Below are positions 1 through 64,000 of a DNA stretch of 64,000 nucleotides, one piece after another. This DNA is from Hansschlegelia beijingensis. Lineage in GTDB: Bacteria > Pseudomonadota > Alphaproteobacteria > Rhizobiales > Methylopilaceae. Numbering within the stretch: position 1 is the first letter of the stretch; each line of letters starts with the position of its first letter. The stretch is taken from contig NZ_JACIDR010000001.1 in NCBI RefSeq assembly GCF_014196425.1, positions 930,001 through 994,000 on the forward strand, written 5' to 3'. Both the position numbers and the translations under genes were made by a program. Below the pieces are notes generated by a model that ran no database searches, had not been told where the DNA came from, and was given only the letters and a program-made list of their open reading frames with translations.

Positions 1-129
1 GAACCGCCTGCCCAGTGAGCCGTTGAGGTCGAGAAATCCGATATGCAGCCGGCCCGGCGCGATGACGCGCACCGCCCGGAGGGCGCGCGAGGGGTCGCCG
101 TCCAGGCGATTTTGCGGGGTGACTCTCAT
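1..129 (-). CDS. Beta-ribofuranosylaminobenzene 5'-phosphate synthase, N-terminal fragment
   Basis: Only the first 43 codons are present; the gene reads leftward off the window edge. The ATG is at 127-129 on the minus strand. The peptide contains APGRLHIGFLDLNGSLGRRF, the N-terminal strand signature of GHMP-type RFAP synthases, which in archaea and H4MPT methylotrophs join p-hydroxybenzoate or p-aminobenzoate with phosphoribosyl pyrophosphate in methanopterin synthesis. It is divergent from the pterin dehydratase/fhc operon across about 158 bp, which fits a cofactor role. The assignment rests on a short N-terminal motif plus context; another GHMP-family member is possible but less likely here. 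Confidence 0.72.
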   Translation of the reverse strand, partial: MRVTPQNRLDGDPSRALRAVRVIAPGRLHIGFLDLNGSLGRRF

Positions 130-287
130 GGCGTTTCCGGCGGCACCTTATTCGCCGCGGGCCGCGCTCGCCAACCTCGCTCCTTGGCCTAAGTCGCTAT
201 CGGACGAAACGTCGCGACGCGTTGCGCCGGCTCAAAGCGCTGTGTAAGCCTCGCGCCACTTCCAGTGTTTTGGGGCTCCGTCCGCCA

Positions 288-662
288 ATGGCCGAACGAA
301 AAGCCGTCATTCCGCCAGATCAGGTGGAGGCCCGCCTCGCCGCCGAGCTGCCCAAGTGGCGGCTGGAGGACGGCTGGATCCGGCGCACCTACAAGACCCA
401 GAGCTGGAAGAGCACGCTGATGGTGATCAACACCGTCGGCCATCTTGCGGAGGCCGCGTGGCATCATCCGGACCTCACCGCCTCCTACGCCTGGGTGGAG
501 GTGCGGCTGATGTCCCACGACGCCAAGGGAATCACAGATCGCGACTTTGAGCTCGCGAAGAAGATAGAGAGCGTCATTCAATGGCAGCCCGGCTTGGAAG
601 GCGGCGCGCTCGAGGGCACGCCGCAGGGCGACCAGCGCTTCGCGTATGTGAAGTATGACTGA
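288..662 (+). CDS. Pterin-4a-carbinolamine dehydratase family protein
   Basis: A 124-residue protein of the PhhB/DCoH family. The family active-site pattern is visible: E-x3-HHP, then a Tyr six residues on, and His-x8-Asp (WHHPDLTASYAW followed by MSHDAKGITDRD). The family dehydrates 4a-hydroxytetrahydrobiopterin, but no aromatic amino acid hydroxylase is nearby. The stop overlaps the fhcB start by 8 bp, so it is the first gene of the fhc operon, and a role in handling tetrahydromethanopterin or its precursors is inferred. ATG 288 was chosen over an in-frame TTG at 222 because the conserved domain begins just after it. The Shine-Dalgarno sequence is weak. Confidence 0.85.
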   Translation: MAERKAVIPPDQVEARLAAELPKWRLEDGWIRRTYKTQSWKSTLMVINTVGHLAEAAWHHPDLTASYAWVEVRLMSHDAKGITDRDFELAKKIESVIQWQPGLEGGALEGTPQGDQRFAYVKYD

Positions 663-1899
663 CGTGTCCAGCGGCGGCGTTACGCATCACGACGTCGTAT
701 GCCCGTTCTGCGGTTTGGGCTGCGACGACGTCTCGCTTACGGTTCGGGGGAACGCTGTCGAGGCCGGGGAGGGCGCCTGCGGGCGCGCCGCCGCGCTGTT
801 CCGGCGCTCGGCCGATCCCGCGCCCTCGGCGCGCGTGATGGGCCGCGAGGTGGCCCTCGACGAGGCGCTGGCCGCCGCCGCGGAGCTGGTCTCCGCCGCG
901 CGGTCGCCGGTCTATGGCGGGCTCGGCACGGACGTCGACGGCGTCAGGGCGCTGATCAAGCTCGCCAGCAAGACGGGCGGCAGCGTCGATCACTATGCTT
1001 CGACGGGCCTGTTCCGGAACCTCTCGACCTCCCAGCGCAAGGGCTGGATCGCGACCACGCTCGCGGAGGTCCGCAACCATTGCGACCTTCTGGTGGTGAT
1101 CGGTCCCGACCCCTCGGAGGCGTTCCACCGGCTCTACAACCGGATCACGCCGCCGACCGGCCGCTTCATCAAGGGCAAGCGCAAGGTCGTGTTCCTCGGT
1201 GGCGCGCCGTCCGATGAGGCGCGCGCTCAGCTTGAGGGCGTGGAGATCCAGACGATCGCCGTTCCGGAAGGCGAGCTTCTCGATGCGCTGTCGCGTCTGC
1301 AGGGGCTGCTCTCGGACGCTCCGGCGGTGCCGGGCGGCCCCGATCTCGCCGCGCTCGCGGAGGGGCTCAAGGGCGCGCATTACGGGGTGCTGGCCTGGAG
1401 CGCCGGAATGCTCGGCGGGGACGGCGACCTGATCGTGGAGCGAGCCTCGATCATCGTCGACATCCTGAACGTCGACACCCGCGCCGCCTGTCTGCCGCTC
1501 GCGGGCCGGGACAATCTGATCGGCGCGAACCAGGCGTTCCTGTGGAACATCGGCTTCCCGCTGCGGACCGCGTTCCGCGGCGGCCAGGCCGACCACGACC
1601 AGCTGCTCAACAGCACGGAAGAAGCGCTTAAGTCCGGCGATCTGCTGATCTGGACCTCGGCTTTCCGGCCGGAGCAGCCGCCCGCCTTCGAGGGCCAGCT
1701 GGTCGCCTTCGCGCATCCCGACACGATCTTCGAGCGCGAGCCGGAGGTGTTCGTGCCGGTCGGTCAGCCCGGCCTCGATCATCGCGGGCTCGCGTTCCGC
1801 ACCGACACCGTGGTGAGCATTCCCCTCGGGCATTATCGCGACGCCGGCCTGCCGAGCATCGCGATGGTGGCCAAGGGTCTTCGGGAGCGTCTGTCATGA
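655..1899 (+). CDS. fhcB: Formyltransferase/hydrolase complex subunit B
   Basis: A 414-residue homolog of formylmethanofuran dehydrogenase subunit B. In bacteria FhcB is part of the cytoplasmic Fhc complex that converts formyl-H4MPT to formate through methylofuran and is not itself thought to perform redox chemistry. The N-terminus keeps the CPFCGLGC motif (residues about 16-23) and a fourth Cys in GACGRAA, the positions that bind a [4Fe-4S] cluster in the archaeal enzyme. No obvious molybdopterin-ligating selenocysteine or cysteine segment was recognised. It overlaps the pterin dehydratase gene by 8 bp and fhcA by 4 bp (ATGA), indicating one translationally coupled operon. Confidence 0.95.
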   Translation: MTDVSSGGVTHHDVVCPFCGLGCDDVSLTVRGNAVEAGEGACGRAAALFRRSADPAPSARVMGREVALDEALAAAAELVSAARSPVYGGLGTDVDGVRALIKLASKTGGSVDHYASTGLFRNLSTSQRKGWIATTLAEVRNHCDLLVVIGPDPSEAFHRLYNRITPPTGRFIKGKRKVVFLGGAPSDEARAQLEGVEIQTIAVPEGELLDALSRLQGLLSDAPAVPGGPDLAALAEGLKGAHYGVLAWSAGMLGGDGDLIVERASIIVDILNVDTRAACLPLAGRDNLIGANQAFLWNIGFPLRTAFRGGQADHDQLLNSTEEALKSGDLLIWTSAFRPEQPPAFEGQLVAFAHPDTIFEREPEVFVPVGQPGLDHRGLAFRTDTVVSIPLGHYRDAGLPSIAMVAKGLRERLS

Positions 1900-3557
1900 G
1901 CGCCGTGCGCATCACCGGCGGCAAGGTCCTCGATCCGGCGAACGGCGAAGTCGGGGTCGAGCGCGACGTCTTCATCCAGGACGGCCGCATCGCCGCGTCC
2001 GGAGCGGTGGGCGAGGGCGTGACCGAGACGATCGACGCCAAGGGCGGCGTCGTCATGGCCGGCGCGATCGACATCCACACCCATATCGCGGGCGGCAAGT
2101 CGAACATCGCGCGTCTGCTGATGGTCGAGGAGCAGCGGGCGATCCGCGAGCCCGCGGGCCCGTTCTGCGCCTGCGGCGGCGGGCTTTCGACCATGACCGC
2201 GCACGCCACCGGCTGCCGGTACGTGGAGATGGGCTACACGGCGGCATTCGAACCCGCCGTGGTCGGCGCCAATGCGCGGCACATGCATTACGAGATGGGC
2301 GACATCCCGTTCCTCGACACCGGCGGCTATCTGGTGCTGGGCAACGATGACTTCCTGCTCGATCTGATCGCCAGCGGCGCGGGTCAGCAGGCCGTCAACG
2401 ACTATGTCGCCTGGATGCTCGCCGCGACCAAGTGCATGGCGATCAAGATCGTCAATCCGGGCGGCATCAACGCCTTCAAGTTCAACGCGCGCAGGCTCGA
2501 CCTCGACGAGGCCAACCCGCATTACGAGATCACCCCGCGCAAGATCCTCACCACGCTCATCCGGGCGGTGACCGAGCTCGGGCTGGCGCATCCGATTCAC
2601 CTGCACGGCTGCAATCTCGGCGTGCCGGGCAACGAGCAGACCACGCTCGACACGATCGCGGCGACCGAGGGCCTCCCCCTGCACATGACGCATGTGCAGT
2701 TCCACTCCTACGGGACCGAGGGCGACCGGAAGTTCTCCTCCGGAGCGGCCAAGATCGCCGAGGCCGTGAACAAGAACCCGAACATCTCGATCGACGTCGG
2801 CCAGATCATGTTCGGCCAGACCGTGACGGCTTCCGCCGACCTGATGTCGCAACACCGCAACCGCGGCATCGCCACGCCGAAGCGCTGGATCGGCATGGAC
2901 ATCGAGATGGACGCGGCCTGCGGGATCGTGCCCTTCGAGTACAAAGACAAGTCCTTCGTCAACGCGCTGCAGTGGGCCATCGGGCTGGAGCTGTTCCTGC
3001 TGGTCGAGGACCCCTGGCGGATCTTCCTGACGACCGACCACCCCAACGGCGCTCCCTTCACCACCTATCCGCATCTGCTGCGGCTGCTGATGGACAAGCC
3101 GTTCCGCGACGAGCAGTTCGCCAAGCTGCCGAAGTCGGCGCGCAAGCACTCCATCCTCAATGAGCTGAAGCGGGAATACACGCTCGAGGAGATCGCGATC
3201 GTCACCCGGGCGGCGCCCGCCAAGATCCTCGGCCTGACCGATCGCGGACATCTCGGGGCCGGCGCCGCCGGCGACGTCGTGATCTATCGCGACGATCCCG
3301 ACCGCGAGGCGATGTTCTCCAAGGCCGAGTACGTCCTGAAGGACGGGCGGGTCGTGGTGAAGGACGGCGAGATCGTCGACGTCGTCTATGGCCGCACCCA
3401 CTCGGTCGCTCCCGACTACGACAAGAGCATGGACGCCAAGCTCGACCGCTGGTTCGACCAGGCGATCGGCTTCAAGGCCAAGACCTTCAAGATGCGGGAC
3501 CACGAGATCCGCGACGGACAGGGCACGGTCGTGCACGCCACCAAGAGGTCCGCATGA
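1896..3557 (+). CDS. fhcA: Formyltransferase/hydrolase complex subunit A (formylmethanofuran hydrolase)
   Basis: A 553-residue amidohydrolase-fold protein. It hydrolyses the formyl group of formyl-methylofuran to formate at a binuclear metal site. The metal-binding segment DIHTHIAGGKSN lies near residue 60, further histidines occur in PIHLHGCNLG and LPLHMTHVQFH, and an aspartate lies in TTDHPNGAPF. Its length matches other bacterial FhcA proteins. It overlaps fhcB and fhcD by 4 bp each. Catalytic residues appear intact, so this is expected to be the active hydrolase of the complex. Confidence 0.96.
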   Translation: MSAVRITGGKVLDPANGEVGVERDVFIQDGRIAASGAVGEGVTETIDAKGGVVMAGAIDIHTHIAGGKSNIARLLMVEEQRAIREPAGPFCACGGGLSTMTAHATGCRYVEMGYTAAFEPAVVGANARHMHYEMGDIPFLDTGGYLVLGNDDFLLDLIASGAGQQAVNDYVAWMLAATKCMAIKIVNPGGINAFKFNARRLDLDEANPHYEITPRKILTTLIRAVTELGLAHPIHLHGCNLGVPGNEQTTLDTIAATEGLPLHMTHVQFHSYGTEGDRKFSSGAAKIAEAVNKNPNISIDVGQIMFGQTVTASADLMSQHRNRGIATPKRWIGMDIEMDAACGIVPFEYKDKSFVNALQWAIGLELFLLVEDPWRIFLTTDHPNGAPFTTYPHLLRLLMDKPFRDEQFAKLPKSARKHSILNELKREYTLEEIAIVTRAAPAKILGLTDRGHLGAGAAGDVVIYRDDPDREAMFSKAEYVLKDGRVVVKDGEIVDVVYGRTHSVAPDYDKSMDAKLDRWFDQAIGFKAKTFKMRDHEIRDGQGTVVHATKRSA

Positions 3558-4450
3558 TCCTCAACGGCGTCGAGATCCGCGACAGCTTCGCGGAGGCGTT
3601 CCCGATGGTCGGGACGCGTTTGATCATCACGGCGGACACGCCGCGCTGGGCGATGACCGCCGCGAAGACCATGACGGGCTTCGCGACCTCGGTGATCGGC
3701 TGCGGCTGCGAGGCGGGCGTGGAGCGCGTCGTTCCGGCCGAGGAGACGCCGGACGGACGGCCCGGCGTCGCCGTGCTCATCTTCGCGATGGACATCAAGG
3801 GGCTGAAGGCGGTCGTGCCGCTCCGCATCGGGCAGTGCGTGCTGACCTCGCCGACCTCGGCCTGCTTCGCCGGCATGACCGGCGGCGACACGGTCTCCAT
3901 CGGCAAGGCGCTGCGCTATTTCGGCGACGGCTGGCAGATCGCCAAGAACGTCGACGGGCGCAGGATCTGGCGCATTCCGGTGATGGAAGGCGAGTTCGTC
4001 TGCGACCATGAGAGCGGCACCGTGTCCGGGGTCGGCGGCGGGAACATCCTGATCCTCGCGACCTCGCGCGGCGAGGCGCTCGCCGCCGCCGAAGCCGCCG
4101 TCGACGCCATGGAAAAGGTCGAAGGCTGCATCCTGCCGTTCCCGGGCGGCGTGGTGCGGTCCGGCTCGAAGGTCGGCTCGAAGTACAAAGGCATGTTCGC
4201 CTCCACCAACAACTTCTACTGCCCGACGCTGCGGGCGCAGACGCCGACGCAGCTTCCGCCGGAGGTCGCCTCGGTGATGGAGATCGTGATCGACGGAGTC
4301 TCGCCGGAAGCGGTCTCGGCCTGCACGCGCGCCGGCATCGAGGCGGTCGTCGCGCTCGGCCGCGCCAAGGGCGTGGTGGCGATCGACGCCGGAAACTACG
4401 GCGGCAACCTCGGGCCGTTCCACTTCAAGCTGCGGGAGATCATGGCGTGA
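3554..4450 (+). CDS. fhcD: Formylmethanofuran:tetrahydromethanopterin formyltransferase
   Basis: A 298-residue protein of the archaeal Ftr family. In methylotrophs FhcD moves the formyl group from formyl-H4MPT to methylofuran inside the Fhc complex, working in the direction opposite to methanogenesis. Family features include the N-terminal EIRDSFAEAFPM segment, the GGNILI strand and the conserved C-terminal AIDAGNYGGNLGPFHFKL. Full length, with ATGA overlaps to fhcA before it and fhcC after it. Confidence 0.96.
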   Translation: MILNGVEIRDSFAEAFPMVGTRLIITADTPRWAMTAAKTMTGFATSVIGCGCEAGVERVVPAEETPDGRPGVAVLIFAMDIKGLKAVVPLRIGQCVLTSPTSACFAGMTGGDTVSIGKALRYFGDGWQIAKNVDGRRIWRIPVMEGEFVCDHESGTVSGVGGGNILILATSRGEALAAAEAAVDAMEKVEGCILPFPGGVVRSGSKVGSKYKGMFASTNNFYCPTLRAQTPTQLPPEVASVMEIVIDGVSPEAVSACTRAGIEAVVALGRAKGVVAIDAGNYGGNLGPFHFKLREIMA

Positions 4451-5250
4451 CCGGCGTGATCCTCACCGCGCGCGGCGACTTCGAAGCCCGCGTCGACCTG
4501 ACTGGCGTGCTGCCCGGCGCAGACGGCGGCCTCGCTAAGCGCGCGATCCCCTATGGGGGCCGCGTGGTGGAGCTGGGCGAACTGTTCGACGTCTCGGGCT
4601 CAGGCGCCGAGCGGCTGACGATCGAGGGCGGCGACGCCCGCCTCGACGGCGTGGGCGCGGGTCTCTCCGAGGGAGAGATCGTCGTCCGCGGCGACGTCGG
4701 CGCGCGGCTGGGCCACAAGATGAGCGGCGGCATGATCTCCGTGAAGGGATCCGCCGGCGCTTACGCGGCGAGCGAGATGTCGGGCGGCAAGATCGCGATC
4801 GGCGGCGACGCCGGCGAGCGCCTCGGCGCGGCCGCTGACGGCAGCCGGCGCGGCATGAGCGGCGGGGTCGTGATCCTCGGCGGCTCCGCCGGCGCCCGCT
4901 CCGCGGAGAGGCTGCGCGGAGGCGTCGTCGTGATCGAGGGCGACGCCGGCGAAGGCGCGGCTTCCGATCTGATCGCCGGCACCGTCGCGGTCGGCGGCAG
5001 GCTCGCCGGCGGCGCCGGCCGCGGCATGAAGCGCGGGACGCTGTTTCTCCGGTCGCCGGAGGGGCTGTCGGGCGGCTTCAGGGACGCAGGCGAGCATGAC
5101 CTCGTCCTGCTTCGGGTGCTCGTCCGGCGCTCGGCGGAGCTTGCGGCCTTCCTCGGCCCTGACATCACCCGCGCCCATCGTTTCGCGGGCGACCTCTACG
5201 CGGGCGGAAAGGGCGAAGCGCTCGTGGTGGCGCCGTCCGGCCGGATGTGA
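4447..5250 (+). CDS. fhcC: Formyltransferase/hydrolase complex subunit C
   Basis: A 267-residue right-handed beta-helix protein related to FmdC/FwdC and to the C-terminal domain of glutamate synthase. The repeating pattern of GG, MSGG and GDAG turns (for example KMSGGMISVKGSAG and GRGMKRGTLF) runs from about residue 60 to 210. It is the structural subunit of the Fhc complex. Last gene of the fhcBADC operon; it ends 10 bp from the stop of the convergent MfnB-like gene. Confidence 0.95.
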   Translation: MTGVILTARGDFEARVDLTGVLPGADGGLAKRAIPYGGRVVELGELFDVSGSGAERLTIEGGDARLDGVGAGLSEGEIVVRGDVGARLGHKMSGGMISVKGSAGAYAASEMSGGKIAIGGDAGERLGAAADGSRRGMSGGVVILGGSAGARSAERLRGGVVVIEGDAGEGAASDLIAGTVAVGGRLAGGAGRGMKRGTLFLRSPEGLSGGFRDAGEHDLVLLRVLVRRSAELAAFLGPDITRAHRFAGDLYAGGKGEALVVAPSGRM

Positions 5251-5260
5251 GTCCGGACCC

Positions 5261-5956
5261 TCACGCGGCCTGGCGGGATTCCGCCAGCGCCTGCCGTATC
5301 GAGGTCATCGCGGCCGGGTGAAGCCGGCCGGTCCGGCCGCCTTCACATAGCGCCCCGCGAAATCCGAGATAGTCCGGTCCGATCGCCGCCAGCGGCGCGA
5401 CGTCGTCCGACTTCAGCGAACCCGCAAGACCCGTGAGCAGGCCGAGCCCACGCGCCGCGCCTACGAACCGTCGCAGGTCAGGCTCGGACAAATGCGCCCG
5501 GAGGCCGCCAGCGGATTTGTCGGCGGTGTCCAGCATCGCTCCACGGAAGCCGGCCGCCGCGATCCGAGGAAGCAGTCCGAAGTCGGACGCGCGATCGGCG
5601 AAGAAGACGGCGATCAGCTGCGCCCGCTCTGCGAGCGGCCGGAGCGCCGCGAGACACCCAGCGACGTCGCCCGCGAACAGTCCGAGCTTCACCATCGGAA
5701 CGCCCGTCGCCGCCACCCGCTCGGCGGCCGCGCGGACCAGCTCCGGCGCCATGGGCTGATCGCCGATCGTGGCGCTCAGCGCCGGCTTGGGCCCCATCCA
5801 GGTCCGCCAGCGCTCCACGGCGGCCGTGAGCTCCGGAGTTTCCCATGCGCCCAAAGCGCCTTGCGCGGGATTCTTCAAGTCCACGATGTCGGCTCCGCCG
5901 GCGCGGACGAGCTCCATCTCGTCAAGCGTGGCGACGCTCGCCAGGAGGCCGGTCAT
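5261..5956 (-). CDS. MfnB-like (5-formylfuran-3-yl)methyl phosphate synthase
   Basis: A 231-residue TIM-barrel protein of the archaeal MfnB family, which makes the furan ring of methanofuran from two glyceraldehyde 3-phosphates. The start MTGLLASVATLDEMEL and the segment ADIVDLKNPAQGALG carry the family lysine (K28 here), and MVKLGLF supplies a second conserved lysine. ATG 5956 was chosen because it overlaps the DUF447 stop by 4 bp and gives the family N-terminus; a longer frame exists upstream but is unlikely. Last gene of the leftward cofactor operon; in bacteria the product cofactor is methylofuran. Confidence 0.85.
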   Translation of the reverse strand: MTGLLASVATLDEMELVRAGGADIVDLKNPAQGALGAWETPELTAAVERWRTWMGPKPALSATIGDQPMAPELVRAAAERVAATGVPMVKLGLFAGDVAGCLAALRPLAERAQLIAVFFADRASDFGLLPRIAAAGFRGAMLDTADKSAGGLRAHLSEPDLRRFVGAARGLGLLTGLAGSLKSDDVAPLAAIGPDYLGFRGALCEGGRTGRLHPAAMTSIRQALAESRQAA

Positions 5957-6519
5957 GACGCCGCCCGCGCGCGGTGGTCGCGGATCGCGTCGAGCAGCCA
6001 CTGCCAGGCCTCGAGCTCGCTTGGCCCCGCGGTCTTGTCGATCGCGATCTGCAGATAGGCGAACTCGGCGTCGATCTTCTCAGGCGGCAGCATGTTCAGG
6101 CGGCTCACCAGGACGGCCCCCTCGAGGACGGCTGCGATCGCCCGGTTGAGGCCGAGGAATGCGCGATGGGTTTTCTCGGCGACGACCACGCAGTGCAGCT
6201 TCGGGCGCTCGTCGCTTCCGTCTATCCGCGCCACCCGCACCTCGTGGTGCGACAGGGCGGCTTGCAGGCGAACCGACGGAATCGCGCTCGTCGCGACGGT
6301 CGGCCAGGTCGGGAGCCGACGGGTGACGCAGCCGGCGAAGATCCGGGCGTCATCCGTGAAGTTCACCACGCCGCAACGCGTCGCGAGGAAGTTGTCGAGG
6401 GTCGTCGAAGGGCGGAAGGGTTGCAGCAGCCAGCCTTCCTCGGTCGGGGTCGCGCCCATCGGCGCGACATGAGGGACCCCGTCAGGCGAGAGCGTGGTGA
6501 CGACCGTCTCGCGGATCAT
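5953..6519 (-). CDS. DUF447 family protein
   Basis: A 188-residue protein with a flavin-reductase-like N-terminal part: MIRETVVTTLSPDGVPHVAP followed by PFRPSTTLDNFLATRCGVVNFTDDARIFA-type segments. DUF447 occurs in methanogens and in H4MPT-using methylotrophs; I know of no assigned reaction. Its overlap by 4 bp with both neighbours in an operon of methylofuran/H4MPT synthesis genes suggests a step in that pathway, possibly FMN-dependent. No signal peptide, so cytoplasmic. Confidence 0.8.
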   Translation of the reverse strand: MIRETVVTTLSPDGVPHVAPMGATPTEEGWLLQPFRPSTTLDNFLATRCGVVNFTDDARIFAGCVTRRLPTWPTVATSAIPSVRLQAALSHHEVRVARIDGSDERPKLHCVVVAEKTHRAFLGLNRAIAAVLEGAVLVSRLNMLPPEKIDAEFAYLQIAIDKTAGPSELEAWQWLLDAIRDHRARAAS

Positions 6520-7940
6520 GACGGCTCGGCCTTTGCGCCGCGCTTCGCGGCGAGCGTGGAGCCAGCCTCCTTGAACCCCATCTTGTGGGCCTCCTCGACG
6601 CTTTCCGCGGTTACGGCGGCCACGCCGAACCGCAGGCCTTCATCCTGCGCGTAGCGCTTGCCGAGCCGGAAGGCGATCTCGGCGCGGGCGGTCTCGACGC
6701 CGAGGTAGAATGCGTGCGCCGCGTCGCCCTCGACCGCCAGATGCGGGAAATGGTCGAAAGGATCCGTCGCCAGCCAATGGCCGTCGCGGTTGAACACGTG
6801 CACTCCGGCCTCGCTCACCTGGATGCGGTAGTTGGGATCGCGGATCTGGCCCGCCAGGCTTTCAATATCGGCGGCGCTCGACGTGACAGGCCGGCGATCG
6901 CGCAGCGCCATGAGCCCGCCGCCGAAGCCCTGAGGCAGCGAGTTCGCCTCGCGGGCGGCGAAGAACTCCCGGCGCGCGCGGTCGAACTCCCGCACTGCCG
7001 TCCGGCAATGGGGGCTCACCTGCACCGCCAGCACGGCGGCGACCCTGAGCTCCGAGATCATCCCCATCAGAATCGCGTTGATGCCGGTGGTGTCCGCATC
7101 AGTCAGTTCGGTGACGTTGCCGATCCCCATCAGGATCGGGGCGTCCGGCCGCTGTCGCCTGAGCTCGGCGTAGCGCACGACCGACTCGGTGAAGCCGAAA
7201 TGGATGGGATCGAGGATCGGGTCCGCGAGATAGGGCGCCCCCTTTGCCGCCATGGCGTCCATCGCCCTCAGCAGCGAGGCCATGTCGCCAGGAGAGGACG
7301 GCACGAGAACCGGAACGGCGTCCCCCTCGTCGGCGATCCCCAGCGTATTCTCGTGCAGGCTCAGAAGGTAGCTCGCTCCGGCGCGGTTGGCGCGGGCGAG
7401 TTCCTCTCCATCCGCGGAATCGACGCTGACCCTGAAGCCCGCTTGGGCGAGCGCCGCGATCGAGTCCTCCAGATGCGGGAAAGCCGTATCGGGCATGCAG
7501 CCGAGGTCGATCACGTCGGCCCCGTCGGCGGCGAGCATCCGGGCTCGGGCGACGATCTCCTCCACCGACAGCCCGGTCGCGTCCACGATCTCGGCGAAGA
7601 TCAGGCAGTCGTGACGCGACAGGTCCGGCTCGACGCCGCCCTGGCCGAAGAAGGTGGGGAGATCGGCGAGCTCCTCCGGCCCTCGCTCGAAGCGCGCTCC
7701 GAAGCGGTCGCTCAAGCGGTCCAGGTCTCCCCGGAAACGGCCAGGCAGCACCACCCGGTCCACCGCGTCAGGCATTTTCAGCCGGCGCTCGATGATCTCC
7801 GCGGTCATCAGCGCCGCGACCTTGACGCCGATGTTCACCACCACCGGATCGAGCGCGTCGTTGCGCAGCTCGTCGGCCATGCGCGCCACGCGCTGCTCGG
7901 CGAGCGAGCCCGTCAGCAGGGCGACCCTCTCAGCGCTCAC
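6516..7940 (-). CDS. Dihydropteroate synthase-like protein (DUF6513/TIGR00284 type)
   Basis: A 474-residue cytoplasmic protein. The N-terminal ~120 residues look like a nucleotide- or phosphate-binding fold (VALLTGSLAEQRV). A central DHPS-like barrel follows (ADGADVIDLGCMPD, FRVSVDSADGEEL, ILMGIGNVTEL), then a separate C-terminal domain from about residue 340. Such proteins are shared by methanogens and H4MPT methylotrophs and are thought to act in methanopterin synthesis, although canonical DHPS makes dihydropteroate in folate synthesis. Overlaps both neighbours by 4 bp. The exact reaction is unproven. Confidence 0.85.
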   Translation of the reverse strand: MSAERVALLTGSLAEQRVARMADELRNDALDPVVVNIGVKVAALMTAEIIERRLKMPDAVDRVVLPGRFRGDLDRLSDRFGARFERGPEELADLPTFFGQGGVEPDLSRHDCLIFAEIVDATGLSVEEIVARARMLAADGADVIDLGCMPDTAFPHLEDSIAALAQAGFRVSVDSADGEELARANRAGASYLLSLHENTLGIADEGDAVPVLVPSSPGDMASLLRAMDAMAAKGAPYLADPILDPIHFGFTESVVRYAELRRQRPDAPILMGIGNVTELTDADTTGINAILMGMISELRVAAVLAVQVSPHCRTAVREFDRARREFFAAREANSLPQGFGGGLMALRDRRPVTSSAADIESLAGQIRDPNYRIQVSEAGVHVFNRDGHWLATDPFDHFPHLAVEGDAAHAFYLGVETARAEIAFRLGKRYAQDEGLRFGVAAVTAESVEEAHKMGFKEAGSTLAAKRGAKAEPS

Positions 7941-8521
7941 GCTGCGACGCCGAAGGGCGCGGAGATGGCCTCGGCGAGCGCCTCGGGAGAAGCGCGGCCG
8001 ACGCAGACGATCTCTCCTGCGAAGGCTTCAGCAAGGCGAGGAAAGTGCCCGTCGACCAGACCGGCGCGCGCCCATTCGGCGGGGACCGAGGTCGCCGGCG
8101 CTTCGGCGGCTTTCACAAGGACCAGCTTGCGCGCCCCGAGCGCGCCGGCGAGCCAAAGCGCGAGGCTGTCTGACGTCACGTCCCAGCTTGCGGGCAACGG
8201 CGCCGAAGACGCCATCCGGCGCGGCAGCCAAAGCGCGGGACGCCCGCTCGACGCCTCGAAATCCGCGCGCGAGGCGCATGCGCTGAACCCCGGCGCGCGG
8301 TCGAGCAACAGATGGCTGACCTGCTCCATCGCGAGAATGGCCATCCGGTGCGCGGCCGCGTCGCTGAAGCCGAGCCGCGCCTGCGCCTCGCGCACCGCAT
8401 CGGCGAAGCGGCCGCCGCCAGGCGCCACGACCGCCGAATGGCGCTCCGCTATGGCGAGCAGCTGGGCCAGCGCGCCATGCTCGATGAGGCTGCCGCCCAG
8501 TTTCACGACCGTCGGTCTCAT
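7937..8521 (-). CDS. MfnE-like amino acid kinase family protein
   Basis: A 194-residue small amino-acid-kinase-fold protein. The N-terminal VVKLGGSLI and the VVAPGGGRFADAVRE nucleotide/substrate loops are typical of the family. In archaea MfnE phosphorylates [5-(aminomethyl)furan-3-yl]methyl phosphate to the diphosphate used in methanofuran assembly. First gene of the leftward cofactor operon, coupled by a 4-bp overlap to the DHPS-like gene. Given MfnB in the same operon, methylofuran synthesis is the best reading. Confidence 0.8.
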   Translation of the reverse strand: MRPTVVKLGGSLIEHGALAQLLAIAERHSAVVAPGGGRFADAVREAQARLGFSDAAAHRMAILAMEQVSHLLLDRAPGFSACASRADFEASSGRPALWLPRRMASSAPLPASWDVTSDSLALWLAGALGARKLVLVKAAEAPATSVPAEWARAGLVDGHFPRLAEAFAGEIVCVGRASPEALAEAISAPFGVAA

Positions 8522-9159
8522 AGTCTCGGGGGCTCTGGTTCACGGTGGCGCCGATGCGCCTCGGGGCGCAGAGACTATCAGCGCCGCGAGGGCATCTCAA
8601 TTTGGCGCCCGGCGCGCCGGATGGTCTCAGGGGAACTGAGCCGGCGCATGGAGCGCCCGGCGACCGGAAGGGCGCGATATGGAGTCTACGCACTCTCCGG
8701 ATGGTTTGAGGGCCGACGATCTCAGGCGCCGAGAGGCTGGGCGACCCTTTTCGCTGCTGAGGGGCGGCTCGCGCCCCGAGCGTTAAGGGACGCTGTGTTC
8801 GGGCCCGGCCAACGCGGGTCGAAATCTGAGCCCGTCGAAATAATGCAGCGCAATATAATAAGTTCGCAACCGCAGCAAAATCATAATAATGTCCTTATGT
8901 CTTAAAGTCCTGTTGCGAACCCCAGGGAAGGGAGCTACGTTCCGCCGCAGTCTTCAGTTTCTACGCGGAACTCCATAAAGAGGGGCGGCGGATCGTAGGG
9001 ATGCGGATGCGGGTCGGGGCTCATGCCTGCGGAACGCTTTGCCAGCAAACCGTGACACGATGCTGAAGGCGCAAGTCCAATAATAAACGCTCGCTTCTCT
9101 AAGGCTTCGGAGCCGGCGAGGGCTGACTACGGACTGCGTACAAGAGGGAGAAATAACGA
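8522..9159 (-). other. Divergent intergenic region between MfnE-like gene and xoxF
   Basis: 638 bp without a credible gene. The half near xoxF has an AT-rich island (about 8840-8905) in otherwise GC-rich DNA, flanked by an inverted repeat, and presumably holds the xoxF promoter. A GGGAG Shine-Dalgarno sequence sits 10-15 bp before the xoxF ATG. I could not identify -35/-10 elements with confidence. The 8520-8800 half shows nothing recognisable beyond leader sequence for the leftward operon. Confidence 0.6.
8862..8920. promoter_or_regulatory. Inverted repeat upstream of xoxF
   Basis: GTTCGCAAC (8862-8870) and its exact reverse complement GTTGCGAAC (8912-8920) flank 41 bp of AT-rich DNA about 240-300 bp upstream of xoxF. 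The arrangement resembles paired operator half-sites around a promoter or a loop-out site. The regulator is unknown; arms of 9 bp could arise by chance. Confidence 0.4.
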
Positions 9160-10968
9160 ATGCGCAAAGTCGCAATCGCGGCCGGCCTGATGGCCTCCGT
9201 CGCACTGAGCCTGCCGGCATTCGCGGCTGAAGACCTTGCCTCGATCCTCAAGGATCCCAAGCAGCAGGCTCTGCAGACGCTCGACTACGCCAACACCCGC
9301 TACTCGAAGCTCAAAGAGATCACCAACGAGAACGTCAAGAAGCTCCAGGTCGTCTGGACCTTCTCGACCGGCGTTCTGCGCGGCCACGAGGGCTCGCCCC
9401 TTGTGATCGGCGACGTCATGTACGTGCACACGCCGTTCCCGAACAACGTGTACGCGCTCGATCTGAACGACAACGGCAAGATCATCTGGCGGTACGAGCC
9501 GAAGCAGGATCCGAGCGTCATTCCGGTGATGTGCTGCGACACGGTTAACCGTGGTCTGGCCTATGCCGACGGCAAGATCTTCCTGCACCAGGCCGACACG
9601 ACCATCGTCGCGCTCGACGCCAAGACGGGCGAGAAGAAGTGGTCGGCGGTCAACGGCGACCCGAAGAAGGGCGAGACCAACACCGCGACCGTCATGCCGG
9701 TGAAGGACAAGCTGATCGTCGGCATCTCGGGCGCCGAGTTCGGCGTGCGCGGCCACATCAGCGCCTACAACATCGCTGACGGCAAGCTGGTCTGGCGCGC
9801 CTACTCGACCGGTCCGGACGAGGAGATGCTCGTCGACCCCGAGAAGACCACGCAGCTCGGCAAGCCGATCGGCAAGGACTCCTCGCTGAAGAGCTGGGAA
9901 GGCGACCAGTGGAAGATCGGCGGCGGCTCCACCTGGGGCTGGTACTCCTACGATCCGAAGCTGAACCTGATCTACTACGGCACCGGCAACCCCTCGACCT
10001 GGAACCCGAAGCAGCGCCCGGGTGACAACAAGTGGTCGATGACGATGTTCGCCCGTGATCCGGACACCGGCATGGCCAAGTGGGTCTACCAGATGACCCC
10101 CCATGACGAGTGGGACTACGACGGCATCAACGAGATGATCCTCACGGATCAGAAGATCGACGGCAAGGAGCGCCAGCTCCTGACGCACTTCGACCGTAAC
10201 GGTTTCGGTTACACGATGGACCGGGCCACGGGCGAGCTGCTGGTCGCCGAGAAGTACGATCCGGTCGTGAACTGGGCGACCAAGATCGACATGGACAAGG
10301 ACTCCAAGACCTACGGTCGTCCTCTCGTCGTCGCCAAGTACTCCACCGAGCAGAACGGCGAAGACGTGAACGCCAAGGGCATCTGCCCCGCGGCGCTCGG
10401 CACGAAGGACCAGCAGCCGGCGGCGTACTCGCCGGAGACCGAGCTGTTCTACGTCCCGACGAACCACGTCTGCATGGACTACGAGCCGTTCCGCGTCTCG
10501 TACACGGCCGGTCAGCCGTATGTCGGCGCGACCCTGTCGATGTTCCCGGCGCCGGGCGGCACCGGCAACATGGGCAACTTCATCGCCTGGGACAACAAGA
10601 AGGGTAAGATCGTTTGGTCCAATAAGGAGCAGTTCTCCGTTTGGTCCGGCGCTCTCGCCACCGCTGGCGGCGTCGTGTTCTACGGCACGCTCGAAGGTTA
10701 CCTGAAGGCTGTCGACGCCAAGACGGGCAAGGAACTCTACAAGTTCAAGACCCCGTCCGGCATCATCGGCAACGTCATGACCTATGAGCACAAGGGCAAG
10801 CAGCACATCGCCGTCCTCTCGGGCGTCGGCGGCTGGGCCGGCATCGGCCTCGCGGCTGGTCTCGCCAACCCGACCGATGGTCTCGGCGCGGTCGGCGGCT
10901 ACGCGGCTCTCGCCAACTACACCGCTCTCGGCGGTCAGCTGACCGTGTTCGCCCTGCCGAACTCGTAA
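9160..10968 (+). CDS. xoxF: Lanthanide-dependent PQQ methanol dehydrogenase
   Basis: A 602-residue periplasmic quinoprotein that oxidises methanol to formaldehyde (or further), passing electrons to a c-type cytochrome. Signal peptide residues 1-22 (cleavage near AFA/A). The vicinal disulfide is Cys125-Cys126 (PVMCCDTVN). The WDYDG segment gives Asp319 and Asp321; the second Asp is the extra lanthanide ligand that distinguishes XoxF from calcium MxaF, which has Ala there. Tryptophan-docking propeller repeats run throughout. AGGGAG lies just before the ATG. Codon use is strongly biased to few codons, as in a highly expressed gene. A strong hairpin follows, suggesting mostly monocistronic transcription. 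Confidence 0.97.
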
Positions 10969-11011
10969 GCAGAAAGACGAGGTCAGTTTCGACTGACTTC
11001 CGGTGAATGGG

Positions 11012-11042
11012 GACCCGGTCATCACGCGATGGCCGGGTCTTC
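11012..11042 (+). terminator. Hairpin terminator after xoxF
   Basis: GACCCGGTCAT (11012-11022) pairs with ATGGCCGGGTC (11029-11039), an 11-bp stem with one G-T pair and a 6-nt loop, followed by TTCCC. The U-tract is short, so it may be partial or act as a 3' stabiliser of the abundant xoxF message. Confidence 0.65.
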
Positions 11043-11352
11043 CCGTATCGGGGCCTCTCCCAATTGACCGCCAGCGTGGCCGGTTGAGCCGGGAAACGCC
11101 CGCCAGTCGAAGGGCAGGGGCGCCTGGATCGCCCGACGTGACCTGTCTTTGCGCGACCTTGGCCAGAAGGGCGGCGCCTGAGCGTCAGACCCGCAGGCCC
11201 TGGGGTCTCGGCTTGAGCGCGCCGCATTCGGAGAGCATCACTCCAGATCCGGCGCGAGCGGTCGGCGGCGAGCCCGGCGCCACAGCGGCTTGCCGCGTCG
11301 CAATCCCGCACGAAAACGCCGGTGACGGCGCTCAGGAGGAATCTTGCCTCGG
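11043..11352 (+). other. xoxF-xoxJ spacer
   Basis: Spacer of about 310 bp after the xoxF hairpin. No CXXCH-encoding frame is present, so the cytochrome gene xoxG usually found here is absent. Only a strong AGGAGG at 11334-11339 for xoxJ is recognisable. Short open frames here lack codon bias and are rejected. Confidence 0.6.
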
Positions 11353-12204
11353 ATGATGAATTTACGTGCTTTCATGGGCGGCTGGTCGGTCGCGGCGATC
11401 GCCGCGCTCGGGGTCGCCACCTGGGCCGCCGTTCCAGCGGCCGCGCAGACGTCCGACCTCGTGAACCGCGCGACCCTCCGGGTCTGCGCCGATCCGGCGG
11501 ACATGCCGCTCTCGAACGAGGCCGGCGAGGGATTCGAGAACAAGATCGCGGAGCTCCTTTCGAAGGATCTCGGCGTGCCGCTCGTCTACACCTGGTTTCC
11601 GCAAGCCACCGGCTTCTACCGGATGACCCTCGGCCTGAAGCGGTGCGACGTCGTCCTCGGCGTGCCGTCCGGAGCAGACCCGTACCTCAACACCAACGCC
11701 TACTTCCGCTCCACCTCGCTCCTGATCGTGAAGAAGGGCGGTCCGCTCGACGGCGTCGATACGCTCGGGGATCCGAAGCTCAAGAACGCCAAGGTCGGCG
11801 TGATCGCCGGCAGCCCCACGGCGAGCTACCTCGTCCAGTACGGTCTGATGGGGAAGGCCAAGCCGTACCCGCTGACGGTGGATCGTCGCTATGACTCGCC
11901 GGCGGAGGCGATGATCAAGGACGTTGAGTCCGGGGCGATCGACGCGGGCGTGCTCTGGGGCCCGATCGGCGGTTACTTCGCCGCCAAACTCCCCGATCTC
12001 TCTGCGACGCCGCTTCTGAAGGAGCGCGGTGGCCCGCCGATGGCTTACCGTCTGACGTTCGGCATCCGGCCTGGAGAAGAGAACTGGAAACACCGGCTGA
12101 ACGACTTCATCAGGAAGAACCAGTCGGAGATCAACAAGATACTGGCGTCATTCCATGTCCCGCTGCTCGATGAGCAGGATAATCTGATCGAAGTCTCTCA
12201 ATAG
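11353..12204 (+). CDS. xoxJ: XoxJ/MxaJ-like periplasmic binding protein
   Basis: A 283-residue exported protein of the solute-binding type-3 fold: signal peptide to about residue 32 (AAVPAAAQ), then LRVCADPADMPLSNEAGEGFENKIAELL and a paired-lobe ending. MxaJ/XoxJ proteins accompany methanol dehydrogenases and are thought to assist maturation or activation of the apoenzyme. Start is ambiguous: TTG 11344 is 4 bp, ATG 11353 is 13 bp, from the AGGAGG; ATG 11353 is preferred because it keeps a normal signal peptide. Lies downstream of xoxF on the same strand. Confidence 0.88.
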   Translation: MMNLRAFMGGWSVAAIAALGVATWAAVPAAAQTSDLVNRATLRVCADPADMPLSNEAGEGFENKIAELLSKDLGVPLVYTWFPQATGFYRMTLGLKRCDVVLGVPSGADPYLNTNAYFRSTSLLIVKKGGPLDGVDTLGDPKLKNAKVGVIAGSPTASYLVQYGLMGKAKPYPLTVDRRYDSPAEAMIKDVESGAIDAGVLWGPIGGYFAAKLPDLSATPLLKERGGPPMAYRLTFGIRPGEENWKHRLNDFIRKNQSEINKILASFHVPLLDEQDNLIEVSQ

Positions 12205-12273
12205 CCGAGCCGTGGCGGCCGATGCTTGCCTTGCCGGGCGAGCGTCGGCGGCCTGTTCGCGGGGCGAAAGCGC

Positions 12274-13257
12274 TCAGAGCAGGCCGGCGGCGTCGAACAG
12301 CGCCGCCATTCGGGCGCGCTCCCGATCGAGCAACGCCGCGAACTGGGGACCTGGCGCATAGAGCTCCTGCCAGCTGCGCTGGTTCAGCAGCTGCCGCCAG
12401 CCGGTGGCATGTGACAGCTGCTTGAGCGCGTCCGAGAAGCGGGCGGCGAGCGCCGGGTCGAGGCTCTTCCGGGCGATCACGCCCCTCCAGTGCAGCAGCG
12501 CGACATCGACGCCCTGCTCGCGGAAGGTGGGGATCTCGATGCCGGGCGCCGGTTCATCGGAAGCGAGCCCAAGCGCGCGGACAGTGCCCCCGCGGATCTG
12601 CGCGAGGAGGTCGGCGAGGCCGCCGGTCGCGACCGAAACCTCCCCCCTCAGCAACCTGCCGACCACCTCGGTTCGGTCGTCCCCGGCGAGATAGTTCACT
12701 CTCCTGAGATCGCCTCCCGCGGCCTGCGTGGTGAGCAGGCTGATCTGGTGATCGGCTCCCCCCAGCCTTCGGCCGCCCCAGCGCACCGCGCCCTGGTCAT
12801 CGCGGATCGCGGCGAGAAGGTCAGGCACGGTGCGGATCGGCGAATCCGCCGCCACGATCACGGGCTGCCGTTCGCCGATCATCGTGGCGAGGGGAAGAGT
12901 TCGGTCGAGTTCCTGATCCGCCTTCCGAAGCACGAGCGAACCCAGTGTGCCGAGCCCGAGGACCATCAGTCCCGGCTTCGGCCTGGCGCCCGAGACGAAC
13001 TGCCGGAAGCCGGTCACGCCGTCCTCGCCCGGCGCGGCGGCGGCGCCGGCGCTCGGCAGCAGATGGGTCGAGGTGAGACCCTCGGCGATTGCGCGCGCGA
13101 GCTGATCGTCGCCGTCGCCGGCGCCAGTCGCTGCGACGACCTCCATGCTCGCGATCTGCGCGTCAGCCGGCCTGCTCGTCAGCGCGGCCGCGGCAGCCGC
13201 CGCGAGCAATCCGCCCGCGACGACCCGGCGATCCGGCCGAGGCCGCTCTCGCGACAT
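12274..13257 (-). CDS. Orphan TctC-family (tripartite tricarboxylate) binding protein
   Basis: A 327-residue exported protein of the Bug/TctC family, which binds carboxylates in the periplasm. The N-terminus MSRERPRPDRRVVAGGLLAA has a twin-arginine-like signal; TctC hallmarks include TVPDLLAAIRDDQG, VATGGLADLL and RALGLASDEPAPGIEIPTFREQG. Start ATG 13257 was chosen because it is 10 bp downstream of the preceding gene. No tctA/tctB membrane partners are in the window. As the last gene of the leftward quinoprotein-associated cluster, it may bind a metal-chelating organic acid; that is inference. Confidence 0.82.
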   Translation of the reverse strand: MSRERPRPDRRVVAGGLLAAAAAAALTSRPADAQIASMEVVAATGAGDGDDQLARAIAEGLTSTHLLPSAGAAAAPGEDGVTGFRQFVSGARPKPGLMVLGLGTLGSLVLRKADQELDRTLPLATMIGERQPVIVAADSPIRTVPDLLAAIRDDQGAVRWGGRRLGGADHQISLLTTQAAGGDLRRVNYLAGDDRTEVVGRLLRGEVSVATGGLADLLAQIRGGTVRALGLASDEPAPGIEIPTFREQGVDVALLHWRGVIARKSLDPALAARFSDALKQLSHATGWRQLLNQRSWQELYAPGPQFAALLDRERARMAALFDAAGLL

Positions 13258-13267
13258 GGGGGGAACG

Positions 13268-13951
13268 TCAGTCGAGATGGCTCTGGATCTCACGGCCCAG
13301 GTCGAAGGCGCGCTGCTCCAGAATGACCGGGGTCTCGCACACATAGGTGAGCGACTGCGCCCGCTCGTCATAGACCCTGGTGTCCCAATCCAGCGCCTGC
13401 TGGTCGCGCTGACCTTCGGGACTCATCTGCGCGGCCATGCCCTTCTGGCTCGCGGCGATCCGCTGGCTCTCCTCCTTGATCCGGTCGGAGAGCGCGCGCT
13501 GCTTGCGCGCATAGCGCTCGATGCCCGCGATGATGCGTGTGCGCTGATCGTTCAGCTCCTCGAACGCGCCGGCGAACAGGCGCGGGAGCTTCTGGTTCTT
13601 CTCCGCGCCCGCGCGCTGGGCGAAATCGGCGATTGCGGCCTTCGCCTCCTCCATCGACGTGCGCCGGGCCACGATCGTCGGCACCAGCTCGGCGACGGCC
13701 TTGTCGTCGCGCCAGGTCCTGGCGGCGTCGTCGAGCGGCGGGCCCGACCACACCTGCCCGAAGCTCATGGTGGGGACCTTGCGCTGAACGCAGGGCCAGT
13801 CGGGATCGTGCGCCGCTGCGCTCTGGCCGGGCTGGGGCGCCCTCGGCGTGTCGCGCGGCGGGAGGGGCGTCTTCGGCTGCGCCGAAGCCGCAGACGCGAG
13901 CGCGAGGAGAACGGCCGCGCCGAAGACCAGAGGCCGGACCGTGCGTCTCAT
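13268..13951 (-). CDS. Exported protein of the PQQ/lanthanide-associated ABC cluster
   Basis: A 227-residue protein with a signal peptide (MRRTVRPLVFGAAVLLALAS, cleaved near ASAQ). The mature part is mostly helical, with charged heptad-like stretches (EERIK-like regions around residues 110-180) and two cysteines that could form a disulfide. No enzyme motif recognised. Position after the ABC permease matches the exported protein of lanthanide-utilisation (lut) clusters in Methylobacterium, a tentative equivalence. ATG 13951 chosen over an upstream in-frame ATG at 13990, which would overlap the permease. Confidence 0.7.
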   Translation of the reverse strand: MRRTVRPLVFGAAVLLALASAASAQPKTPLPPRDTPRAPQPGQSAAAHDPDWPCVQRKVPTMSFGQVWSGPPLDDAARTWRDDKAVAELVPTIVARRTSMEEAKAAIADFAQRAGAEKNQKLPRLFAGAFEELNDQRTRIIAGIERYARKQRALSDRIKEESQRIAASQKGMAAQMSPEGQRDQQALDWDTRVYDERAQSLTYVCETPVILEQRAFDLGREIQSHLD

Positions 13952-13986
13952 GGCAATTCCTTCTCCTGAACGCGACAACGACGCTG

Positions 13987-14844
13987 TCATTTCCCGGCGT
14001 CCGGGCCGCCCCGCCGGGAGGTCAGGCCGGTGGATGGATCATAGGCGAAGATCGCCGCCGCCAGGAACACGACGGAGCAGCCGGCGACGACGGCAAGGGA
14101 CGTCCAGTCGATCTGGCGGTAGAGCGCGAACCGGATCAGCTCGACCGCCGAAGTGAACGGGTTATAGCGGCAGATCTCGTAGAGCGGGATGCTGGCCTGC
14201 TGGACCCGCCACAACGGGTAGAGCGCCGACGAGGCGAAGAACATCGGGAAGATGACGAAGTTCATCACGCTCGCGAAATTCTCGAGCTGTTTGAACACCG
14301 ACGACATCGCAAGGCCCATCGCGCCCAGCATGAAGCCGGTCAGGATCAGAGCGGGCAGCACCGTGAGGTAGCCGATGGGATCGTCCGGCTGGACGTCCCA
14401 GAAATAAGCGACCAGCAGGAACGCGTAGACCTGCAGCAGGGACACCGCGATGCCGGCGACCAGCTTGGAGACCAGCAGGAACCAGCGAGGGTAGGGGCTG
14501 ACCAGCAGGATGCGCATCGCCCCCACCTCGCGGTCGTAGACCATCGACAGCGACGATTGCAGCCCGTTGAACAGCTGGATCATCGCGATCAGCCCGGGCG
14601 CGATGTAAACCTCGTAGAGGACATAGGTCTCGTAGGGCGGGATGATCGAGACGCCGAGCGTGGCCCGGAAGCCGGCGGCGAAGATGAAGAGCCAGACGAG
14701 CGGCCTCACGAGCGCGGAGAGGAACCGCCCGCGCTGGTGCAGAAAGCGCAGGCTCTCGCGCCAGACGATGCCGCCGAGGCAGACCAGATAGCCGCCCGCA
14801 GTGATGCGCCGCTCCACCCCGGGAGCCGTCGTGGCGATCGTCAC
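13987..14844 (-). CDS. ABC-2 type transporter permease (PedC/LutF-like)
   Basis: A 285-residue inner-membrane protein with about six transmembrane segments. The segments VRPLVWLFIFAAGFRATLG, SMVYDREVGAMRILLVSPYP and FPMFFASSALYPLW are hallmarks of ABC-2/NodJ-type permeases. Members of this subgroup occur with PQQ alcohol dehydrogenases (phenylethanol-type clusters) and with lanthanide uptake genes. ABC-2 permeases are usually exporters, although the operon also encodes a periplasmic binding protein. Overlaps the ATPase gene by 4 bp. Confidence 0.9.
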   Translation of the reverse strand: MTIATTAPGVERRITAGGYLVCLGGIVWRESLRFLHQRGRFLSALVRPLVWLFIFAAGFRATLGVSIIPPYETYVLYEVYIAPGLIAMIQLFNGLQSSLSMVYDREVGAMRILLVSPYPRWFLLVSKLVAGIAVSLLQVYAFLLVAYFWDVQPDDPIGYLTVLPALILTGFMLGAMGLAMSSVFKQLENFASVMNFVIFPMFFASSALYPLWRVQQASIPLYEICRYNPFTSAVELIRFALYRQIDWTSLAVVAGCSVVFLAAAIFAYDPSTGLTSRRGGPDAGK

Positions 14845-15659
14845 GCCGAAGCCCTCCGGGCCAGAACCACGCCCTCTGCGTCGTCCGCGCCCACCACCGC
14901 GAGGAAGGCCGCGCCGACATCCTCGGCGCCCGCCCTGGCTCTCAGTTCGTCGACAGTGCCGTCGGCCATCACCCTGCCCTTGTGGAGCACGACCACCCGA
15001 TCCGCCACCTCTATCTCGTCGACCAGGTGGGTGGCCCAGAGCACGCCGATCCCGTCCTCATCGATCAGCCGCCGGACCTCTTCGATGAGGGTGCGGCGGG
15101 AGCCGATGTCGAGTCCGGTCGTGGGCTCATCGAGGAGAAGAAGGCTCGGCTGGTGGAGCAGCGCCCGCGCGATCTCCACCCGCCGCATCTGGCCGCCGGA
15201 GAGCGCCCGGACGCGATCCTTCGCCCGCCCCTCGAGGCTCACGCGTCGCAGCGCGACGTAGGCGCGCTCCTTGGCCTCACGGCGTCCGATGCCGTGAAGC
15301 GCAGCGTGGTAGAGGAGGTTCTGAAGAACGGTCAGCTCGAGATCGAGCGTGCGGGACTGAAACACCACCCCGAGCTGCGAGAGCGCCGCGGCCGGATCCC
15401 GCCTGACGTCGTGGCCGAGAACCCGGATGGTCCCGGAACGGTTGTCGTAAAGCCGCGTGATCAGGGAGAACAGCGTGGTCTTGCCGGCGCCGTTCTGGCC
15501 GACAAGAGCCGTGAAGGCGCCGCGGGGCGCTTCCAGCGTAACGTCATCCAGGGCCTTGCGCGCGCCGAACGTATGGGTGACGCCGGTCACGCTGAGAGCC
15601 GGTTCGGAAGGCGCGACGGGCGCGCGGCTCTGCGGTGCGATCGTCATCACTGGGCTCAT
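14841..15659 (-). CDS. ABC transporter ATP-binding protein (LutE-like)
   Basis: A 272-residue cytoplasmic ATPase. Walker A GQNGAGKTT at residues 54-62, signature LSGGQMRRVEIARALL, Walker B LLLLDEPTTGLD and switch ATHLVDE are intact. The NodI/DrrA-like layout fits pairing with the ABC-2 permease immediately downstream (ATGA overlap). In Methylobacterium, homologous clusters next to PQQ enzymes are needed for lanthanide entry to the cytoplasm; that function is inferred here from gene content and the neighbouring xoxF. Confidence 0.92.
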   Translation of the reverse strand: MSPVMTIAPQSRAPVAPSEPALSVTGVTHTFGARKALDDVTLEAPRGAFTALVGQNGAGKTTLFSLITRLYDNRSGTIRVLGHDVRRDPAAALSQLGVVFQSRTLDLELTVLQNLLYHAALHGIGRREAKERAYVALRRVSLEGRAKDRVRALSGGQMRRVEIARALLHQPSLLLLDEPTTGLDIGSRRTLIEEVRRLIDEDGIGVLWATHLVDEIEVADRVVVLHKGRVMADGTVDELRARAGAEDVGAAFLAVVGADDAEGVVLARRASA

Positions 15660-15696
15660 CTAGGCCGCCGTCCGGGCCGCGCCAGCGCGTGGATTG

Positions 15697-16704
15697 TCAC
15701 GGGATGGCCACCACGCCCCATGGCGACCGACCCACCGCGACCGACTTCTTCACCTTGAGGCTGTCGACATCGATCACGGACACGTCGTTGGAGTTGCCGT
15801 TGGTGGTGTAAAGGGTCTTCTTGTCCGGCGAGAACGCCATCTGCCAGACCCGCTGGCCGACGAGCAGATAGGCCTTCGTCTCATAGGTGGGGACGTCTAC
15901 GACCGCCACCCGGTTGGCCGGGCCCAGCGCAACGAAGGCGGTCTTTCCGTCGTCGGTGATGCGAATGCCGACCGGCTGGATCGCCTCCTCGTTCACCCCG
16001 GGGATCGAGAAGGTGAGCTTCTTCACCACCTGATGCGTGGCGTTGTCGATCACCGAAACGGTGCCGCCCACCTCGGCCGAAACCCAGGTGTGCTTGCCGT
16101 CGGGCGTGAACGTGGCGACGCGCGGCCGGCTGTCGACCAGCACGTTCTCCACGATCTGCTTGGTCTGCGTGTCGATGAAATGCGCCATGCTCGTGGTCTC
16201 GGAGGTGTTGACCAGGAGCTTCCCGTCCGGGGAGATCCCCATGCCTTCAGGCTCGACGCCGACCGGAATCTCACCCTCGACCTGGCCGGTCTCGGTGTTC
16301 ACGATGGTGACGAGCGCGTCATCCTCGTTGGCGATGTAGAGCGGGTTCCCCGAGGGATGCAGGACGAACAGCTCCGGGTCGGGCCCGGACGGCAGCGTCT
16401 TCACCAGGCGGTAGTCGTTGGCGTCATAGACCTCGACCCGGTCGTCATCGGACGCGCAGACATAGATGAGCTTTCCGTCGGGACTGGCGGTGACGCCACG
16501 CGGACGGCGGCCCGTCTTGATCGTCTCGATGATGTTCAGCGAGTCGCTGTCGAGCACGGTCATGGTGTGATCGCGTTCGTTGGTCACGAACACCTTGCCG
16601 GCCCAGGCCGGCGCGGGAAACGCGGCGAGGGCGGCGAGCGCGACCCCGGCCGTCATGGTCCTCACGAGCGCAAGCGACGCCCGGCCGGACAGACGAGAGT
16701 TCAT
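15697..16704 (-). CDS. Exported YVTN-type beta-propeller protein
   Basis: A 335-residue periplasmic protein: signal peptide to about residue 35 (APAWA), then seven propeller repeats, each with a strand such as GKVFVTNERDHTMTVLD, LIYVCASDDDRVEVYD or LYTTNGNSNDVSVIDVD. It belongs to the PQQ-catabolism-associated propeller group that accompanies the ABC genes of this cluster. Role unknown; suggestions include metal or cofactor handling near the quinoprotein. Lies 37 bp upstream of the ATPase gene and 49 bp downstream of the binding-protein gene. Confidence 0.88.
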   Translation of the reverse strand: MNSRLSGRASLALVRTMTAGVALAALAAFPAPAWAGKVFVTNERDHTMTVLDSDSLNIIETIKTGRRPRGVTASPDGKLIYVCASDDDRVEVYDANDYRLVKTLPSGPDPELFVLHPSGNPLYIANEDDALVTIVNTETGQVEGEIPVGVEPEGMGISPDGKLLVNTSETTSMAHFIDTQTKQIVENVLVDSRPRVATFTPDGKHTWVSAEVGGTVSVIDNATHQVVKKLTFSIPGVNEEAIQPVGIRITDDGKTAFVALGPANRVAVVDVPTYETKAYLLVGQRVWQMAFSPDKKTLYTTNGNSNDVSVIDVDSLKVKKSVAVGRSPWGVVAIP

Positions 16705-16753
16705 CGGCGATCTCCAGCGTGAGACGAGGGCGGCTGAGAGTCGTCAGCCGTGG

Positions 16754-17983
16754 TCACTGAGCGTTGAAACGACACTGGCTCTCCGGCTTGTCGAAGCCGA
16801 TCGTGTCGAGCGGGTTGGTCTGGTGCAGGAAGCCCGGCTGCGGCGATGCGGTGACCAGCGCTTCGTCCGTCGTCAGAACGATCGGCTGACGGAGCTGGTT
16901 GTCCCAGGGCCGGTAGGTGAAAGACCCGCCCTTGAACCCCGCGAGCTCGAAATCCCTGCCGAAGATGAACTCGCGCAGCTTGGCGGGATCGTTGGATCGG
17001 GTGCGCGTGGCGGCCTCGCCGATCGTCCGCATCGCCAGCCACATCTGGAAGTCCAGCGGGCGCATGCCGCGCTTCGACTGCCGGAAGAAGCGGTTCTGGA
17101 TCTGCTCCGCGCCCCACCCGGTCACGGTGACGTTCCAGGTCGTGGCTCTCAGCCCGGCGGTGCCGACCGTCGGGCGGGGGTCCCAGCTGCGATAGGCGAT
17201 CAGCGGCCCGAATTCGCCGAGCTCGTCCGCGATGACGATGACGTCGTAGCTCGCGCCCTGCGTGAAGACGGGAATGATGTCGTTGCCGGTCTCGCGGGCG
17301 TCAGGCCCGAAATCCCACGTCCGCTCGTCGACGATCTTGGCGCCGAACTTCTTGGCCGACCGTTTCACCGCCTCGGCGTAGAGCTTGTCGTCCGGACGGC
17401 GGCCGACCAGCAGCAGCCATTTGGACCACCGCTTGGTGACGAGGTACTGCGCGACGGCGTCCGTCAGCATCGCCCGGCTGGGGGCGGTGTGGAGCACGTC
17501 GGCCCGGCAGTCGGCCCCGCGCAGCCGGTCGTCGGTCGCGCCGACGTTGAACAGGATGACGTCCTTGCCCTTCGCGGCGTCGGCCATCTTCAAGAGCGCA
17601 TCGGCCGGCACTGCGAGCAGGATGAACTTCGCCCCGCTTTCCAGGATGCGGTTGAAGGCCGGCATTGGGTCCGCGTCGTTCGGCACCAGCTCCTGGGCGA
17701 CGATCTTGTAGTCCTGCTTGAGGAACCGGCCGGTGGTGTTGTTGTCCACGATGCCGAGGCTCGCGCCCGCGATGCCGTCATCCTGCGGCGGCAACGTCAC
17801 GATGTTGTTCCACCACGGCGGATTTTCGGGAAACTGACGCAACACGCCGAAGGTCAGCTCCATCGGCGCGGCCGCGTTCTTGGGCGTCGGAGCGGGGGCG
17901 GGCGCGGCGGGCGCAGTCTGGGCGAGCGCGGGTGCGCCGGTCGCGAGCAGCGCCGCCACGAGGCAGATCGCGACGCCCCTCAC
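16754..17983 (-). CDS. Quinoprotein-associated ABC substrate-binding protein (LutA-like)
   Basis: A 409-residue periplasmic protein of the type-1 (branched-chain-amino-acid-like) binding fold seen in PQQ-associated ABC clusters (TIGR03863 type). GTG 17983 is chosen as start: it gives a clean signal peptide (MRGVAICLVAALLATGAPALAQ) and overlaps the stop of a short leader ORF (GTGA). A longer open frame to 18187 has no signal and no coding look. Motifs include FNVGATDDRLRGADC and VVIADELGEFGPLIAYRSW-like segments. First structural gene of the leftward cluster. Ligand unknown; lanthanide or a lanthanide chelate is inferred. Confidence 0.85.
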   Translation of the reverse strand: MRGVAICLVAALLATGAPALAQTAPAAPAPAPTPKNAAAPMELTFGVLRQFPENPPWWNNIVTLPPQDDGIAGASLGIVDNNTTGRFLKQDYKIVAQELVPNDADPMPAFNRILESGAKFILLAVPADALLKMADAAKGKDVILFNVGATDDRLRGADCRADVLHTAPSRAMLTDAVAQYLVTKRWSKWLLLVGRRPDDKLYAEAVKRSAKKFGAKIVDERTWDFGPDARETGNDIIPVFTQGASYDVIVIADELGEFGPLIAYRSWDPRPTVGTAGLRATTWNVTVTGWGAEQIQNRFFRQSKRGMRPLDFQMWLAMRTIGEAATRTRSNDPAKLREFIFGRDFELAGFKGGSFTYRPWDNQLRQPIVLTTDEALVTASPQPGFLHQTNPLDTIGFDKPESQCRFNAQ

Positions 17984-18021
17984 GCCAGATCGCCTCTGGA
18001 GCAGGTGGAAAAGACGATCAT
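17980..18021 (-). CDS. Putative 13-codon leader ORF
   Basis: ATG 18021 follows a perfect AGGAGG (18027-18032) with a 5-bp spacer and encodes MIVFSTCSRGDLA, then TGA. The stop overlaps the GTG start of the binding-protein gene (GTGA). The strong ribosome site belongs to this ORF rather than to the GTG, so translation of the binding protein is probably coupled to it. It may be only a coupling device; the peptide resembles no known leader. Confidence 0.45.
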   Translation of the reverse strand: MIVFSTCSRGDLA

Positions 18022-18325
18022 GAGCGCCTCCTGCGGGCGGTCGCGCCGCCCGTGCCGTTCTTATTGGACGCTGTTCCGGCGAAGTCGAGAGCACGTCGTC
18101 ATGAGGCAGAGCGCCGCATCCAATCCGGCTCGACCGGCCAGGGAACATTTCCCAGCGATTCCATATTCCGGCTCTCGCCAAATGCAATGCATAAGAGAAT
18201 AATAAGTACTGACGTTTGCTTGATTCACCTGTTCATGGCAGCAATTTATCCTGTATGGCGTTGCGTGCAGAGCGCCGAGGGGCTGCGGAAGCGCCATAAA
18301 AAGAACGACCCCCAGGGAGGAGCCG
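18022..18325. promoter_or_regulatory. Divergent promoter region of two ABC operons
   Basis: 304 bp between the leader ORF (leftward) and the 30-codon ORF (rightward). Contains an AT-rich island at about 18187-18260, including ATAATAAGT (18199-18207), also present in the xoxF upstream island. No gene seen. A GGGAGG at 18315-18320 serves the rightward small ORF. Confidence 0.55.
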
Positions 18326-18418
18326 ATGCATCGCATCACAGCGATTCCACTGCTCGGCGCGCTCGCGGCCTCGTGCTCCGCGCTTTCTGTCCAGACCGCT
18401 GCGCCGAAGGCTTCCTGA
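18326..18418 (+). CDS. Putative 30-residue lipoprotein-like small ORF
   Basis: ATG 18326 lies after GGGAGG with about 5 bp spacing. The 30-residue product has a short basic start, a hydrophobic stretch (IPLLGALAAS) and Cys17 in a lipobox-like LAASC context, leaving a 14-residue tail. Its TGA overlaps the ATG of the next gene (TGATG), so the two are translationally coupled. It could be a real tiny lipoprotein or a coupling leader; I recognise no homolog. Confidence 0.45.
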   Translation: MHRITAIPLLGALAASCSALSVQTAAPKAS

Positions 18419-19416
18419 TGAGCCCGATCAGTCTTTCGCGCCGGGCGGCTCTTGCGGCCTGCGCAGGCGCCGCCGCCATGACGGCGCTGCGTCCCGCAGC
18501 GGCCTCGGCCGCCGCGCCGCTGCGCATCGTGACCTTGAAGTTCGGCACCGTGAACTGGCTTCTGGACACGATCCATGGCGAGGGCTTCGACGCGCGGGAG
18601 GGGGTCACGATGGCCCGCACCGAGCTCGCTTCGACCCAGGCCCTGACGGTCTCGCTGCAGGCGGGTGACTGCGACCTCGCGGTGAGCGACTGGCCCTGGG
18701 CGATGCGTCGTCGGCTGGACGGCGAGCCGTTCCGTTTCGCGCCCTACTCATCGGCGCTTGGCGCCGTCATGGTCGGCGGCGATTCGGGGATCGCTTCGAT
18801 CGCCGATCTCAAGGGCAAGAAGCTCGGCGTCGCCGGCGGACCGCTCGACAAGAGCTGGCTGCTGCTGCGGGCCTATGCGCACGACAAGGTCGACGGCGAC
18901 ATCGCGACCATGCTGGAGCCGGTGTTCGGCGCGCCTCCGCTGCTCTCGGAGCAGCTGCGGCTTGGCCGCGTCGACGGCGTCCTGACCTATTGGAACTATG
19001 CGGCCCGGCTCGACGCCGGAGGATATCGTCGCCTCGTCGACATGAGCGACGTCATGAAGCAGCTCGGCCTGACGCCGCCGCCGCCGCTCGTGGGCTTCGT
19101 CTGGCGCGAAACGCTGCTCGACAAGGCCGGCGCGCAGGTCGAAGGCTTCTTCCGCGCCGTGGCCGCCGCCAATGCGACCCTCAAAACCTCCGATGCGGCC
19201 TGGGAGCGCCTTCGCCCCAGCATGCAGGTGACGTCGGACGCCGAGTTCGCGAGGCTGAGGGACTATTTCCGGTCCGGCGTCCCGGGTCCCTGGACCGAGG
19301 CCGACCTGAAATCTTCGCAGAAGCTCTATGAGCTCCTGACCGATCTTGGCGGCGCGGAGTTCGTCGGCCCGAACCCGCATTTCGATCCCGCGCTGTTCTG
19401 GTCCCCTAAGGTCTGA
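18418..19416 (+). CDS. ABC transporter substrate-binding protein (NrtA/SsuA/TauA-like)
   Basis: A 332-residue exported protein. The N-terminus MSPISLSRRAALAACAGAAA has a twin-arginine motif (SRRAAL), suggesting Tat export. The mature type-2 fold shows LRIVTLKFGTVNWLLDTIHG, SLQAGDCDLAVSDWPWAMRRR and DLKGKKLGVAGGPLDKSW. The family binds nitrate, sulfonates, taurine or pyrimidine precursors; the ligand here is not evident. First of three rightward ABC genes adjoining a xox/quinoprotein cluster, so a link to methylotrophy is inferred from position only. Confidence 0.88.
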   Translation: MSPISLSRRAALAACAGAAAMTALRPAAASAAAPLRIVTLKFGTVNWLLDTIHGEGFDAREGVTMARTELASTQALTVSLQAGDCDLAVSDWPWAMRRRLDGEPFRFAPYSSALGAVMVGGDSGIASIADLKGKKLGVAGGPLDKSWLLLRAYAHDKVDGDIATMLEPVFGAPPLLSEQLRLGRVDGVLTYWNYAARLDAGGYRRLVDMSDVMKQLGLTPPPPLVGFVWRETLLDKAGAQVEGFFRAVAAANATLKTSDAAWERLRPSMQVTSDAEFARLRDYFRSGVPGPWTEADLKSSQKLYELLTDLGGAEFVGPNPHFDPALFWSPKV

Positions 19417-19425
19417 GGCGGTCAG

Positions 19426-20178
19426 TTGGCGGCGGCTGGTCGACTGGGATGGTGGGCTCTGTCGCTCGCCATGTTCGTGGCAGTCTGGTGGGCGGTGGCG
19501 CTGCTGCGCCAGGATTTCAGGCTTCTGCCGACGCCGGACCTCGTGCTCGAGGCGTTGGTCGCGGCCGCCAAGACCGGCGCCTTGCAGAGCAATCTGCTGA
19601 TCACGATGGCGCGCGTCGCGGCGAGCTTCTTCATCGCCATGACCCTCGGATCCGCGCTCGGCATCCTGCTCGGCATGTCGCGCACGGCTGACCGCCTGCT
19701 CGGCCCCTGGGTGGTTCTGTTCCTGAACCTGCCGGCGCTCGTCATCATCATCCTCTGTTACGTGTGGTTCGGCCTGATCGAAGCGGCCGCGGTGGCCGCG
19801 GTCTCCATAAACAAGATCCCGAACGTGGCCGTGACGCTGAGGGAAGGAGCGGCGGCGCTGAGCCGCGACCTGGCGGAGATGGCCGCCGTCTATCGCTTCG
19901 GGCGCTGGAAGACCCTCCGGCACGTCATACTGCCGCAGCTTTCTCCCTATTTCGCGGCCGCGGCGCGGTCGGGGCTCGCCCTCGTGTGGAAGATCGTGCT
20001 CGTCGTCGAGCTGCTCGGCCGGCCTAACGGCGTCGGCTTCGAGCTGCAGACGGCCTTCCAGCTGTTCGACGTCGCGACCATCCTCGCCTATGCGCTGGCG
20101 TTTGGGCTGATCGTCCAGGCGATCGAGCTCGGAATCATCCAGCCCTGGGAGCGGGCCGTGAACAGGTGGCGGCGGTGA
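19426..20178 (+). CDS. ABC transporter permease (SsuC/TauC-like)
   Basis: A 250-residue BPD_transp_1 permease with about six membrane segments (for example LGWWALSLAMFVAVWWAVAL and GPWVVLFLNLPALVIIILCY). The EAA loop EGAAALSRDLAEMAAVYRFG is present. Start is TTG 19426, 9 bp after the binding-protein stop; no ATG is well placed. Overlaps the ATPase gene by 13 bp. Importer-type permease, unlike the ABC-2 permease of the leftward cluster. Confidence 0.9.
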   Translation: MAAAGRLGWWALSLAMFVAVWWAVALLRQDFRLLPTPDLVLEALVAAAKTGALQSNLLITMARVAASFFIAMTLGSALGILLGMSRTADRLLGPWVVLFLNLPALVIIILCYVWFGLIEAAAVAAVSINKIPNVAVTLREGAAALSRDLAEMAAVYRFGRWKTLRHVILPQLSPYFAAAARSGLALVWKIVLVVELLGRPNGVGFELQTAFQLFDVATILAYALAFGLIVQAIELGIIQPWERAVNRWRR

Positions 20179-20909
20179 CGGGCGTCACGATCGAGATCGA
20201 GGAGAAGACGTTTCCGGCCGCCCGCGGCGCGCCGGCGCGCGCGCTTTACCGGGATTTCCGGCTGGAGCTGGCCGACCAGAGCTTCGTGGCGCTGCTCGGA
20301 CCCTCGGGCCTCGGCAAGACGACGCTGCTCAACATGATCGCCGGCGTCGATCGCGGCTTCGAGGGCCGGATCACGTTCTCGCGCGGCCCGGACCCGCGGA
20401 TCGCCTATGTCTTCCAGAGCCCGCGGCTGCTGCCGTGGCGGACGGTGCTGCAGAACGTGCTGCTGCCGCTGCCGCCCGGGGCCGACAGTCTGAACCGGGC
20501 GCGGTCGGTGCTGCGCGACATGGGGCTGGGCGACGCCGAAGAGGTCTACCCGGAGCGTCTCTCGCTCGGCATGCAGCGCCGGGTCGCGCTTGCGCGTGCC
20601 TTCGCGCTGGAGCCGGAGCTGCTGCTGATGGACGAGCCCTTCGTCTCGCTTGACGAGGCGAACGCCAGCCGCCTCAGGGACCTTCTGGCGGAGCTGATCG
20701 AGGCGCGGCCGACCACGGTGCTGTTCGTGACCCATGACAGCCACGAGGCCGTGCGCCTGGCGGATCGCGTGGTCGTGCTCGGCGGCCCGCCCGTGCGGGT
20801 GGTGCGCGACGTAAGGGTGGAGCTCAGCCGGGAAGGGCGGCTCGCCGCCGGCGAGGTCGAGCGCGTGCGCGGAACCGTTCTGGGCGCGGGTCCCACGGTC
20901 GCGGCCTGA
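20166..20909 (+). CDS. ABC transporter ATP-binding protein (SsuB/TauB-like)
   Basis: A 247-residue ATPase with Walker A GPSGLGKTT (residues 45-53), Q-loop VFQSPRLLPWRTV, Walker B LLLMDEPFVSLDE and switch FVTHDSHEAV. The signature reads LSLGMQRR instead of LSGGM/Q, an unusual substitution of the first glycine. Starts with GTG 20166 inside the permease gene. Last gene before a strong bidirectional terminator. Confidence 0.9.
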   Translation: MAAVTGVTIEIEEKTFPAARGAPARALYRDFRLELADQSFVALLGPSGLGKTTLLNMIAGVDRGFEGRITFSRGPDPRIAYVFQSPRLLPWRTVLQNVLLPLPPGADSLNRARSVLRDMGLGDAEEVYPERLSLGMQRRVALARAFALEPELLLMDEPFVSLDEANASRLRDLLAELIEARPTTVLFVTHDSHEAVRLADRVVVLGGPPVRVVRDVRVELSREGRLAAGEVERVRGTVLGAGPTVAA

Positions 20910-20954
20910 GGGCGCGGATCCGGAAGTTTTCCGAACTAGTGTCGAAACGCGGAA

Positions 20955-20982
20955 ACGGCCCGAAGCTTGCGCTTCGGGCCGT
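20955..20982. terminator. Bidirectional terminator between ABC operon and fae
   Basis: A perfect 12-bp stem, ACGGCCCGAAGC (20955-20966) with GCTTCGGGCCGT (20971-20982), and a 4-nt loop. On the minus strand it is followed by TTTCCGCGTTT, a plausible U-rich tail for fae; the plus side lacks a T-run. It lies between two converging transcription units. Confidence 0.8.
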
Positions 20983-21080
20983 CGCCGACCGTCTCATTTG
21001 CCAAAGAGCAGGGCGGCCAACCGCTGGAGCAGGCCTGGAGGCTTTGCTGCAGGCGGGTTCTGTCCAGGGTGGTTTCCGCT

Positions 21081-21593
21081 CTATGCGTTGGCGGCGAAGG
21101 GGTGCTTCGCCGTCGCGGCCTGCGCCACGACGTCCTTGGCCTTCGGCTCGCCGGTGACGGCGCGCTTCAGGGCTTCCTTGGTCGCCTCGTAGTTGTACTG
21201 CTGGATCTTGGCGTCGTCCGCAGCTTCCCAGTGGATGAACACGCCGACCGAGATGAACAGGTCGTCGGCTTCGTCCTCGGGGATCACGCCTTCAGCGACG
21301 CTGTCGACGACAGCCTTCGCGACGCCGTACTGAGCCGGGCCGAACATCTGGACGGCCTGACGGGCGTCCTTGATGGTGACCTTGTTGAACAGGATCGTGT
21401 TCGGCTTGGCGAGCAGGTTCGGCGTCACGACCGCGAGAAGCGAGGTGAAGCCGTCCTTGTTGTTCGTCAGAGCGTTGACGAACGCCGACTCGGCCGTCGA
21501 GCCGCGCGGGCCGATGATCAGGTCGATGTGAGCGACCTCATTGCCGTCGCCAACCAGCGACTCACCGATGAGCGTCTTGGTAATCTTCGCCAT
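21081..21593 (-). CDS. fae: Formaldehyde-activating enzyme
   Basis: A 170-residue cytoplasmic enzyme that condenses formaldehyde with tetrahydromethanopterin to methylene-H4MPT, protecting the cell and feeding the Fhc route. Family signatures include [18 protein letters not shown] with the catalytic histidine, [28 protein letters not shown] and the C-terminal HPFAANA. ATG 21593 follows GGGAGG at a 6-bp spacing; an ATG 6 bp upstream overlaps that site and is rejected. Codon bias is strong, as expected of an abundant protein. A hairpin terminator lies about 100 bp downstream. Confidence 0.97.
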
Positions 21594-21942
21594 AAGCATC
21601 CTCCCAGCTTTAAGCCATGGTGTAGTCGGCGCGCCTCAATGGCCGCCACCGACTCGATGCCCCAGGCTATCGTTGCGACTGCGTTCGGCGGAGACCGAAC
21701 CGGTTGGCCTGATAGCTTCGAATAAGGACATGCGGGCGCACACTAGTCGCGACCACGCTCAAACGGCAAGGCCTTCTTATAAGGCGCGACCGCTCGTCGC
21801 CTCCCGGCCGCCAAACCTCCTGCGCACCGAGGCCCTTCGCCCGGTTCCTCGCAGTGCACCAAAAAATATTGCGGCGCACAATAGGGCGCGTACACTTCTA
21901 TCTTGTCGCCGGCTTCAGCCGGAGTTTCGCCAGGAGACCGAC
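21594..21942. other. Intergenic region upstream of fae
   Basis: 349 bp between divergent fae and a small rightward gene. Presumably carries the fae promoter; CGTTGCGAC at 21671-21679 resembles one arm of the inverted repeat upstream of xoxF, but no full repeat is seen. An A-rich patch (21859-21867) lies near the middle. No gene recognised. Confidence 0.5.
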
Positions 21943-22158
21943 ATGGACCTCGTCCTGTTAGTGTGCCTCGCCGCGTCGCCCGAATCCTGTCGCGAGGAGC
22001 GGGTCCTCATGGGCGCTCAGACGAGCGAATCCCGCATGTGCATGGTGGGCGCCGTGCCTGTTCTCGCCGAGTGGGCGGGAGATCATCCGGAGTGGCAGAT
22101 CTCACGGTGGAAGTGCGAACGACCGGGGCAGGTCCGGGTCACACGGAACGCCGACTAA
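21943..22158 (+). CDS. Small cysteine-containing conserved-type hypothetical protein
   Basis: A 71-residue protein beginning MDLVLLVCLAASPESCREER, with four cysteines spaced through the chain and no clear cleavable signal. ATG 21943 follows CAGGAG by 6 bp; the longer open frame upstream has no coding character. Similar short Cys-containing proteins are common in Hyphomicrobiales, but I cannot assign a function. Confidence 0.65.
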   Translation: MDLVLLVCLAASPESCREERVLMGAQTSESRMCMVGAVPVLAEWAGDHPEWQISRWKCERPGQVRVTRNAD

Positions 22159-22490
22159 GCGTGGTCTAAGCGGTACATCATAATAAAAGAATAAGGGTGC
22201 GCGAGTATAGACGCGCTCTCTCGGCGGACATAGTCTTCTTCAACCCTCCGGCTGGAGGCGGGGAATCTATGTTCAAGGGCCGCGCGCGGCGCCTGGGACG
22301 CATGGGCGCGAGCGCGGCGCGCCTCGTCCAAGCGCCGGCGTGGACCCTGAAGGCTTGCCATCCTCCGAGATAGTCCAGGATAAGCCGGCGTCTGGATGGT
22401 GAGCGGCCGTCCGCGCGGCGCGGCGCTCCCGCTTCGGGCGCTCCGGCCGGCGTCAAAAGAGCCCGAAGGGGCCGCAACGGGAGACGAGGA
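22159..22490 (+). other. Long leader region before the exported cupredoxin-like gene
   Basis: 332 bp without a gene. An AT-rich island at 22176-22196 (includes TCATAATAA, also found at 8881-8889 before xoxF) is the likely promoter site. A small hairpin CCTCC-GGCT-GGAGG lies at 22245-22258. The remainder would be a long 5' leader of about 250 nt. Open frames through it lack codon bias. Confidence 0.5.
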
Positions 22491-22925
22491 ATGTTCAAAC
22501 GCTATGTCGCCTTGCTGGGGATGGCCGTCGCGCTCGTCGCCGGCGCCCCTGCGCACGCAGTCGATCTCGCCAAAGGGCGCACCAATCTGCCCGACCTCGT
22601 CTTCGGAGACGACCAGGGCAACGACTACGCCGTGAGCCAGAAGGATATCGAGCTGGAGGCGGGCAAGTCCTACAGGCTCGATATCGTCTCGAAAGGCGGC
22701 AAGGAATACAAGTTCTTCTCGCCCGAGTTCTTCCGCAACATCTGGATCAACCAGATCGTCATCAATCATCTTGAGATCCACGGCCCCGGGTCGCCGCACC
22801 ATCTTGAGTGGGACGACGCGGGCGCGATCCGTCTGGAGTTCGTCGTCATCCGTCCGGGCGAGTTCAAGTGGTGGATCGACGGGCTCGAGGGTCATGGCAT
22901 GACCGGCCGGATCATCGCCAAATGA
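22491..22925 (+). CDS. Exported cupredoxin-like protein
   Basis: A 144-residue protein with signal peptide (cleavage near APAHA). The mature part reads as a small beta-sandwich of cupredoxin type (DIELEAGKSYRLDIVSKGG, RLEFVVIRPGEFKWWIDG). It has several histidines (INHLEIHG, SPHHLEW, LEGHGMTG) but no cysteine, so it is not a classical type-1 copper site. It may bind another metal or be a structural homolog. SD GGGAG lies just upstream. First of a rightward set including a two-component system. Confidence 0.72.
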   Translation: MFKRYVALLGMAVALVAGAPAHAVDLAKGRTNLPDLVFGDDQGNDYAVSQKDIELEAGKSYRLDIVSKGGKEYKFFSPEFFRNIWINQIVINHLEIHGPGSPHHLEWDDAGAIRLEFVVIRPGEFKWWIDGLEGHGMTGRIIAK

Positions 22926-22936
22926 GGGAGGCGCGC

Positions 22937-23188
22937 ATGATGAAGGTGTTTTTGCTGGCGGCGGCCGGTCTGGCGTTCGCCGGGGCGACGGCGCAGGCCG
23001 ACGAGGCGTCTGACTGCGACGCCGGGATCGCGATGATCCGGGCCGAGGCCGCAGGCTCGCATCCGCCGGCCGTCGCCGACTCCCTCAAGACGGCCCTGCG
23101 GGTCGCCGAGCGGGAACAGGGCGAGAAGGAGTATGACGAGTGCCTCGACGCGATCGATGACGCGAAGAAGGCGTTGAACAAGAAGTGA
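22937..23188 (+). CDS. Small exported two-cysteine helical protein
   Basis: An 83-residue protein with signal peptide (MMKVFLLAAAGLAFAGATAQA). The mature part is alpha-helical and highly charged, with two cysteines (SDCDAG and YDECLDAIDD) that probably form one disulfide. Start ATG 22937 is 6 bp after GGGAGG, which overlaps the end of the previous gene. Its end overlaps a possible GTG start of the kinase gene. No EF-hand, so not lanmodulin. Function unknown. Confidence 0.7.
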   Translation: MMKVFLLAAAGLAFAGATAQADEASDCDAGIAMIRAEAAGSHPPAVADSLKTALRVAEREQGEKEYDECLDAIDDAKKALNKK

Positions 23189-23271
23189 AGCCGCCGTCGG
23201 CCGCAAGGCCCGGCGCGTCCGCGAAATCGCCGGGGCGGCAAAGCCCGCTCCGGCTGCCTAAGGTCCGCCGC

Positions 23272-24900
23272 ATGTGGCGACGCGCGTACCAATCTCTGAG
23301 ATTCCGTCTCGCGGTGCTGGTCGCGACCGTGGTCATCGTGACGGGCGCGGCCGCGTTCGCCGTCGCCTGGACGCTCGGCGTCGCGAGCGGCCACGTCAGC
23401 GAGCTTTCCTCCGCGCAGCGCCGGCTCGAACTGCTCTCTGCGGTGTCCGGGCGGGTGACGGACTATGCGCTGACCGCCCTTCAGACCACGCAGACAAGCG
23501 AGTTGCAGTCCGATCGACTGTCGCCGCCGCGCAAGCGCGTCCAGGAGGCGTTCGAGCGGCTGAACGACGAGGTCGCGCGCGAGTACGAACGACAGGCTGA
23601 CGAGGAGGCCGCGACGCTGGTCGCCGCCCGCAGCCGCGTCTTCGCGTTCATGCGCGCTCGGTTCGATTTTCTCGACCGCCAGACATTGCAGGCGATCAGG
23701 GACGCCAGGGGCGGCCAGTCGGACGCCGCCGCGCGGGTCAAGATCGCGCTCGACGAGTTCGCAAGCGGCTTCACTCCGGCTTTGGGCCAGGCCATCGAGG
23801 AGGAGCGCGCGGCTGCACGCGCCGCGACCGACGCTATGGCGGATCTGCGCGCGCGCCTTGCGCCGATATCGATCGCCGCCGTGACCCTGGCTGCGCTGAT
23901 CGCCTTTCTCCTCTATCGGGCGATCGCCAGCCCCTTGCTGGCGCGGGTGTCCCGCGTGGCCGGCGCCGCCGCCGCGATCGCTCGCGGGCAGACGGCCACG
24001 CGTCTGCCGGTGCGCGGCCATGACGAGCTCAGCCTGCTGATGATGAGGTTCAACCGGATGGCGCTCCAGCTCTCGCGGCGGGAGGAGCGCCTGATGAAAG
24101 CGCAGTTGCGGCTCCAGGAGGTCGTGAACGCGCGGACGGCCGAACTGCGCGAGGCGAACGCCCGCCTCTCGGACATCGACCGCGCCCGCCGTCGGTTCTT
24201 CACGGATGTCAGCCACGAACTCCGGACGCCGCTCACCGTGATCCTCGGGGAGGTCGACATCTCGCTGCGCGGCCAGCCGGACGCCGGCAGCCTGCGCGGC
24301 GCTCTGGCGACGATCAGGGCGCGGGCCCGCGCGCTGCACCGCCGGGTGGAGGACCTGCTTCGGGTCGCGCGTTCCGAGAGCGGGCAGCTCGAGCTCGACT
24401 TCTCTCCGGTGTCGCTGGCCGAGATCGTGCAGACCGCCGCCGACAGCGCGGAGGCCGGCGCGAAGGCCGCCCGCGTCAAGCTTTATGCGGGCCCCTTCTC
24501 GGTCGATCCGATCGTGGAGGCGGACGCCGATTGGCTTCGCCAGGTGATCGAGGGCCTGATCGCGAACGCGGTCCGCCACACCCCGCCGGATGGCGCCGTT
24601 CGCCTCGACGTGCACGCCTCCCGCGACGGCTCGGCGGAGATTCTTGTGGCCGACGACGGCGCCGGAATCCCGGAAGCCGACCTTCCCAGAATCTTCGAGC
24701 GCTTCTATCGGGGGGCTGATCAGAAGGAGGGGTCGGGCTTCGGCATCGGCCTCGCTCTCGCGCGCTGGGTGGTCGAACGCCACGGCGGAGAGATCGCCAT
24801 CGACAGCAGCACCGGAGGAGGCGGACTGCCCTCCGGAACCATCGTCACCATTCGTCTGCCGGCGCACGCGCCGCGACTCGTCATCGGAGCCGCTTCATGA
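23272..24900 (+). CDS. Two-component sensor histidine kinase
   Basis: A 542-residue membrane kinase: TM1 about residues 12-34, a helical periplasmic domain, TM2 about 199-218, HAMP, coiled linker, HisKA with phospho-acceptor His315 (FFTDVSHELRTPLTVILGE), and an ATPase domain with the N box from Asn432 (NAVRHTPP), DDGAGIPEADLPRIFERFYR and GSGFGIGLALARWVV. GTG 23185 would couple to the previous gene but adds a Pro/Arg-rich tail; ATG 23272 is preferred. Overlaps its response regulator by 4 bp. The signal is unknown; neighbouring exported proteins may be targets or sensors. Confidence 0.92.
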   Translation: MWRRAYQSLRFRLAVLVATVVIVTGAAAFAVAWTLGVASGHVSELSSAQRRLELLSAVSGRVTDYALTALQTTQTSELQSDRLSPPRKRVQEAFERLNDEVAREYERQADEEAATLVAARSRVFAFMRARFDFLDRQTLQAIRDARGGQSDAAARVKIALDEFASGFTPALGQAIEEERAAARAATDAMADLRARLAPISIAAVTLAALIAFLLYRAIASPLLARVSRVAGAAAAIARGQTATRLPVRGHDELSLLMMRFNRMALQLSRREERLMKAQLRLQEVVNARTAELREANARLSDIDRARRRFFTDVSHELRTPLTVILGEVDISLRGQPDAGSLRGALATIRARARALHRRVEDLLRVARSESGQLELDFSPVSLAEIVQTAADSAEAGAKAARVKLYAGPFSVDPIVEADADWLRQVIEGLIANAVRHTPPDGAVRLDVHASRDGSAEILVADDGAGIPEADLPRIFERFYRGADQKEGSGFGIGLALARWVVERHGGEIAIDSSTGGGGLPSGTIVTIRLPAHAPRLVIGAAS

Positions 24901-25580
24901 CCATCCTGATCGTGGAAGACGACGCCGACATCGGATCGGTGCTGCGCCGCGGCTTCGCCGCCGAGAGCTACGACGTGGAACTCGTGGGAGACGGGGACGC
25001 GGCGCTCGCCGCCGCGACCGGCAAGCCGCTCTGCGCGATCATCCTTGACGTCATGCTGCCGGGGCGGTCGGGCATCGACGTGTGCAAGGCGCTGCGCGCG
25101 GCCGGCCAGACCGCCCCGATCATCATGCTCTCGGCGAAATCGAGCGTTTCGGACCGCACCGAAGGATTGCTCGCGGGCGCCGACGATTATCTCGTGAAGC
25201 CGTTCGATTTCGAGGAGCTGCTGGCGCGGGTGCGCGTCCAGGAGATGAGGCGCGAGACCAACGCGACGGACCAGCGCCACCTGATCGTGCCGCCGCTCGA
25301 TCTCGATCTCGAGACCCGCACCGCCATCACGCCGGATGGCTCGGCGCGGCTGACGGAGCGCGAGGTCGACCTGCTGGCGCTGCTGATGCGGCACGCGGGG
25401 GAGCCGCTCAGCCGCACCGATATCTTCGCCGCTCTCTGGGCGGGCCACGGCGGCGCGTCCCTCAACGTCGTCGACGTTTATATCGGCTACCTGCGCCACA
25501 AGCTGAGCGAGGCGATGCCGGAGGGCGGGCGCCTGATCGTGACGGTGCGCGGCCGCGGCTTCATGTTCGCGCCGACGTGA
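24897..25580 (+). CDS. OmpR/PhoB-family response regulator
   Basis: A 227-residue transcription factor. Receiver domain with acidic pocket EDD (7-9), phospho-acceptor Asp51 (IILDVMLPG) and Lys101 (LVKPFDF), then a winged-helix DNA-binding domain from about residue 130 (LTEREVDLLALLMRHAG, VDVYIGYLRHKL, VRGRGFMF). ATGA overlap with the kinase shows they form a cognate pair. Target genes cannot be named; the adjacent exported proteins and the C1 genes are candidates. Confidence 0.94.
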   Translation: MTILIVEDDADIGSVLRRGFAAESYDVELVGDGDAALAAATGKPLCAIILDVMLPGRSGIDVCKALRAAGQTAPIIMLSAKSSVSDRTEGLLAGADDYLVKPFDFEELLARVRVQEMRRETNATDQRHLIVPPLDLDLETRTAITPDGSARLTEREVDLLALLMRHAGEPLSRTDIFAALWAGHGGASLNVVDVYIGYLRHKLSEAMPEGGRLIVTVRGRGFMFAPT

Positions 25581-25719
25581 GTCCCTGCGGCCTGGCGGCA
25601 TATTGGCGCGACCGGGCGCTGCGGTGCATAATACGCGCATAAGAAGGGGGCCGCCGCGGCCCGCGACGGCGCTTCCGCCGCGGATGAAGCCCCCGCTCTC
25701 GTCGAGGAAGGCTTGCCCC

Positions 25720-26415
25720 ATGCGTCGTTTCGTTACCGGCTGCAGCTTCGCGGCTGGGCTTGCTTTGTCCGTCGTCATGGCGGCGCCGGCGTCCGCCGCG
25801 CCGACGGCGGTCGATCTCGTGTTCTACGCGCCGTTCCTGAAGAAGGTCGAGAACGGTTCCGAGCTGTCCTATCGCTACGTGAGGAAGGCCGACGGCAAGG
25901 ATCTCGCTCCCTCGTTCGAGGATGAGGTGAAGCTCACAGTGGGCCCGAAGGGCGCTGAGGAGTCGATCAGGATCGACCTGTTCACCGGCGCCCGCGGCCG
26001 TGCTCTGGAGAACCTGGCGCGGAGCGGCAATCCGCTCGTCGTCGCCCTTTTCGAGGCTGACGTGCGCGAGATGCAGAAGATCTCGGGCGGCAGCCCCTAC
26101 TACCTGCGCAATCGGATCATGGAAGCGATCAAGGCCAACCCGCCGATCGAACCGACCAAGATCGAGTATGACGGCCGCACCATCGACGCCTTGACGGTGA
26201 AGCTCGAGCCGTTTGCGAAGGACCAGCATCGCGCTCAGCTCAAGGGGTTCGCCGATCGGACTTATGAGCTTACCTTCGCGGATGAAGTGCCGGGCGGGCT
26301 TTACGCCCTCAAAAGCGTCACCCCGAAGCCGGACCGCACCGGCCCGCTCCTCGTGGAGGAGCTGACGCTTCAATCGGCCAAGGCGACCCAGACCACGGAG
26401 GGCGCAAAACAGTGA
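25720..26415 (+). CDS. Exported hypothetical protein
   Basis: A 231-residue protein with a signal peptide (MRRFVTGCSFAAGLALSVVM, cleavage near ASAA). The mature part is mixed alpha/beta, with no cysteines and no enzyme motif that I recognise; repeated beta-strand-like segments (NGSELSYRYVRKADG, RTYELTFADEVPGGLYALKS) suggest a lipocalin- or jelly-roll-like fold. Overlaps the next exported protein by 4 bp. ATG 25720 chosen for the signal peptide. Confidence 0.7.
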   Translation: MRRFVTGCSFAAGLALSVVMAAPASAAPTAVDLVFYAPFLKKVENGSELSYRYVRKADGKDLAPSFEDEVKLTVGPKGAEESIRIDLFTGARGRALENLARSGNPLVVALFEADVREMQKISGGSPYYLRNRIMEAIKANPPIEPTKIEYDGRTIDALTVKLEPFAKDQHRAQLKGFADRTYELTFADEVPGGLYALKSVTPKPDRTGPLLVEELTLQSAKATQTTEGAKQ

Positions 26416-26759
26416 TCAAGAGGATAGCGGTCGCGGCCGTGGCGCTTCTGCTCCCGGCAGGAGCGGCTTTCGCCGGCGTCGGCGACGACTACACGACGGT
26501 CGACAAGGCCGATTACATCTTCGGCTGCATGGCCGCCAACGGCCAGACGCGGCAAGCCCTCGAGCAATGCTCGTGCTCGATCGACAAGATCGCGGCCTTG
26601 CTGCCTCACTCCGAATATGAGGAGGCGCAGACGGTGCTGAGCATGGACAAGATCGCCGGGCAGGCGTCGGAGGTGTTCCGCAACAGCCCGAATCTTCGCG
26701 ACAAGGTCGCCAACCTGCGTCGCGCTCAGGCCGAAGCCGACATCCAGTGCTTCCCCTGA
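26412..26759 (+). CDS. Small exported cysteine-containing hypothetical protein
   Basis: A 115-residue protein starting at GTG 26412 (GTGA overlap with the previous stop). Signal peptide cleaved near AAFAG. Mature helical protein with four cysteines (IFGCMAANG, QCSCSID and terminal IQCFP), likely two disulfides. Translational coupling implies that it works with the preceding exported protein. Function unknown; not a cytochrome, as there is no CXXCH. Confidence 0.7.
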   Translation: MIKRIAVAAVALLLPAGAAFAGVGDDYTTVDKADYIFGCMAANGQTRQALEQCSCSIDKIAALLPHSEYEEAQTVLSMDKIAGQASEVFRNSPNLRDKVANLRRAQAEADIQCFP

Positions 26760-26772
26760 GCCGAAGCGCGCC

Positions 26773-27864
26773 CTAGCGAACGACCGTGACGCGCTTGGCC
26801 GCGCGGGTGAGCCCCGTGTAGAGCCAGCGCGCGCGGTGCTCCCGGAACGCGTAGCTCTCGTCGAACAGCACCACGTCGTCCCACTGCGAACCCTGCGCCT
26901 TGTGGACGGTCAAGGCGTAGCCGTAGTCGAACTCGTCCGATCGCTTGCGCTGCGCGAACGGGATCGCTTCGGCCTCGCCCGTGAAGAACGCCTTGAGCAC
27001 CGTGATGGAGACGGAGCGGCGGGCGCTCTCGTCGTCGGGAAGCACGTCCATCTTCACGCGCGTGGCGTCGGCGCTCTTCAGCCGCTGAACGACCCACGTC
27101 CCGCCGTTCAGCAACCCCTTTGTCTTGTCGTTCCGCAGGCAGACCAGCTTGTCCCCGACGGCCGGCATCGGATCCAGCAACCCTTTCAGCTCCCGCAGCC
27201 GGCCATTGTAGAGGCGGCGCGTGCGGTTGGTGCCGACCAGCACCTGATCGGCGCCCGTCACCTCCTCCGTGGTGATCTCGCGCCGCGAGACGACGCGGCT
27301 TTCGCCGAACTCCCCCGCATCCAGCTCCCGACCTTCCCGGACCGCGAGGGACATGCGGATGATCGGGTTGTCCGCCGCCTGCCGGTGCACCTCGGTCAGC
27401 ATGGCGTCAGGCTCGGCCTCGGTGAAGAAGCCGCCCCCCCGCACCGGAGGAAGCTGCGCCGGGTCCCCCAGCACCAGGACCTTCTTGCCGAAGGAAAGCA
27501 GATCGCGGCCGAGCTCCTCGTCCACCATCGAGCATTCGTCGATCACGATCAGGTCGGCCTTGGCGGCGGGGCCGTCGCGATTGAGCGCGAAGGAGGGGCC
27601 CTCCTCGTCGCCTCCTCGGGGCCGATAGATCATTGCGTGGATCGTGCTCGCGTCCTCGCAGCCCTTGCCGCGCAGCACCAGAGCGGCCTTGCCCGTATAG
27701 GCGCCGAAGCAGACGTCGCCGTCGACGTCTTCGGCCAGATGGCGCGCGAGCGTCGTCTTGCCGGTCCCGGCGTAGCCGAACAGCCGGAAGACCTGGGACT
27801 TCGGTCGCCGCAGCCATTCGGCGGCGGCGGCGAGGGCGGCGTCCTGTTGAGGCGACCAGCGCAT
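26773..27864 (-). CDS. RecD-like ATP-dependent DNA helicase
   Basis: A 363-residue SF1 helicase, shorter than RecD or RecD2 and lacking their N-terminal domains. Walker A FGYAGTGKTTLARHL (about residues 28-42), Walker B IVIDECSMVDEE, GDPAQLPPV motif III and the C-terminal motif LTVHKAQGSQWDDVVLFDE are intact. Such stand-alone proteins are common in alphaproteobacteria; some are phage-like in origin, but nothing else here suggests a phage. Converges with the exported-protein pair. Confidence 0.9.
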   Translation of the reverse strand: MRWSPQQDAALAAAAEWLRRPKSQVFRLFGYAGTGKTTLARHLAEDVDGDVCFGAYTGKAALVLRGKGCEDASTIHAMIYRPRGGDEEGPSFALNRDGPAAKADLIVIDECSMVDEELGRDLLSFGKKVLVLGDPAQLPPVRGGGFFTEAEPDAMLTEVHRQAADNPIIRMSLAVREGRELDAGEFGESRVVSRREITTEEVTGADQVLVGTNRTRRLYNGRLRELKGLLDPMPAVGDKLVCLRNDKTKGLLNGGTWVVQRLKSADATRVKMDVLPDDESARRSVSITVLKAFFTGEAEAIPFAQRKRSDEFDYGYALTVHKAQGSQWDDVVLFDESYAFREHRARWLYTGLTRAAKRVTVVR

Positions 27865-27940
27865 CAGATTCCGTCAGACGGCGTTGCGTTGGCGGCCTTG
27901 TAGCGCGAGTCGCCGGGCGCGCCCGCCCGCTCCGGAGCCT

Positions 27941-28711
27941 TCATGCCACTCTCTGAAGCCAGCCGAGCCCATCTTCCGTGCGCCCCAGCGGCCTGTACTC
28001 GCAGCCGACCCAGCCGCCATAGCCGAGCTCATCGAGCGCCCGGAATATCCTGAGGTCGTCGAGTTCGCCGGCGCCCGGCTCGTTGCGCCCAGGAACGGAC
28101 GCCGTCTGGACGTGCCCGATGATCGGCAGCAGCGCCTCGAGGCCTCTCAGCACGTCTCCGTGGAGGATCTGGCGGTGATAGACGTCGAACTGCAGCTTCA
28201 GATTCGGGAGCGCCAGGCCCCGGATGATCTCCGCCGCAGCGGCGAAGTCGTCCAGAAAGTACCCGGGCATGTCGCGGACATTGATCGGCTCGATCATGAT
28301 CTCCACGCCGCGCGGCCCGGCCTGTTCGCAGGCGTAGCGCAGCGCGTCCCGATAGGCCGCCTGCGCCTGCGGATCGGCGCGTGAGGCAATCCCCGCCATG
28401 GCGTGCAGCTTCCGCGTTCCGGTCGCCTCGGCGTAGGCAAGCGCCGTCGCGACGGAGGCGCGGAACTCGTCACGCCGGAGCGGCAGCGCCGCCAGTCCGC
28501 GATCGCCGGCCGCCCAGTCCCCGGGGCTGAGGTTGAAAAGCGTCAGCTCGAGACCCGCGGCCGCGAGCCGACTCGCGATCGCGTCGGCCGGGTGCTCATA
28601 AGGGAACTGCAGTTCGACAGCGGCGAAGCCGGCGTCGGCCGCCGCCGCGAAACGATCGAGGAGCGGGCGCTCCGTAAACATCAGCGAGAGGTTGGCTGCG
28701 AAACGCGGCAT
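27941..28711 (-). CDS. hyi: Hydroxypyruvate isomerase family protein
   Basis: A 256-residue TIM-barrel of the Hyi/OtnI family (MPRFAANLSLMFTERPLLDR, EIMIEPINVRDMPGYFL, LQFDVYHRQILHGD, HVQTASVPGRNEPGAGE). It interconverts hydroxypyruvate and tartronate semialdehyde; metal ligands (Glu in EPIN, Asp in FDVYH, His in HVQ, Glu in CEYRP) are present. Hydroxypyruvate is a serine-cycle intermediate, so a role in C2/C3 handling in this methylotroph is plausible. ATG 28711 matches the family start. Confidence 0.85.
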   Translation of the reverse strand: MPRFAANLSLMFTERPLLDRFAAAADAGFAAVELQFPYEHPADAIASRLAAAGLELTLFNLSPGDWAAGDRGLAALPLRRDEFRASVATALAYAEATGTRKLHAMAGIASRADPQAQAAYRDALRYACEQAGPRGVEIMIEPINVRDMPGYFLDDFAAAAEIIRGLALPNLKLQFDVYHRQILHGDVLRGLEALLPIIGHVQTASVPGRNEPGAGELDDLRIFRALDELGYGGWVGCEYRPLGRTEDGLGWLQRVA

Positions 28712-28953
28712 CGGCGGGGCTCTGGGCGGGGCGCGGAGCATAGCCGAGGCGCCCGGAAACGCCACCGGCGGGCTTCGCCGATCCCGACCCCGCCCGGATA
28801 CCGCTTATGGGAATCTTAGAAAATCACGAAGGCGTAAGTAAAGTCGTGATCTGGATAACATGTCTGTAGGCGTATTGATGTCCCGTTCTTGAGGAACGAA
28901 GTCATGGAGGCCGAACATAAAGGCTCGCCGCGGCGGTATTCGTCGGCGGACGA

Positions 28954-28972
28954 CAACTGTTGCAAACGCAAC
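28954..28972. promoter_or_regulatory. Nested inverted repeats upstream of a small exported protein
   Basis: CAAC-T-GTTG (28954-28962) overlaps GTTGC-AAAC-GCAAC (28959-28972), 22 bp before the ATG at 28995. The position just upstream of the ribosome site suggests an operator or an RNA hairpin. Confidence 0.4.
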
Positions 28973-28994
28973 GCCAACGGAAGGAGACGGGTAG

Positions 28995-29345
28995 ATGAGC
29001 GTGCTGAAGAGCGCAGGCGCGATGTTGCTCGCGGCAGGGGGACTGGCCTTGGCCGCCGGTCCTGCGTTGGCCCTCACTGTGACGAACCAGAGCGACCAGG
29101 CGCAGGAGATCACCGTCGATCTCGGCAACGACGAGCCCAAGACCAAGATCGAAGCCGGGAAGTCCGCGAATCTCGCGTGCCCCGAAGGCTGCGAGGTCAG
29201 GGTCACCGGGATGAGCTACGGCCTGTCGGCCAATGACGGCGACAAGGTCATCGTCGGTAAGGACCTCAGGCTCTCCTTCGCCGACGGGGCCCAGGCGGCC
29301 AATGGGGCCGGAGACAAGGCCGGCAAGAAGACGAAGGCTAACTGA
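28995..29345 (+). CDS. Small exported hypothetical protein
   Basis: A 116-residue protein with signal peptide (cleavage near PALAL). The mature part is beta-rich (LTVTNQSDQAQEITVDLGND), with a cysteine pair CPEGC in the middle and a Lys/Ala/Gly-rich tail. SD GGAAGGAG lies at 10-15 bp upstream. Followed by a strong hairpin, so probably monocistronic. No family recognised. Confidence 0.7.
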   Translation: MSVLKSAGAMLLAAGGLALAAGPALALTVTNQSDQAQEITVDLGNDEPKTKIEAGKSANLACPEGCEVRVTGMSYGLSANDGDKVIVGKDLRLSFADGAQAANGAGDKAGKKTKAN

Positions 29346-29356
29346 GCCGGCGTCAC

Positions 29357-29383
29357 GCGGCGCCGCCCAGCGGCGCCGCCCTT
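29357..29383. terminator. GC-rich hairpin terminator
   Basis: GCGGCGCCG (29357-29365) pairs with CGGCGCCGC (29371-29379), followed by CCTT. Located between a rightward exported-protein gene and the convergent DUF1003 gene; probably serves both. Confidence 0.6.
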
Positions 29384-29389
29384 CCGGGA

Positions 29390-29929
29390 TCAGCGCTCCC
29401 CGAGCCGGTCCAGGACCTTCTCAGGCGTGATCTTGCGCTGCGCGTCATCGACTTCCGGCTCCTTCTCGAGCGGGATGTCCAGCTTCGCGGCGATCTCCTT
29501 CACCATCTTCACCAGCGTCGTGATCTCTCGCTCCGAAAGAAGGTTCACGTGCAGGTCGAGCTGCGCGCGCCGCTCGGCGATGGCGGCGTCGCGGTTCTGG
29601 CTGATCAGAACAAAGGTCGAGAGGAAGATGGCTTCGACCGAGGCGGCGGTCGCCAGGATCACGAATGTCGGGTCGAACGGCCTGACGGCGGGAACCAGCC
29701 CCAGGTTCACCGCCACCCAGCAGGCCACGACGGCGAGGTGCGCATAGACGAACCCCATGCTGCCGGTCGCCGCCGTGATGCGCGCGGCGAGCCGCTCCTC
29801 GAGCGGCGCCTTGGTTTCCTCGGCCTGACGGTGCTGTTCGAGCCTGCGGATGTTCTGGTCCAGGACCGGGCCGAGGTCCTCCCGCCGGGCTTCCTCGGTC
29901 ACGCTGTTCTCAGCGTCTCTGCGTGTCAT
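29390..29929 (-). CDS. DUF1003 family membrane protein
   Basis: A 179-residue protein. After a charged N-terminal ~55 residues there are two transmembrane segments (GFVYAHLAVVACWVAVNLG and FVILATAASVEAIFLSTFVL), then the conserved ISQNRDAAIAERRAQLDLHVN helix of DUF1003 and a charged tail. ATG 29929 was chosen; the open frame continues far upstream, but only as antisense to the acyl-CoA ligase gene. Function of the family unknown. Confidence 0.85.
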   Translation of the reverse strand: MTRRDAENSVTEEARREDLGPVLDQNIRRLEQHRQAEETKAPLEERLAARITAATGSMGFVYAHLAVVACWVAVNLGLVPAVRPFDPTFVILATAASVEAIFLSTFVLISQNRDAAIAERRAQLDLHVNLLSEREITTLVKMVKEIAAKLDIPLEKEPEVDDAQRKITPEKVLDRLGER

Positions 29930-30133
29930 CGTAGCTTCAGCCCCGTTCGCCGTGGATGATCTCTGACCGGGAGGTCGCGCGCCGGGCATAGTCGCCGGCG
30001 CAACATCGGCGGGGGCGATCCTGTTCCGCGCGGCTCGGCCGAGGCGCGCCGCCGACAGGGCGACTGAGCCGAAAGCATGAGCGCGCCGAACGCGGGGCGC
30101 CGGTATATGGCGCCTCGCCGGAAGAGAGCCGCC

Positions 30134-31705
30134 ATGTCCGCCATCGTCACCGAAGCGCCTGTTCAGTCGTCCGGGCCGGACGACGCCTTCAATCTCGCGC
30201 GCCACTGCCTGGCCGAGAACGCCCTGCATCGGGCGGGGCGGACAGCGTTGATCATCGCCGATGGCGAGGGCGGCGGCGCGCTGCGGATGAGCTTCGCGGA
30301 GGTTCTGGAGGCGGTCATGCGCCTCGCAGGCGGTCTGGCGCAGCTGAATCTGCCGCCGCGCTCCCGGATCGTGATCCGGATGGGGAACGAGCTCGACACG
30401 GTCCTGCTGTTCTTCGCAGTGATCGCGGCGGGCCATGTCGCCGTGCCGACCTCGATGATGCTGACGACGGAGGACGTGCGCTTCGTCGCTGCGGACGCGG
30501 AGGCTGCGGCGGTGGCGCTTGGGCGCGAAGCCGCGGGCGAGGGCGGCTTCGGCGACGCGCTCGTGCTCCGGCCGGATGATCTCGCACGCCTGAAGCGCGC
30601 GGAGCCGCTGAGCGACTTCGCCGACACGGCGGCCGAAGAGCCGGCCTATCTGGTCTACACGTCGGGCACCACGGGACGGCCGAAGGGCGTGCTCCACGCA
30701 CACCGGGTGGCGCTCGGCCGCCGGCCGATGCACCAGCATTGGCTGGGCCTGCGCCCCGGCGACGTGATGCTGCACGCCGGCGCGTTCAACTGGACCTACA
30801 CGCTCGGGGTCGGCGTGCTGGACCCATGGTCGTGCGGCGCGACCGCGGCTCTTGCGCGCGGCGTGAGCGACCCCGCCGCCTGGCCGCGGCTGATCGCCGA
30901 ACTTGGCGCCACCATCTTCGCCGCCACCCCCGGGGTCTACCGGCAGATCATGAAGCGTGGCTGGACCGACGGTCTTTCGCTTCCCACCCTCCGCCATGGG
31001 GTCGCGGCAGGCGAAGCGCTCGCCCCGCCGCTGCTCGCCGAGTGGCGCCAGAGGACGGGGAGGGAGCTCTACGAATCGTTCGGCATGAGCGAGATCTCGA
31101 CCTTCATCTCGTCCGGCCCGGCGACGCCGCCGCGCGCCGGTTCCGCAGGAAAGCCGCAGCCCGGACGCCGCATCGCGGTCTTGCCGCAGGAGGGCGGGAC
31201 CGACCCGCTCCCGGCCGGGCAGGCGGGGCTGCTCGCGGTGCATCGGTCCGACCCCGGCCTGATGCTCGGCTACTGGCGGCGGCCCGAAGAGGACGCCGCA
31301 GCCCTTCGGGGGGAGTGGTTCGTCAGCGGCGACCTCGTCTCCGTGGACGACGAGGGGTACGTCTGGCACCACGGCCGCGCCGACGACGTGATGAACGCGC
31401 TCGGCTACCGGGTGTCGCCGGCGGAAGTGGAGGCGGCGCTGGCCGACCATCCCTCGGTCGCCGACATCGGCGTGACGGAATGGCGGCCGCGGGAAGATCT
31501 CTCGATCATCGCCGCCTTCGTGGTGCTGCGAGACGGCGTCGAGGCCGACGAGGCGGGCCTCGCCAGACAGGCGTCGGAGCGCCTCGCCGCCTACAAGCGC
31601 CCGAAGGCGTTCCACTTCGTGTCGGCGTTGCCGCGCTCGGCGAACGGCAAGCTGCAGCGCCGGCTGCTGGCCGCGACCGTTCCCGACGCTCGTTCGCGCG
31701 CCTGA
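30134..31705 (+). CDS. AMP-forming acyl-CoA synthetase family protein
   Basis: A 523-residue ANL-superfamily ligase that adenylates a carboxylic acid and forms its CoA thioester. The P-loop AYLVYTSGTTGRPKG, the YESFGMSE motif, GDLVSVDDEGYVWHHGRADD and the catalytic-lysine motif NGKLQRR are intact. Overall it resembles benzoate-CoA ligase and medium-chain synthetases, but the substrate cannot be read from sequence. Appears monocistronic; its stop is 3 bp from the stop of the convergent bpt gene. Confidence 0.88.
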   Translation: MSAIVTEAPVQSSGPDDAFNLARHCLAENALHRAGRTALIIADGEGGGALRMSFAEVLEAVMRLAGGLAQLNLPPRSRIVIRMGNELDTVLLFFAVIAAGHVAVPTSMMLTTEDVRFVAADAEAAAVALGREAAGEGGFGDALVLRPDDLARLKRAEPLSDFADTAAEEPAYLVYTSGTTGRPKGVLHAHRVALGRRPMHQHWLGLRPGDVMLHAGAFNWTYTLGVGVLDPWSCGATAALARGVSDPAAWPRLIAELGATIFAATPGVYRQIMKRGWTDGLSLPTLRHGVAAGEALAPPLLAEWRQRTGRELYESFGMSEISTFISSGPATPPRAGSAGKPQPGRRIAVLPQEGGTDPLPAGQAGLLAVHRSDPGLMLGYWRRPEEDAAALRGEWFVSGDLVSVDDEGYVWHHGRADDVMNALGYRVSPAEVEAALADHPSVADIGVTEWRPREDLSIIAAFVVLRDGVEADEAGLARQASERLAAYKRPKAFHFVSALPRSANGKLQRRLLAATVPDARSRA

Positions 31706-31708
31706 CGT

Positions 31709-32461
31709 CTACTCGCCTTCGCGAAGCCCCCAGCCGGTGGCGCCGAGATACTCCTGCGGCCGGAAACGGCGCTTGTAGTCCATCTTCGGGGAGCCATCGA
31801 CCCAATAGCCGAGATACAGGTAGGGCAGCCCCAGGCTCTTGGCGCGCGCCACGTGGTCGAGGATCACATGGGTGCCGAGGCCGCGGTCCTGCGCCTCGGG
31901 GTCGTAGAACGAGTAGACCAGCGAGAGGCCGTCCGACAGCCGGTCGACGAGCGCGACCGCCAGCAGCGGCCCCGCGCCGCGCCCGTTGATCGCAGTGTCG
32001 GGCCCGCGCCGGCGATACTCGACGAGCCCGGTCCGGACATGGCTGTCCTCGATCATGGTGGCGTAGTCGAGCACCGTCATGTCGACCATACCGCCGTCCG
32101 CGTGGCGGCGGTCGAGATAGGCGCGGAACAGGGAATACTGTTCGGAGGTCGGCTGCAGGCCGATCTCCCGGCCCACCAGATCGCGGTTCAAGGCGCGGTT
32201 CCGGCGGAAGGCCTTGGTCCAGACGAAGTCGTCGACGCGCACCCGGACCGACACGCAGGCGCGGCAGTTCTCGCAGGCGGGACGGTAGGCGATCGTCTGG
32301 CTGCGGCGGAAACCGCCATGGGTGAGCAGGTCGTTCAGCCCGGCGGCCTTGTCGCCGACCAGGTGCGTGAAGACTTTCCGCTCGAACTGGCCCTTCAGGT
32401 AAGGGCAGGGCGAGGGCGCTGTCAGGTAGAACTGCGGCGTATCGCGAGCGTGAGCGGTCAA
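31709..32461 (-). CDS. bpt: Aspartate/glutamate leucyltransferase
   Basis: A 250-residue leucyl/arginyl-tRNA-protein transferase of the bacterial N-degron pathway; it adds Leu to proteins with N-terminal Asp or Glu, marking them for ClpSAP. The N-terminal [15 protein letters not shown], the [15 protein letters not shown] cysteine cluster and [20 protein letters not shown] are characteristic. Starts with TTG 32461. Length is normal for the family. Confidence 0.93.
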
Positions 32462-32550
32462 GGCGCGTACCCGGGACTCACCGCGGTCACGACCCGCAGC
32501 CCAAGTCCAGCCATCAGGATATCAGCGAGGCTGCGGTCGACAAGACCGGC

Positions 32551-33054
32551 TCAGGCGAGCCGGTCCAACGCGCCCCGGTCGACGAACAGCGTTCCCAGCA
32601 CGAGGTCGTGCAGCAACTGCTTGCGACGCGTGAAGAGGCCGACGGCGAGCACGAGCGGCGTGAGGATCGAGACGGAGAGATAAAGGAAAACCACATGCGC
32701 GGCGGCGATCACGAAGCCGGGCCGAGCGCCGTCCGAAAGCCGGCAGGTGAGGCCGGTGAGGCGCATTCCCAAGGTCGCCGCGCGGTCGCCGCCCAGAGTC
32801 GCGCCGGAGTACAGGATGGCCACGATTGGGAAGACCATGCCGTAGAGCAACCATGCGAGCCCGAAGGTGAAGACTCCCAGCACGCCGATCACGACGCTCG
32901 CGACCACCGTAAGGGTCAGCACGACGCAGAAGTCGACGCAGAACGCCAGCACCCGACGGCTGAGCACGCCGTCATAAAGCCGAGGCTCGACCAGCGGATC
33001 CCAGCGGTCACGCGGCGAAACGGCGGCAGTCGGATAGAGAGGCGCAGGCTGCAT
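32551..33054 (-). CDS. RDD family membrane protein
   Basis: A 167-residue inner-membrane protein with about three transmembrane segments (RRVLAFCVDFCVVLTLTVVA, GLAWLLYGMVFPIVAILYSG, FVIAAAHVVFLYLSVSIL) and the GMRLTGL segment typical of RDD proteins. Function of the family is unknown, with some members linked to ion transport. ATG 33054 chosen; the upstream extension is Arg-rich and non-coding in look. Confidence 0.85.
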   Translation of the reverse strand: MQPAPLYPTAAVSPRDRWDPLVEPRLYDGVLSRRVLAFCVDFCVVLTLTVVASVVIGVLGVFTFGLAWLLYGMVFPIVAILYSGATLGGDRAATLGMRLTGLTCRLSDGARPGFVIAAAHVVFLYLSVSILTPLVLAVGLFTRRKQLLHDLVLGTLFVDRGALDRLA

Positions 33055-33247
33055 GGCGCGTCGGCTCCATAGGGGGCTGAATACCCTCCCGAATCTGGTG
33101 TTGCTCGGGCCCCTCCGCAAGCGCCGGAGCCTCAGGGCCGCGCCTGCGTCGGTTCGGGCCCGCGAGCGTCCCGGTTCCTGGAGAGATTCGGCTTTGGGTC
33201 GGCGTCACGCCGCGGCTTGCGAGCGCAGCAGCGGACGACGGTAAGGC

Positions 33248-33321
33248 TGGAGGCCACGCCCGGAATCGAACCGGGATACAAGGATTTGCAGTCCTCTGCG
33301 TAACCATTCCGCCACGTGGCC
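33248..33321 (-). tRNA. tRNA-Cys (GCA)
   Basis: On the minus strand the sequence begins GGCCACG and ends CGTGGCC-T-CCA, a 7-bp acceptor stem with encoded CCA. The anticodon loop is ACTGCAAAT with anticodon GCA, and the T-arm CCCGGTTCGATTCCGGG is intact. Length 74 nt including CCA. Confidence 0.96.
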
Positions 33322-33504
33322 TCGCGCGCGGGCCGGGAGCTTTGAGGTTCCTCGGCGTTGCTTCCGCGGAATGGGCGGCTCTCCATAACCTGCGCTCTCC
33401 CCGGCCGCAATACGGCGCCGCCGGCGCTGCTTGCCACGACGCCGCGGCTGTCGCAGAAGAAGCGCGGCAGCGCGGCCGGCGGGCGCCGCGCGGGAGCGAG
33501 GCCC

Positions 33505-34155
33505 ATGACGGATTTCGAGCGTCTCAGGCACGGCATGGTCGACGGCCAGATCCGGGTCGCCGATGTCACCGATCACCGGGTTCTCGCGGCGTTCCTGACC
33601 GTTCCGCGCGAGAGATTCGTCCCCGCGGGCCGCGAGGACCTCGCCTACCTGGACATCCGCGCGCCGCTCGGCGCGCCCGGACGCGCGATGCTGGAGCCGA
33701 TGACGCTTGCGCGGCTCGTGCAGCTCGCCGCTCCGGAAGAACACGAATCCGTGCTCGTGGTCGGCTGCGGCCTCGGCTACAGCGTCGCGATCTTCGCGGA
33801 GCTGGCGGCGCGGGTCGTCGGGCTCGAGTGCGATGCGGATCTCGCCGCGGGCGCCCGCGAGCGTCTGAGCGGGCGTCCGAACGTCACGGTCGTGGAGGGC
33901 GATCTGACCGCCGGCGCGCCCCAGAGCGCGCCGTTCGATCTGATCTTCTGCGACGGCGCCGTGGCGGTCGGCCTCGAGGCGCTCGCCGAGCAGCTGTCGC
34001 CTTCAGGTCGGATCGTCGCGCCTGCGGGCCCCGGGCCCGCGACGAAGGCGACGACGTTCCGTCCACATCACGGCAAGCTCGCGGCAGCGCAGTTCTTCGA
34101 CGCCTACGGCCCTGATCTTCCGGGCTTCCAGCCTGTCGAGACCTTCGCCTTCTGA
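33505..34155 (+). CDS. pcm: Protein-L-isoaspartate O-methyltransferase family protein
   Basis: A 216-residue SAM-dependent methyltransferase that repairs isoaspartyl residues. N-terminal MTDFERLRHGMVDGQIRVAD and the SAM loop VLVVGCGLGYSVAIFAEL (usually VLEIG-G-GY) are visible, with VVEGDLT and the FCDGAV segment following. The alphaproteobacterial subgroup found upstream of tolC often departs from the classical Pcm active site, so true repair activity is uncertain. ATG 33505 gives the family N-terminus. Confidence 0.88.
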   Translation: MTDFERLRHGMVDGQIRVADVTDHRVLAAFLTVPRERFVPAGREDLAYLDIRAPLGAPGRAMLEPMTLARLVQLAAPEEHESVLVVGCGLGYSVAIFAELAARVVGLECDADLAAGARERLSGRPNVTVVEGDLTAGAPQSAPFDLIFCDGAVAVGLEALAEQLSPSGRIVAPAGPGPATKATTFRPHHGKLAAAQFFDAYGPDLPGFQPVETFAF

Positions 34156-34323
34156 ATGTCCGGCTGTGGCCGCTTTGCGCCACCCGGCACGGTCTTTCCG
34201 TTAACCGAGCCTCCGCCGGTTTCCTCCCGTGGAGCCGCCCGCTACGCTGCCCGCGGGGTCGCGTTCATGCCGCGCAGCGACGGAGTATCCATCGCCCGCG
34301 GCGCTCGAAATTCGGTGTGTAGA

Positions 34324-35754
34324 ATGTCGACGAACGTTTCGTTTCGTCGTCGCGCGGGCGCCTTGTGCGCCAGTGTGGCGCTTGGGCTCCTGTCCGCCGT
34401 TCCGGCGGGTCAGGCGGCGCGTGCGCAATCTCTCGAACAGGCGCTCGCCCGCGCCTATGGCGCGAGCCCGACGCTGAACGCTCAGCGCGCCGCCGTCCGC
34501 GCGACCGACGAACAGGTGCCTCAGGCGCTGTCCGGCTATCGGCCGACGATCGCGGCGTCTGTCGATTACGGCGTCCAGCGGACCCAGCAGGTCACGCCGT
34601 CTTCCCAGTTGCTCGGCATCACCGTGCCGAAGAGCAAGACGACCGACACCAGCCAGCCCCGCGGCGTGGCCATCACGGCCGATCAGAACCTGTTCAACGG
34701 CTTCCGCACGCAGAACCAGGTCCGCACTGCTGAATCGAACGTGCTCGGCGCGCGCGAAGAACTCCGCAACACCGAACAGAACGTCCTGTTCGACGCGGCG
34801 CAGGCCTATATGGACGTTCTCCGCGACTACGCGATCCTCGACGTCCGCCGGAACAATGTCGACGTCCTGAAGGAGGAGCTTCGCGCGGCCCGCGAGCGTT
34901 TCCAGGTCGGCGAGGTGACACGGACCGACACGGCCCAGGCCGAGGCGGCGGTCGAGGGCGCGCATACGGCGGTCAGCCAGGCGGAAGCGCAGCTCAACAC
35001 CAGCCGTGCGACCTATCGGCAGGTGGTGGGCGACGACATCGGAAGGCCGAAGCCGGCGCGCTCGATCGACAGGCTGCTCCCCAAGAACCTGACGGACGCC
35101 ATCAATCTCAGCCAGGCGCAGCACCCTGCGATCCTCGCCGCGTTCCATGGCGTCGACGCCGCGAACCTGCAGATCCGCGTGGTCGAGGGCCAGCTCTACC
35201 CGACCATCGGGCTCGAGGCGGCGTTCCAGCGCCGCTACGACGACAGCTCGCAGGTCTCGCGCGTGACCGCCGGCTCGATCGTCGGCCGCATGACCATCCC
35301 GATCTATCAGGCTGGCTCCGTCTCCTCGCAGGTCCGGCAGGCCAAGGAAGTCGCCGGTCAGCGTCGGCTCGAGGCCGACATCGCACGCGACCAGGTCCGC
35401 CAGGCGACGGTCTCCGCGTGGGGGCAGCTTCAGGCCGCGACGGCGCAGATCGCTTCGGCCAAGGCCCAGATCCAGGCCTCTCAGACGGCGTTGAACGGCG
35501 TGCGCGAGGAAGCCAAGGTCGGCCAGCGCACCACGCTCGACGTCCTCAACGCCCAGCAGGATCTGTTGAACGCGCGCGTCACCCTGATCCAGGCGCAGCG
35601 CGACCGCGTGGTGGCCGCATACGCGGTGATGTCCGCGGTGGGTTGGCTGACGGCGGCCCGCCTCGGCCTCGGGGTCCCGCGCTACGACGCCAACGTCCAT
35701 TACGATCAGGTTCGCGACAAGTGGACCGGGCTCCGCACGCCGGACGGCCGCTGA
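34324..35754 (+). CDS. tolC: TolC family outer membrane efflux protein
   Basis: A 476-residue outer membrane channel of type I secretion and RND efflux systems. Signal peptide to about residue 37 (QAARAQ), then two OEP repeats with long coiled-coil helices (for example NVDVLKEELRAARERFQVGEVTRTD and NGVREEAKVGQRTTLDVLNAQQDLL). ATG 34324 is the only start giving a signal peptide. A TTAACC lies at 34201, a possible CtrA half-site only. Sits in the conserved order pcm-tolC-popZ-valS. Confidence 0.94.
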   Translation: MSTNVSFRRRAGALCASVALGLLSAVPAGQAARAQSLEQALARAYGASPTLNAQRAAVRATDEQVPQALSGYRPTIAASVDYGVQRTQQVTPSSQLLGITVPKSKTTDTSQPRGVAITADQNLFNGFRTQNQVRTAESNVLGAREELRNTEQNVLFDAAQAYMDVLRDYAILDVRRNNVDVLKEELRAARERFQVGEVTRTDTAQAEAAVEGAHTAVSQAEAQLNTSRATYRQVVGDDIGRPKPARSIDRLLPKNLTDAINLSQAQHPAILAAFHGVDAANLQIRVVEGQLYPTIGLEAAFQRRYDDSSQVSRVTAGSIVGRMTIPIYQAGSVSSQVRQAKEVAGQRRLEADIARDQVRQATVSAWGQLQAATAQIASAKAQIQASQTALNGVREEAKVGQRTTLDVLNAQQDLLNARVTLIQAQRDRVVAAYAVMSAVGWLTAARLGLGVPRYDANVHYDQVRDKWTGLRTPDGR

Positions 35755-35907
35755 GGAGCTGTGGGCGACCACGCCGGCGCGCTTGTGGAGCGCCCGGCTG
35801 GTGCAATACTCGCCGTTAACGAAGGGTCGGCGTCTCCGGGTGATTCGTGAGCTGCGCGCGCAGGCGGGCGGCTCTCCCGGGGCGGCTCTGAAGATGACGG
35901 AGAGACC

Positions 35908-36546
35908 ATGAGCACGCCCGCGAAGGCTCAAGAGCCGACGATGGAGGAAATTCTGGCCTCAATCCGCCGCATCATCTCGGATGACGAGCCGACCCAGGCC
36001 CTGACGCCGCCGAAAGCGGCGGCCAAGGCCGCCGCGAAGGCCGAGCCCGCTCGGCAGCCCGAGCCGGATCCGGAGCCCGAGGCGGAAGCCGAAGAGCCGC
36101 TCGGTCAGGACGACATCGACGCGATGTTCGCGTCGTTCGACGCGCCGGCGAAGCCCGAGCTTGCCGCTCCGAAGCGGCCGGAGCCACGGCCCGCGTCGGT
36201 CATCACGGCGGAAGATCTCGACGTCTTCGAGCTCACCGAGGACATGGCTGAGGAGCCCACGCCCCCGACCGCGTCCGCCGCGCCGAAGGCCGCAGACAGG
36301 CCGCCCGCCTCCCGGCCGCCCGAGTCGACGGAGCGGCTGCTGTCGGAGGCGGCCGACGACGCGGTCAGCAACGCGTTCGGGTCGCTCGCGAACACGATCC
36401 TTTCGAACAACGCCCGCACGCTGGACGACATCGTCAAGGAGATGCTCCGGCCGATGCTGCGCGCGTGGCTCGACGACAATCTGCCGCCGCTCGTCGAACG
36501 TCTGGTGCGCAACGAGATCGAGCGGGTCGCTCGCGGCGGTCGCTAG
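35908..36546 (+). CDS. popZ: PopZ-like polar organising protein (DUF2497)
   Basis: A 212-residue protein with the short conserved N-terminal helix EPTMEEILASIRRIISDDEP, a long disordered Pro/Ala/Glu-rich middle (about residues 30-135) and a conserved C-terminal helical oligomerisation region (RTLDDIVKEMLRPMLRAWLDDNLPPLVERLVRNEIERVA-type, in parts). PopZ forms a polar hub that anchors the chromosome origin in alphaproteobacteria. A single TTAAC at 35816 upstream is not a full CtrA box. Located between tolC and valS. Confidence 0.92.
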   Translation: MSTPAKAQEPTMEEILASIRRIISDDEPTQALTPPKAAAKAAAKAEPARQPEPDPEPEAEAEEPLGQDDIDAMFASFDAPAKPELAAPKRPEPRPASVITAEDLDVFELTEDMAEEPTPPTASAAPKAADRPPASRPPESTERLLSEAADDAVSNAFGSLANTILSNNARTLDDIVKEMLRPMLRAWLDDNLPPLVERLVRNEIERVARGGR

Positions 36547-36666
36547 CGCAGACAGGCTCCGCGGCCGGACGTCGTCCCGGCCGACCGCCTGCTCGACATT
36601 GACACCCCCCACGGGGCTGGGCTTCAACGCGCCCTCAGTCCCGTACGTCTCAAGGCGCGTTTCCCA

Positions 36667-39375
36667 ATGCTCGAGAAGACCTATTCCCCGGCCGAGATCG
36701 AGCCGCGCATCGCCGCGCGCTGGGACGAGGCCGGCGCATTCAAGGCCGGAGCCGGGGCGAAGCCGGGCGCGGAGCCCTACTGCATCGTCATCCCGCCGCC
36801 GAACGTCACCGGCTCCCTCCATATGGGGCACGCGCTCAACGACACGCTGCAGGATATCCTCGTGCGCTTCGAACGCATGCGGGGCAAGGACGTGCTGTGG
36901 CAGCCGGGCATGGACCACGCCGGCATCGCCACCCAAATGGTCGTCGAGCGCCAGCTCAGCGCGCGCGGCGAGCCGGGCCGGCGTGACCTCGGACGCGAGA
37001 AGTTCGTCGAGCGGATCTGGGAGTGGAAGGCCGAGTCAGGCGGAACGATCCTCAAGCAGCTCAAGCGCCTCGGCGCCTCCTGCGACTGGTCCCGCGAGCG
37101 CTTCACCATGGACGAGGGCCTCTCGCGCGCCGTCGTCAAGCTGTTCGTCCGCCTGCACAAGGACGGGCTGATCTACCGCGACAAGCGGCTCGTGAACTGG
37201 GATCCGAAGCTGCTCACCGCGATCTCGGACATCGAGGTCCAGTCGATCGAGGTGAAGGGCCACCTCTGGCACCTGCGCTATCCGGTCGAGGACTCGGACG
37301 AGTCGATCGTCGTCGCGACGACGCGGCCGGAGACGATGCTCGGCGACGCCGCGGTCGCCGTTCATCCGGAGGATGAGCGCTACCGGCATCTTGTCGGCAA
37401 GAACGTCGTCCTGCCGCTCGTCGGGCGGAAGATCCCGATCGTCGCCGACGAGTATTCCGACCCCGAGAAGGGGACCGGCGCGGTCAAGATCACGCCGGCC
37501 CACGACTTCAACGACTTCGAGGTCGGCAAGCGCCACGGGCTGCCGCTGATCAACGTGCTGACGCCGGACGGTCGGCTCTGCCTGCTCGAGAACGAGGGCT
37601 TCCTCGACGGTCTGCCCGACTTCGTCGACATGGATCTTCTCATGTCGCTGGATGGTCTCGACCGCGCCGAGGGCCGCAAGCGCGTGCTGGCGCTGCTGGA
37701 GGAGCTCGGCCTGCTGGTCGAGACCGAGCCGCATGTCCATCAGGTGCCGCATGGCGACCGTTCGGGCGTCGTGATCGAGCCCTATCTCACCGACCAGTGG
37801 TACGTCGACGCACAGAAGCTCGCGGTCGAGGCGATGGCCGCCGTGCGGGACGGACGGACGCGCTTCGTTCCGGAGAACTGGTCCAAGACCTATTTCGAGT
37901 GGATGGAGAACATCCAGCCGTGGTGCGTGTCGCGCCAGCTGTGGTGGGGCCATCAGATTCCGGCCTGGTTCGGGCCGGACGGCGCGATCTTCGTGGAGGA
38001 GACCGAGGCCGAGGCGCTGGCCGCGGCCGAGGCGCATTACGGCGCGCCGACCGCGCTCATGCGGGACGAGGATGTCCTCGACACCTGGTTCTCGTCCGCC
38101 CTCTGGCCGTTCTCCACGCTCGGCTGGCCGGATCAGACCCCCGAGCTGAAGAGCTACTATCCGAATGCGGCGCTCGTCACCGGCTTCGACATCATCTTCT
38201 TCTGGGTCGCCCGGATGATGATGATGGGCCTTTACGTGATGAAGGAGGTCCCGTTCCGCGACGTCTACATCCATGCCCTCGTCCGCGACGAGAAGGGGGC
38301 GAAGATGTCGAAGTCCAAGGGCAACGTCATCGACCCGATCGAGCTGGTGGACGCCTATGGCGCGGACGCGCTGCGCTTCACCCTCGCGGCGATGGCCGCG
38401 CAGGGGCGCGACATCAAGCTCGCGAAGTCACGCGTCGAGGGCTACCGGAACTTCGCGACCAAGCTCTGGAACGCCTCGCGCTTCGCCGAGATGAACGGCT
38501 CTGCGCCGGTCGACGGCTTCGACCCGAAAGCCGTCAAGACGACCCTCAACCGGTGGATCCTCGGCGAAGCCGCGCGGGCGGCGGCCGACACCACGGCCGC
38601 GATCGAGGCCTACCGGTTCAACGACGCGGCGGCCTTCGTCTACCGTTTCGTCTGGAACGTCGTCTGCGACTGGTATGTCGAGCTCGCCAAGCCGGTGCTG
38701 CAGGGGCAGGGCGGGAGCGAGGAGGAGGCCGCCGAGACCCGCGCGACGCTGGCGTTCATCCTCGACCAGTCGGCGAAGCTGCTGCATCCGTTCATGCCCT
38801 TCGTGACCGAAGAACTCTGGGCCGCGCGCGCAGGCGAGGGCGGACGGGACGGCCTTCTGGTTCTTTCCGAATGGCCCTCGCTGGAGGGCCTTGGCGATCC
38901 CGAGAGCGAGGCTGAGATCGGCTGGCTGGTGGAGCTCGTGACGGAACTGCGCTCCGCCCGCGCCGAGATGGGCGTCCCGCCGGCGGCGACGCTGCCGCTG
39001 GTGCTTGTCGGGGCGGACGGGGCGCTTCAGGCCCGCGCCGAGCGCGCCGCGCCCACTCTCGCGCGCATCGCCCGCGTGTCGGGCGTCTCGTTCGCGGAAA
39101 CGGCGCCCGGCGAGGCGATCCAGCTCCTGGTGCGCGGCACGATCGTGGCCGTGCCGCTGAGCGGCGTCGTCGACATCGGCGCCGAGCGGGCCCGGCTCGC
39201 CAAGGAGCGCGAGAAGACCCTCGGTGAGATCAAGCGGATCGACGGCAAGCTCTCCAACGAGAGCTTCGTCGCGCGCGCGCCGGAGGATGTCGTCGAGGGC
39301 GAGCGCGAGAAGCGCGCCGGCTACCAGGATCGCCTAGCCAAGATCGAGGCGGCCCTGCGGCAGCTGGGGGCGTGA
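36667..39375 (+). CDS. valS: Valine--tRNA ligase
   Basis: A 902-residue class I aminoacyl-tRNA synthetase. The HIGH motif is HMGH at 52-55 (PPPNVTGSLHMGHAL), KMSKS at 546-550, the CP1 editing domain lies between about 190 and 350, and the C-terminal coiled-coil arm (ERARLAKEREKTLGEIKRID) is present. Complete and of normal length. A 120-bp leader separates it from popZ; no T-box is expected or seen. Confidence 0.98.
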   Translation: MLEKTYSPAEIEPRIAARWDEAGAFKAGAGAKPGAEPYCIVIPPPNVTGSLHMGHALNDTLQDILVRFERMRGKDVLWQPGMDHAGIATQMVVERQLSARGEPGRRDLGREKFVERIWEWKAESGGTILKQLKRLGASCDWSRERFTMDEGLSRAVVKLFVRLHKDGLIYRDKRLVNWDPKLLTAISDIEVQSIEVKGHLWHLRYPVEDSDESIVVATTRPETMLGDAAVAVHPEDERYRHLVGKNVVLPLVGRKIPIVADEYSDPEKGTGAVKITPAHDFNDFEVGKRHGLPLINVLTPDGRLCLLENEGFLDGLPDFVDMDLLMSLDGLDRAEGRKRVLALLEELGLLVETEPHVHQVPHGDRSGVVIEPYLTDQWYVDAQKLAVEAMAAVRDGRTRFVPENWSKTYFEWMENIQPWCVSRQLWWGHQIPAWFGPDGAIFVEETEAEALAAAEAHYGAPTALMRDEDVLDTWFSSALWPFSTLGWPDQTPELKSYYPNAALVTGFDIIFFWVARMMMMGLYVMKEVPFRDVYIHALVRDEKGAKMSKSKGNVIDPIELVDAYGADALRFTLAAMAAQGRDIKLAKSRVEGYRNFATKLWNASRFAEMNGSAPVDGFDPKAVKTTLNRWILGEAARAAADTTAAIEAYRFNDAAAFVYRFVWNVVCDWYVELAKPVLQGQGGSEEEAAETRATLAFILDQSAKLLHPFMPFVTEELWAARAGEGGRDGLLVLSEWPSLEGLGDPESEAEIGWLVELVTELRSARAEMGVPPAATLPLVLVGADGALQARAERAAPTLARIARVSGVSFAETAPGEAIQLLVRGTIVAVPLSGVVDIGAERARLAKEREKTLGEIKRIDGKLSNESFVARAPEDVVEGEREKRAGYQDRLAKIEAALRQLGA

Positions 39376-39446
39376 CTGGCTGGGGGATTGGCGGGCGGCG
39401 GGCCAGGCGAGCTCGTCGCCTCGAAACCTAGTCCTTCCGCCATAGA

Positions 39447-41042
39447 ATGGCGCGAGACGTGAACGGAGAGAATTTCAGGGTGATCTACAGTCGTCGAGAG
39501 GCGGTCGCGTTGCTTGGCGCGGGCGGAGCGGCGTTGCTCGTCCCTTCGGTAGTCCGCGCGGAGACGAACAGGTTCGATTTCGACCACGGGATCGTTATCG
39601 AGCGGGCGCGCCAGCTCGCTGCGCATCCTTACCAGCCGCCGCGCGCAGAGCTGCCGAAGGCGCTCGACGACCTCTCGTTCGACGCCTACCGCGCCATCCG
39701 GTTCCGCAGGGACAAGGCCTTCTTCGGGAAGGGCCGCAGCGACTTCCGCATGGAGCTGTTCCACCTCGGCTTCCTCTACAAAGCGCCGGTCGTGGTGAAC
39801 CTCGTGCGGGAAGGCGTCGCGACCCCGATCCCCTACGACGCTTCGCTGTTCGATTTCGGCGAGACCAAGCTGAAGGACCGGCTGCCGATCGATTTCGGCT
39901 TCGCGGGGCTTCGGCTGCTGTTTCCGCTGAACAAGCCGACCGTGATGGACGAGCTCGCGGTCTTCCTGGGCGCGAGCTACTTCCGGTTCCTGGGCGCAGG
40001 CCAGCACTATGGCCTCTCCGCGCGCGGGATCGCGGTGGGCACCGGCGAGGCGGAGCCGGAGGAGTTTCCGATGTTCCGCGAGTTCTGGGTCGAGGAGCCG
40101 CTTCCGGGAGCGACCTCCATCGTGATCCACGCCCTGCTCGACGGACCTTCGCTCGCCGGCTCGTATCGGATGGTGATCACGCCCGGGGAGGAGACCACGG
40201 TCGCGGTGGGCTCGACGCTGTTCCCGCGCCGCGACATCCCGAAGCTGGGCGTGGCGCCGCTCACCTCGATGTTCTTCTATGGCGAGAACGACCGCCGCCA
40301 GTATCGCGGCTTCCGTCCGGAGGTGCATGATTCCGACGGCCTGCTGATCCACGGCGGCGGCTCGGAGGAGTGGACGTGGCGTCCTCTCGTCAATCCGGAC
40401 GTGCTGCGGAAGAGCTCGTTCCCGGATCCGTCCGTCCGGGGCTTCGGCCTGCTGCAGCGCGACCGGCTGTTCGAGGACTATCAGGACCTCGAGGTCCGCT
40501 ACGATCTTCGCCCGAGCTATTGGGTCCAGCCGGAAGGCGGCTGGGGCCCCGGACGGGTCGAACTGGTCGAACTGCCGACCGACAACGAGACCTTCGACAA
40601 CATCGTTTCCTACTGGGTCCCGGAGACGCCCCCGAAGGCGGGGGAGACGCTCCGGTTCTCCTACGGGCTGCGCGCGCTGAAACTGGCGGAACGGCTCACG
40701 CCCCTGGGGCATGCCGTCCACACCTTCGTGACGGAGGCGCGGGCTTCCGGAGACCCGAGCGCGCCGCCGCCTCACGTGCGCCGCTTCATCGTGGATTTCG
40801 AGGGCGGCGAGCTCGATTACTGGCTCGGCGAGCCGAAGCGGGTGGTGACCGACACGCATGCGAGCGTCGGCAAGATCAACGCCGCCTATGTGGTGCCCAA
40901 TCCGGAGATCCGGGGCTTCCGCCTGTTCCTCGATCATGAGATCGAGCAGCCGCACACCTCCGCCGAGCTGAGGGCCGTTCTGAAGGTCGGCGACCGGGTG
41001 ATCACCGAGACGTGGGTCTTCCCCTGGACCCGCAAGGACTAG
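39447..41042 (+). CDS. opgD: Periplasmic glucan biosynthesis protein (OpgG/OpgD family)
   Basis: A 531-residue periplasmic protein acting on osmoregulated periplasmic glucans. A twin-arginine signal (SRREAVALLGAGGAALLVPS, cleavage near VRAE) favours the OpgD type. Family segments include AYRAIRFRRDKAFFG, ARGIAVGTGEAEPEEFPMFREFWVE and TSMFFYGENDRR. A GTG at 39480 would shorten the N-region to 4 residues before the twin arginines and is a reasonable alternative start. The OpgH glucosyltransferase partner is not in the window. Confidence 0.9.
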   Translation: MARDVNGENFRVIYSRREAVALLGAGGAALLVPSVVRAETNRFDFDHGIVIERARQLAAHPYQPPRAELPKALDDLSFDAYRAIRFRRDKAFFGKGRSDFRMELFHLGFLYKAPVVVNLVREGVATPIPYDASLFDFGETKLKDRLPIDFGFAGLRLLFPLNKPTVMDELAVFLGASYFRFLGAGQHYGLSARGIAVGTGEAEPEEFPMFREFWVEEPLPGATSIVIHALLDGPSLAGSYRMVITPGEETTVAVGSTLFPRRDIPKLGVAPLTSMFFYGENDRRQYRGFRPEVHDSDGLLIHGGGSEEWTWRPLVNPDVLRKSSFPDPSVRGFGLLQRDRLFEDYQDLEVRYDLRPSYWVQPEGGWGPGRVELVELPTDNETFDNIVSYWVPETPPKAGETLRFSYGLRALKLAERLTPLGHAVHTFVTEARASGDPSAPPPHVRRFIVDFEGGELDYWLGEPKRVVTDTHASVGKINAAYVVPNPEIRGFRLFLDHEIEQPHTSAELRAVLKVGDRVITETWVFPWTRKD

Positions 41043-41123
41043 GCGTCGGGCGTGCTCGCACGGCTTTGACAAAGCCGGTCACGGGATCGATCCTTCCACC
41101 TGCCGGGGGGTGAGGGGGACGCC

Positions 41124-42398
41124 TTGGACGTCCTTTTCATCCACAACAACTTCCCGGGCCAGTTCGTCCACACGTCGCGGGCGCTGGCGCAGCGACCCGG
41201 CGTCAGGGTGTTCGCCGTCGGGGGACCGACCGCCCGGTCCAGACCCGGCGTCAGCCTGGCGGCCTACGCGACGCCCGCCTCGCCTCCGCGCGCCGGTCAC
41301 CCGCTGGCCGAGCGCTTCGTGGCCGACGTCACGCGCGGCGAGCTCGCGGCCGCAGCCATGCAGCGGCTGAAACGGGAGGCGGGGTGCGACCCGGCGGTGG
41401 TGATCGGCCATTCCGGCTGGGGCGAGACGCTGTTCGCCAGCGACCTGTTCCCGAACGCGCGGCATCTCGTCTACAGCGAGTTCTTCTACAATTTCCGCGG
41501 CGCGGATGTCGGCTTCGATCCGGAGTTTCCCGATGTCGGTCTGCGCTCGGCCTTGCCCGTGAGAACCAAGAACGCCGCGATGCTGACCTCGCTCGCCGCG
41601 GCGGACGTCGCCGTCTCGCCCACCGAGTGGCAGAAACGCCAGCACCCGGATTTCCTGTGGGAGAAGATCAGGGTCATCCATGACGGGGTCGACACGGTCG
41701 CGGCCAGCCCGAAGCCGAGCGCGCGCTTTTCAGTCCCGGGAACCAACCTGACGCTCAGGCCCCGCGACGAGGTCATCACCTTCGTCAATCGGCAGCTCGA
41801 GCCTTATCGCGGCTACCACGTCTTCATGCGGGCGCTGCCGGCGATCCTGGCGCGCCGGCCCCAGGCGCAGGTCGTGATCGTCGGCGGCGACGGCGTCTCC
41901 TATGGCAGGCGGGCGCCGGAGGGAAAAACCTGGAAGGACATCTTTCTGGGCGAGGTGCGCGATCGCCTCGACCTGTCGCGCGTGCACTTCGTCGGCAACA
42001 TCCCGAAGCCTGAGTTCATCGCGATGCTGCAGGTCTCATCCTGCCACGTCTATCTCACCTACCCGTTCGTCCTGTCATGGTCGCTGATCGAAGCCATGGC
42101 GGCGGAATGCCTTATCGTCGCGTCCGGCACTCCGCCGGTGCGCGAAGTCATCGAGGATGGGGTCACGGGCCGGCTGTTCGACTTCTTCGACGTCGCGGGT
42201 CTTTCTGAGCGGGTGATCGAGACGCTGGCGGATCGGGAGCAATTCGCCCAACTGGGGCGGGCGGCGAGAGTCGTCGCGGTCGAAAACTATGATCTCGCGC
42301 GCGTTTGCCTCCCGCGTCAGGTCGCATTGATCGACGATCTCGCCGCAGGAACTACGGTGAACGGACCGTTGCAGGCCGCTCAATCGTCCGTGGCATAA
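41124..42398 (+). CDS. Glycosyltransferase family 4 protein
   Basis: A 424-residue GT-B glycosyltransferase. N-terminal DVLFIHNNFPGQFVHTSRAL acceptor-domain motif, then VIVGGDGVSYGRRAPEGKTW and the C-terminal donor region LIEAMAAECLIVASGTPPVREVIEDGVTGRLFDFFD with the E-x7-E retaining signature. Starts at TTG 41124 after a G-rich ribosome site. Probably involved in cell-surface polysaccharide; sugar and acceptor unknown. Confidence 0.87.
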   Translation: MDVLFIHNNFPGQFVHTSRALAQRPGVRVFAVGGPTARSRPGVSLAAYATPASPPRAGHPLAERFVADVTRGELAAAAMQRLKREAGCDPAVVIGHSGWGETLFASDLFPNARHLVYSEFFYNFRGADVGFDPEFPDVGLRSALPVRTKNAAMLTSLAAADVAVSPTEWQKRQHPDFLWEKIRVIHDGVDTVAASPKPSARFSVPGTNLTLRPRDEVITFVNRQLEPYRGYHVFMRALPAILARRPQAQVVIVGGDGVSYGRRAPEGKTWKDIFLGEVRDRLDLSRVHFVGNIPKPEFIAMLQVSSCHVYLTYPFVLSWSLIEAMAAECLIVASGTPPVREVIEDGVTGRLFDFFDVAGLSERVIETLADREQFAQLGRAARVVAVENYDLARVCLPRQVALIDDLAAGTTVNGPLQAAQSSVA

Positions 42399-42417
42399 GC
42401 GCAACATAAATAGAGCA

Positions 42418-42438
42418 GAGCGACCGGGCCGGTCGCTC
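42418..42438 (+). terminator. Possible hairpin terminator after glycosyltransferase
   Basis: GAGCGACC (42418-42425) and GGTCGCTC (42431-42438) form an 8-bp stem with a 5-nt loop, 20 bp after the glycosyltransferase stop. No T-run follows, so weak as an intrinsic terminator. Confidence 0.45.
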
Positions 42439-42657
42439 ACAGCTCAACTCGCCGCCATTCAGCCACAAATCGCCAACTATTTCGGAGGTAACCTGCTGCC
42501 TGAAAACGCTGTCTCGTCTTGAGACGGTCGGGGGACCAAGGCGTTTGGCGGCGGCGGGCCGCGCGCGTTCGGATACTGGCGTCAGATGGCGCCATGGTCG
42601 GTCCGCCCCGCTGAGCAAGAGTATGGGGCGCGTTTCGCCCCGAGGGATTGGGGCGGC

Positions 42658-44382
42658 ATGGATTCGAAGGTTTTCGACAAGTCGAAACTGCCTAGCCGGC
42701 ACGTCACCGAGGGCCCGTCGCGCGCCCCGCACCGCTCCTACCTCTACGCCATGGGTCTGACCAAGGCTCAGATCCACCAGCCGCTGGTCGGCGTCGCCTC
42801 GTGCTGGAACGAGGCTGCGCCCTGCAACATCTCCCTGATGCGCCAGGCGCAGGCCGTGAAGAAGGGCGTCGCGGCCGCCAACGGCACGCCGCGCGAGTTC
42901 TGCACCATCACAGTGACCGACGGCATCGCCATGGGCCATGAGGGGATGAAGTCCTCGCTGGCCTCGCGCGAAGTGATCGCGGACTCCGTCGAGCTCACGA
43001 TGCGCGGCCACTGCTACGACGCCCTCGTGGGGCTCGCCGGCTGCGACAAGTCCCTGCCGGGCATGATGATGGCGATGGTGCGCCTCAACGTGCCTTCGAT
43101 CTTCATCTATGGCGGCAGCATCCTGCCCGGCTCGTTCCGCGGCCAGCCCATCACGATCCAGGACGTGTTCGAGGCGGTCGGCAAGCATTCGGTCCACGCG
43201 ATGTCCGACGAGGACCTCGACGAGATCGAGCAGGCGGCCTGCCCGTCCGCCGGCGCCTGCGGCGCGCAGTTCACCGCGAACACCATGGCGACAGTGTCCG
43301 AGGCGATCGGACTGGCGCTGCCCTATTCGGCGGGCGCGCCCGCGCCCTATGAGATCCGCGACCGGTTCTGCATGGCGGCCGGCGAGATGGTCATGGAACT
43401 GATCGCCCGCAACATCCGCCCGCGCGACATCGTCACCCGGAAGGCGCTCGAGAACGCCGCGACTGTGGTGGCGGCTTCAGGCGGATCCACCAACGCTGCG
43501 CTCCATCTGCCGGCGCTGGCCCATGAGGCCGGCATCGAGTTCGACCTGTTCGACGTCGCCGAGATCTTCAGGCGGACGCCATATGTGGCGGATTTGAAGC
43601 CGGGCGGTCGTTATGTCGCCAAAGACTTGTTCGAGGTTGGCGGCGTGCCGCTGCTTATGAAGACTCTGCTCGACCACGGTTTTCTTCATGGCGACTGCAT
43701 CACCGTCACTGGACGCACGATCGCCGAGAACATGGAGAAGGTTCGCTGGAACGCCGACCAGGACGTGGTGCTGCCGGCCGACAGGCCGCTGACCCGGACC
43801 GGCGGCGTGGTGGGGCTGCGGGGCAACCTCGCCCCGGACGGCGCGATCGTGAAGGTCGCGGGCATGAAGGAGCAGCGATTTACCGGACCAGCCCGCTGCT
43901 TCGACAGCGAGGAAGCCTGCTTCGAGGCGGTCTCGAACCGGACCTACGAGGAAGGCGAGGTGCTGGTCATCCGCTATGAGGGCCCCAAGGGCGGCCCGGG
44001 AATGCGCGAGATGCTGGCGACGACCGCTGCGCTGTACGGGCAGGGGATGGGCGACAAGGTCGCGCTCATCACGGACGGCCGGTTTTCGGGCGCGACGCGC
44101 GGCTTCTGCGTCGGGCATGTCGGACCGGAGGCTGCGGTCGGCGGTCCCATCGGGCTCATCCGCGACGGCGACGTGATCACGATCGACGCTGTCGCGGGTT
44201 CGATCGACGTCGCGCTCACGGACGAGGAGCTCGATGCGCGCCGGCAGGGCTGGCGGCCGCGCGACCACGGCTTCGGATCCGGCGCGTTGTGGAAATTCGC
44301 CCAGGGCGTCGGGCCGGCGCGTTTCGGCGCCGTCACCCATCCGGGCGGCAAGCATGAGCGGCGCTCCTATGCCGATGTATGA
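42658..44382 (+). CDS. ilvD: Dihydroxy-acid dehydratase
   Basis: A 574-residue Fe-S dehydratase of branched-chain amino acid synthesis, making 2-oxoisovalerate and its homolog. Cluster-binding motifs [16 protein letters not shown] and [16 protein letters not shown], and the C-terminal [20 protein letters not shown], are intact. ATG 42658 ([16 protein letters not shown]) matches the usual N-terminus; an in-frame ATG at 42586 is rejected. Its 3' end overlaps the exoR-like start by 29 bp. Confidence 0.97.
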
Positions 44383-45175
44383 TCGAGCAGCCATAGTCGC
44401 CGCGGCGCTGGTTGCGCTCCTCGGCGCCCTCGGGGCGGCGCACGCCTTCGACGGCGCGCCGTCGACCTCCAAGAAAGAGCCGTCGCCGTTCGAGGCGTTC
44501 CAGACGGGCGCCCGGGCCTATATTGCGGGCGACAAGGCGACAGCGGTGACCTCGCTGCTCGACGCGGCGAAGCGCGGTCACGCGATGGCGCAATGGAAGC
44601 TCGCCCGCATGTACGCCGAGGGCGACGGCGTCGATCGCGACGACGTCAAGGCGTTCGACTATTTCAGCCAGGTCGCCAACGCTCACGCGGACGACGCGCC
44701 GGGCACCATGCAGGCGCGGTTCGTGGCCAATTCCTTCGTCGCGCTCGGCAACTATTATCTGGACGGCGTCCCGAACAGTCCGATCAGGGCGGACCCAGCG
44801 CGCGCCCGCGAGATGTTCGCCTATGCGGCCTCGTACTTCGGCGACCCCGACGCGCAGTACAACCTCGCCCGGATGTATATCGACGGGCCGGATGGCGAGA
44901 AGGACCCGCGGCAGGCCGCGCGTTGGCTCGGACTGGCGGCGAACAAGGGGCAGCGCGAGGCGCAGGCCGTTCTCGGCCACATGCTGTTCAACGGACTTCA
45001 GATACCCCGTCAGCGTGCGCGCGGGCTGATGTGGCTGACGCTCGCCAACGACGCCTCCGGCGGGAGCCAGAAGTGGATCGCCGACCTCTATGGCGAGGCC
45101 CTGGCGGAAGCCTCTCCCGAAGAGCAGGAGACCGCGCAGAGCTACGTGACGGCCTGGAAGAAGGACCGCGAATAG
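44354..45175 (+). CDS. exoR: ExoR-like exported Sel1-repeat protein
   Basis: A 273-residue protein with a signal peptide ([20 protein letters not shown]) and Sel1-type repeats ([55 protein letters not shown]). Layout and motifs ([43 protein letters not shown]) match rhizobial ExoR, the periplasmic inhibitor of the ExoS/ChvI two-component system. ATG 44354 lies within ilvD; ATG 44369 and 44375 are alternatives. No exoS/chvI here. Confidence 0.85.
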
Positions 45176-45297
45176 CTTCGCGGTCTCGCCAGGGCTACGG
45201 CGCGCCGAACGGAAGCGGGGTCGTGGTCGAGACACGCCCGGCGTCACGGGCCTGAAGCCGCCGCCCTGCGCGGCCGAAGCATCTTTCCGCGCGCTGT

Positions 45298-46089
45298 TCA
45301 GAGCGCGAGTTCAGCCACCACCGGCACGTGATCGGACGGCCGCTCCCAGGCGCGGACGTGCTTGTCGATCCGAACGCCCACCAGTCGGTCCGCCGCCTGC
45401 GGCGAGAGCAGCAGGTGGTCGATGCGGATGCCGTCGTTCTTCTGCCAGGCGCCCGCCTGATAGTCCCAGAAGGTGAAGAGGCCGGCTGCGTCGTCGCAGG
45501 CGCGCACGGCGTCCGTCATCCCGAGAGCGAGCAGGCGCCTCCAGGCGGCGCGGGTCTCCGGCAGGAACAGCGCGTCGTGGACCCACGCGGCCGGCCGCTT
45601 CGCATCCTCGGCTGCGGGGATCACGTTGAAGTCGCCGGCCAGCACGAAGATCTCCTCGTGGGCCAGCCGCTCGGCGGCGTGCGCGCGCAGCCGCTCCATC
45701 CAGGCCAGCTTGTAGCCGTATTTCGGCGTGTCGGCGGGGTTGCCGTTCGGCAAGTACAGTCCGCCCAGGCGCACCACGCCCGCCTCGGTCGACACCACCG
45801 CCTCGATGAAGCGGGCGTGTTCGTCCTGCTCATCCCCGCCGAGTCGAACGTGGACGTCCTCCAGAGGATGGCGCGAGAGGATCGCGACGCCGTTATAGGA
45901 CTTCTGCCCGTGGACGGCGACGTTGTAGCCGGCGGCCTCGATCTCGGCCCGAGGAAAGGCTTCGTCGACGCACTTGATCTCCTGCAGGCAGACGAGATCC
46001 GGCTTCGCCTCGTCCAGCCAGCGCAGGAGCAGCTCGAGACGCGTCTTGATGGAGTTCACGTTCCAGGTCGCGATCTGCACGTTCTTCAT
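45298..46089 (-). CDS. xth: Exodeoxyribonuclease III
   Basis: A 263-residue AP endonuclease/3'-exonuclease of base-excision repair. Motifs IATWNVNSIKTR, CLQEIKCVDEAFP, VLAGDFNVIP, IRIDHLLLS and the C-terminal SDHVPVVAEL supply all metal and catalytic residues. ATG 46089 follows GGGGAG. Its promoter must lie in or after the sRNA terminator just upstream. Confidence 0.96.
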   Translation of the reverse strand: MKNVQIATWNVNSIKTRLELLLRWLDEAKPDLVCLQEIKCVDEAFPRAEIEAAGYNVAVHGQKSYNGVAILSRHPLEDVHVRLGGDEQDEHARFIEAVVSTEAGVVRLGGLYLPNGNPADTPKYGYKLAWMERLRAHAAERLAHEEIFVLAGDFNVIPAAEDAKRPAAWVHDALFLPETRAAWRRLLALGMTDAVRACDDAAGLFTFWDYQAGAWQKNDGIRIDHLLLSPQAADRLVGVRIDKHVRAWERPSDHVPVVAELAL

Positions 46090-46116
46090 CTCCCCGGGCC
46101 GCGGCAGGCAATAGAC

Positions 46117-46193
46117 GAAAAAAAGGCCGCTCGCGAGGCGAGCGGCCTAAGTCTAGGGAGGAAACGCCCAAGGAGGGCAAACGACAGAAAGCG
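46117..46193 (-). ncRNA. mmgR: mmgR/alpha-r8-family trans-acting small RNA
   Basis: On the minus strand a hairpin GCCC-TCCTT-GGGC (46178-46166) is followed by TTTCCTCCCT (46164-46155), the invariant 10-mer I recall for the alphaproteobacterial alpha-r8 (mmgR) sRNA. Then comes a perfect 11-bp terminator stem (46148-46138 with 46134-46124) and a run of seven T. In Sinorhizobium this RNA is about 77 nt and limits polyhydroxybutyrate accumulation; the exposed CCTCCC suggests pairing with Shine-Dalgarno sites. The 5' end is estimated from that length. Confidence 0.72.
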
Positions 46194-46455
46194 CAAACCG
46201 TCCGTCGCTCCCGATTATTTCGCCTTTCCTCCGCGATTTTTCCAGTACTGCGATCGAAAATCGGGCCGCGCGAAACGACGCAGGCGGCCGCCACTCGCTT
46301 GATCGGATATCTCGATCGTCGCCCGCGAGGCGCGCGATGGGCCGTTGCCTCCCGCAAGCATGAGAATCAACCACATAGACGCCACAGAAATGTGCGGACG
46401 ATGGCTAAATCCTCAGCAACGGCGATGGCCGCCGAGCCGCCGCGGGCGGCCGTCC

Positions 46456-47175
46456 CTAGATCAACTCGCGCTCGGAAGCCGAGCCCTGGCGGTAGAATGG
46501 GGTGGGCAGATCGCGCTCCAGCCCGTTCTCCAGGCGCTCCGCCAGATCACGGAGAACGAGGCCGGTGATCGCCGGCAGATCAAGCCGTCGCGCCTCGTCG
46601 AAGGTCACCCAGACCAACTCGACCAGCTCTGCGTCCGGATGGATGACGTCGGCTCGCGTGGCTGACACGAGCGACCGGTCGGCCGCGAAGAAGCGCGTGT
46701 CGAAGCGGCGAGGCCGGCCAGGAGGGGTGATCGCCCGGGCGACCAGGTGAAGACCCTCGAGCGACGGGAAGACGCTCGCTTCCGCGAACGCCTTCCACGA
46801 CTCGCTTCGTGCGTGGAAGCCCTCCATCTCGGCCTCGCCGATCAGCAGCCCGGTCTCTTCCGCGAGTTCCCGGAGCGCCGCGAGTCCGTAGGCGCGGGCG
46901 CGGGTGATCGACGGGCGAGCCACGCGGGCCTGCAGGCTGCGCTCGACGTGCGGCGCGTATGTGCCGGCGACGTTGACGCGGCCGTCCTCCGGTTCGACGC
47001 GCCCGCCCGGGAACACGTACTTGCCGGGCATGAACCGCACGGCATGGTGCCGGCGGCCCATGAGGACTTTCGGTTCGGACTCGGAGCGGTCGAGCAGGAT
47101 GAGCGTCGCGGCGTCCCTGATCGGCTGCCGCGGCTTCCGGCCTTGCGGCGCTGCCGACGCTTCCGGCGCGCTCAC
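46456..47175 (-). CDS. NUDIX hydrolase
   Basis: A 239-residue NUDIX-fold hydrolase. The Nudix box is recognisable as GLAALRELAEETGLLIGE (G-x5-E-x7-REUXEE-type, with variation), preceded by KYVFPGGRVEPEDG. Substrate unknown; this long subgroup is common in alphaproteobacteria next to DUF983 and rnr. Starts with GTG 47175, overlapping the DUF983 stop by 4 bp, so it is the last gene of that operon. Confidence 0.9.
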   Translation of the reverse strand: MSAPEASAAPQGRKPRQPIRDAATLILLDRSESEPKVLMGRRHHAVRFMPGKYVFPGGRVEPEDGRVNVAGTYAPHVERSLQARVARPSITRARAYGLAALRELAEETGLLIGEAEMEGFHARSESWKAFAEASVFPSLEGLHLVARAITPPGRPRRFDTRFFAADRSLVSATRADVIHPDAELVELVWVTFDEARRLDLPAITGLVLRDLAERLENGLERDLPTPFYRQGSASERELI

Positions 47176-47621
47176 GCCTGAGGCGTGGGCCTGAGGCCGC
47201 CGTCCGCGGGCAGCCCATCATCCTCGCCGCCGAAGCCATGCATCCGGAGCGCCCACTGCAGGCCCACCAGGGAGCCTTTCACGGGCGGCAGCAGGAGGAG
47301 CGAGAGGATCACCGTCAGCGGCAGCCACAGGGCCATGTGGAGCCAGACCGGCGGCTGGTAGGCCAGCTCCACCGCCAGGATCAGAGCCACGATCACGTGG
47401 CCGACGATGGAGATCACCACATAGGGAGGCGCGTCGTCGGCGCGCTGGTGGTGGAGCTCCTCGGTGCAGGCGGCGCACTGCGGCGCGACCTTGAGATAGC
47501 TGCCGAACATGCGGCCCTGTCCGCAGGCGGGGCAGCGGCACAGCGACCCGCGCAGCAGGGAGCGCCCGATCAGGCGCGGCTCTGGAGCGTCTCTGGAAGC
47601 GGTCTTTACCTCGAAGCTCAT
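47172..47621 (-). CDS. DUF983 family membrane protein
   Basis: A 149-residue protein with an N-terminal zinc-ribbon (CRCPACGQGRMFGSYLKV followed by CAACTEEL) and two transmembrane segments (VVISIVGHVIVALILAVELA, LWLPLTVILSLLLLPPVKG). Function unknown. ATGA overlaps with both rnr and the NUDIX gene show tight coupling; this trio is conserved in alphaproteobacteria. Confidence 0.9.
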   Translation of the reverse strand: MSFEVKTASRDAPEPRLIGRSLLRGSLCRCPACGQGRMFGSYLKVAPQCAACTEELHHQRADDAPPYVVISIVGHVIVALILAVELAYQPPVWLHMALWLPLTVILSLLLLPPVKGSLVGLQWALRMHGFGGEDDGLPADGGLRPTPQA

Positions 47622-49969
47622 CGGGATCCCTTGCCTTTCGAGCCGCGCGTCGCGCGCGCGCCCTTCTTACGACCCCCGGGCGCATTTTTCGAATCCCCAG
47701 CCGCGGCGCGTCGCGAGCCACGCTTGCCTCGGCCCGCGGGGCGGCCAGGCTGTCCTTCGGACAGCATCTCGAAGCGCAGGGCGCCGGCGACCGGCGCGGC
47801 CTCGACCAGCTTGACCTCGACCGTGTCGCCGAGCCGGTAGCGTTCCCCGGTCCGCTCCCCGACGAGGGCGCGAGCGGCCTCGTCATGAGAGAAGTATTCC
47901 GCGCCGAGGGTCGAGATCGGGACGAAGCCGTCCGCGCCGGTCTCGTCGAGTTTCACGAACAGGCCCGAGCGGGTCACGCCGGCGATCCGCCCGGTGAACG
48001 TCGCGCCGACACGGTCGGCGAGGAAGTGCGCGATGAGCCGGTCCACGGTCTCGCGCTCCGCGGCCATGGCGCGCCGCTCGGCCGCGGAGATGCGGGCGCC
48101 GATCTCGCCCAGCGTCTCGGCCGTGGCGCTGTCAGGCAGCCCGTCGGATCCGAGGTCGAGCCCCCGGATCAGCGCGCGATGCACGATCAGGTCGGCGTAG
48201 CGGCGGATCGGCGAGGTGAAATGCGCATAGCGGCGCAGGTTGAGGCCGAAATGGCCGTAGTTCTCGGCCGCGTACTCGGCCTGAGCCTGGGTCCGGAGCA
48301 CCACCTCGTTGATCAGGCTCGCGCTTTCGCTTTCAGCCGTCCGCGCCAGGATGCGGTTGAAGTGCATCGGCCGGAGATTGCCGGACTGGGCGAACTCGAT
48401 GTCCAGCGTCTTGAGCAGCTCGCGAAGCGCCTCGAGCTTTTCCAGCGAGGGCGCGTCATGGACCCGGTAGACCAGCGGCGTGCGCCGCGCCTCGAGCGTC
48501 TCGGCCGCGGCGACGTTCGCCTGGATCATGAATTCTTCGATCAGCCTGTGCGCGTCGAGCCGCGGGGGCACGATCACGCGGTCGACGGTGCCGTCGGGCT
48601 TCAGCAGCAACTTGCGCTCGGGCAGGTCGAGGTCGAGCGGGCCGCGCGCGTCGCGCGCCGTCTTGAGCGCCGCATAGGCGGCCCAGAGCGGCTTCAGGAC
48701 CGGCTCGAGCAGCGGTCCGGTCGCGTCGTCGGGCGCGCCGTCGATCGCAGCCTGCGCCTGGCTGTAGGAGAGCTTGGCGGCGGACCGCATCATCACCCGG
48801 TGGAACGAGTGGCGAAGCTTGCGCCCGTCCTTGCCGATCCACATCCGGACAGCGAGGGCAGGGCGGTTCTCCTTCTCACGCAGCGAGCAGAGATCGTTGG
48901 AGATGCGCTCCGGCAGCATCGGAACCACGCGGTCCGGGAAGTAGACCGAGTTTCCGCGCTCCAACGCCTCGCGATCGAGCGCCGAGCCCGGATGCACATA
49001 GGCGGCGACGTCCGCGATCGCGACGGTGACGATATGGCCGCCCGCGTTCGCCGGGTCCGGGTCGGGCTCGGCGTGGACAGCGTCGTCGTGGTCCTTGGCG
49101 TCCGCCGGGTCGATCGTGATCAACGGGACCCGCCGCCAGTCCTCACGTCCCTGGAGGGAAGCGGCGGGCGCAGCCTCCGCCTCTGCGAGCGCGGCCGCCG
49201 GGAAGACATGCGGGATCTGATGAGCGTGGATCGCGATCAGGCTGACCGCGCGCTCGCTCTTCAGCGAGCCGAGTCGCTCGCGCACCCGGGCGGCGGGGAG
49301 GCCGTAGCGGCCCTCCTTGATGATGTCGGCGGAGATCAGATCGCCGTCCTTGGCGCCGCCGGAGTCCGCGGTGGCGATCGCGAGCTCGCGGCCCGCGTTG
49401 CGCTTCTCCACGGGCACGAGCCGGCCCGAGCCGTCCGGCAGAAGCCGGAAGATGCCCAGAACCCGCGCGGACTGCTTCGACAGCACCTTGATGACGCGGC
49501 CATGATGCGTGGCGCCGCCCGGCTCGACCTCCTCAAGCGGTTCGGCCCGGACCAGGACGCGGTCGCCGATCCCCGGCGCGAGGCCCGGCTTGCGCCCGCG
49601 CGAAGGCGCAGGGTCGATCAGTATCCTCGGCGGGGCGCCGTGCTCCTCCTCATCCCACTCGGCGGGCTCCGCGAGCAACTCGCCATCGCGGTCGCGGCCG
49701 ACGACGTCGGCCAGCACGACGGAGGGCAGGGCGCCGGAGCGTGCGAGCCGCTTGCCCCTCCGGGCGACGACGCCTTCGTCCTGCAACTCGTGCAGCATGC
49801 GCTTCAGTTCGACCCGCTCGGCGCCGGAGATCCGGAACGCGCGCGCGATCTCGCGCTTGCCGACCTTGCCGCCTTCAGAAGCGATGAAGGCCACCAGCTC
49901 GTCGCGCGACGGCAGGCCGCGGGATGGTGCGCTGGGGGCTGCGGTCTTGGGAGAGGTCTTCCGGGCCAA
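47618..49969 (-). CDS. rnr: Ribonuclease R
   Basis: A 783-residue 3'-5' exoribonuclease that degrades structured RNA. N-terminal winged-helix (RDELVAFIASEGGKVGKREI), cold-shock domains, RNB catalytic core (ITIDPADAKDHDDAVHAEPD with the metal-binding aspartates), FTSPIRRYADLIVHR and a C-terminal S1 domain ending in a Lys/Arg/Gly-rich tail. Starts at TTG 49969. Heads the rnr-DUF983-NUDIX unit. Confidence 0.96.
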   Translation of the reverse strand: MARKTSPKTAAPSAPSRGLPSRDELVAFIASEGGKVGKREIARAFRISGAERVELKRMLHELQDEGVVARRGKRLARSGALPSVVLADVVGRDRDGELLAEPAEWDEEEHGAPPRILIDPAPSRGRKPGLAPGIGDRVLVRAEPLEEVEPGGATHHGRVIKVLSKQSARVLGIFRLLPDGSGRLVPVEKRNAGRELAIATADSGGAKDGDLISADIIKEGRYGLPAARVRERLGSLKSERAVSLIAIHAHQIPHVFPAAALAEAEAAPAASLQGREDWRRVPLITIDPADAKDHDDAVHAEPDPDPANAGGHIVTVAIADVAAYVHPGSALDREALERGNSVYFPDRVVPMLPERISNDLCSLREKENRPALAVRMWIGKDGRKLRHSFHRVMMRSAAKLSYSQAQAAIDGAPDDATGPLLEPVLKPLWAAYAALKTARDARGPLDLDLPERKLLLKPDGTVDRVIVPPRLDAHRLIEEFMIQANVAAAETLEARRTPLVYRVHDAPSLEKLEALRELLKTLDIEFAQSGNLRPMHFNRILARTAESESASLINEVVLRTQAQAEYAAENYGHFGLNLRRYAHFTSPIRRYADLIVHRALIRGLDLGSDGLPDSATAETLGEIGARISAAERRAMAAERETVDRLIAHFLADRVGATFTGRIAGVTRSGLFVKLDETGADGFVPISTLGAEYFSHDEAARALVGERTGERYRLGDTVEVKLVEAAPVAGALRFEMLSEGQPGRPAGRGKRGSRRAAAGDSKNAPGGRKKGARATRGSKGKGSR

Positions 49970-50015
49970 CTTCGTCCTGCCTGCGGCTGCGCAGCCTGCT
50001 CGCGTCTCGGCGGCG

Positions 50016-50357
50016 TTACTTCTCAGCTGCGATGTGGTCCAGCAGGCCGACGGCGGCGCGCTCGATGGTCATCAGCGGGTTGGCCAGGCAGTACTCGTCG
50101 ACCCATTTCGTCAGAGTCTCGGGCCGGACGTCCACGTCCTTCAGCTTCAGTCCCTCGCGGGCGAAGCCCGCGCCGGTGACGAAACCGTGCACCCACGATT
50201 GGTACGCCTCCGCCTTCGCCTGATTGGTGCGCTGCGCGTCGATCCATGCGCCGCAGCGGCGCGAGCCGACCCCCCAGACCACATAGGAACCGGCGGCCGC
50301 TTCCATCACCGGAGATGCGAGCGCCAGCACCATGGCGGTAATCGCGACCTTCTTCAT
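50016..50357 (-). CDS. Small exported protein (Rap1a/HdeA-like)
   Basis: A 113-residue protein with a signal peptide (MKKVAITAMVLALASPVMEA). The mature part has SRRCGAWIDAQR, YQSWVHGFVTGAG and VDEYCLANPLMTIERAAVGLL, giving two cysteines that likely form a disulfide. The pattern matches small periplasmic proteins related to Rap1a/Tai immunity and HdeA, widespread in Hyphomicrobiales; no T6SS is nearby. Lies between topA and rnr on the same strand. Confidence 0.78.
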   Translation of the reverse strand: MKKVAITAMVLALASPVMEAAAGSYVVWGVGSRRCGAWIDAQRTNQAKAEAYQSWVHGFVTGAGFAREGLKLKDVDVRPETLTKWVDEYCLANPLMTIERAAVGLLDHIAAEK

Positions 50358-50376
50358 TTGGTTCCCCGTCGAGCGT

Positions 50377-53013
50377 TCACCCCGTGGCCGCCTTGGCGGC
50401 TTTGCCGGTCTTGCCCGACGCAGCCTTCTTGGCGGCCGGCTTCTTGGCCGCGGCCTTCTTCGCGGCGGGCTTGCGCGCCGGCTTGCGGCCGCCGCCCTTC
50501 TCGGCCTTGGCGTCCACCAGCCTGACGGCTTCCTCGAGGGTCAGCGCCTCCGGATCCGTCCCCTGGGGCAGGGTGGCGTTGACCTTGCCATATTTGACAT
50601 AGGGGCCGTAGCGCCCGGCGTGCACCGTGATCGGCCCGCCTCCCGGGTGCTCGCCGAGAGCGCGGCCGGCGACGGCGCCGCGGGCGCCCCGCTTCTCCTT
50701 CTTCTCGGCGAGCGCCGCGACGGCGCGATTGATGCCGACCGAGAACACCTCGTCGACGCCGTCAAGGTTGGCGTAGACGCCGTCATGGCTGACATAGGGA
50801 CCGTAGCGGCCGAGGTTGGCTTCGATCGGCTTGCCCGACTCCGGATGCACGCCGACCAGCCGGGGCAGCGACAGCAGCTTGAGCGCTCCCTCGAGATCGA
50901 GCTCGGCGGCGGACCACCCCTTCGGCAGCGACGCGCGCTTCGGCTTCTCCTTCTCGACCGGCTCTCCGAGCTGGACGTAGGGGCCGAAGCGTCCGTTGCG
51001 CAGGGTCACCTCCTGACCGGACGCCGGGTCGGTCCCGAGCGCCTTCACGCCGTCCGCGCCGGCCGCAGCGCCGTCCGTTCCGTCGAGCTCGGCGCCGAGC
51101 GGACGTGTGTAACGGCACTCAGGATAGTTCGAGCAGCCGACGAACGAGCCGAACTTGCCGAGCTTGAGCGACAGCTGACCGGTTCCGCAGGTCGGGCAGA
51201 CCCGCGGGTCTCCGCCGTCCGCGCGCGCAGGGAAGATGTACGGCCCCAGAACCTCGTTCAGCGCGTTCAGCACCTCGGTGACGCGCAGTTCCTTGGTGGC
51301 GTCGATCGCGCCGGTGAACTCGCGCCAGAAGTCCCGCAGGACCTCCTTCCAGTCGAGTTCGTCGTTCGACACGCGGTCGAGCTGCTCCTCGAGCCCGGCC
51401 GTGAAGTCGTACTCGACGTAGCGGTTGAAGAAGCTCTCGAGGAAGGCCGTGACGAGCCGGCCCTTGTCGTCCGGCACCAGCCGCTTCTTGTCGAGCTGCA
51501 CGTAGCCGCGATCGCGCAGCACGGTGAGCGTGGCCGCATAGGTGGAGGGGCGGCCGATGCCAAGCTCCTCCATGCGCTTGACCAGGGCGGCCTCGGTGTA
51601 GCGGGGCGGCGGCTCCGTGAAGTGCTGCGTGGCCGCGACCGGCGCCACGCGGTCGAGCGGCTCGCCGGCGCTCATCTGCGGCAGGCGGCGCGCCTCGTCG
51701 TCCTCCTCGTCGTCTCGGCCTTCCTGATAAAGCGCGAGGAAGCCGTCGAAGGTGACGACGGTGCCGGTCGCGCGGAGCTCGATGCGCCGGTCGGAACCGT
51801 TGGCGGAGATGTCGACGGTGGTGCGCTCGACTTCGGCCGACTCCATCTGGCTCGCGACGGTCCGCTTCCAGATCAGCTCGTAGAGCTTCGCCTGGTCGTC
51901 ATCGAGCCGGCGCGCCATCTCCTTCGGCGTGCGACGGGGATCCGTCGGGCGCACGGCCTCGTGGGCCTCCTGAGCGTTCTTCGCCTTGGTCGTGTAACGC
52001 CGCGGCGAAGAGGGCAGGTAGCGGTCGCCATAGTCGGAGCCGATCAGGGAGCGGACGGCGGTCACCGCCTCGGGCGCCATGTCGACGCCGTCGGTCCGCA
52101 TATAGGTGATCAGGCCGACCGTCTCGCCGCCGATGTCGACGCCCTCATAGAGCCGCTGCGCGAGCTGCATCGTGCGGTTCGGCGCGAAGCCGAGCTTGCG
52201 CGAGGCTTCCTGCTGGAGCGTCGAGGTGGTGAAGGGCGGCTGCGGATTGCGCCGTCCGGGCTTGGCCTCGACATTCGCGACGGCGAGCTCCGACGCCTCG
52301 ATCGCCTGCTTCAGCGCGGTCGCGGTGGCCTCGTCCGGCACGTCCAGCCGGCCCAGCCGCTTGCCGTCGGCGGAGGAGATTCGCGCCTCGAAGGCTTCGC
52401 CGCGCGGCGTCTTGAGCTGCGCGACCAGGGACCAGTATTCGCGCGGCTTGAAGCGCTCGATCTCGACCTCCCGGTCGCAGACGAGCCTGAGCGCGACGGA
52501 CTGCACCCGCCCGGCGGAGCGCGCCCCGGGAAGCTTACGCCACAGCACAGGCGAGAGGTTGAAGCCGACGAGATAATCGAGCGCGCGGCGCGCCAGGTAA
52601 GCGTCGACCAGCGCCGAGTCGATCTCGCGCGGGTGCTTCATGGCGTCCAGGATCGCCTGCTTGGTGATCGCGTTGAACACCACGCGTTCGACCGGCTGGT
52701 CCTTCAGCGCCTTCTTGGCGCGGAGCACTTCCAGCACATGCCAGGAGATGGCCTCGCCTTCGCGATCCGGGTCGGTGGCGAGGATCAGCTTGTCCGCGCC
52801 CTTCACGGCGCGAGCGATCTCGTTCAGCCGCTGAGCCGACTTGCCGTCGACCTCCCACAGCATGTGGAAGTCCGCCTCCGGGTCCACCGACCCGTCCTTG
52901 GCCGGCAGGTCGCGGACGTGCCCGTAGGAGGCGAGAACCTCGTAATCCGAGCCGAGATATTTGTTGATCGTCTTCGCCTTCGCAGGCGATTCGACGATGA
53001 CGACGTTGTGCAT
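50377..53013 (-). CDS. topA: DNA topoisomerase I
   Basis: An 878-residue type IA topoisomerase that relaxes negative supercoils. TOPRIM start VVIVESPAKAKTINKYLG with DPDREGEAISWH, the catalytic tyrosine in GLITYMRTDGVDM, one four-cysteine zinc ribbon (CPTCGTGQ followed by CSNYPECRY) and several C-terminal topo-repeat segments (GRYGPYV). Ends with a Lys/Ala-rich tail (about 40 residues), common in high-GC alphaproteobacteria. ATG 53013 is the normal start; the upstream extension is rejected. Confidence 0.97.
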   Translation of the reverse strand: MHNVVIVESPAKAKTINKYLGSDYEVLASYGHVRDLPAKDGSVDPEADFHMLWEVDGKSAQRLNEIARAVKGADKLILATDPDREGEAISWHVLEVLRAKKALKDQPVERVVFNAITKQAILDAMKHPREIDSALVDAYLARRALDYLVGFNLSPVLWRKLPGARSAGRVQSVALRLVCDREVEIERFKPREYWSLVAQLKTPRGEAFEARISSADGKRLGRLDVPDEATATALKQAIEASELAVANVEAKPGRRNPQPPFTTSTLQQEASRKLGFAPNRTMQLAQRLYEGVDIGGETVGLITYMRTDGVDMAPEAVTAVRSLIGSDYGDRYLPSSPRRYTTKAKNAQEAHEAVRPTDPRRTPKEMARRLDDDQAKLYELIWKRTVASQMESAEVERTTVDISANGSDRRIELRATGTVVTFDGFLALYQEGRDDEEDDEARRLPQMSAGEPLDRVAPVAATQHFTEPPPRYTEAALVKRMEELGIGRPSTYAATLTVLRDRGYVQLDKKRLVPDDKGRLVTAFLESFFNRYVEYDFTAGLEEQLDRVSNDELDWKEVLRDFWREFTGAIDATKELRVTEVLNALNEVLGPYIFPARADGGDPRVCPTCGTGQLSLKLGKFGSFVGCSNYPECRYTRPLGAELDGTDGAAAGADGVKALGTDPASGQEVTLRNGRFGPYVQLGEPVEKEKPKRASLPKGWSAAELDLEGALKLLSLPRLVGVHPESGKPIEANLGRYGPYVSHDGVYANLDGVDEVFSVGINRAVAALAEKKEKRGARGAVAGRALGEHPGGGPITVHAGRYGPYVKYGKVNATLPQGTDPEALTLEEAVRLVDAKAEKGGGRKPARKPAAKKAAAKKPAAKKAASGKTGKAAKAATG

Positions 53014-53152
53014 GAAGCGGGTGCCCCTGGCCGGCCGGTTGCCTACGGCGGCGGGCCGGAAAATGGGAGAGCGTCCCGAGCCTGTCAAATCGAGGCCCGC
53101 GCCGGCGGCGCCGCGTGACGCCCGGAGGCCAAGGAAACATAGCGCTCCCTCT

Positions 53153-53190
53153 CCTTATGGTTTATGATTTTTATCTCTACAACCATAAGG
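53153..53190. promoter_or_regulatory. AT-rich inverted repeat between topA and a small divergent gene
   Basis: CCTTATGGTT (53153-53162) and AACCATAAGG (53181-53190) are perfect 10-bp arms around an 18-bp AT-rich spacer. Strikingly AT-rich for this genome. It lies 140 bp upstream of topA and 13 bp before the small rightward gene, so it could be an operator or promoter for either. Confidence 0.5.
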
Positions 53191-53202
53191 GGAGGCGAGG
53201 GG

Positions 53203-53430
53203 TTGTCCAGGTCGGATCAGCGAAGGCCGTCCTCGACATCTCTGAAGGGCGAAGAGATCGCGGCCTATGTCGCGTCGCTGGCGGGCGATCTGCGTGAGCT
53301 CGCGCGCCGCAACGGTCTGACGACGCTCGCCTACCTGCTCGACATGGCGCGGCTGGAGGCCGAGGCCGAGATCCGCGCCGCCCGCGAGGCGCAGGAGGAC
53401 TCTTCAGTCCCAGAGATCCCCGGCGAGTAA
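53203..53430 (+). CDS. Small conserved-type hypothetical protein
   Basis: A 75-residue protein, start TTG 53203 after a G-rich ribosome site. The core EEIAAYVASLAGDLRELARRNGLTTLAYLLDMARLEAEAEIR is amphipathic helical and resembles a short protein widely found in Hyphomicrobiales near dprA/topA. Its 3' end overlaps the end of convergent dprA by 27 bp. Cytoplasmic; function unknown. Confidence 0.68.
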   Translation: MSRSDQRRPSSTSLKGEEIAAYVASLAGDLRELARRNGLTTLAYLLDMARLEAEAEIRAAREAQEDSSVPEIPGE

Positions 53431-54531
53431 CCTGACCCTGCCGTCGCTCTGACGCTCCAGCCGGCCCGCGAGCTCGAGCTCCAGCAGCACGATCTGGACT
53501 GTGCGGGCTTCGGCGTCGGCCTGCCGGACCAACTCGTCGACAGAAGCGGGGGAGGGGCCCAGAAGCTCGAGGATTCGGGCGCGGTCGCAGCTGGCGGGCT
53601 CGCCATGGTCGAAGCCGGCGGCCTCGGCCTGCGCGAGGGAGATCGGGCGCGGCGCAGGCGGACCACGGTCGACCAATGGCGCAAGCGCATCGATGACGTC
53701 GTCTGAGCGCGTGATGAAGACCGCGCCGTCGCGCAGCAGTCCGTTGGAGCCCTCGCAGCGGGGATCGAGCGGCGAACCGGGAGCCGCCATCACCTCGCGC
53801 CCCATCTCGGCGGCGAGCCTTGCGGTGATCAGGGAGCCCGACCGCAAGGCCGCCTCGACGACGATCACCCCGAGCGACATCCCCGCGATCAGCCTGTTCC
53901 GGCGGGGGAAGTCTCGCCCGCGCGGCTGCCAGCCCATCGGCATCTCGCTGACGAGGGCGCCCTCATTCACGATGCGGCCTGCGAGATCCGCGTGCTCGGG
54001 CGGGTAGACGCAGTTGAGGCCGCCCGCATAGGCGGCCACGGTTCCCGAGGCGAGCGAGGCGGAGTGCGCGGCGGCGTCGACGCCGCGAGCAAGGCCGGAG
54101 ACGATCACCCACCCCGCGCCTCCGAGTTCGGCGGCGAGCCGCGCCGCGAACGACCGGCCCGCGGAGGACGCGTTGCGGGCGCCGACGATCGCCACCATCG
54201 GCCGCTGGAAGACGGCTGCGTTGCCCGCCACGGCGATGAGCGGAGGGGCGCCGTCGGCGGCCGCCAGCGCAGGCGGGTAATCGGCTTCGCCGAGCGCCAC
54301 GAACCGCGCGCCCCGTCGCCGGGCGTCGTCCATCTCGGCCTCGGCCTCGGCCTGGCCGCAGACCCGGATCGCGCGTCCGCCCCGGCGGGCGAGGTCGGGC
54401 AGCGCGCTCAGGGCGGCGCCGGCGCCGCCGAAATGGTTGACGAGGTTGCGGAAGGCGTGGGGGCCGACGTTCTCGGAGCGGATCAGGCGCAGCCAGGCGA
54501 GGCGTTGTTCGTCGGTCAGCCGCCCCGGCAT
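53404..54531 (-). CDS. dprA: DNA-processing protein DprA
   Basis: A 375-residue protein that loads RecA on incoming single-stranded DNA in natural transformation. The Rossmann core motif VAIVGARNASSAGRSFAARL, SGLARGVDAAAHSASLASG and FPRRNRLIAGMSLG are present, with an N-terminal SAM-like region and a C-terminal winged helix (SPASVDELVRQADAEARTVQ). ATG 54531. Seven bp after plsY. Confidence 0.94.
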   Translation of the reverse strand: MPGRLTDEQRLAWLRLIRSENVGPHAFRNLVNHFGGAGAALSALPDLARRGGRAIRVCGQAEAEAEMDDARRRGARFVALGEADYPPALAAADGAPPLIAVAGNAAVFQRPMVAIVGARNASSAGRSFAARLAAELGGAGWVIVSGLARGVDAAAHSASLASGTVAAYAGGLNCVYPPEHADLAGRIVNEGALVSEMPMGWQPRGRDFPRRNRLIAGMSLGVIVVEAALRSGSLITARLAAEMGREVMAAPGSPLDPRCEGSNGLLRDGAVFITRSDDVIDALAPLVDRGPPAPRPISLAQAEAAGFDHGEPASCDRARILELLGPSPASVDELVRQADAEARTVQIVLLELELAGRLERQSDGRVRLLAGDLWD

Positions 54532-54538
54532 CGTGCCT

Positions 54539-55147
54539 CTACCCCCGGCCGGGAGCGGCGGAGCGTTGGCCGATGCGGCTTTCCTCGCCCGCCAGCAGTC
54601 GGCTGATATTGTCCCGGTGAAGCGCCCAGAGAAGCGCGGTCAGGACCGTGAACACGACGGCTGTCTCGGCGGGCCACCAGATCGCCAGAAGCGCCGGCGC
54701 GACCAGGCTGGCGACCAGGGCCGAGGCCGAGGAATAGCGGGTCACGAGAGCGACCGCGATCCAGACCCCCGCGAAAGCGAGGGCGACCGGCCAGGCGGCT
54801 CCCAGAAGCCCGCCGACATAGGTCGCCACGCCCTTGCCGCCTTTGAAGCGAAGCCAGACCGGGAAGACATGCCCGATGAAGGCGGCCGCTCCGGCGAGAA
54901 CCCCGGCCTGTCCGCCCCAGAGCCAGTCCGCGAGCAGGACCGCGGCGGTCGCCTTCAGCATGTCGCCGAGCAGCGTCAGCGCCGCGAGCTCCTTGCGGCC
55001 GGTCCGCAGGACGTTCGTCGTCCCGATATTGCCGGAGCCGATGGCTCGAATGTCGCCGCCGCCGCCGAGGCGGGTCACGATCAAGCCAAAAGGGATCGAT
55101 CCCAGCAGGTAACCCAGGCCGATGGATGAGAGGATAGCGAGCGGCAT
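54539..55147 (-). CDS. plsY: Acyl-phosphate glycerol-3-phosphate acyltransferase
   Basis: A 202-residue inner-membrane enzyme making lysophosphatidate from acyl-phosphate. About five membrane segments; the three catalytic motifs are [33 protein letters not shown] (read in parts), [21 protein letters not shown] and the loop [20 protein letters not shown]. Normal length. Between the pyrC-like gene and dprA in the leftward core block. Confidence 0.95.
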
Positions 55148-55216
55148 TGTCGGATCGGGGGCGCTCAGGTTGGCGGCGCGAGACTTCTTCTTGCGCAGCC
55201 TGGGGCCGCGGGCGGA

Positions 55217-56521
55217 TCAAGCGTATGCGTAGACGGTCCGGCCGGCAACGATGGTGCGCAGCGTCCGACCCTGGAGCCTCGCGCCATCGAACGGCGTGTT
55301 CTTCGACTTCGACCGGAGCGACGCCGGATCGAGCACCCACGGGGCGTCGAGGTCGATGACGATCAGGTCGGCGGGGGCGCCGAGCCGGAGGGCGCCGCCC
55401 GGCAGGCCGAGCAACTGGGCAGGGCGCGTGGACATCGCCGCCAGCAGCCGGTGAAGCGTGACCTCACCGGCGTGAACCAGGCGCAATCCCGCCGCCAGCA
55501 TGGTCTCGAGCCCGATCGCGCCGTCCTCGGCCTCTGCGAACGGCCGCCGCTTGGTCTCGACGTCCTGGGGGTCGTGGGCCGACACCACCACGTCGATCAG
55601 CCCGTCCGCCAGTCCCTGAACCAGAGCGCGCCGGTCGTCTTCGCTGCGGAGGGGCGGCGCCACCTTGAAGAAGGTGCGGTACTCGCCGACGTCGTTCTCG
55701 TTGAGCGACAGATGCGCGATCGAGGCGCCGCAGGTGACGGCCGCGCCCGAGACCTTCGCGCGCGCGATCACGTCGAGGCTCGCTCCGCAGGTGACCAGAT
55801 TAGCGTGGTAGCGGCAGCCGGTCAGGGCCGCGAGCCGCACGTCACGCTCGATGATCAGCGTCTCGGCCGCGGCGGGCCGACCGGGCAGTCCCAGTCGCGT
55901 CGCGAACTCGCCTTCGTTCATCGCGCCGCCCGCGATCAGCTCCGGATCCTCGGCGTGGCAGCAGACCAGCGCGTCGAAATCCCGCGCGTAGGTCATCGCC
56001 CGGCGCATCACCCGGGAGCTCGAGATGGTGCGCGGTCCATCTCCGAAAGCCACGGCCCCCGCTTCGAGCAGGAGGCCGATCTCCGTCATCTCCGCGCCGG
56101 CGAGCCCCTTGGTCAGCGCGGCCATCGGATAGACGTGGACGCTTGCCGTGTCGCGCGCTCGCCTCTTGAGGTAGTCGACGATCTCGGGGGCATCGACGGG
56201 CGGCGTGGTGTCGGCGCGCGTCACGATGGTGGTCACGCCGCCGGCCGCTGCGGCCTCGCTCGCGGTCGCGATCGTCTCTCGATGCTCGGCGCCGGGCTCC
56301 CCGACGAACGCGCCCAGGTCGATCAGTCCCGGGGCGAGCGTCGCGCCGCGGCAGTCGACGATCTCGGCGCCGGCAGGCGCCCGCAGATCGGAGCCGATGG
56401 CCGCGATGACGCCGCCTTCGACGAGCAAGCCGCCGATCTCGTCCCGTGCGGTGGCCGGGCAGACGAGCCGGGCGTTGGTGAACAGCGTCGCCGGCGCTTC
56501 CGGAGTTGAGGGATCACGCAT
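55217..56521 (-). CDS. pyrC: Dihydroorotase-like protein, probably non-catalytic
   Basis: A 434-residue amidohydrolase-fold protein that would sit beside aspartate carbamoyltransferase. The metal-binding HxH of active dihydroorotases is replaced: the strand reads [15 protein letters not shown] where active enzymes have PGLIDxHxH. The usual DHAPH reads [11 protein letters not shown]. One histidine is kept in VCCHAED and one in [13 protein letters not shown]. Such inactive PyrC-prime (PyrX) proteins stabilise ATCase in Pseudomonas. It overlaps pyrB by 8 bp. A separate active dihydroorotase must be encoded elsewhere. Confidence 0.88.
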
Positions 56522-57467
56522 CGGGAAGATGCCGCGCGAGAGCTTCGAGCACCGCCATGCGCACCGCCACGCCCATCTCGACCTGGTCGCGGATCAGAGA
56601 CCGGGGCCCGTCGGCCACCTCGGAGGCGATCTCGACGCCACGGTTCATCGGACCGGGGTGCATCACCACGGCGTCCGGCGCCGCGAAGGCGAGCTTCGCC
56701 GCGTCGAGCCCGAACTGCTGGAAGTACTCCTTCACCGAAGGCACGAACGAGCCGTTCATCCGCTCGAGTTGCAGCCGCAGCATCATGACGACGTCCGCTC
56801 CCTCGAGTCCTTCGCGCATGTTCCGGTAAGCGGTCACGCCGAGCCGTTCGACGCCCGCTGGAAGCAGGGTCGAGGGCGCCACCACCCGCACCCGCGCGCC
56901 GAGCGCGTTGAGCAGCAGGATGTTGGAGCGGGCGACGCGGCTGTGCAGCACGTCTCCGCAGATCGCCACCGTCAGCCCTTCGATGCGGCCCTTGGCGCGC
57001 TTGATCGTCAGCGCGTCGAGCAGCGCCTGCGTCGGATGCTCATGGGCGCCGTCGCCGGCGTTGACGACCGAGCAGTCGACCTTCTGGGCGAGCAGCGCCA
57101 CGGCTCCCGCGGCGTGGTGGCGCACGACGATGATGTCGGGCCGCATCGCGTTGAGCGTAGCGGCCGTGTCCAGCACCGTCTCCCCCTTTTTGATCGAGGA
57201 GGAGGCGACCGACATGTTCATGACGTCGGCGCCCAGCCGCTTGCCGGCGATCTCGAAGGACGACTGCGTGCGCGTCGAGCTCTCGAAGAACAGATTGATC
57301 TGCGTGCGGCCGCGCAGCGTGGTGCGCTTCTTCTCGACCTGCCGGCTCAGGGCGACCGCGTCCTCGGCCGCGGCCAGCAGGCCTTCGATCTCGTTCGGCG
57401 ACAGCCCCGCCACGCCAAGCAGGTGCCGGTGGGGAAAGGCGAACGGCTGGCTTGGGTCAGGGCGCAT
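56514..57467 (-). CDS. pyrB: Aspartate carbamoyltransferase catalytic chain
   Basis: A 317-residue enzyme making carbamoyl aspartate in pyrimidine synthesis. Carbamoyl-phosphate loop [20 protein letters not shown], the [13 protein letters not shown] segment, [12 protein letters not shown] and [12 protein letters not shown] are intact. ATG 57467 was chosen; upstream open frame carries no conserved sequence. No pyrI is present; the overlapping inactive pyrC-like gene indicates a PyrB/PyrC-prime dodecamer-type complex. Confidence 0.96.
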
Positions 57468-57650
57468 TAAGGCCGGTCTCTTAGCGCCAGGACGGCGCGG
57501 GGGGCAAGCGCTCACGCGATCTTGTCCACGTCCCCAATAACACCATGTCTCCTCAAGAGGGCACTCGGGCCTGCGGCGCACGCCGCCGACCCGGCATTCG
57601 GCGGCGTCCGGCTCCTCAGAACCTGCCGGCGTGCGCAGGGAGAGCGTGCA

Positions 57651-58199
57651 ATGATGTCACTTCGGAATGCGATTATCGCCGGAGTCTCGGCGGCCGGAAT
57701 CGTGGCCGCCTCGGTTCCGGCGCAAGCGGCTCCGGCAAACGCGACCATCGCCGGCGTGAAGTACAGCGACATCCAGACCGTCGGCCACCGCGGCGGCGGC
57801 GGCCGGGGTTGGGGTGGCGGCGGCGGCCGCCACTGGGGCGGCGGCGGCGGGCACTGGGGCGGCGGAGGTCGCCACTGGGGCGGCGGAGGTCGTCACTGGG
57901 GCGGCGGCGGCCGGCATTGGGGCGGAGGCGGCTGGGGACGTCACGGCTACTATGGCCGCCACCGCTACTACGGCCATCGTCACCGCTACTACGGAGGGTA
58001 TGCCGCGGCGGGCATTCTCGGGCTGGCGGCCGGCGCCGCATTGGCGAGCCCGTACTACTATGATGACGACTACTACTATTATGGCGGGCCGTACTACGGC
58101 TATCGGCGCGCCTACTACGGACCGGAGTGCAGGGTGATCACGCGCACCCGCGATCGTCGCGGGCGGCCGATCGAGGTGATCCGCTACCGGCCCTGCTGA
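57651..58199 (+). CDS. Exported Gly/His/Trp/Tyr-rich repeat protein
   Basis: A 182-residue protein: signal peptide (cleavage near VPAQAA), a block of tandem RHWGGGG-type heptads (about residues 54-99), a His/Tyr/Arg-rich stretch ([15 protein letters not shown]), a short hydrophobic segment ([16 protein letters not shown]), a Tyr/Asp run and a basic C-terminus. ATG 57651 follows AGGGAGAG. Glycine-rich proteins like this are common in Methylobacteriaceae and relatives; role unknown, metal binding by the histidines is possible. Confidence 0.75.
57811..57945. repeat. Coding tandem repeat (21-bp unit)
   Basis: About five to six near-identical 21-bp units encoding R/G-H-W-G-G-G-G, inside the exported glycine-rich protein gene. 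Units differ mainly at third positions (GGC/GGA, CGC/CGT), so they are old enough to have diverged but likely prone to slippage. Confidence 0.75.
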
Positions 58200-58206
58200 T
58201 AATGGC

Positions 58207-58240
58207 GAGTCGGGCGGAGCCTCAGGGCTCGGCCTGACTC
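58207..58240. terminator. Probable bidirectional hairpin between converging genes
   Basis: GAGTC-GGC-GAGCC on the left arm pairs with GGCTC-GCC-GACTC on the right arm with two interior mismatches, loop of a few bases. It overlaps the ruvX stop. No T-run on the plus strand. Confidence 0.45.
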
Positions 58241-58734
58241 CCGTTCTCTGCATCCGGCTGGCGGCGCAGCGCCGACAGCCGGTCGAGCGCGCCCTGCAGA
58301 ATGTAGGCGGCGGCGAGCTTGTCGACGGTCTCGGCGCGCCGCTTTCGGCTGGTGTCGAACGAGATCATCAGCCGCTCCACGGCCGCGGTCGAAAGCCTTT
58401 CGTCCCAGAGCGCGATCGGAACCTCCACGCGCTGCGCGAGATTGCGGGCGAAGGCGCGGGTCGCCTGCGCGCGCGGCCCCTCGGTCCCGTCCATGTTCAT
58501 CGGCAGCCCGAGCACCAGACCGACGCATCGGCGGCTCGTCATGATCGCGAACAGCTTTTCGGCGTCGAGCGTGAACTTGGTGCGGGCGATCGTCTCGAGC
58601 GGCGACGCGATCATGCGGCCGGGATCCGAGACCGCCACCCCTATGGTCTTGGCGCCGAGGTCCAGTCCGATCACCTGCCCGAGGGTCGGAAGGTCCGTTC
58701 CGAAGCTTCTGAGATCGTCGTATATCGTGGCCAT
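58222..58734 (-). CDS. ruvX: Holliday junction resolvase-like protein RuvX/YqgF
   Basis: A 170-residue RNase H-fold nuclease involved in pre-16S rRNA processing and possibly junction resolution. Motifs QVIGLDLGAKTIGVAVSDPG, VLGLPMNMDGTEGPRA and LWDERLSTAAVE carry the catalytic acids (third Asp near the C-terminus in LAAAYILQGALD). Length normal. Confidence 0.94.
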   Translation of the reverse strand: MATIYDDLRSFGTDLPTLGQVIGLDLGAKTIGVAVSDPGRMIASPLETIARTKFTLDAEKLFAIMTSRRCVGLVLGLPMNMDGTEGPRAQATRAFARNLAQRVEVPIALWDERLSTAAVERLMISFDTSRKRRAETVDKLAAAYILQGALDRLSALRRQPDAENGSQAEP

Positions 58735-58851
58735 CGCACGCTCCTAGCACAGCGCGGAGGGTCGGCGCGGCCCTGTCGGCGCGCTTGCCCTCCCGGCCGA
58801 ACCGATTAGTTGTCTGCTCCGACTCTCACCGGGACGAGGACGACGCACCTT

Positions 58852-59562
58852 ATGCGCATCACCTGGTACGGCCATTCCGCCTTCAAGCTCGAGTTCGCCT
58901 CGAGCACCGTGCTCATCGACCCGTTCCTCGAGAACGGGACCTTCCACGGGGACAAGACGGAGGCCACGAAGGGCACGACGCACATCCTTCTCACCCACGG
59001 CCATTACGACCACGTCGGCGAGACGGTCGAGATCGCGAAGAGGACGGGCGCCACGGTGGTGGCGGACTTCGACCTCGCCCAGTGGATCGGCGGGCAGGGC
59101 GTGGAGAAGCTCGAACCGATGAACACCGGCGGCTCCATCGAGCTGGGCGGCTTCCGGGTCACGATGACCCAGGCGCTCCACTCCTCCGGCACGTTCGAGA
59201 ACGGCGTCTCGCATTATCTTGGAGATCCGCACGGCCTGATCATCTCGCCCCAGGGCGAGGACGAGCCTGTCGTCTATGCGATGGGCGACACGGGCATCTT
59301 CGGCGACATGAAGCTGATCAACGAGCTTTACGCCCCCACCGTCGGCTTCGTGCCGATCGGCGACCGTTTCACGATGGGCCCGAAGACCGCGGCCTACGCA
59401 TGCCGCCACTTCTTCGATTTCGATCTGGTCGTGCCCTGCCACTATGCGACCTTCCCGCTGCTCGAGCAGTCGGCGGACCGGTTCATCGAACTGATGGACA
59501 GCGTGCGCGGCACGACCGTGAAGGCGCCGCCCATCGGCGAGGCCTTCGAAACCGAGTCCTGA
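58852..59562 (+). CDS. UPF0173 metal-dependent hydrolase
   Basis: A 236-residue metallo-beta-lactamase-fold protein. Begins MRITWYGHSAFKLEFASSTV, with the metal motif LLTHGHYDHVGE, further ligands in LHSSGTFENGVSHYL, AMGDTGIFGDM and VPCHYATFPLLE. Substrate unknown. ATG 58852 matches the family start. Divergent from ruvX and upstream of gatCA. Confidence 0.93.
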   Translation: MRITWYGHSAFKLEFASSTVLIDPFLENGTFHGDKTEATKGTTHILLTHGHYDHVGETVEIAKRTGATVVADFDLAQWIGGQGVEKLEPMNTGGSIELGGFRVTMTQALHSSGTFENGVSHYLGDPHGLIISPQGEDEPVVYAMGDTGIFGDMKLINELYAPTVGFVPIGDRFTMGPKTAAYACRHFFDFDLVVPCHYATFPLLEQSADRFIELMDSVRGTTVKAPPIGEAFETES

Positions 59563-59642
59563 GCGGCGGCGGAGGCGGCGTTGCGGGCCGCGCTGGCCCT
59601 ATGATAAAGCCCGGCCGTCGCCAAAACGCCTGAAAGTCGCTG

Positions 59643-59930
59643 ATGTCCGTCGACGAATCCACCGTGCGCCGCGTGGCGAAGCTCGCCCGCATTGCGGTCT
59701 CCGATGCGGAGGTCACGAAGCTGCGGGGCGAGCTCGACGCCATCCTCTCCTTCGTGGAAGAGCTCTCCGCCCTCGACGTCGAGGGGGTGGAGCCGATGAC
59801 GAGCGTCATCCCGACGGCGCTGAGGCTGCGGGAAGACGTGGTGACCGACGGCGAGAAGCCTGAAGACGTGCTGCGCAACGCGCCGGCGCGCGAGGGCGAT
59901 TTCTACGTCGTCCCCAAGGTCGTCGAATGA
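59643..59930 (+). CDS. gatC: Glutamyl/aspartyl-tRNA amidotransferase subunit C
   Basis: A 95-residue subunit of GatCAB, which converts Glu-tRNA(Gln) and Asp-tRNA(Asn) to the amidated forms. Typical segments [46 protein letters not shown] and [20 protein letters not shown] 59643. Directly upstream of gatA. Confidence 0.97.
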
Positions 59931-59979
59931 GCGCGCGCCGCCGCCGAACTTTTGCGTCCTCCCACATTCAAAGCCGTTC

Positions 59980-61455
59980 ATGACAGATCTGCTGGACCTC
60001 ACTTTCGCCGAAGCTCGCGCGGCGCTCATCCGGAAGGATTTCTCCGCGGTCGAGCTGACGCGGGCTTATCTGACGGCGATGGAGCAGGCCCGGACGCTCA
60101 ACGCCTACGTGCTCGAGACCCCCGAGGTCGCCGTCGCGCGGGCGGAGGAATCGGACCAGAGGCTCGCCAAAGGGGAGGCGGGCGCGCTCGAGGGCATGCC
60201 GCTCGGCGTCAAGGATCTTTTCTGCACCGAGGGCGTGCGGACGACGGCCTGCTCGCGGATCCTCGACGGCTTCGTGCCTCCTTATGAGTCGCATGTCACG
60301 GAGCGGATGCGCAAAGCTGGCGCGGTCATGCTCGGCAAGCTCAACAATGATGAGTTCGCGATGGGCTCGTCCAACGAGACGTCGTGCTTTGGCGCGCCCA
60401 TCAACCCTTGGCGCCGGAAGGGCTCGGACGCCCAGCTGGTCGCGGGCGGATCGTCCGGCGGCTCGGCGGCGGCGGTCGCCGGCCGGATCTGTCTCGGCGC
60501 GACCGCGACGGACACCGGCGGCTCCATCCGGCAGCCGGCGGCGTTCACCGGAACGGTCGGGGTCAAGCCGACCTACGGCCGCTGCTCCCGCTGGGGCATC
60601 GTCGCCTTCGCCTCCTCGCTCGACCAGGCCGGCCCGATCGCGCGCGACGTTCGCGACGCGGCGATCATGCTCGGCGCGATGGCGGGCTTCGACCCGCGGG
60701 ATTCGACGTCCGTCGACCGCGAGGTGCCGGATTACGAGGCCGCGGTCGGCCGCTCGGTTAAGGGGCTGCGCATCGGCATTCCCCGGGAGTACCGGGTCGA
60801 CGGCATGCCGGCCGAGATCGAGGCCCTCTGGACCAGGGGCGCCGAGCAGTTGAAGGCGGCCGGCGCGGAGATCGTCGAGATCTCGCTGCCGCACACGAAG
60901 TACGCCCTGCCGGCCTACTACATCGTCGCGCCTGCGGAAGCCTCCTCGAACCTCGCGCGCTATGACGGGGTGCGCTACGGCCTGCGCGTTCCCGGCCGCG
61001 ACGTGACGGAGATGTACGAGAACACCCGCGCGCAGGGTTTTGGGGCCGAGGTTCGCCGCCGCGTGATGATCGGCGCCTATGTGCTCTCGGCCGGCTACTA
61101 CGACGCCTATTACGTCCGGGCGCAGAAGGTCCGCACCCTGATCAAGCGTGACTTCGAGACGGTCTTCGCTGACGGCGTCGACGCGATCCTGACCCCCGCG
61201 ACGCCTTCGGCGGCGTTCGGCGTCGGCGAGATGTCGAACGCTTCGCCGGTCGAGATGTACCTGAACGACGTCTTCACCGTGACAGTGAACATGGCGGGCC
61301 TGCCCGGGATTTCGGTTCCGGCCGGTCTGTCGGCCGAGGGCCTTCCGCTCGCGCTCCAGCTGATCGGGCGGCCGTTCGACGAAGAGACCCTGTTTGCGAC
61401 CGGGGCGGTGATCGAGGACGCCGCTGGCCGCTTCTCCGCCGAGCGCTGGTGGTGA
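59980..61455 (+). CDS. gatA: Glutamyl/aspartyl-tRNA amidotransferase subunit A
   Basis: A 491-residue amidase-signature enzyme releasing ammonia from glutamine for GatCAB. The Ser-cisSer-Lys triad is visible in PLGVKDLF and [17 protein letters not shown] with [12 protein letters not shown]. Normal length, ending [20 protein letters not shown]-type. Its stop overlaps the next gene's GTG (GTGA). Confidence 0.98.
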
Positions 61456-61760
61456 GCGGGTCGGAGCGCCCGACCTACGGGTCCATGGCGGAAGTCCGCG
61501 CAGCGATCGATTCCATCGACGAGGCGCTGATGCCCCTGATAGCGGCGCGGGCGCACTGCATCGCGGAAGCGGCGCGCCTCAAGGGGAATCCCCAGATCGC
61601 CCTCGTGCCGTGGCGGGTCGAGGAAGTCGCCGCGCATGTCCGCGACCTCGCGGGCCGCCACGATGTGGATCCCGACCTTGTCGAAAGGCTGTGGCGTGCG
61701 ATGATGGCCGAGTTCATCTCGCATGAACGACGGCTGATGGAGCAGACCGCGGCGCGGTAG
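61452..61760 (+). CDS. Chorismate mutase (AroQ-type) family protein
   Basis: A 102-residue all-helical protein of the type II chorismate mutase family: [44 protein letters not shown] and [18 protein letters not shown]. The family converts chorismate to prephenate, though some members are isochorismate-pyruvate lyases. GTG 61452 couples to gatA; ATG 61485 is an alternative. Often found inside gat operons in alphaproteobacteria. Confidence 0.85.
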
Positions 61761-61825
61761 GCCTCCGAGCTCCCCCCGTAGACCCGCCCCTCGGCCCGAC
61801 CGATGGCGTCAATCGCGTGCCGAGC

Positions 61826-62929
61826 ATGAACACCGATCCCGAGACCGAGGGGCTCGCCGAAGAGCTCGCGGCGACGCCCGAGCTTGCCGAAGCTCTGGAG
61901 TCCGACCGCTTCAAGCAGTTCCTCGACCATGTTCCCGTCGCGATCCTCGTGGGCGAGATCGCGGAGGGCGGCGAGGAGCGGATCGTCTATGCGAACCAGG
62001 AGGCGGAACTCGTGCTCGGAGTTTCGTTCTCCGAGATCGAGAGTGCGGCCTGGTCTCAGCTCAACGATCGCCTGACGTGCGAGGGCGATCTCGCGTTCGC
62101 CGATGCGGTCGTGGAGGACGAGCCTTCGGGCCGCTCCTATCTCGCCGCGCCGCGGGACGCCGATCCGCCCCGCCGGATCGAGCTTCAGAGCGCGACGGTG
62201 ACCACGGATGACGGCCGGCCGAAGTACCGGCTTGTCGCCCTGATCGACGTCACGGAGCGCGACGCGCCGCAGCGGGAGGCGTTCGAGGCGCAGCTTCGCG
62301 ACAAGGACGTCCTGCTGCGCGAGATCCAGCACCGGGTGAAGAACAATCTGCAAATCGTCACGGCGCTGATCAGGATGGAGGCGCGCCGGGCCGGACCGCA
62401 GATCGGCGACGGCCCCTTCGAGCGGCTGGCAGGCCGGATCGACGCTCTCGGGCTGCTGTACCGCCAGCTGTCCCTTGAGGGCGCCTCGGGGGCGATCGAC
62501 CTCGGATCGCTGATCAGCGAGATCGCCGGGTCGGTGATCCGCTCTCAAGGCGCCGAGGGCGTGAGGCTCGATCTCCAGATCGAACCCTGCCAGACGACCG
62601 TGGACGTCGCGATGCCCGTGGGCCTGCTCGTGAACGAACTGCTGACCAACGCGATGAAATACGCGTTCGAAGGCCGCAGCGAAGGCGTCGTCACGGTGCG
62701 GTGCCTCAAGGAAGGGGCGGAGGAGTGCGTGGTCTCGGTTTCCGACGACGGCGTCGGGCTGCCGGAAGGCGAGACCTGGCCGAAGCCCGGCAAGCTTGGC
62801 GCCCTGATGGTGAGCTCGCTGGAGGCGAACACGCGGGCGAAGGTCCAGGTCGGAGCTTCCGAGGCGGGCGGCCTGGCCATCACCATCCGGTTCTGGCTCA
62901 CTCCGCCGGCCGAAACCTCCAGGCGCTGA
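61826..62929 (+). CDS. HisKA_2/HWE-type sensor histidine kinase
   Basis: A 367-residue soluble kinase. N-terminal PAS-like domain about residues 25-150 (FLDHVPVAILVGEIAEGGEER, YANQEAELVLGVSFSEIE, VALIDVTERDAPQ), then HisKA_2 with His169 in LREIQHRVKNNLQIVTALI and an ATPase domain (VNELLTNAMKYAFEG, VSVSDDGVGLPEG). No membrane segments. This class in alphaproteobacteria often feeds the general stress response or light/redox signalling. No partner regulator adjacent. ATG 61826 chosen over GTG 61817. Confidence 0.9.
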   Translation: MNTDPETEGLAEELAATPELAEALESDRFKQFLDHVPVAILVGEIAEGGEERIVYANQEAELVLGVSFSEIESAAWSQLNDRLTCEGDLAFADAVVEDEPSGRSYLAAPRDADPPRRIELQSATVTTDDGRPKYRLVALIDVTERDAPQREAFEAQLRDKDVLLREIQHRVKNNLQIVTALIRMEARRAGPQIGDGPFERLAGRIDALGLLYRQLSLEGASGAIDLGSLISEIAGSVIRSQGAEGVRLDLQIEPCQTTVDVAMPVGLLVNELLTNAMKYAFEGRSEGVVTVRCLKEGAEECVVSVSDDGVGLPEGETWPKPGKLGALMVSSLEANTRAKVQVGASEAGGLAITIRFWLTPPAETSRR

Positions 62930-63007
62930 GCGCGGCCGGCCGTTGTGCTGGCCTGCGGCTTGGCGGTAGGAGTTGCGGCGACATCCCATGCAAGGTTTGA
63001 TCTGACG

Positions 63008-64000
63008 ATGAACGCGCCGTCCCGCACGCCCGCCTCCTCGAAGCTCATTTCCGGAGCGACCGGCGACTGGGAACTGGTCATCGGGCTCGAGATCCACGCC
63101 CAGGTGACCTCGGAGGCCAAGCTGTTCTCCGGCTCGTCGACGGCCTTCGGCGCGCCGCCCAACAGCCATGTCAGCCTCGTCGACGCCGCCATGCCGGGCA
63201 TGCTGCCTGTGCTGAACCACGAATGCGTGCGCCAGGCGATCCGCACGGGCCTCGGGGTGAAGGCCCGCATCAATCTGCAGTCGACCTTCGACCGGAAGAA
63301 CTACTTCTATCCGGACCTGCCGCAGGGCTATCAGATCTCCCAGTACAAGAGCCCGATCGTCGGCGAGGGGGAGGTCGCGGTCGACCTGCCCGGCGGCGAG
63401 ACCGTGATGGTCGGCATCGAGCGCATCCATCTCGAGCAGGACGCCGGCAAGTCGATCCACGATCAGGACCCGAGCTCCTCCTTCGTCGATCTCAACCGCT
63501 CGGGCGTCGCCCTGATGGAGATCGTGTCGAAGCCGGACATGCGCTCCTCCGAGGAGGCCAAGGCCTACGTCACCAAGCTGCGCACGATCCTGCGGTATAT
63601 CGGGACCTGCGACGGCGACATGGAGAAGGGCAACCTGCGCGCCGACGTGAACGTCTCCGTGCGGAGGCCCGGCGAGCCCTTCGGCACCCGCTGCGAGATC
63701 AAGAACGTCAACTCGATCCGCTTCATCGGCCAGGCGATCGAAACCGAGGCGCGCCGCCAGATCGGCATTCTTGAGGACGGCGGGTCGATCGACCAGGAGA
63801 CGCGGTTGTTCGATCCCGTGCGGGGCGAGACGCGCGCCATGCGCTCCAAGGAGGAGGCGCACGACTATCGCTATTTCCCCGACCCGGACCTGCTGCCGCT
63901 CGTGGTCGAGCAGGCGGAGGTCGATGAACTCGCGGCCGCGCTGCCGGAGCTGCCGGACGCCAAGAAGGCGCGGTTCGTCAGCGACTACGGCGTGACCCCC
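63008..64000 (+). CDS. gatB: Glutamyl/aspartyl-tRNA amidotransferase subunit B, 3'-truncated
   Basis: The first 331 codons are open to the window end; the remainder lies outside. N-terminal [54 protein letters not shown] and [18 protein letters not shown] are GatB signatures; GatB binds the misacylated tRNA and activates its side chain. ATG 63008. Separated from gatCA by the chorismate mutase-like and kinase genes rather than directly adjoining them. Confidence 0.96.

Follow-up and report, generated by a model that had tools for sequence, protein, structure and literature searches.

XoxG has been described as the dedicated acceptor of XoxF. The closest described relative of the locus presented here is the xox-lut region of Methylobacterium extorquens AM1 (META1p1740-1787), for which the excerpted source gives xoxF1 as tag 1740, orf6/orf7 as 1746/1747, pqqE/CD/B as 1748-1750 and lut as 1778-1787 (PMC7391723; all literature cited here is used in excerpts). 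In AM1 lutG comes after lutF, and mutants of lutG, orf6 and xoxG are reported to grow on methanol with La at 0.03, 0.03 and 0.04 per hour, respectively, against 0.16 per hour (PMC7391723). The solved PqqT of M. extorquens (PDB 9b1u, 9b1v) is reported to bind PQQ with a Kd of 50 nM (PMC12124388) and, when loaded with PQQ, to bind La (PMC12828617); PedA1A2BC of Pseudomonas putida serves PedH (PMC6839425). The 64-kb window (the whole stretch of DNA analysed here) holds a lanthanide-dependent methanol-oxidation island at bases 222-21599, from which linked genes continue to ~26.76 kb (26759). Up to fae the following genes are found:

222..662, +, pterin-4a-carbinolamine dehydratase-like protein (PCD; PF01329, E 1.6e-27; NF002017 over cut-off)
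655..1899, +, FhcB-like (TIGR03129, E 5.4e-62; 209.7 bits, below the cut-off of 327.8 bits)
1896..3557, +, FhcA (TIGR03121, 714 bits, over cut-off)
3554..4450, +, FhcD (TIGR03119 over cut-off)
4447..5250, +, FhcC (TIGR03122 over cut-off)
5261..5944, -, MfnB-like (5-formylfuran-3-yl)methyl phosphate synthase (PF04476, E 1.8e-60, over cut-off; NCBIfam below cut-off)
5953..6519, -, DUF447 protein (PF04289 and PF20766 over cut-off)
6516..7940, -, DHPS-like DUF6513 protein (PF20123 over cut-off; TIGR00284, E 8e-54, below cut-off)
7937..8521, -, MfnE-like kinase (NF040622, E 1.1e-16, below the MfnE cut-off)
9160..10968, +, XoxF, PQQ methanol dehydrogenase (TIGR03075, 781 bits)
11344..12204, +, XoxJ (TIGR03871 over cut-off; start may be 11353)
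12274..13371, -, TctC-like solute-binding protein (PF03401; likely start 13257)
13268..13990, -, exported helical protein in the LutG position (no Pfam/NCBIfam match; AlphaFold2 pLDDT 87)
13987..14844, -, LutF-like ABC-2 permease (TIGR03861 over cut-off)
14841..15659, -, LutE-like ATPase (TIGR03864 over cut-off)
15697..16704, -, LutB-like beta-propeller (TIGR03866 over cut-off)
16754..18187, -, LutA-like binding protein (TIGR03863 over cut-off; true start uncertain, probably lower)
18326..18418, +, possible 30-aa leader ORF (from the sequence; its stop and the next start share one base)
18418..19416, +, PqqT-type binding protein (PDB 9b1u/9b1v, phmmer E 4e-59; profile E 1e-115)
19426..20178, +, permease of the PqqT-type system (PF00528; in relatives, too, next to the binding-protein gene)
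20166..20909, +, ATPase of the PqqT-type system (PF00005)
21081..21599, -, Fae, formaldehyde-activating enzyme (TIGR03126 over cut-off)

Pfam and NCBIfam profiles confirmed the gene content claimed in the sequence-only reading, namely Fhc, methylofuran/H4MPT-type genes, xoxF/xoxJ, two ABC systems and fae. All four subunits of the Fhc formyltransferase/hydrolase complex were matched (A, C and D over the NCBIfam cut-off, B below), and the components of the lut cluster (ABC binding protein, propeller, ATPase and permease) all scored over cut-off. The co-location described in that reading stands, its end does not: fae stops at 21599, not 21593, and the stretch up to 26759 carries further genes that are also neighbours of xoxF in other genomes, namely those for sm69, a protein of cupredoxin fold, a pair of histidine kinase and response regulator, and two exported proteins:

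21931..22158, +, conserved small protein sm69 (tblastn E 6e-33; no NCBIfam match)
22491..22925, +, exported cupredoxin-fold protein (homologues seen in relatives' loci)
22943..23188, +, small exported protein (orthologues within the genus and in three loci of Ancylobacter)
23185..24900, +, sensor histidine kinase, candidate MxbD-type by position (PF02518/PF00512/PF00672)
24897..25580, +, OmpR-type response regulator, candidate MxbM-type by position (neighbourhood)
25684..26415, +, exported protein ex25, orf7 position (by gene order; no Pfam/NCBIfam match)
26412..26759, +, exported Cys-containing protein ex26, orf6 position (no Pfam/NCBIfam match)

For comparison we used one sample of 150 relatives including the own genome (131 of the 150 with a completeness of at least 90% and no more than 5% contamination), a genus sample of 13 (the own genome and 12 others) and, for counts of neighbouring families, 140 loci, i.e. 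60 plus the best 80 of 462 relatives, with some species in both sets; 23 of these best 80 had neither a XoxF of at least 60% nor lutA/B/F-type genes within the locus DNA covered. Queries and thresholds were not the same for all proteins: the queries were single protein sequences, except for pqqC, where one NCBIfam model served, and ex26, where an alignment did. ORFs in the relatives' loci were called mechanically, and some recurrent clusters, likely spurious antisense frames, were set aside by eye.

The arrangement of the island is mostly familiar. As in AM1, we find XoxF, XoxJ, LutA/B/E/F-type genes and genes in the lutG, orf7 and orf6 positions (the LutG-position gene directly after the permease gene, in the order A-B-E-F-G), together with a two-component pair, possibly MxbDM-like; the names LutG, orf6/7 and MxbDM follow gene order and family. 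Unlike the xoxFGJ arrangement of AM1, the window lacks xoxG. It also differs from AM1 in having no lanmodulin-like EF-hand, as searched for by one motif pattern, and no pqq genes between the sensor pair and ex25/ex26, while fae, fhc and mfn-type genes adjoin here. None of the genes identified between 1 and 26.8 kb encodes a TonB receptor such as LutH. We take fae and fhc to lie in the same AM1 run as xoxF1-lut. The separation of xox, lut, fae and fhc loci that had been claimed for Methylobacterium as a contrast was overstated, the AM1 tags from xoxF1 to lut forming one run of ~48 in the excerpted source (PMC7391723).

Nearly the same order over 20 kb is observed in the Ancylobacter-type loci L080-L088 (xox-lut-pqqT-fae-HK-RR-pqqBCE-ex25-ex26), which, unlike the window, contain pqq genes and, in 7/9 loci by ORF clustering, xoxG; fhc and mfn-type genes are absent from the 20 kb covered. 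Relatives of ex25/ex26 follow pqqE in L086, L087 and L064 (order pqqB-C-E-orf7-orf6, the pqq genes being named from one member each), and the pair of histidine kinase and response regulator lies near xoxF/pqq in other families, too. Among the 140 loci (60 plus the best 80 of 462 relatives), 29 have a member of the sm69 family, 18 have a relative of the cupredoxin-fold protein encoded between their lutB- and lutE-type genes, and 26 contain a DUF3280-type gene that is absent from the 64-kb window and whose C-terminal part stands just upstream of pqqT in several loci. Apart from the permease, the families of PedA1A2BC are presumably shared with the lut-type system here. The permease family TIGR03861, named after PedC in NCBIfam, is shared as well, although the system here would serve XoxF instead of PedH. 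Among the 29 relatives having both genes, xoxF and fhcA are at most 31 kb apart in 18 (families f1, f2, f5, f45 and f50), compared to the ~1.5% per genome that we estimate for genes placed at random in 4 Mb. The clustering is therefore not random, and it is kept in part of the order, as the proposed comparison of gene order among relatives bears out.

The XoxF translation contains DYDG; the DYD motif we take to be the extra Asp of the lanthanide site in XoxF. The protein is 84-87% identical to the best copy in 11 of the 12 other genus members (fragments in the twelfth, G007), its reading frame is open, and pN/pS values of 0.24 and 0.33, from two pairs, suggest purifying selection on xoxF. Multiple XoxF copies of at least 60% are found in 8 or 9 of the 13 genus genomes (one copy being fragmentary); the own genome has one.

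XoxF of at least 60% (a cut set after viewing the table, with no match between 54% and 64%) occurs in 43/150 genomes, and so do the LutG-position protein (43) and ex26 (43), all in one identical genome set. Within the searches made here, this exact co-distribution looks new. Other genes of the locus are distributed differently: lutF is found in 8 genomes outside this set, pqqC in 15 outside while absent from 1 inside, pqqT in 9 outside (absent from 3 inside) and fhcA in 6 outside (absent from 14 inside). As the genomes are related, p values for co-distribution overstate significance. Eight genera have members both inside and outside the set, contrasts that were chosen by eye from labels and are a consequence of the sets being identical; one depends on G138. 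This genome holds a divergent XoxF-like gene (50-53%) adjoining xoxG, lut-type and pqqT-type genes and gave no LutG-position or ex26 match, which counts against the two proteins as obligate companions. The AlphaFold2 model of the LutG-position protein, confident and helical, had no match in the PDB better than E 0.13, so its fold gives no function. Both proteins are kept in 13/13 genus genomes, and we regard them as the two best XoxF-linked unknowns in the island, with ex26 (26412-26759) lying beyond the end at fae considered before.

Guilt by association, by which the unassigned genes had been put forward as strong candidates, worked as an approach; many of these genes belong to known groups, and most can now be placed among lut-type, PqqT-type ABC or methylofuran/H4MPT cofactor genes. 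The TctC-like gene did not hold up as such a candidate: a homologue lies beside lut/xox genes in 10/12 other members of the genus, and the loci mapped in other genera showed none, which leaves it a weak candidate, seen at this position only within the genus. The NMT1-type system was rejected as a novel XoxF-linked importer because its binding protein matches solved PqqT (9b1u/9b1v). Both belong to the same sequence family over residues 34-327; K145 of its DKSW motif, invariant in 31/31 aligned rows, is by chain numbering probably K142 of PqqT. This kinship suggests PQQ as the ligand. Against it, the system appears to import its ligand into the cytoplasm, whereas the site of XoxF is the periplasm. 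Also, of the 49 genomes with PqqT-like genes, 6 gave no pqqC match (G026, G056, G095, G111, G129 and G134), and four of these gave no XoxF match either. In relatives, the region before pqqT showed no recognisable counterpart of the 30-aa leader ORF.

In the window, xoxF and xoxJ have no xoxG between them. In the own genome, profile TIGR03874 gave no XoxG match, but it was silent in all 14 controls as well; the test was therefore repeated with a real XoxG protein as query, which was positive in other families (31/150 genomes). It matched 0/13 genus genomes and 30/30 other genomes of the XoxF set at 60%. A genome of the same family, G014, retains xoxG beside xoxF (locus L066). The pattern C-x(2-4)-CH, sought throughout the 64 kb in frames open over at least ~70 codons, matched once, at 41644; this match looks spurious, and no cytochrome c gene was found within the window. 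By comparison, mxaF, mxaJ and mxaG are kept in 13/13 genus genomes (MxaG: TIGR03872 over cut-off in the own genome, tblastn matches in the other 12/12). We take mxaG to be present in the AM1 genome, too. The usual alphaproteobacterial partner of XoxF thus appears to have been lost in this Methylopila/Hansschlegelia-type genus; this looks new, as far as the excerpted literature on Methylopila/Hansschlegelia goes, in which we found no statement of xoxG absence.

We propose that XoxF would oxidise methanol in the periplasm, with lanthanide moved by the LutABEF-type genes, PQQ recaptured by the PqqT-type ABC system, and the exported proteins of the LutG and orf6 positions acting as companions dedicated to XoxF that probably serve in its maturation or in metal loading. 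From formaldehyde, Fae, Fhc and the cofactor genes would lead on to formate, and the sensor pair probably controls the switch. With xoxG lost, the electrons of XoxF would most likely go to MxaG, the cytochrome cL encoded in the mxaFJG locus, which is unlinked; XoxG1 cytochromes of betaproteobacteria are reported to group with MxaG (PMC5874918, PMC5723320). Drawing on family assignments, linkage, co-distribution, the missing XoxG match and the presence of MxaG, we consider this model as a whole rather probable. The stronger version, in which the genus is a natural xoxG knock-out with XoxF rewired to the acceptor of the calcium enzyme, and the LutG-position and orf6-position proteins form an obligate XoxF assembly set in the clade whatever the cytochrome or transporter, is put forward only tentatively.

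It is possible, if somewhat doubtful, that a cytochrome c other than MxaG accepts the electrons of XoxF. A class I cytochrome c adjoins xoxF in three genus members (G006, G009 and G011), and gammaproteobacterial XoxG4 is reported to lie away from xoxF and to diverge from other XoxG groups (PMC5874918). Native MxaG was no substitute for lost xoxG in AM1, with the slow growth given above, or in Methylomonas LW13, whose xoxG mutants fail or grow poorly with La despite genomic mxaG (PMC7391723, PMC5874918); by analogy, this partly argues against MxaG as acceptor here. In LW13 mxaG follows mxaF, the transcript of which responds to La inversely to xoxF (PMC5874918), and thus MxaG may be scarce when XoxF works. 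Set against another cytochrome are the lack of a cytochrome c gene in the window and the presence of MxaG throughout the genus.

An unlikely reading has XoxF in this genus mainly as a lanthanide sensor or minor enzyme, so that no dedicated cytochrome was kept, and MxaF doing the bulk of oxidation. It would match the distribution of XoxG and mxaFJG in the 13 genomes and the reported dependence of mxaF expression on xoxF1 in Methylobacterium (PMC7356819), but it fits poorly with the retention of the LutG-position gene and ex26 across the genus, the apparent purifying selection on xoxF and its additional copies in most genus members, though the own genome has a single one. Equally improbable is that the NMT1-type system carries a lanthanide-PQQ complex or a lanthanophore, not free PQQ: it is divergently oriented beside the lutA-type gene, pqqT and lutF occur together in 45/49 genomes and the solved PqqT is reported to bind La once loaded with PQQ, yet that same relative binds PQQ itself at nanomolar Kd. 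That clustering and co-distribution merely reflect an inherited neighbourhood without functional meaning is very improbable, since, although the genomes are related and genes lie far from xoxF or on another contig in 11/29 (fhcA), 15/43 (LutG-position gene) and 10/43 genomes (ex26), linkage is found repeatedly in different families, and ex26 and the LutG-position gene share the same 43 genomes even when apart from xoxF.

With a genus that keeps XoxF without XoxG, the choice of cytochrome becomes testable by simple gene removals. The same group includes Hansschlegelia quercus, the source of a lanmodulin used for rare-earth separation (PMC10232371). As the LutG-position protein and ex26 have no Pfam/NCBIfam match and occur in the same genomes as XoxF, they are good candidates for the step of lanthanide and PQQ insertion into XoxF.

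Profile matches and translations bear out, in the main, the gene list that the sequence-only reading had drawn up for a C1-oxidation island in our genome (G000; 3.66 Mb, completeness 100%; window at G000:C1:930001-994000), and the island extends past fae to 26.76 kb:

655-5250 (+): FhcB-A-D-C, from family profiles
up to 8521 (-): MfnB-like, DUF447, DHPS-like and MfnE-like genes, from family profiles
next after the MfnE-like gene (+): xoxF, xoxJ
after xoxJ, in this order (-): TctC-like gene, exported protein, ABC-2 permease, ATPase, beta-propeller, binding protein
after the lut-type block (+): NMT1-type binding protein, permease, ATPase
after the NMT1-type ABC system (-): fae
past fae, in this order, to 26.76 kb: conserved small protein (21931-22158, +), cupredoxin-fold protein (22491-22925), small exported protein, histidine kinase and response regulator (23185-25580, +), exported protein ex25 (25684-26415, +), exported Cys-containing protein ex26 (26412-26759, +)

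Because several cofactor genes score under the NCBIfam cut-offs, their names are meant at family level only. The island is sound as a finding, its modules being mostly known ones. Farther along the window, a suhB/mmgR-type sRNA (RF00519) lies at 46110-46185 (-) with 71 bits. The clustering itself, also claimed from the sequence alone, holds for one part of the order, the block being broken up elsewhere: fhcA and a XoxF of at least 60% identity are both present in 29 of 150 sampled genomes, and in 18 of these the two genes are no more than 31 kb apart (11/13 within the genus; 7/16 outside, in families f2, f5, f45 and f50).

The first ABC system is lut-type, its binding protein, propeller, ATPase and permease exceeding the cut-offs of TIGR03863, TIGR03866, TIGR03864 and TIGR03861, respectively, and the lutG place is occupied by an exported protein (13268-13990, -). 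Of 140 loci (60 from the sample and the best 80 of 462 relatives), 18 have a relative of the cupredoxin-fold protein at the lutC/lutD place, between lutB- and lutE-type genes. The predicted structure of this protein is confident (pLDDT 84) and matches cupredoxins, but it is unlikely to bind copper, since 16 aligned rows hold two invariant Glu and no invariant His, Cys or Met. The second ABC system is PqqT-type (binding protein aligned over residues 34-327 with PDB 9b1u and 9b1v, E 4e-59) and, judged by family membership, would recapture PQQ here. This binding protein family occurs in 49 of the 150 relatives and in 45 of the 48 genomes with a XoxF query match of E <1e-150. The 80 loci taken as the best of 462 relatives come from Alpha-, Beta- and Gammaproteobacteria; XoxF of at least 60% is found in 27, lutA/B/F-type genes in 50, either in 57 and neither in 23, some loci being short. 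Three genomes of one genus (G056, G129, G095; loci L057-L059) carry PqqT-like ABC systems with neither a XoxF match of E <1e-150 nor a pqqC match, possibly PQQ scavengers or systems for another ligand. A 30-codon ORF at 18326-18418 follows a purine-rich stretch resembling a ribosome site, and its stop overlaps the pqqT start; no counterpart was recognised in relatives, and at this position several of them have the 3' end of a DUF3280-type gene.

In two Ancylobacter-type loci (L086, L087) and in L064 (G131) the order is histidine kinase, response regulator, pqqB, pqqC, pqqE, ex25, ex26, and the locus tags reported for Methylobacterium extorquens AM1 run pqqB 1750, pqqCD 1749, pqqE 1748, orf7 1747 and orf6 1746 (PMC7391723). 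Thus ex25 takes the orf7 place and ex26 the orf6 place. Unlike in AM1 and these three loci, no pqq gene lies between the response regulator and ex25 in the window; pqqC of our genome is on a different contig (G000:C5:156089). The sensor pair may correspond to MxbDM, a guess from position. A pqq-free arrangement as in the window is also seen in L071 (G134, a genome without a pqqC match), where the pair, ex25 and ex26 stand between fhc and xoxF.

Nine proteins were profiled over the same 150 genomes, with TctC (91/150) set aside as a large paralogous family. XoxF of at least 60% identity, a cut chosen after seeing the table although no match falls between 54% and 64%, occurs in 43 genomes, and at a limit of E 1e-6 the LutG-position protein (weakest match 2e-28) and ex26 (weakest match 9e-38) occur in the identical 43. 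Other genes of the system deviate from this set: lutF 51 (43 common), pqqC 57 (42), pqqT 49 (40) and fhcA 35 (29). Eight genera, picked out by eye, have members both in and out of the set, one of them only via G138. Co-occurrence is not mere linkage: 10 of the 43 genomes have ex26 either over 31 kb away from xoxF or on a different contig, and for the LutG-position gene this holds in 15. Five genomes (G026, G048, G090, G124, G138) have XoxF matches of just 49-54% and lack both proteins; in all but G138 we take these matches for MxaF or other PQQ enzymes. In G138 the divergent XoxF-like gene (50-53%) adjoins xoxG and genes of the lut and pqqT types, in a locus (L036) that also contains fhc, yet the genome gave no LutG or ex26 match; it thus contradicts a universal rule. 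AM1 mutants deleted for lutG or orf6 are reported to grow on methanol with La at 0.03 per hour, against 0.16 (PMC7391723). Given the identical sets, beyond linkage, and these mutants, we read both proteins as factors dedicated to the XoxF of this clade, most likely in assembly or metal loading. The LutG-position protein is predicted to be helical, with two invariant Cys (18 rows); a fold search with its model gave no significant match.

With XoxG from an Ancylobacter-type genome as query, matches were obtained in 31 of 150 genomes, namely all 30 XoxF-set genomes outside the genus and G138. Within the genus none of the 13 genomes gave a match at E 1e-6, and 12 of them none at E 0.001; G014, of the same family, keeps xoxG between xoxF and xoxJ (L066). 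By these searches xoxG appears to have been lost in this genus. All 13 genomes have mxaF, mxaJ and mxaG (MoxG and MoxJ profiles over cut-off in our genome; MxaG matches of 59-74% in the remaining 12), and a simple reading is that XoxF of the genus uses MxaG as acceptor. The AM1 genome has mxaG. Against the MxaG reading, xoxG mutants are reported to be impaired with La in AM1 (PMC7391723) and, despite mxaG, in Methylomonas LW13, where mxaG lies downstream of mxaF and mxaF responds to La inversely to xoxF (PMC5874918); for it, betaproteobacterial XoxG1 is described as clustering with MxaG (PMC5874918, PMC5723320). Another cytochrome may be the acceptor instead: a class I cytochrome c gene adjoins xoxF in three genus members (L161, L162, L163). 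In the 64-kb window no cytochrome c gene of any kind was found. XoxF may also have a regulatory role. The xoxF gene of the window is intact and seems to evolve under purifying selection. Extra XoxF copies (83% identity) in G006, G009 and G011 (G006:C1:4087459, G009:C2:197979, G011:C1:148912) sit in open frames of 1155-1162 codons, which may be fusions or merely stop-free GC-rich frames. Two points deserve follow-up: the LutG- and orf6-position proteins share exactly the distribution of the XoxF of this clade, and xoxG has apparently been lost in this genus.
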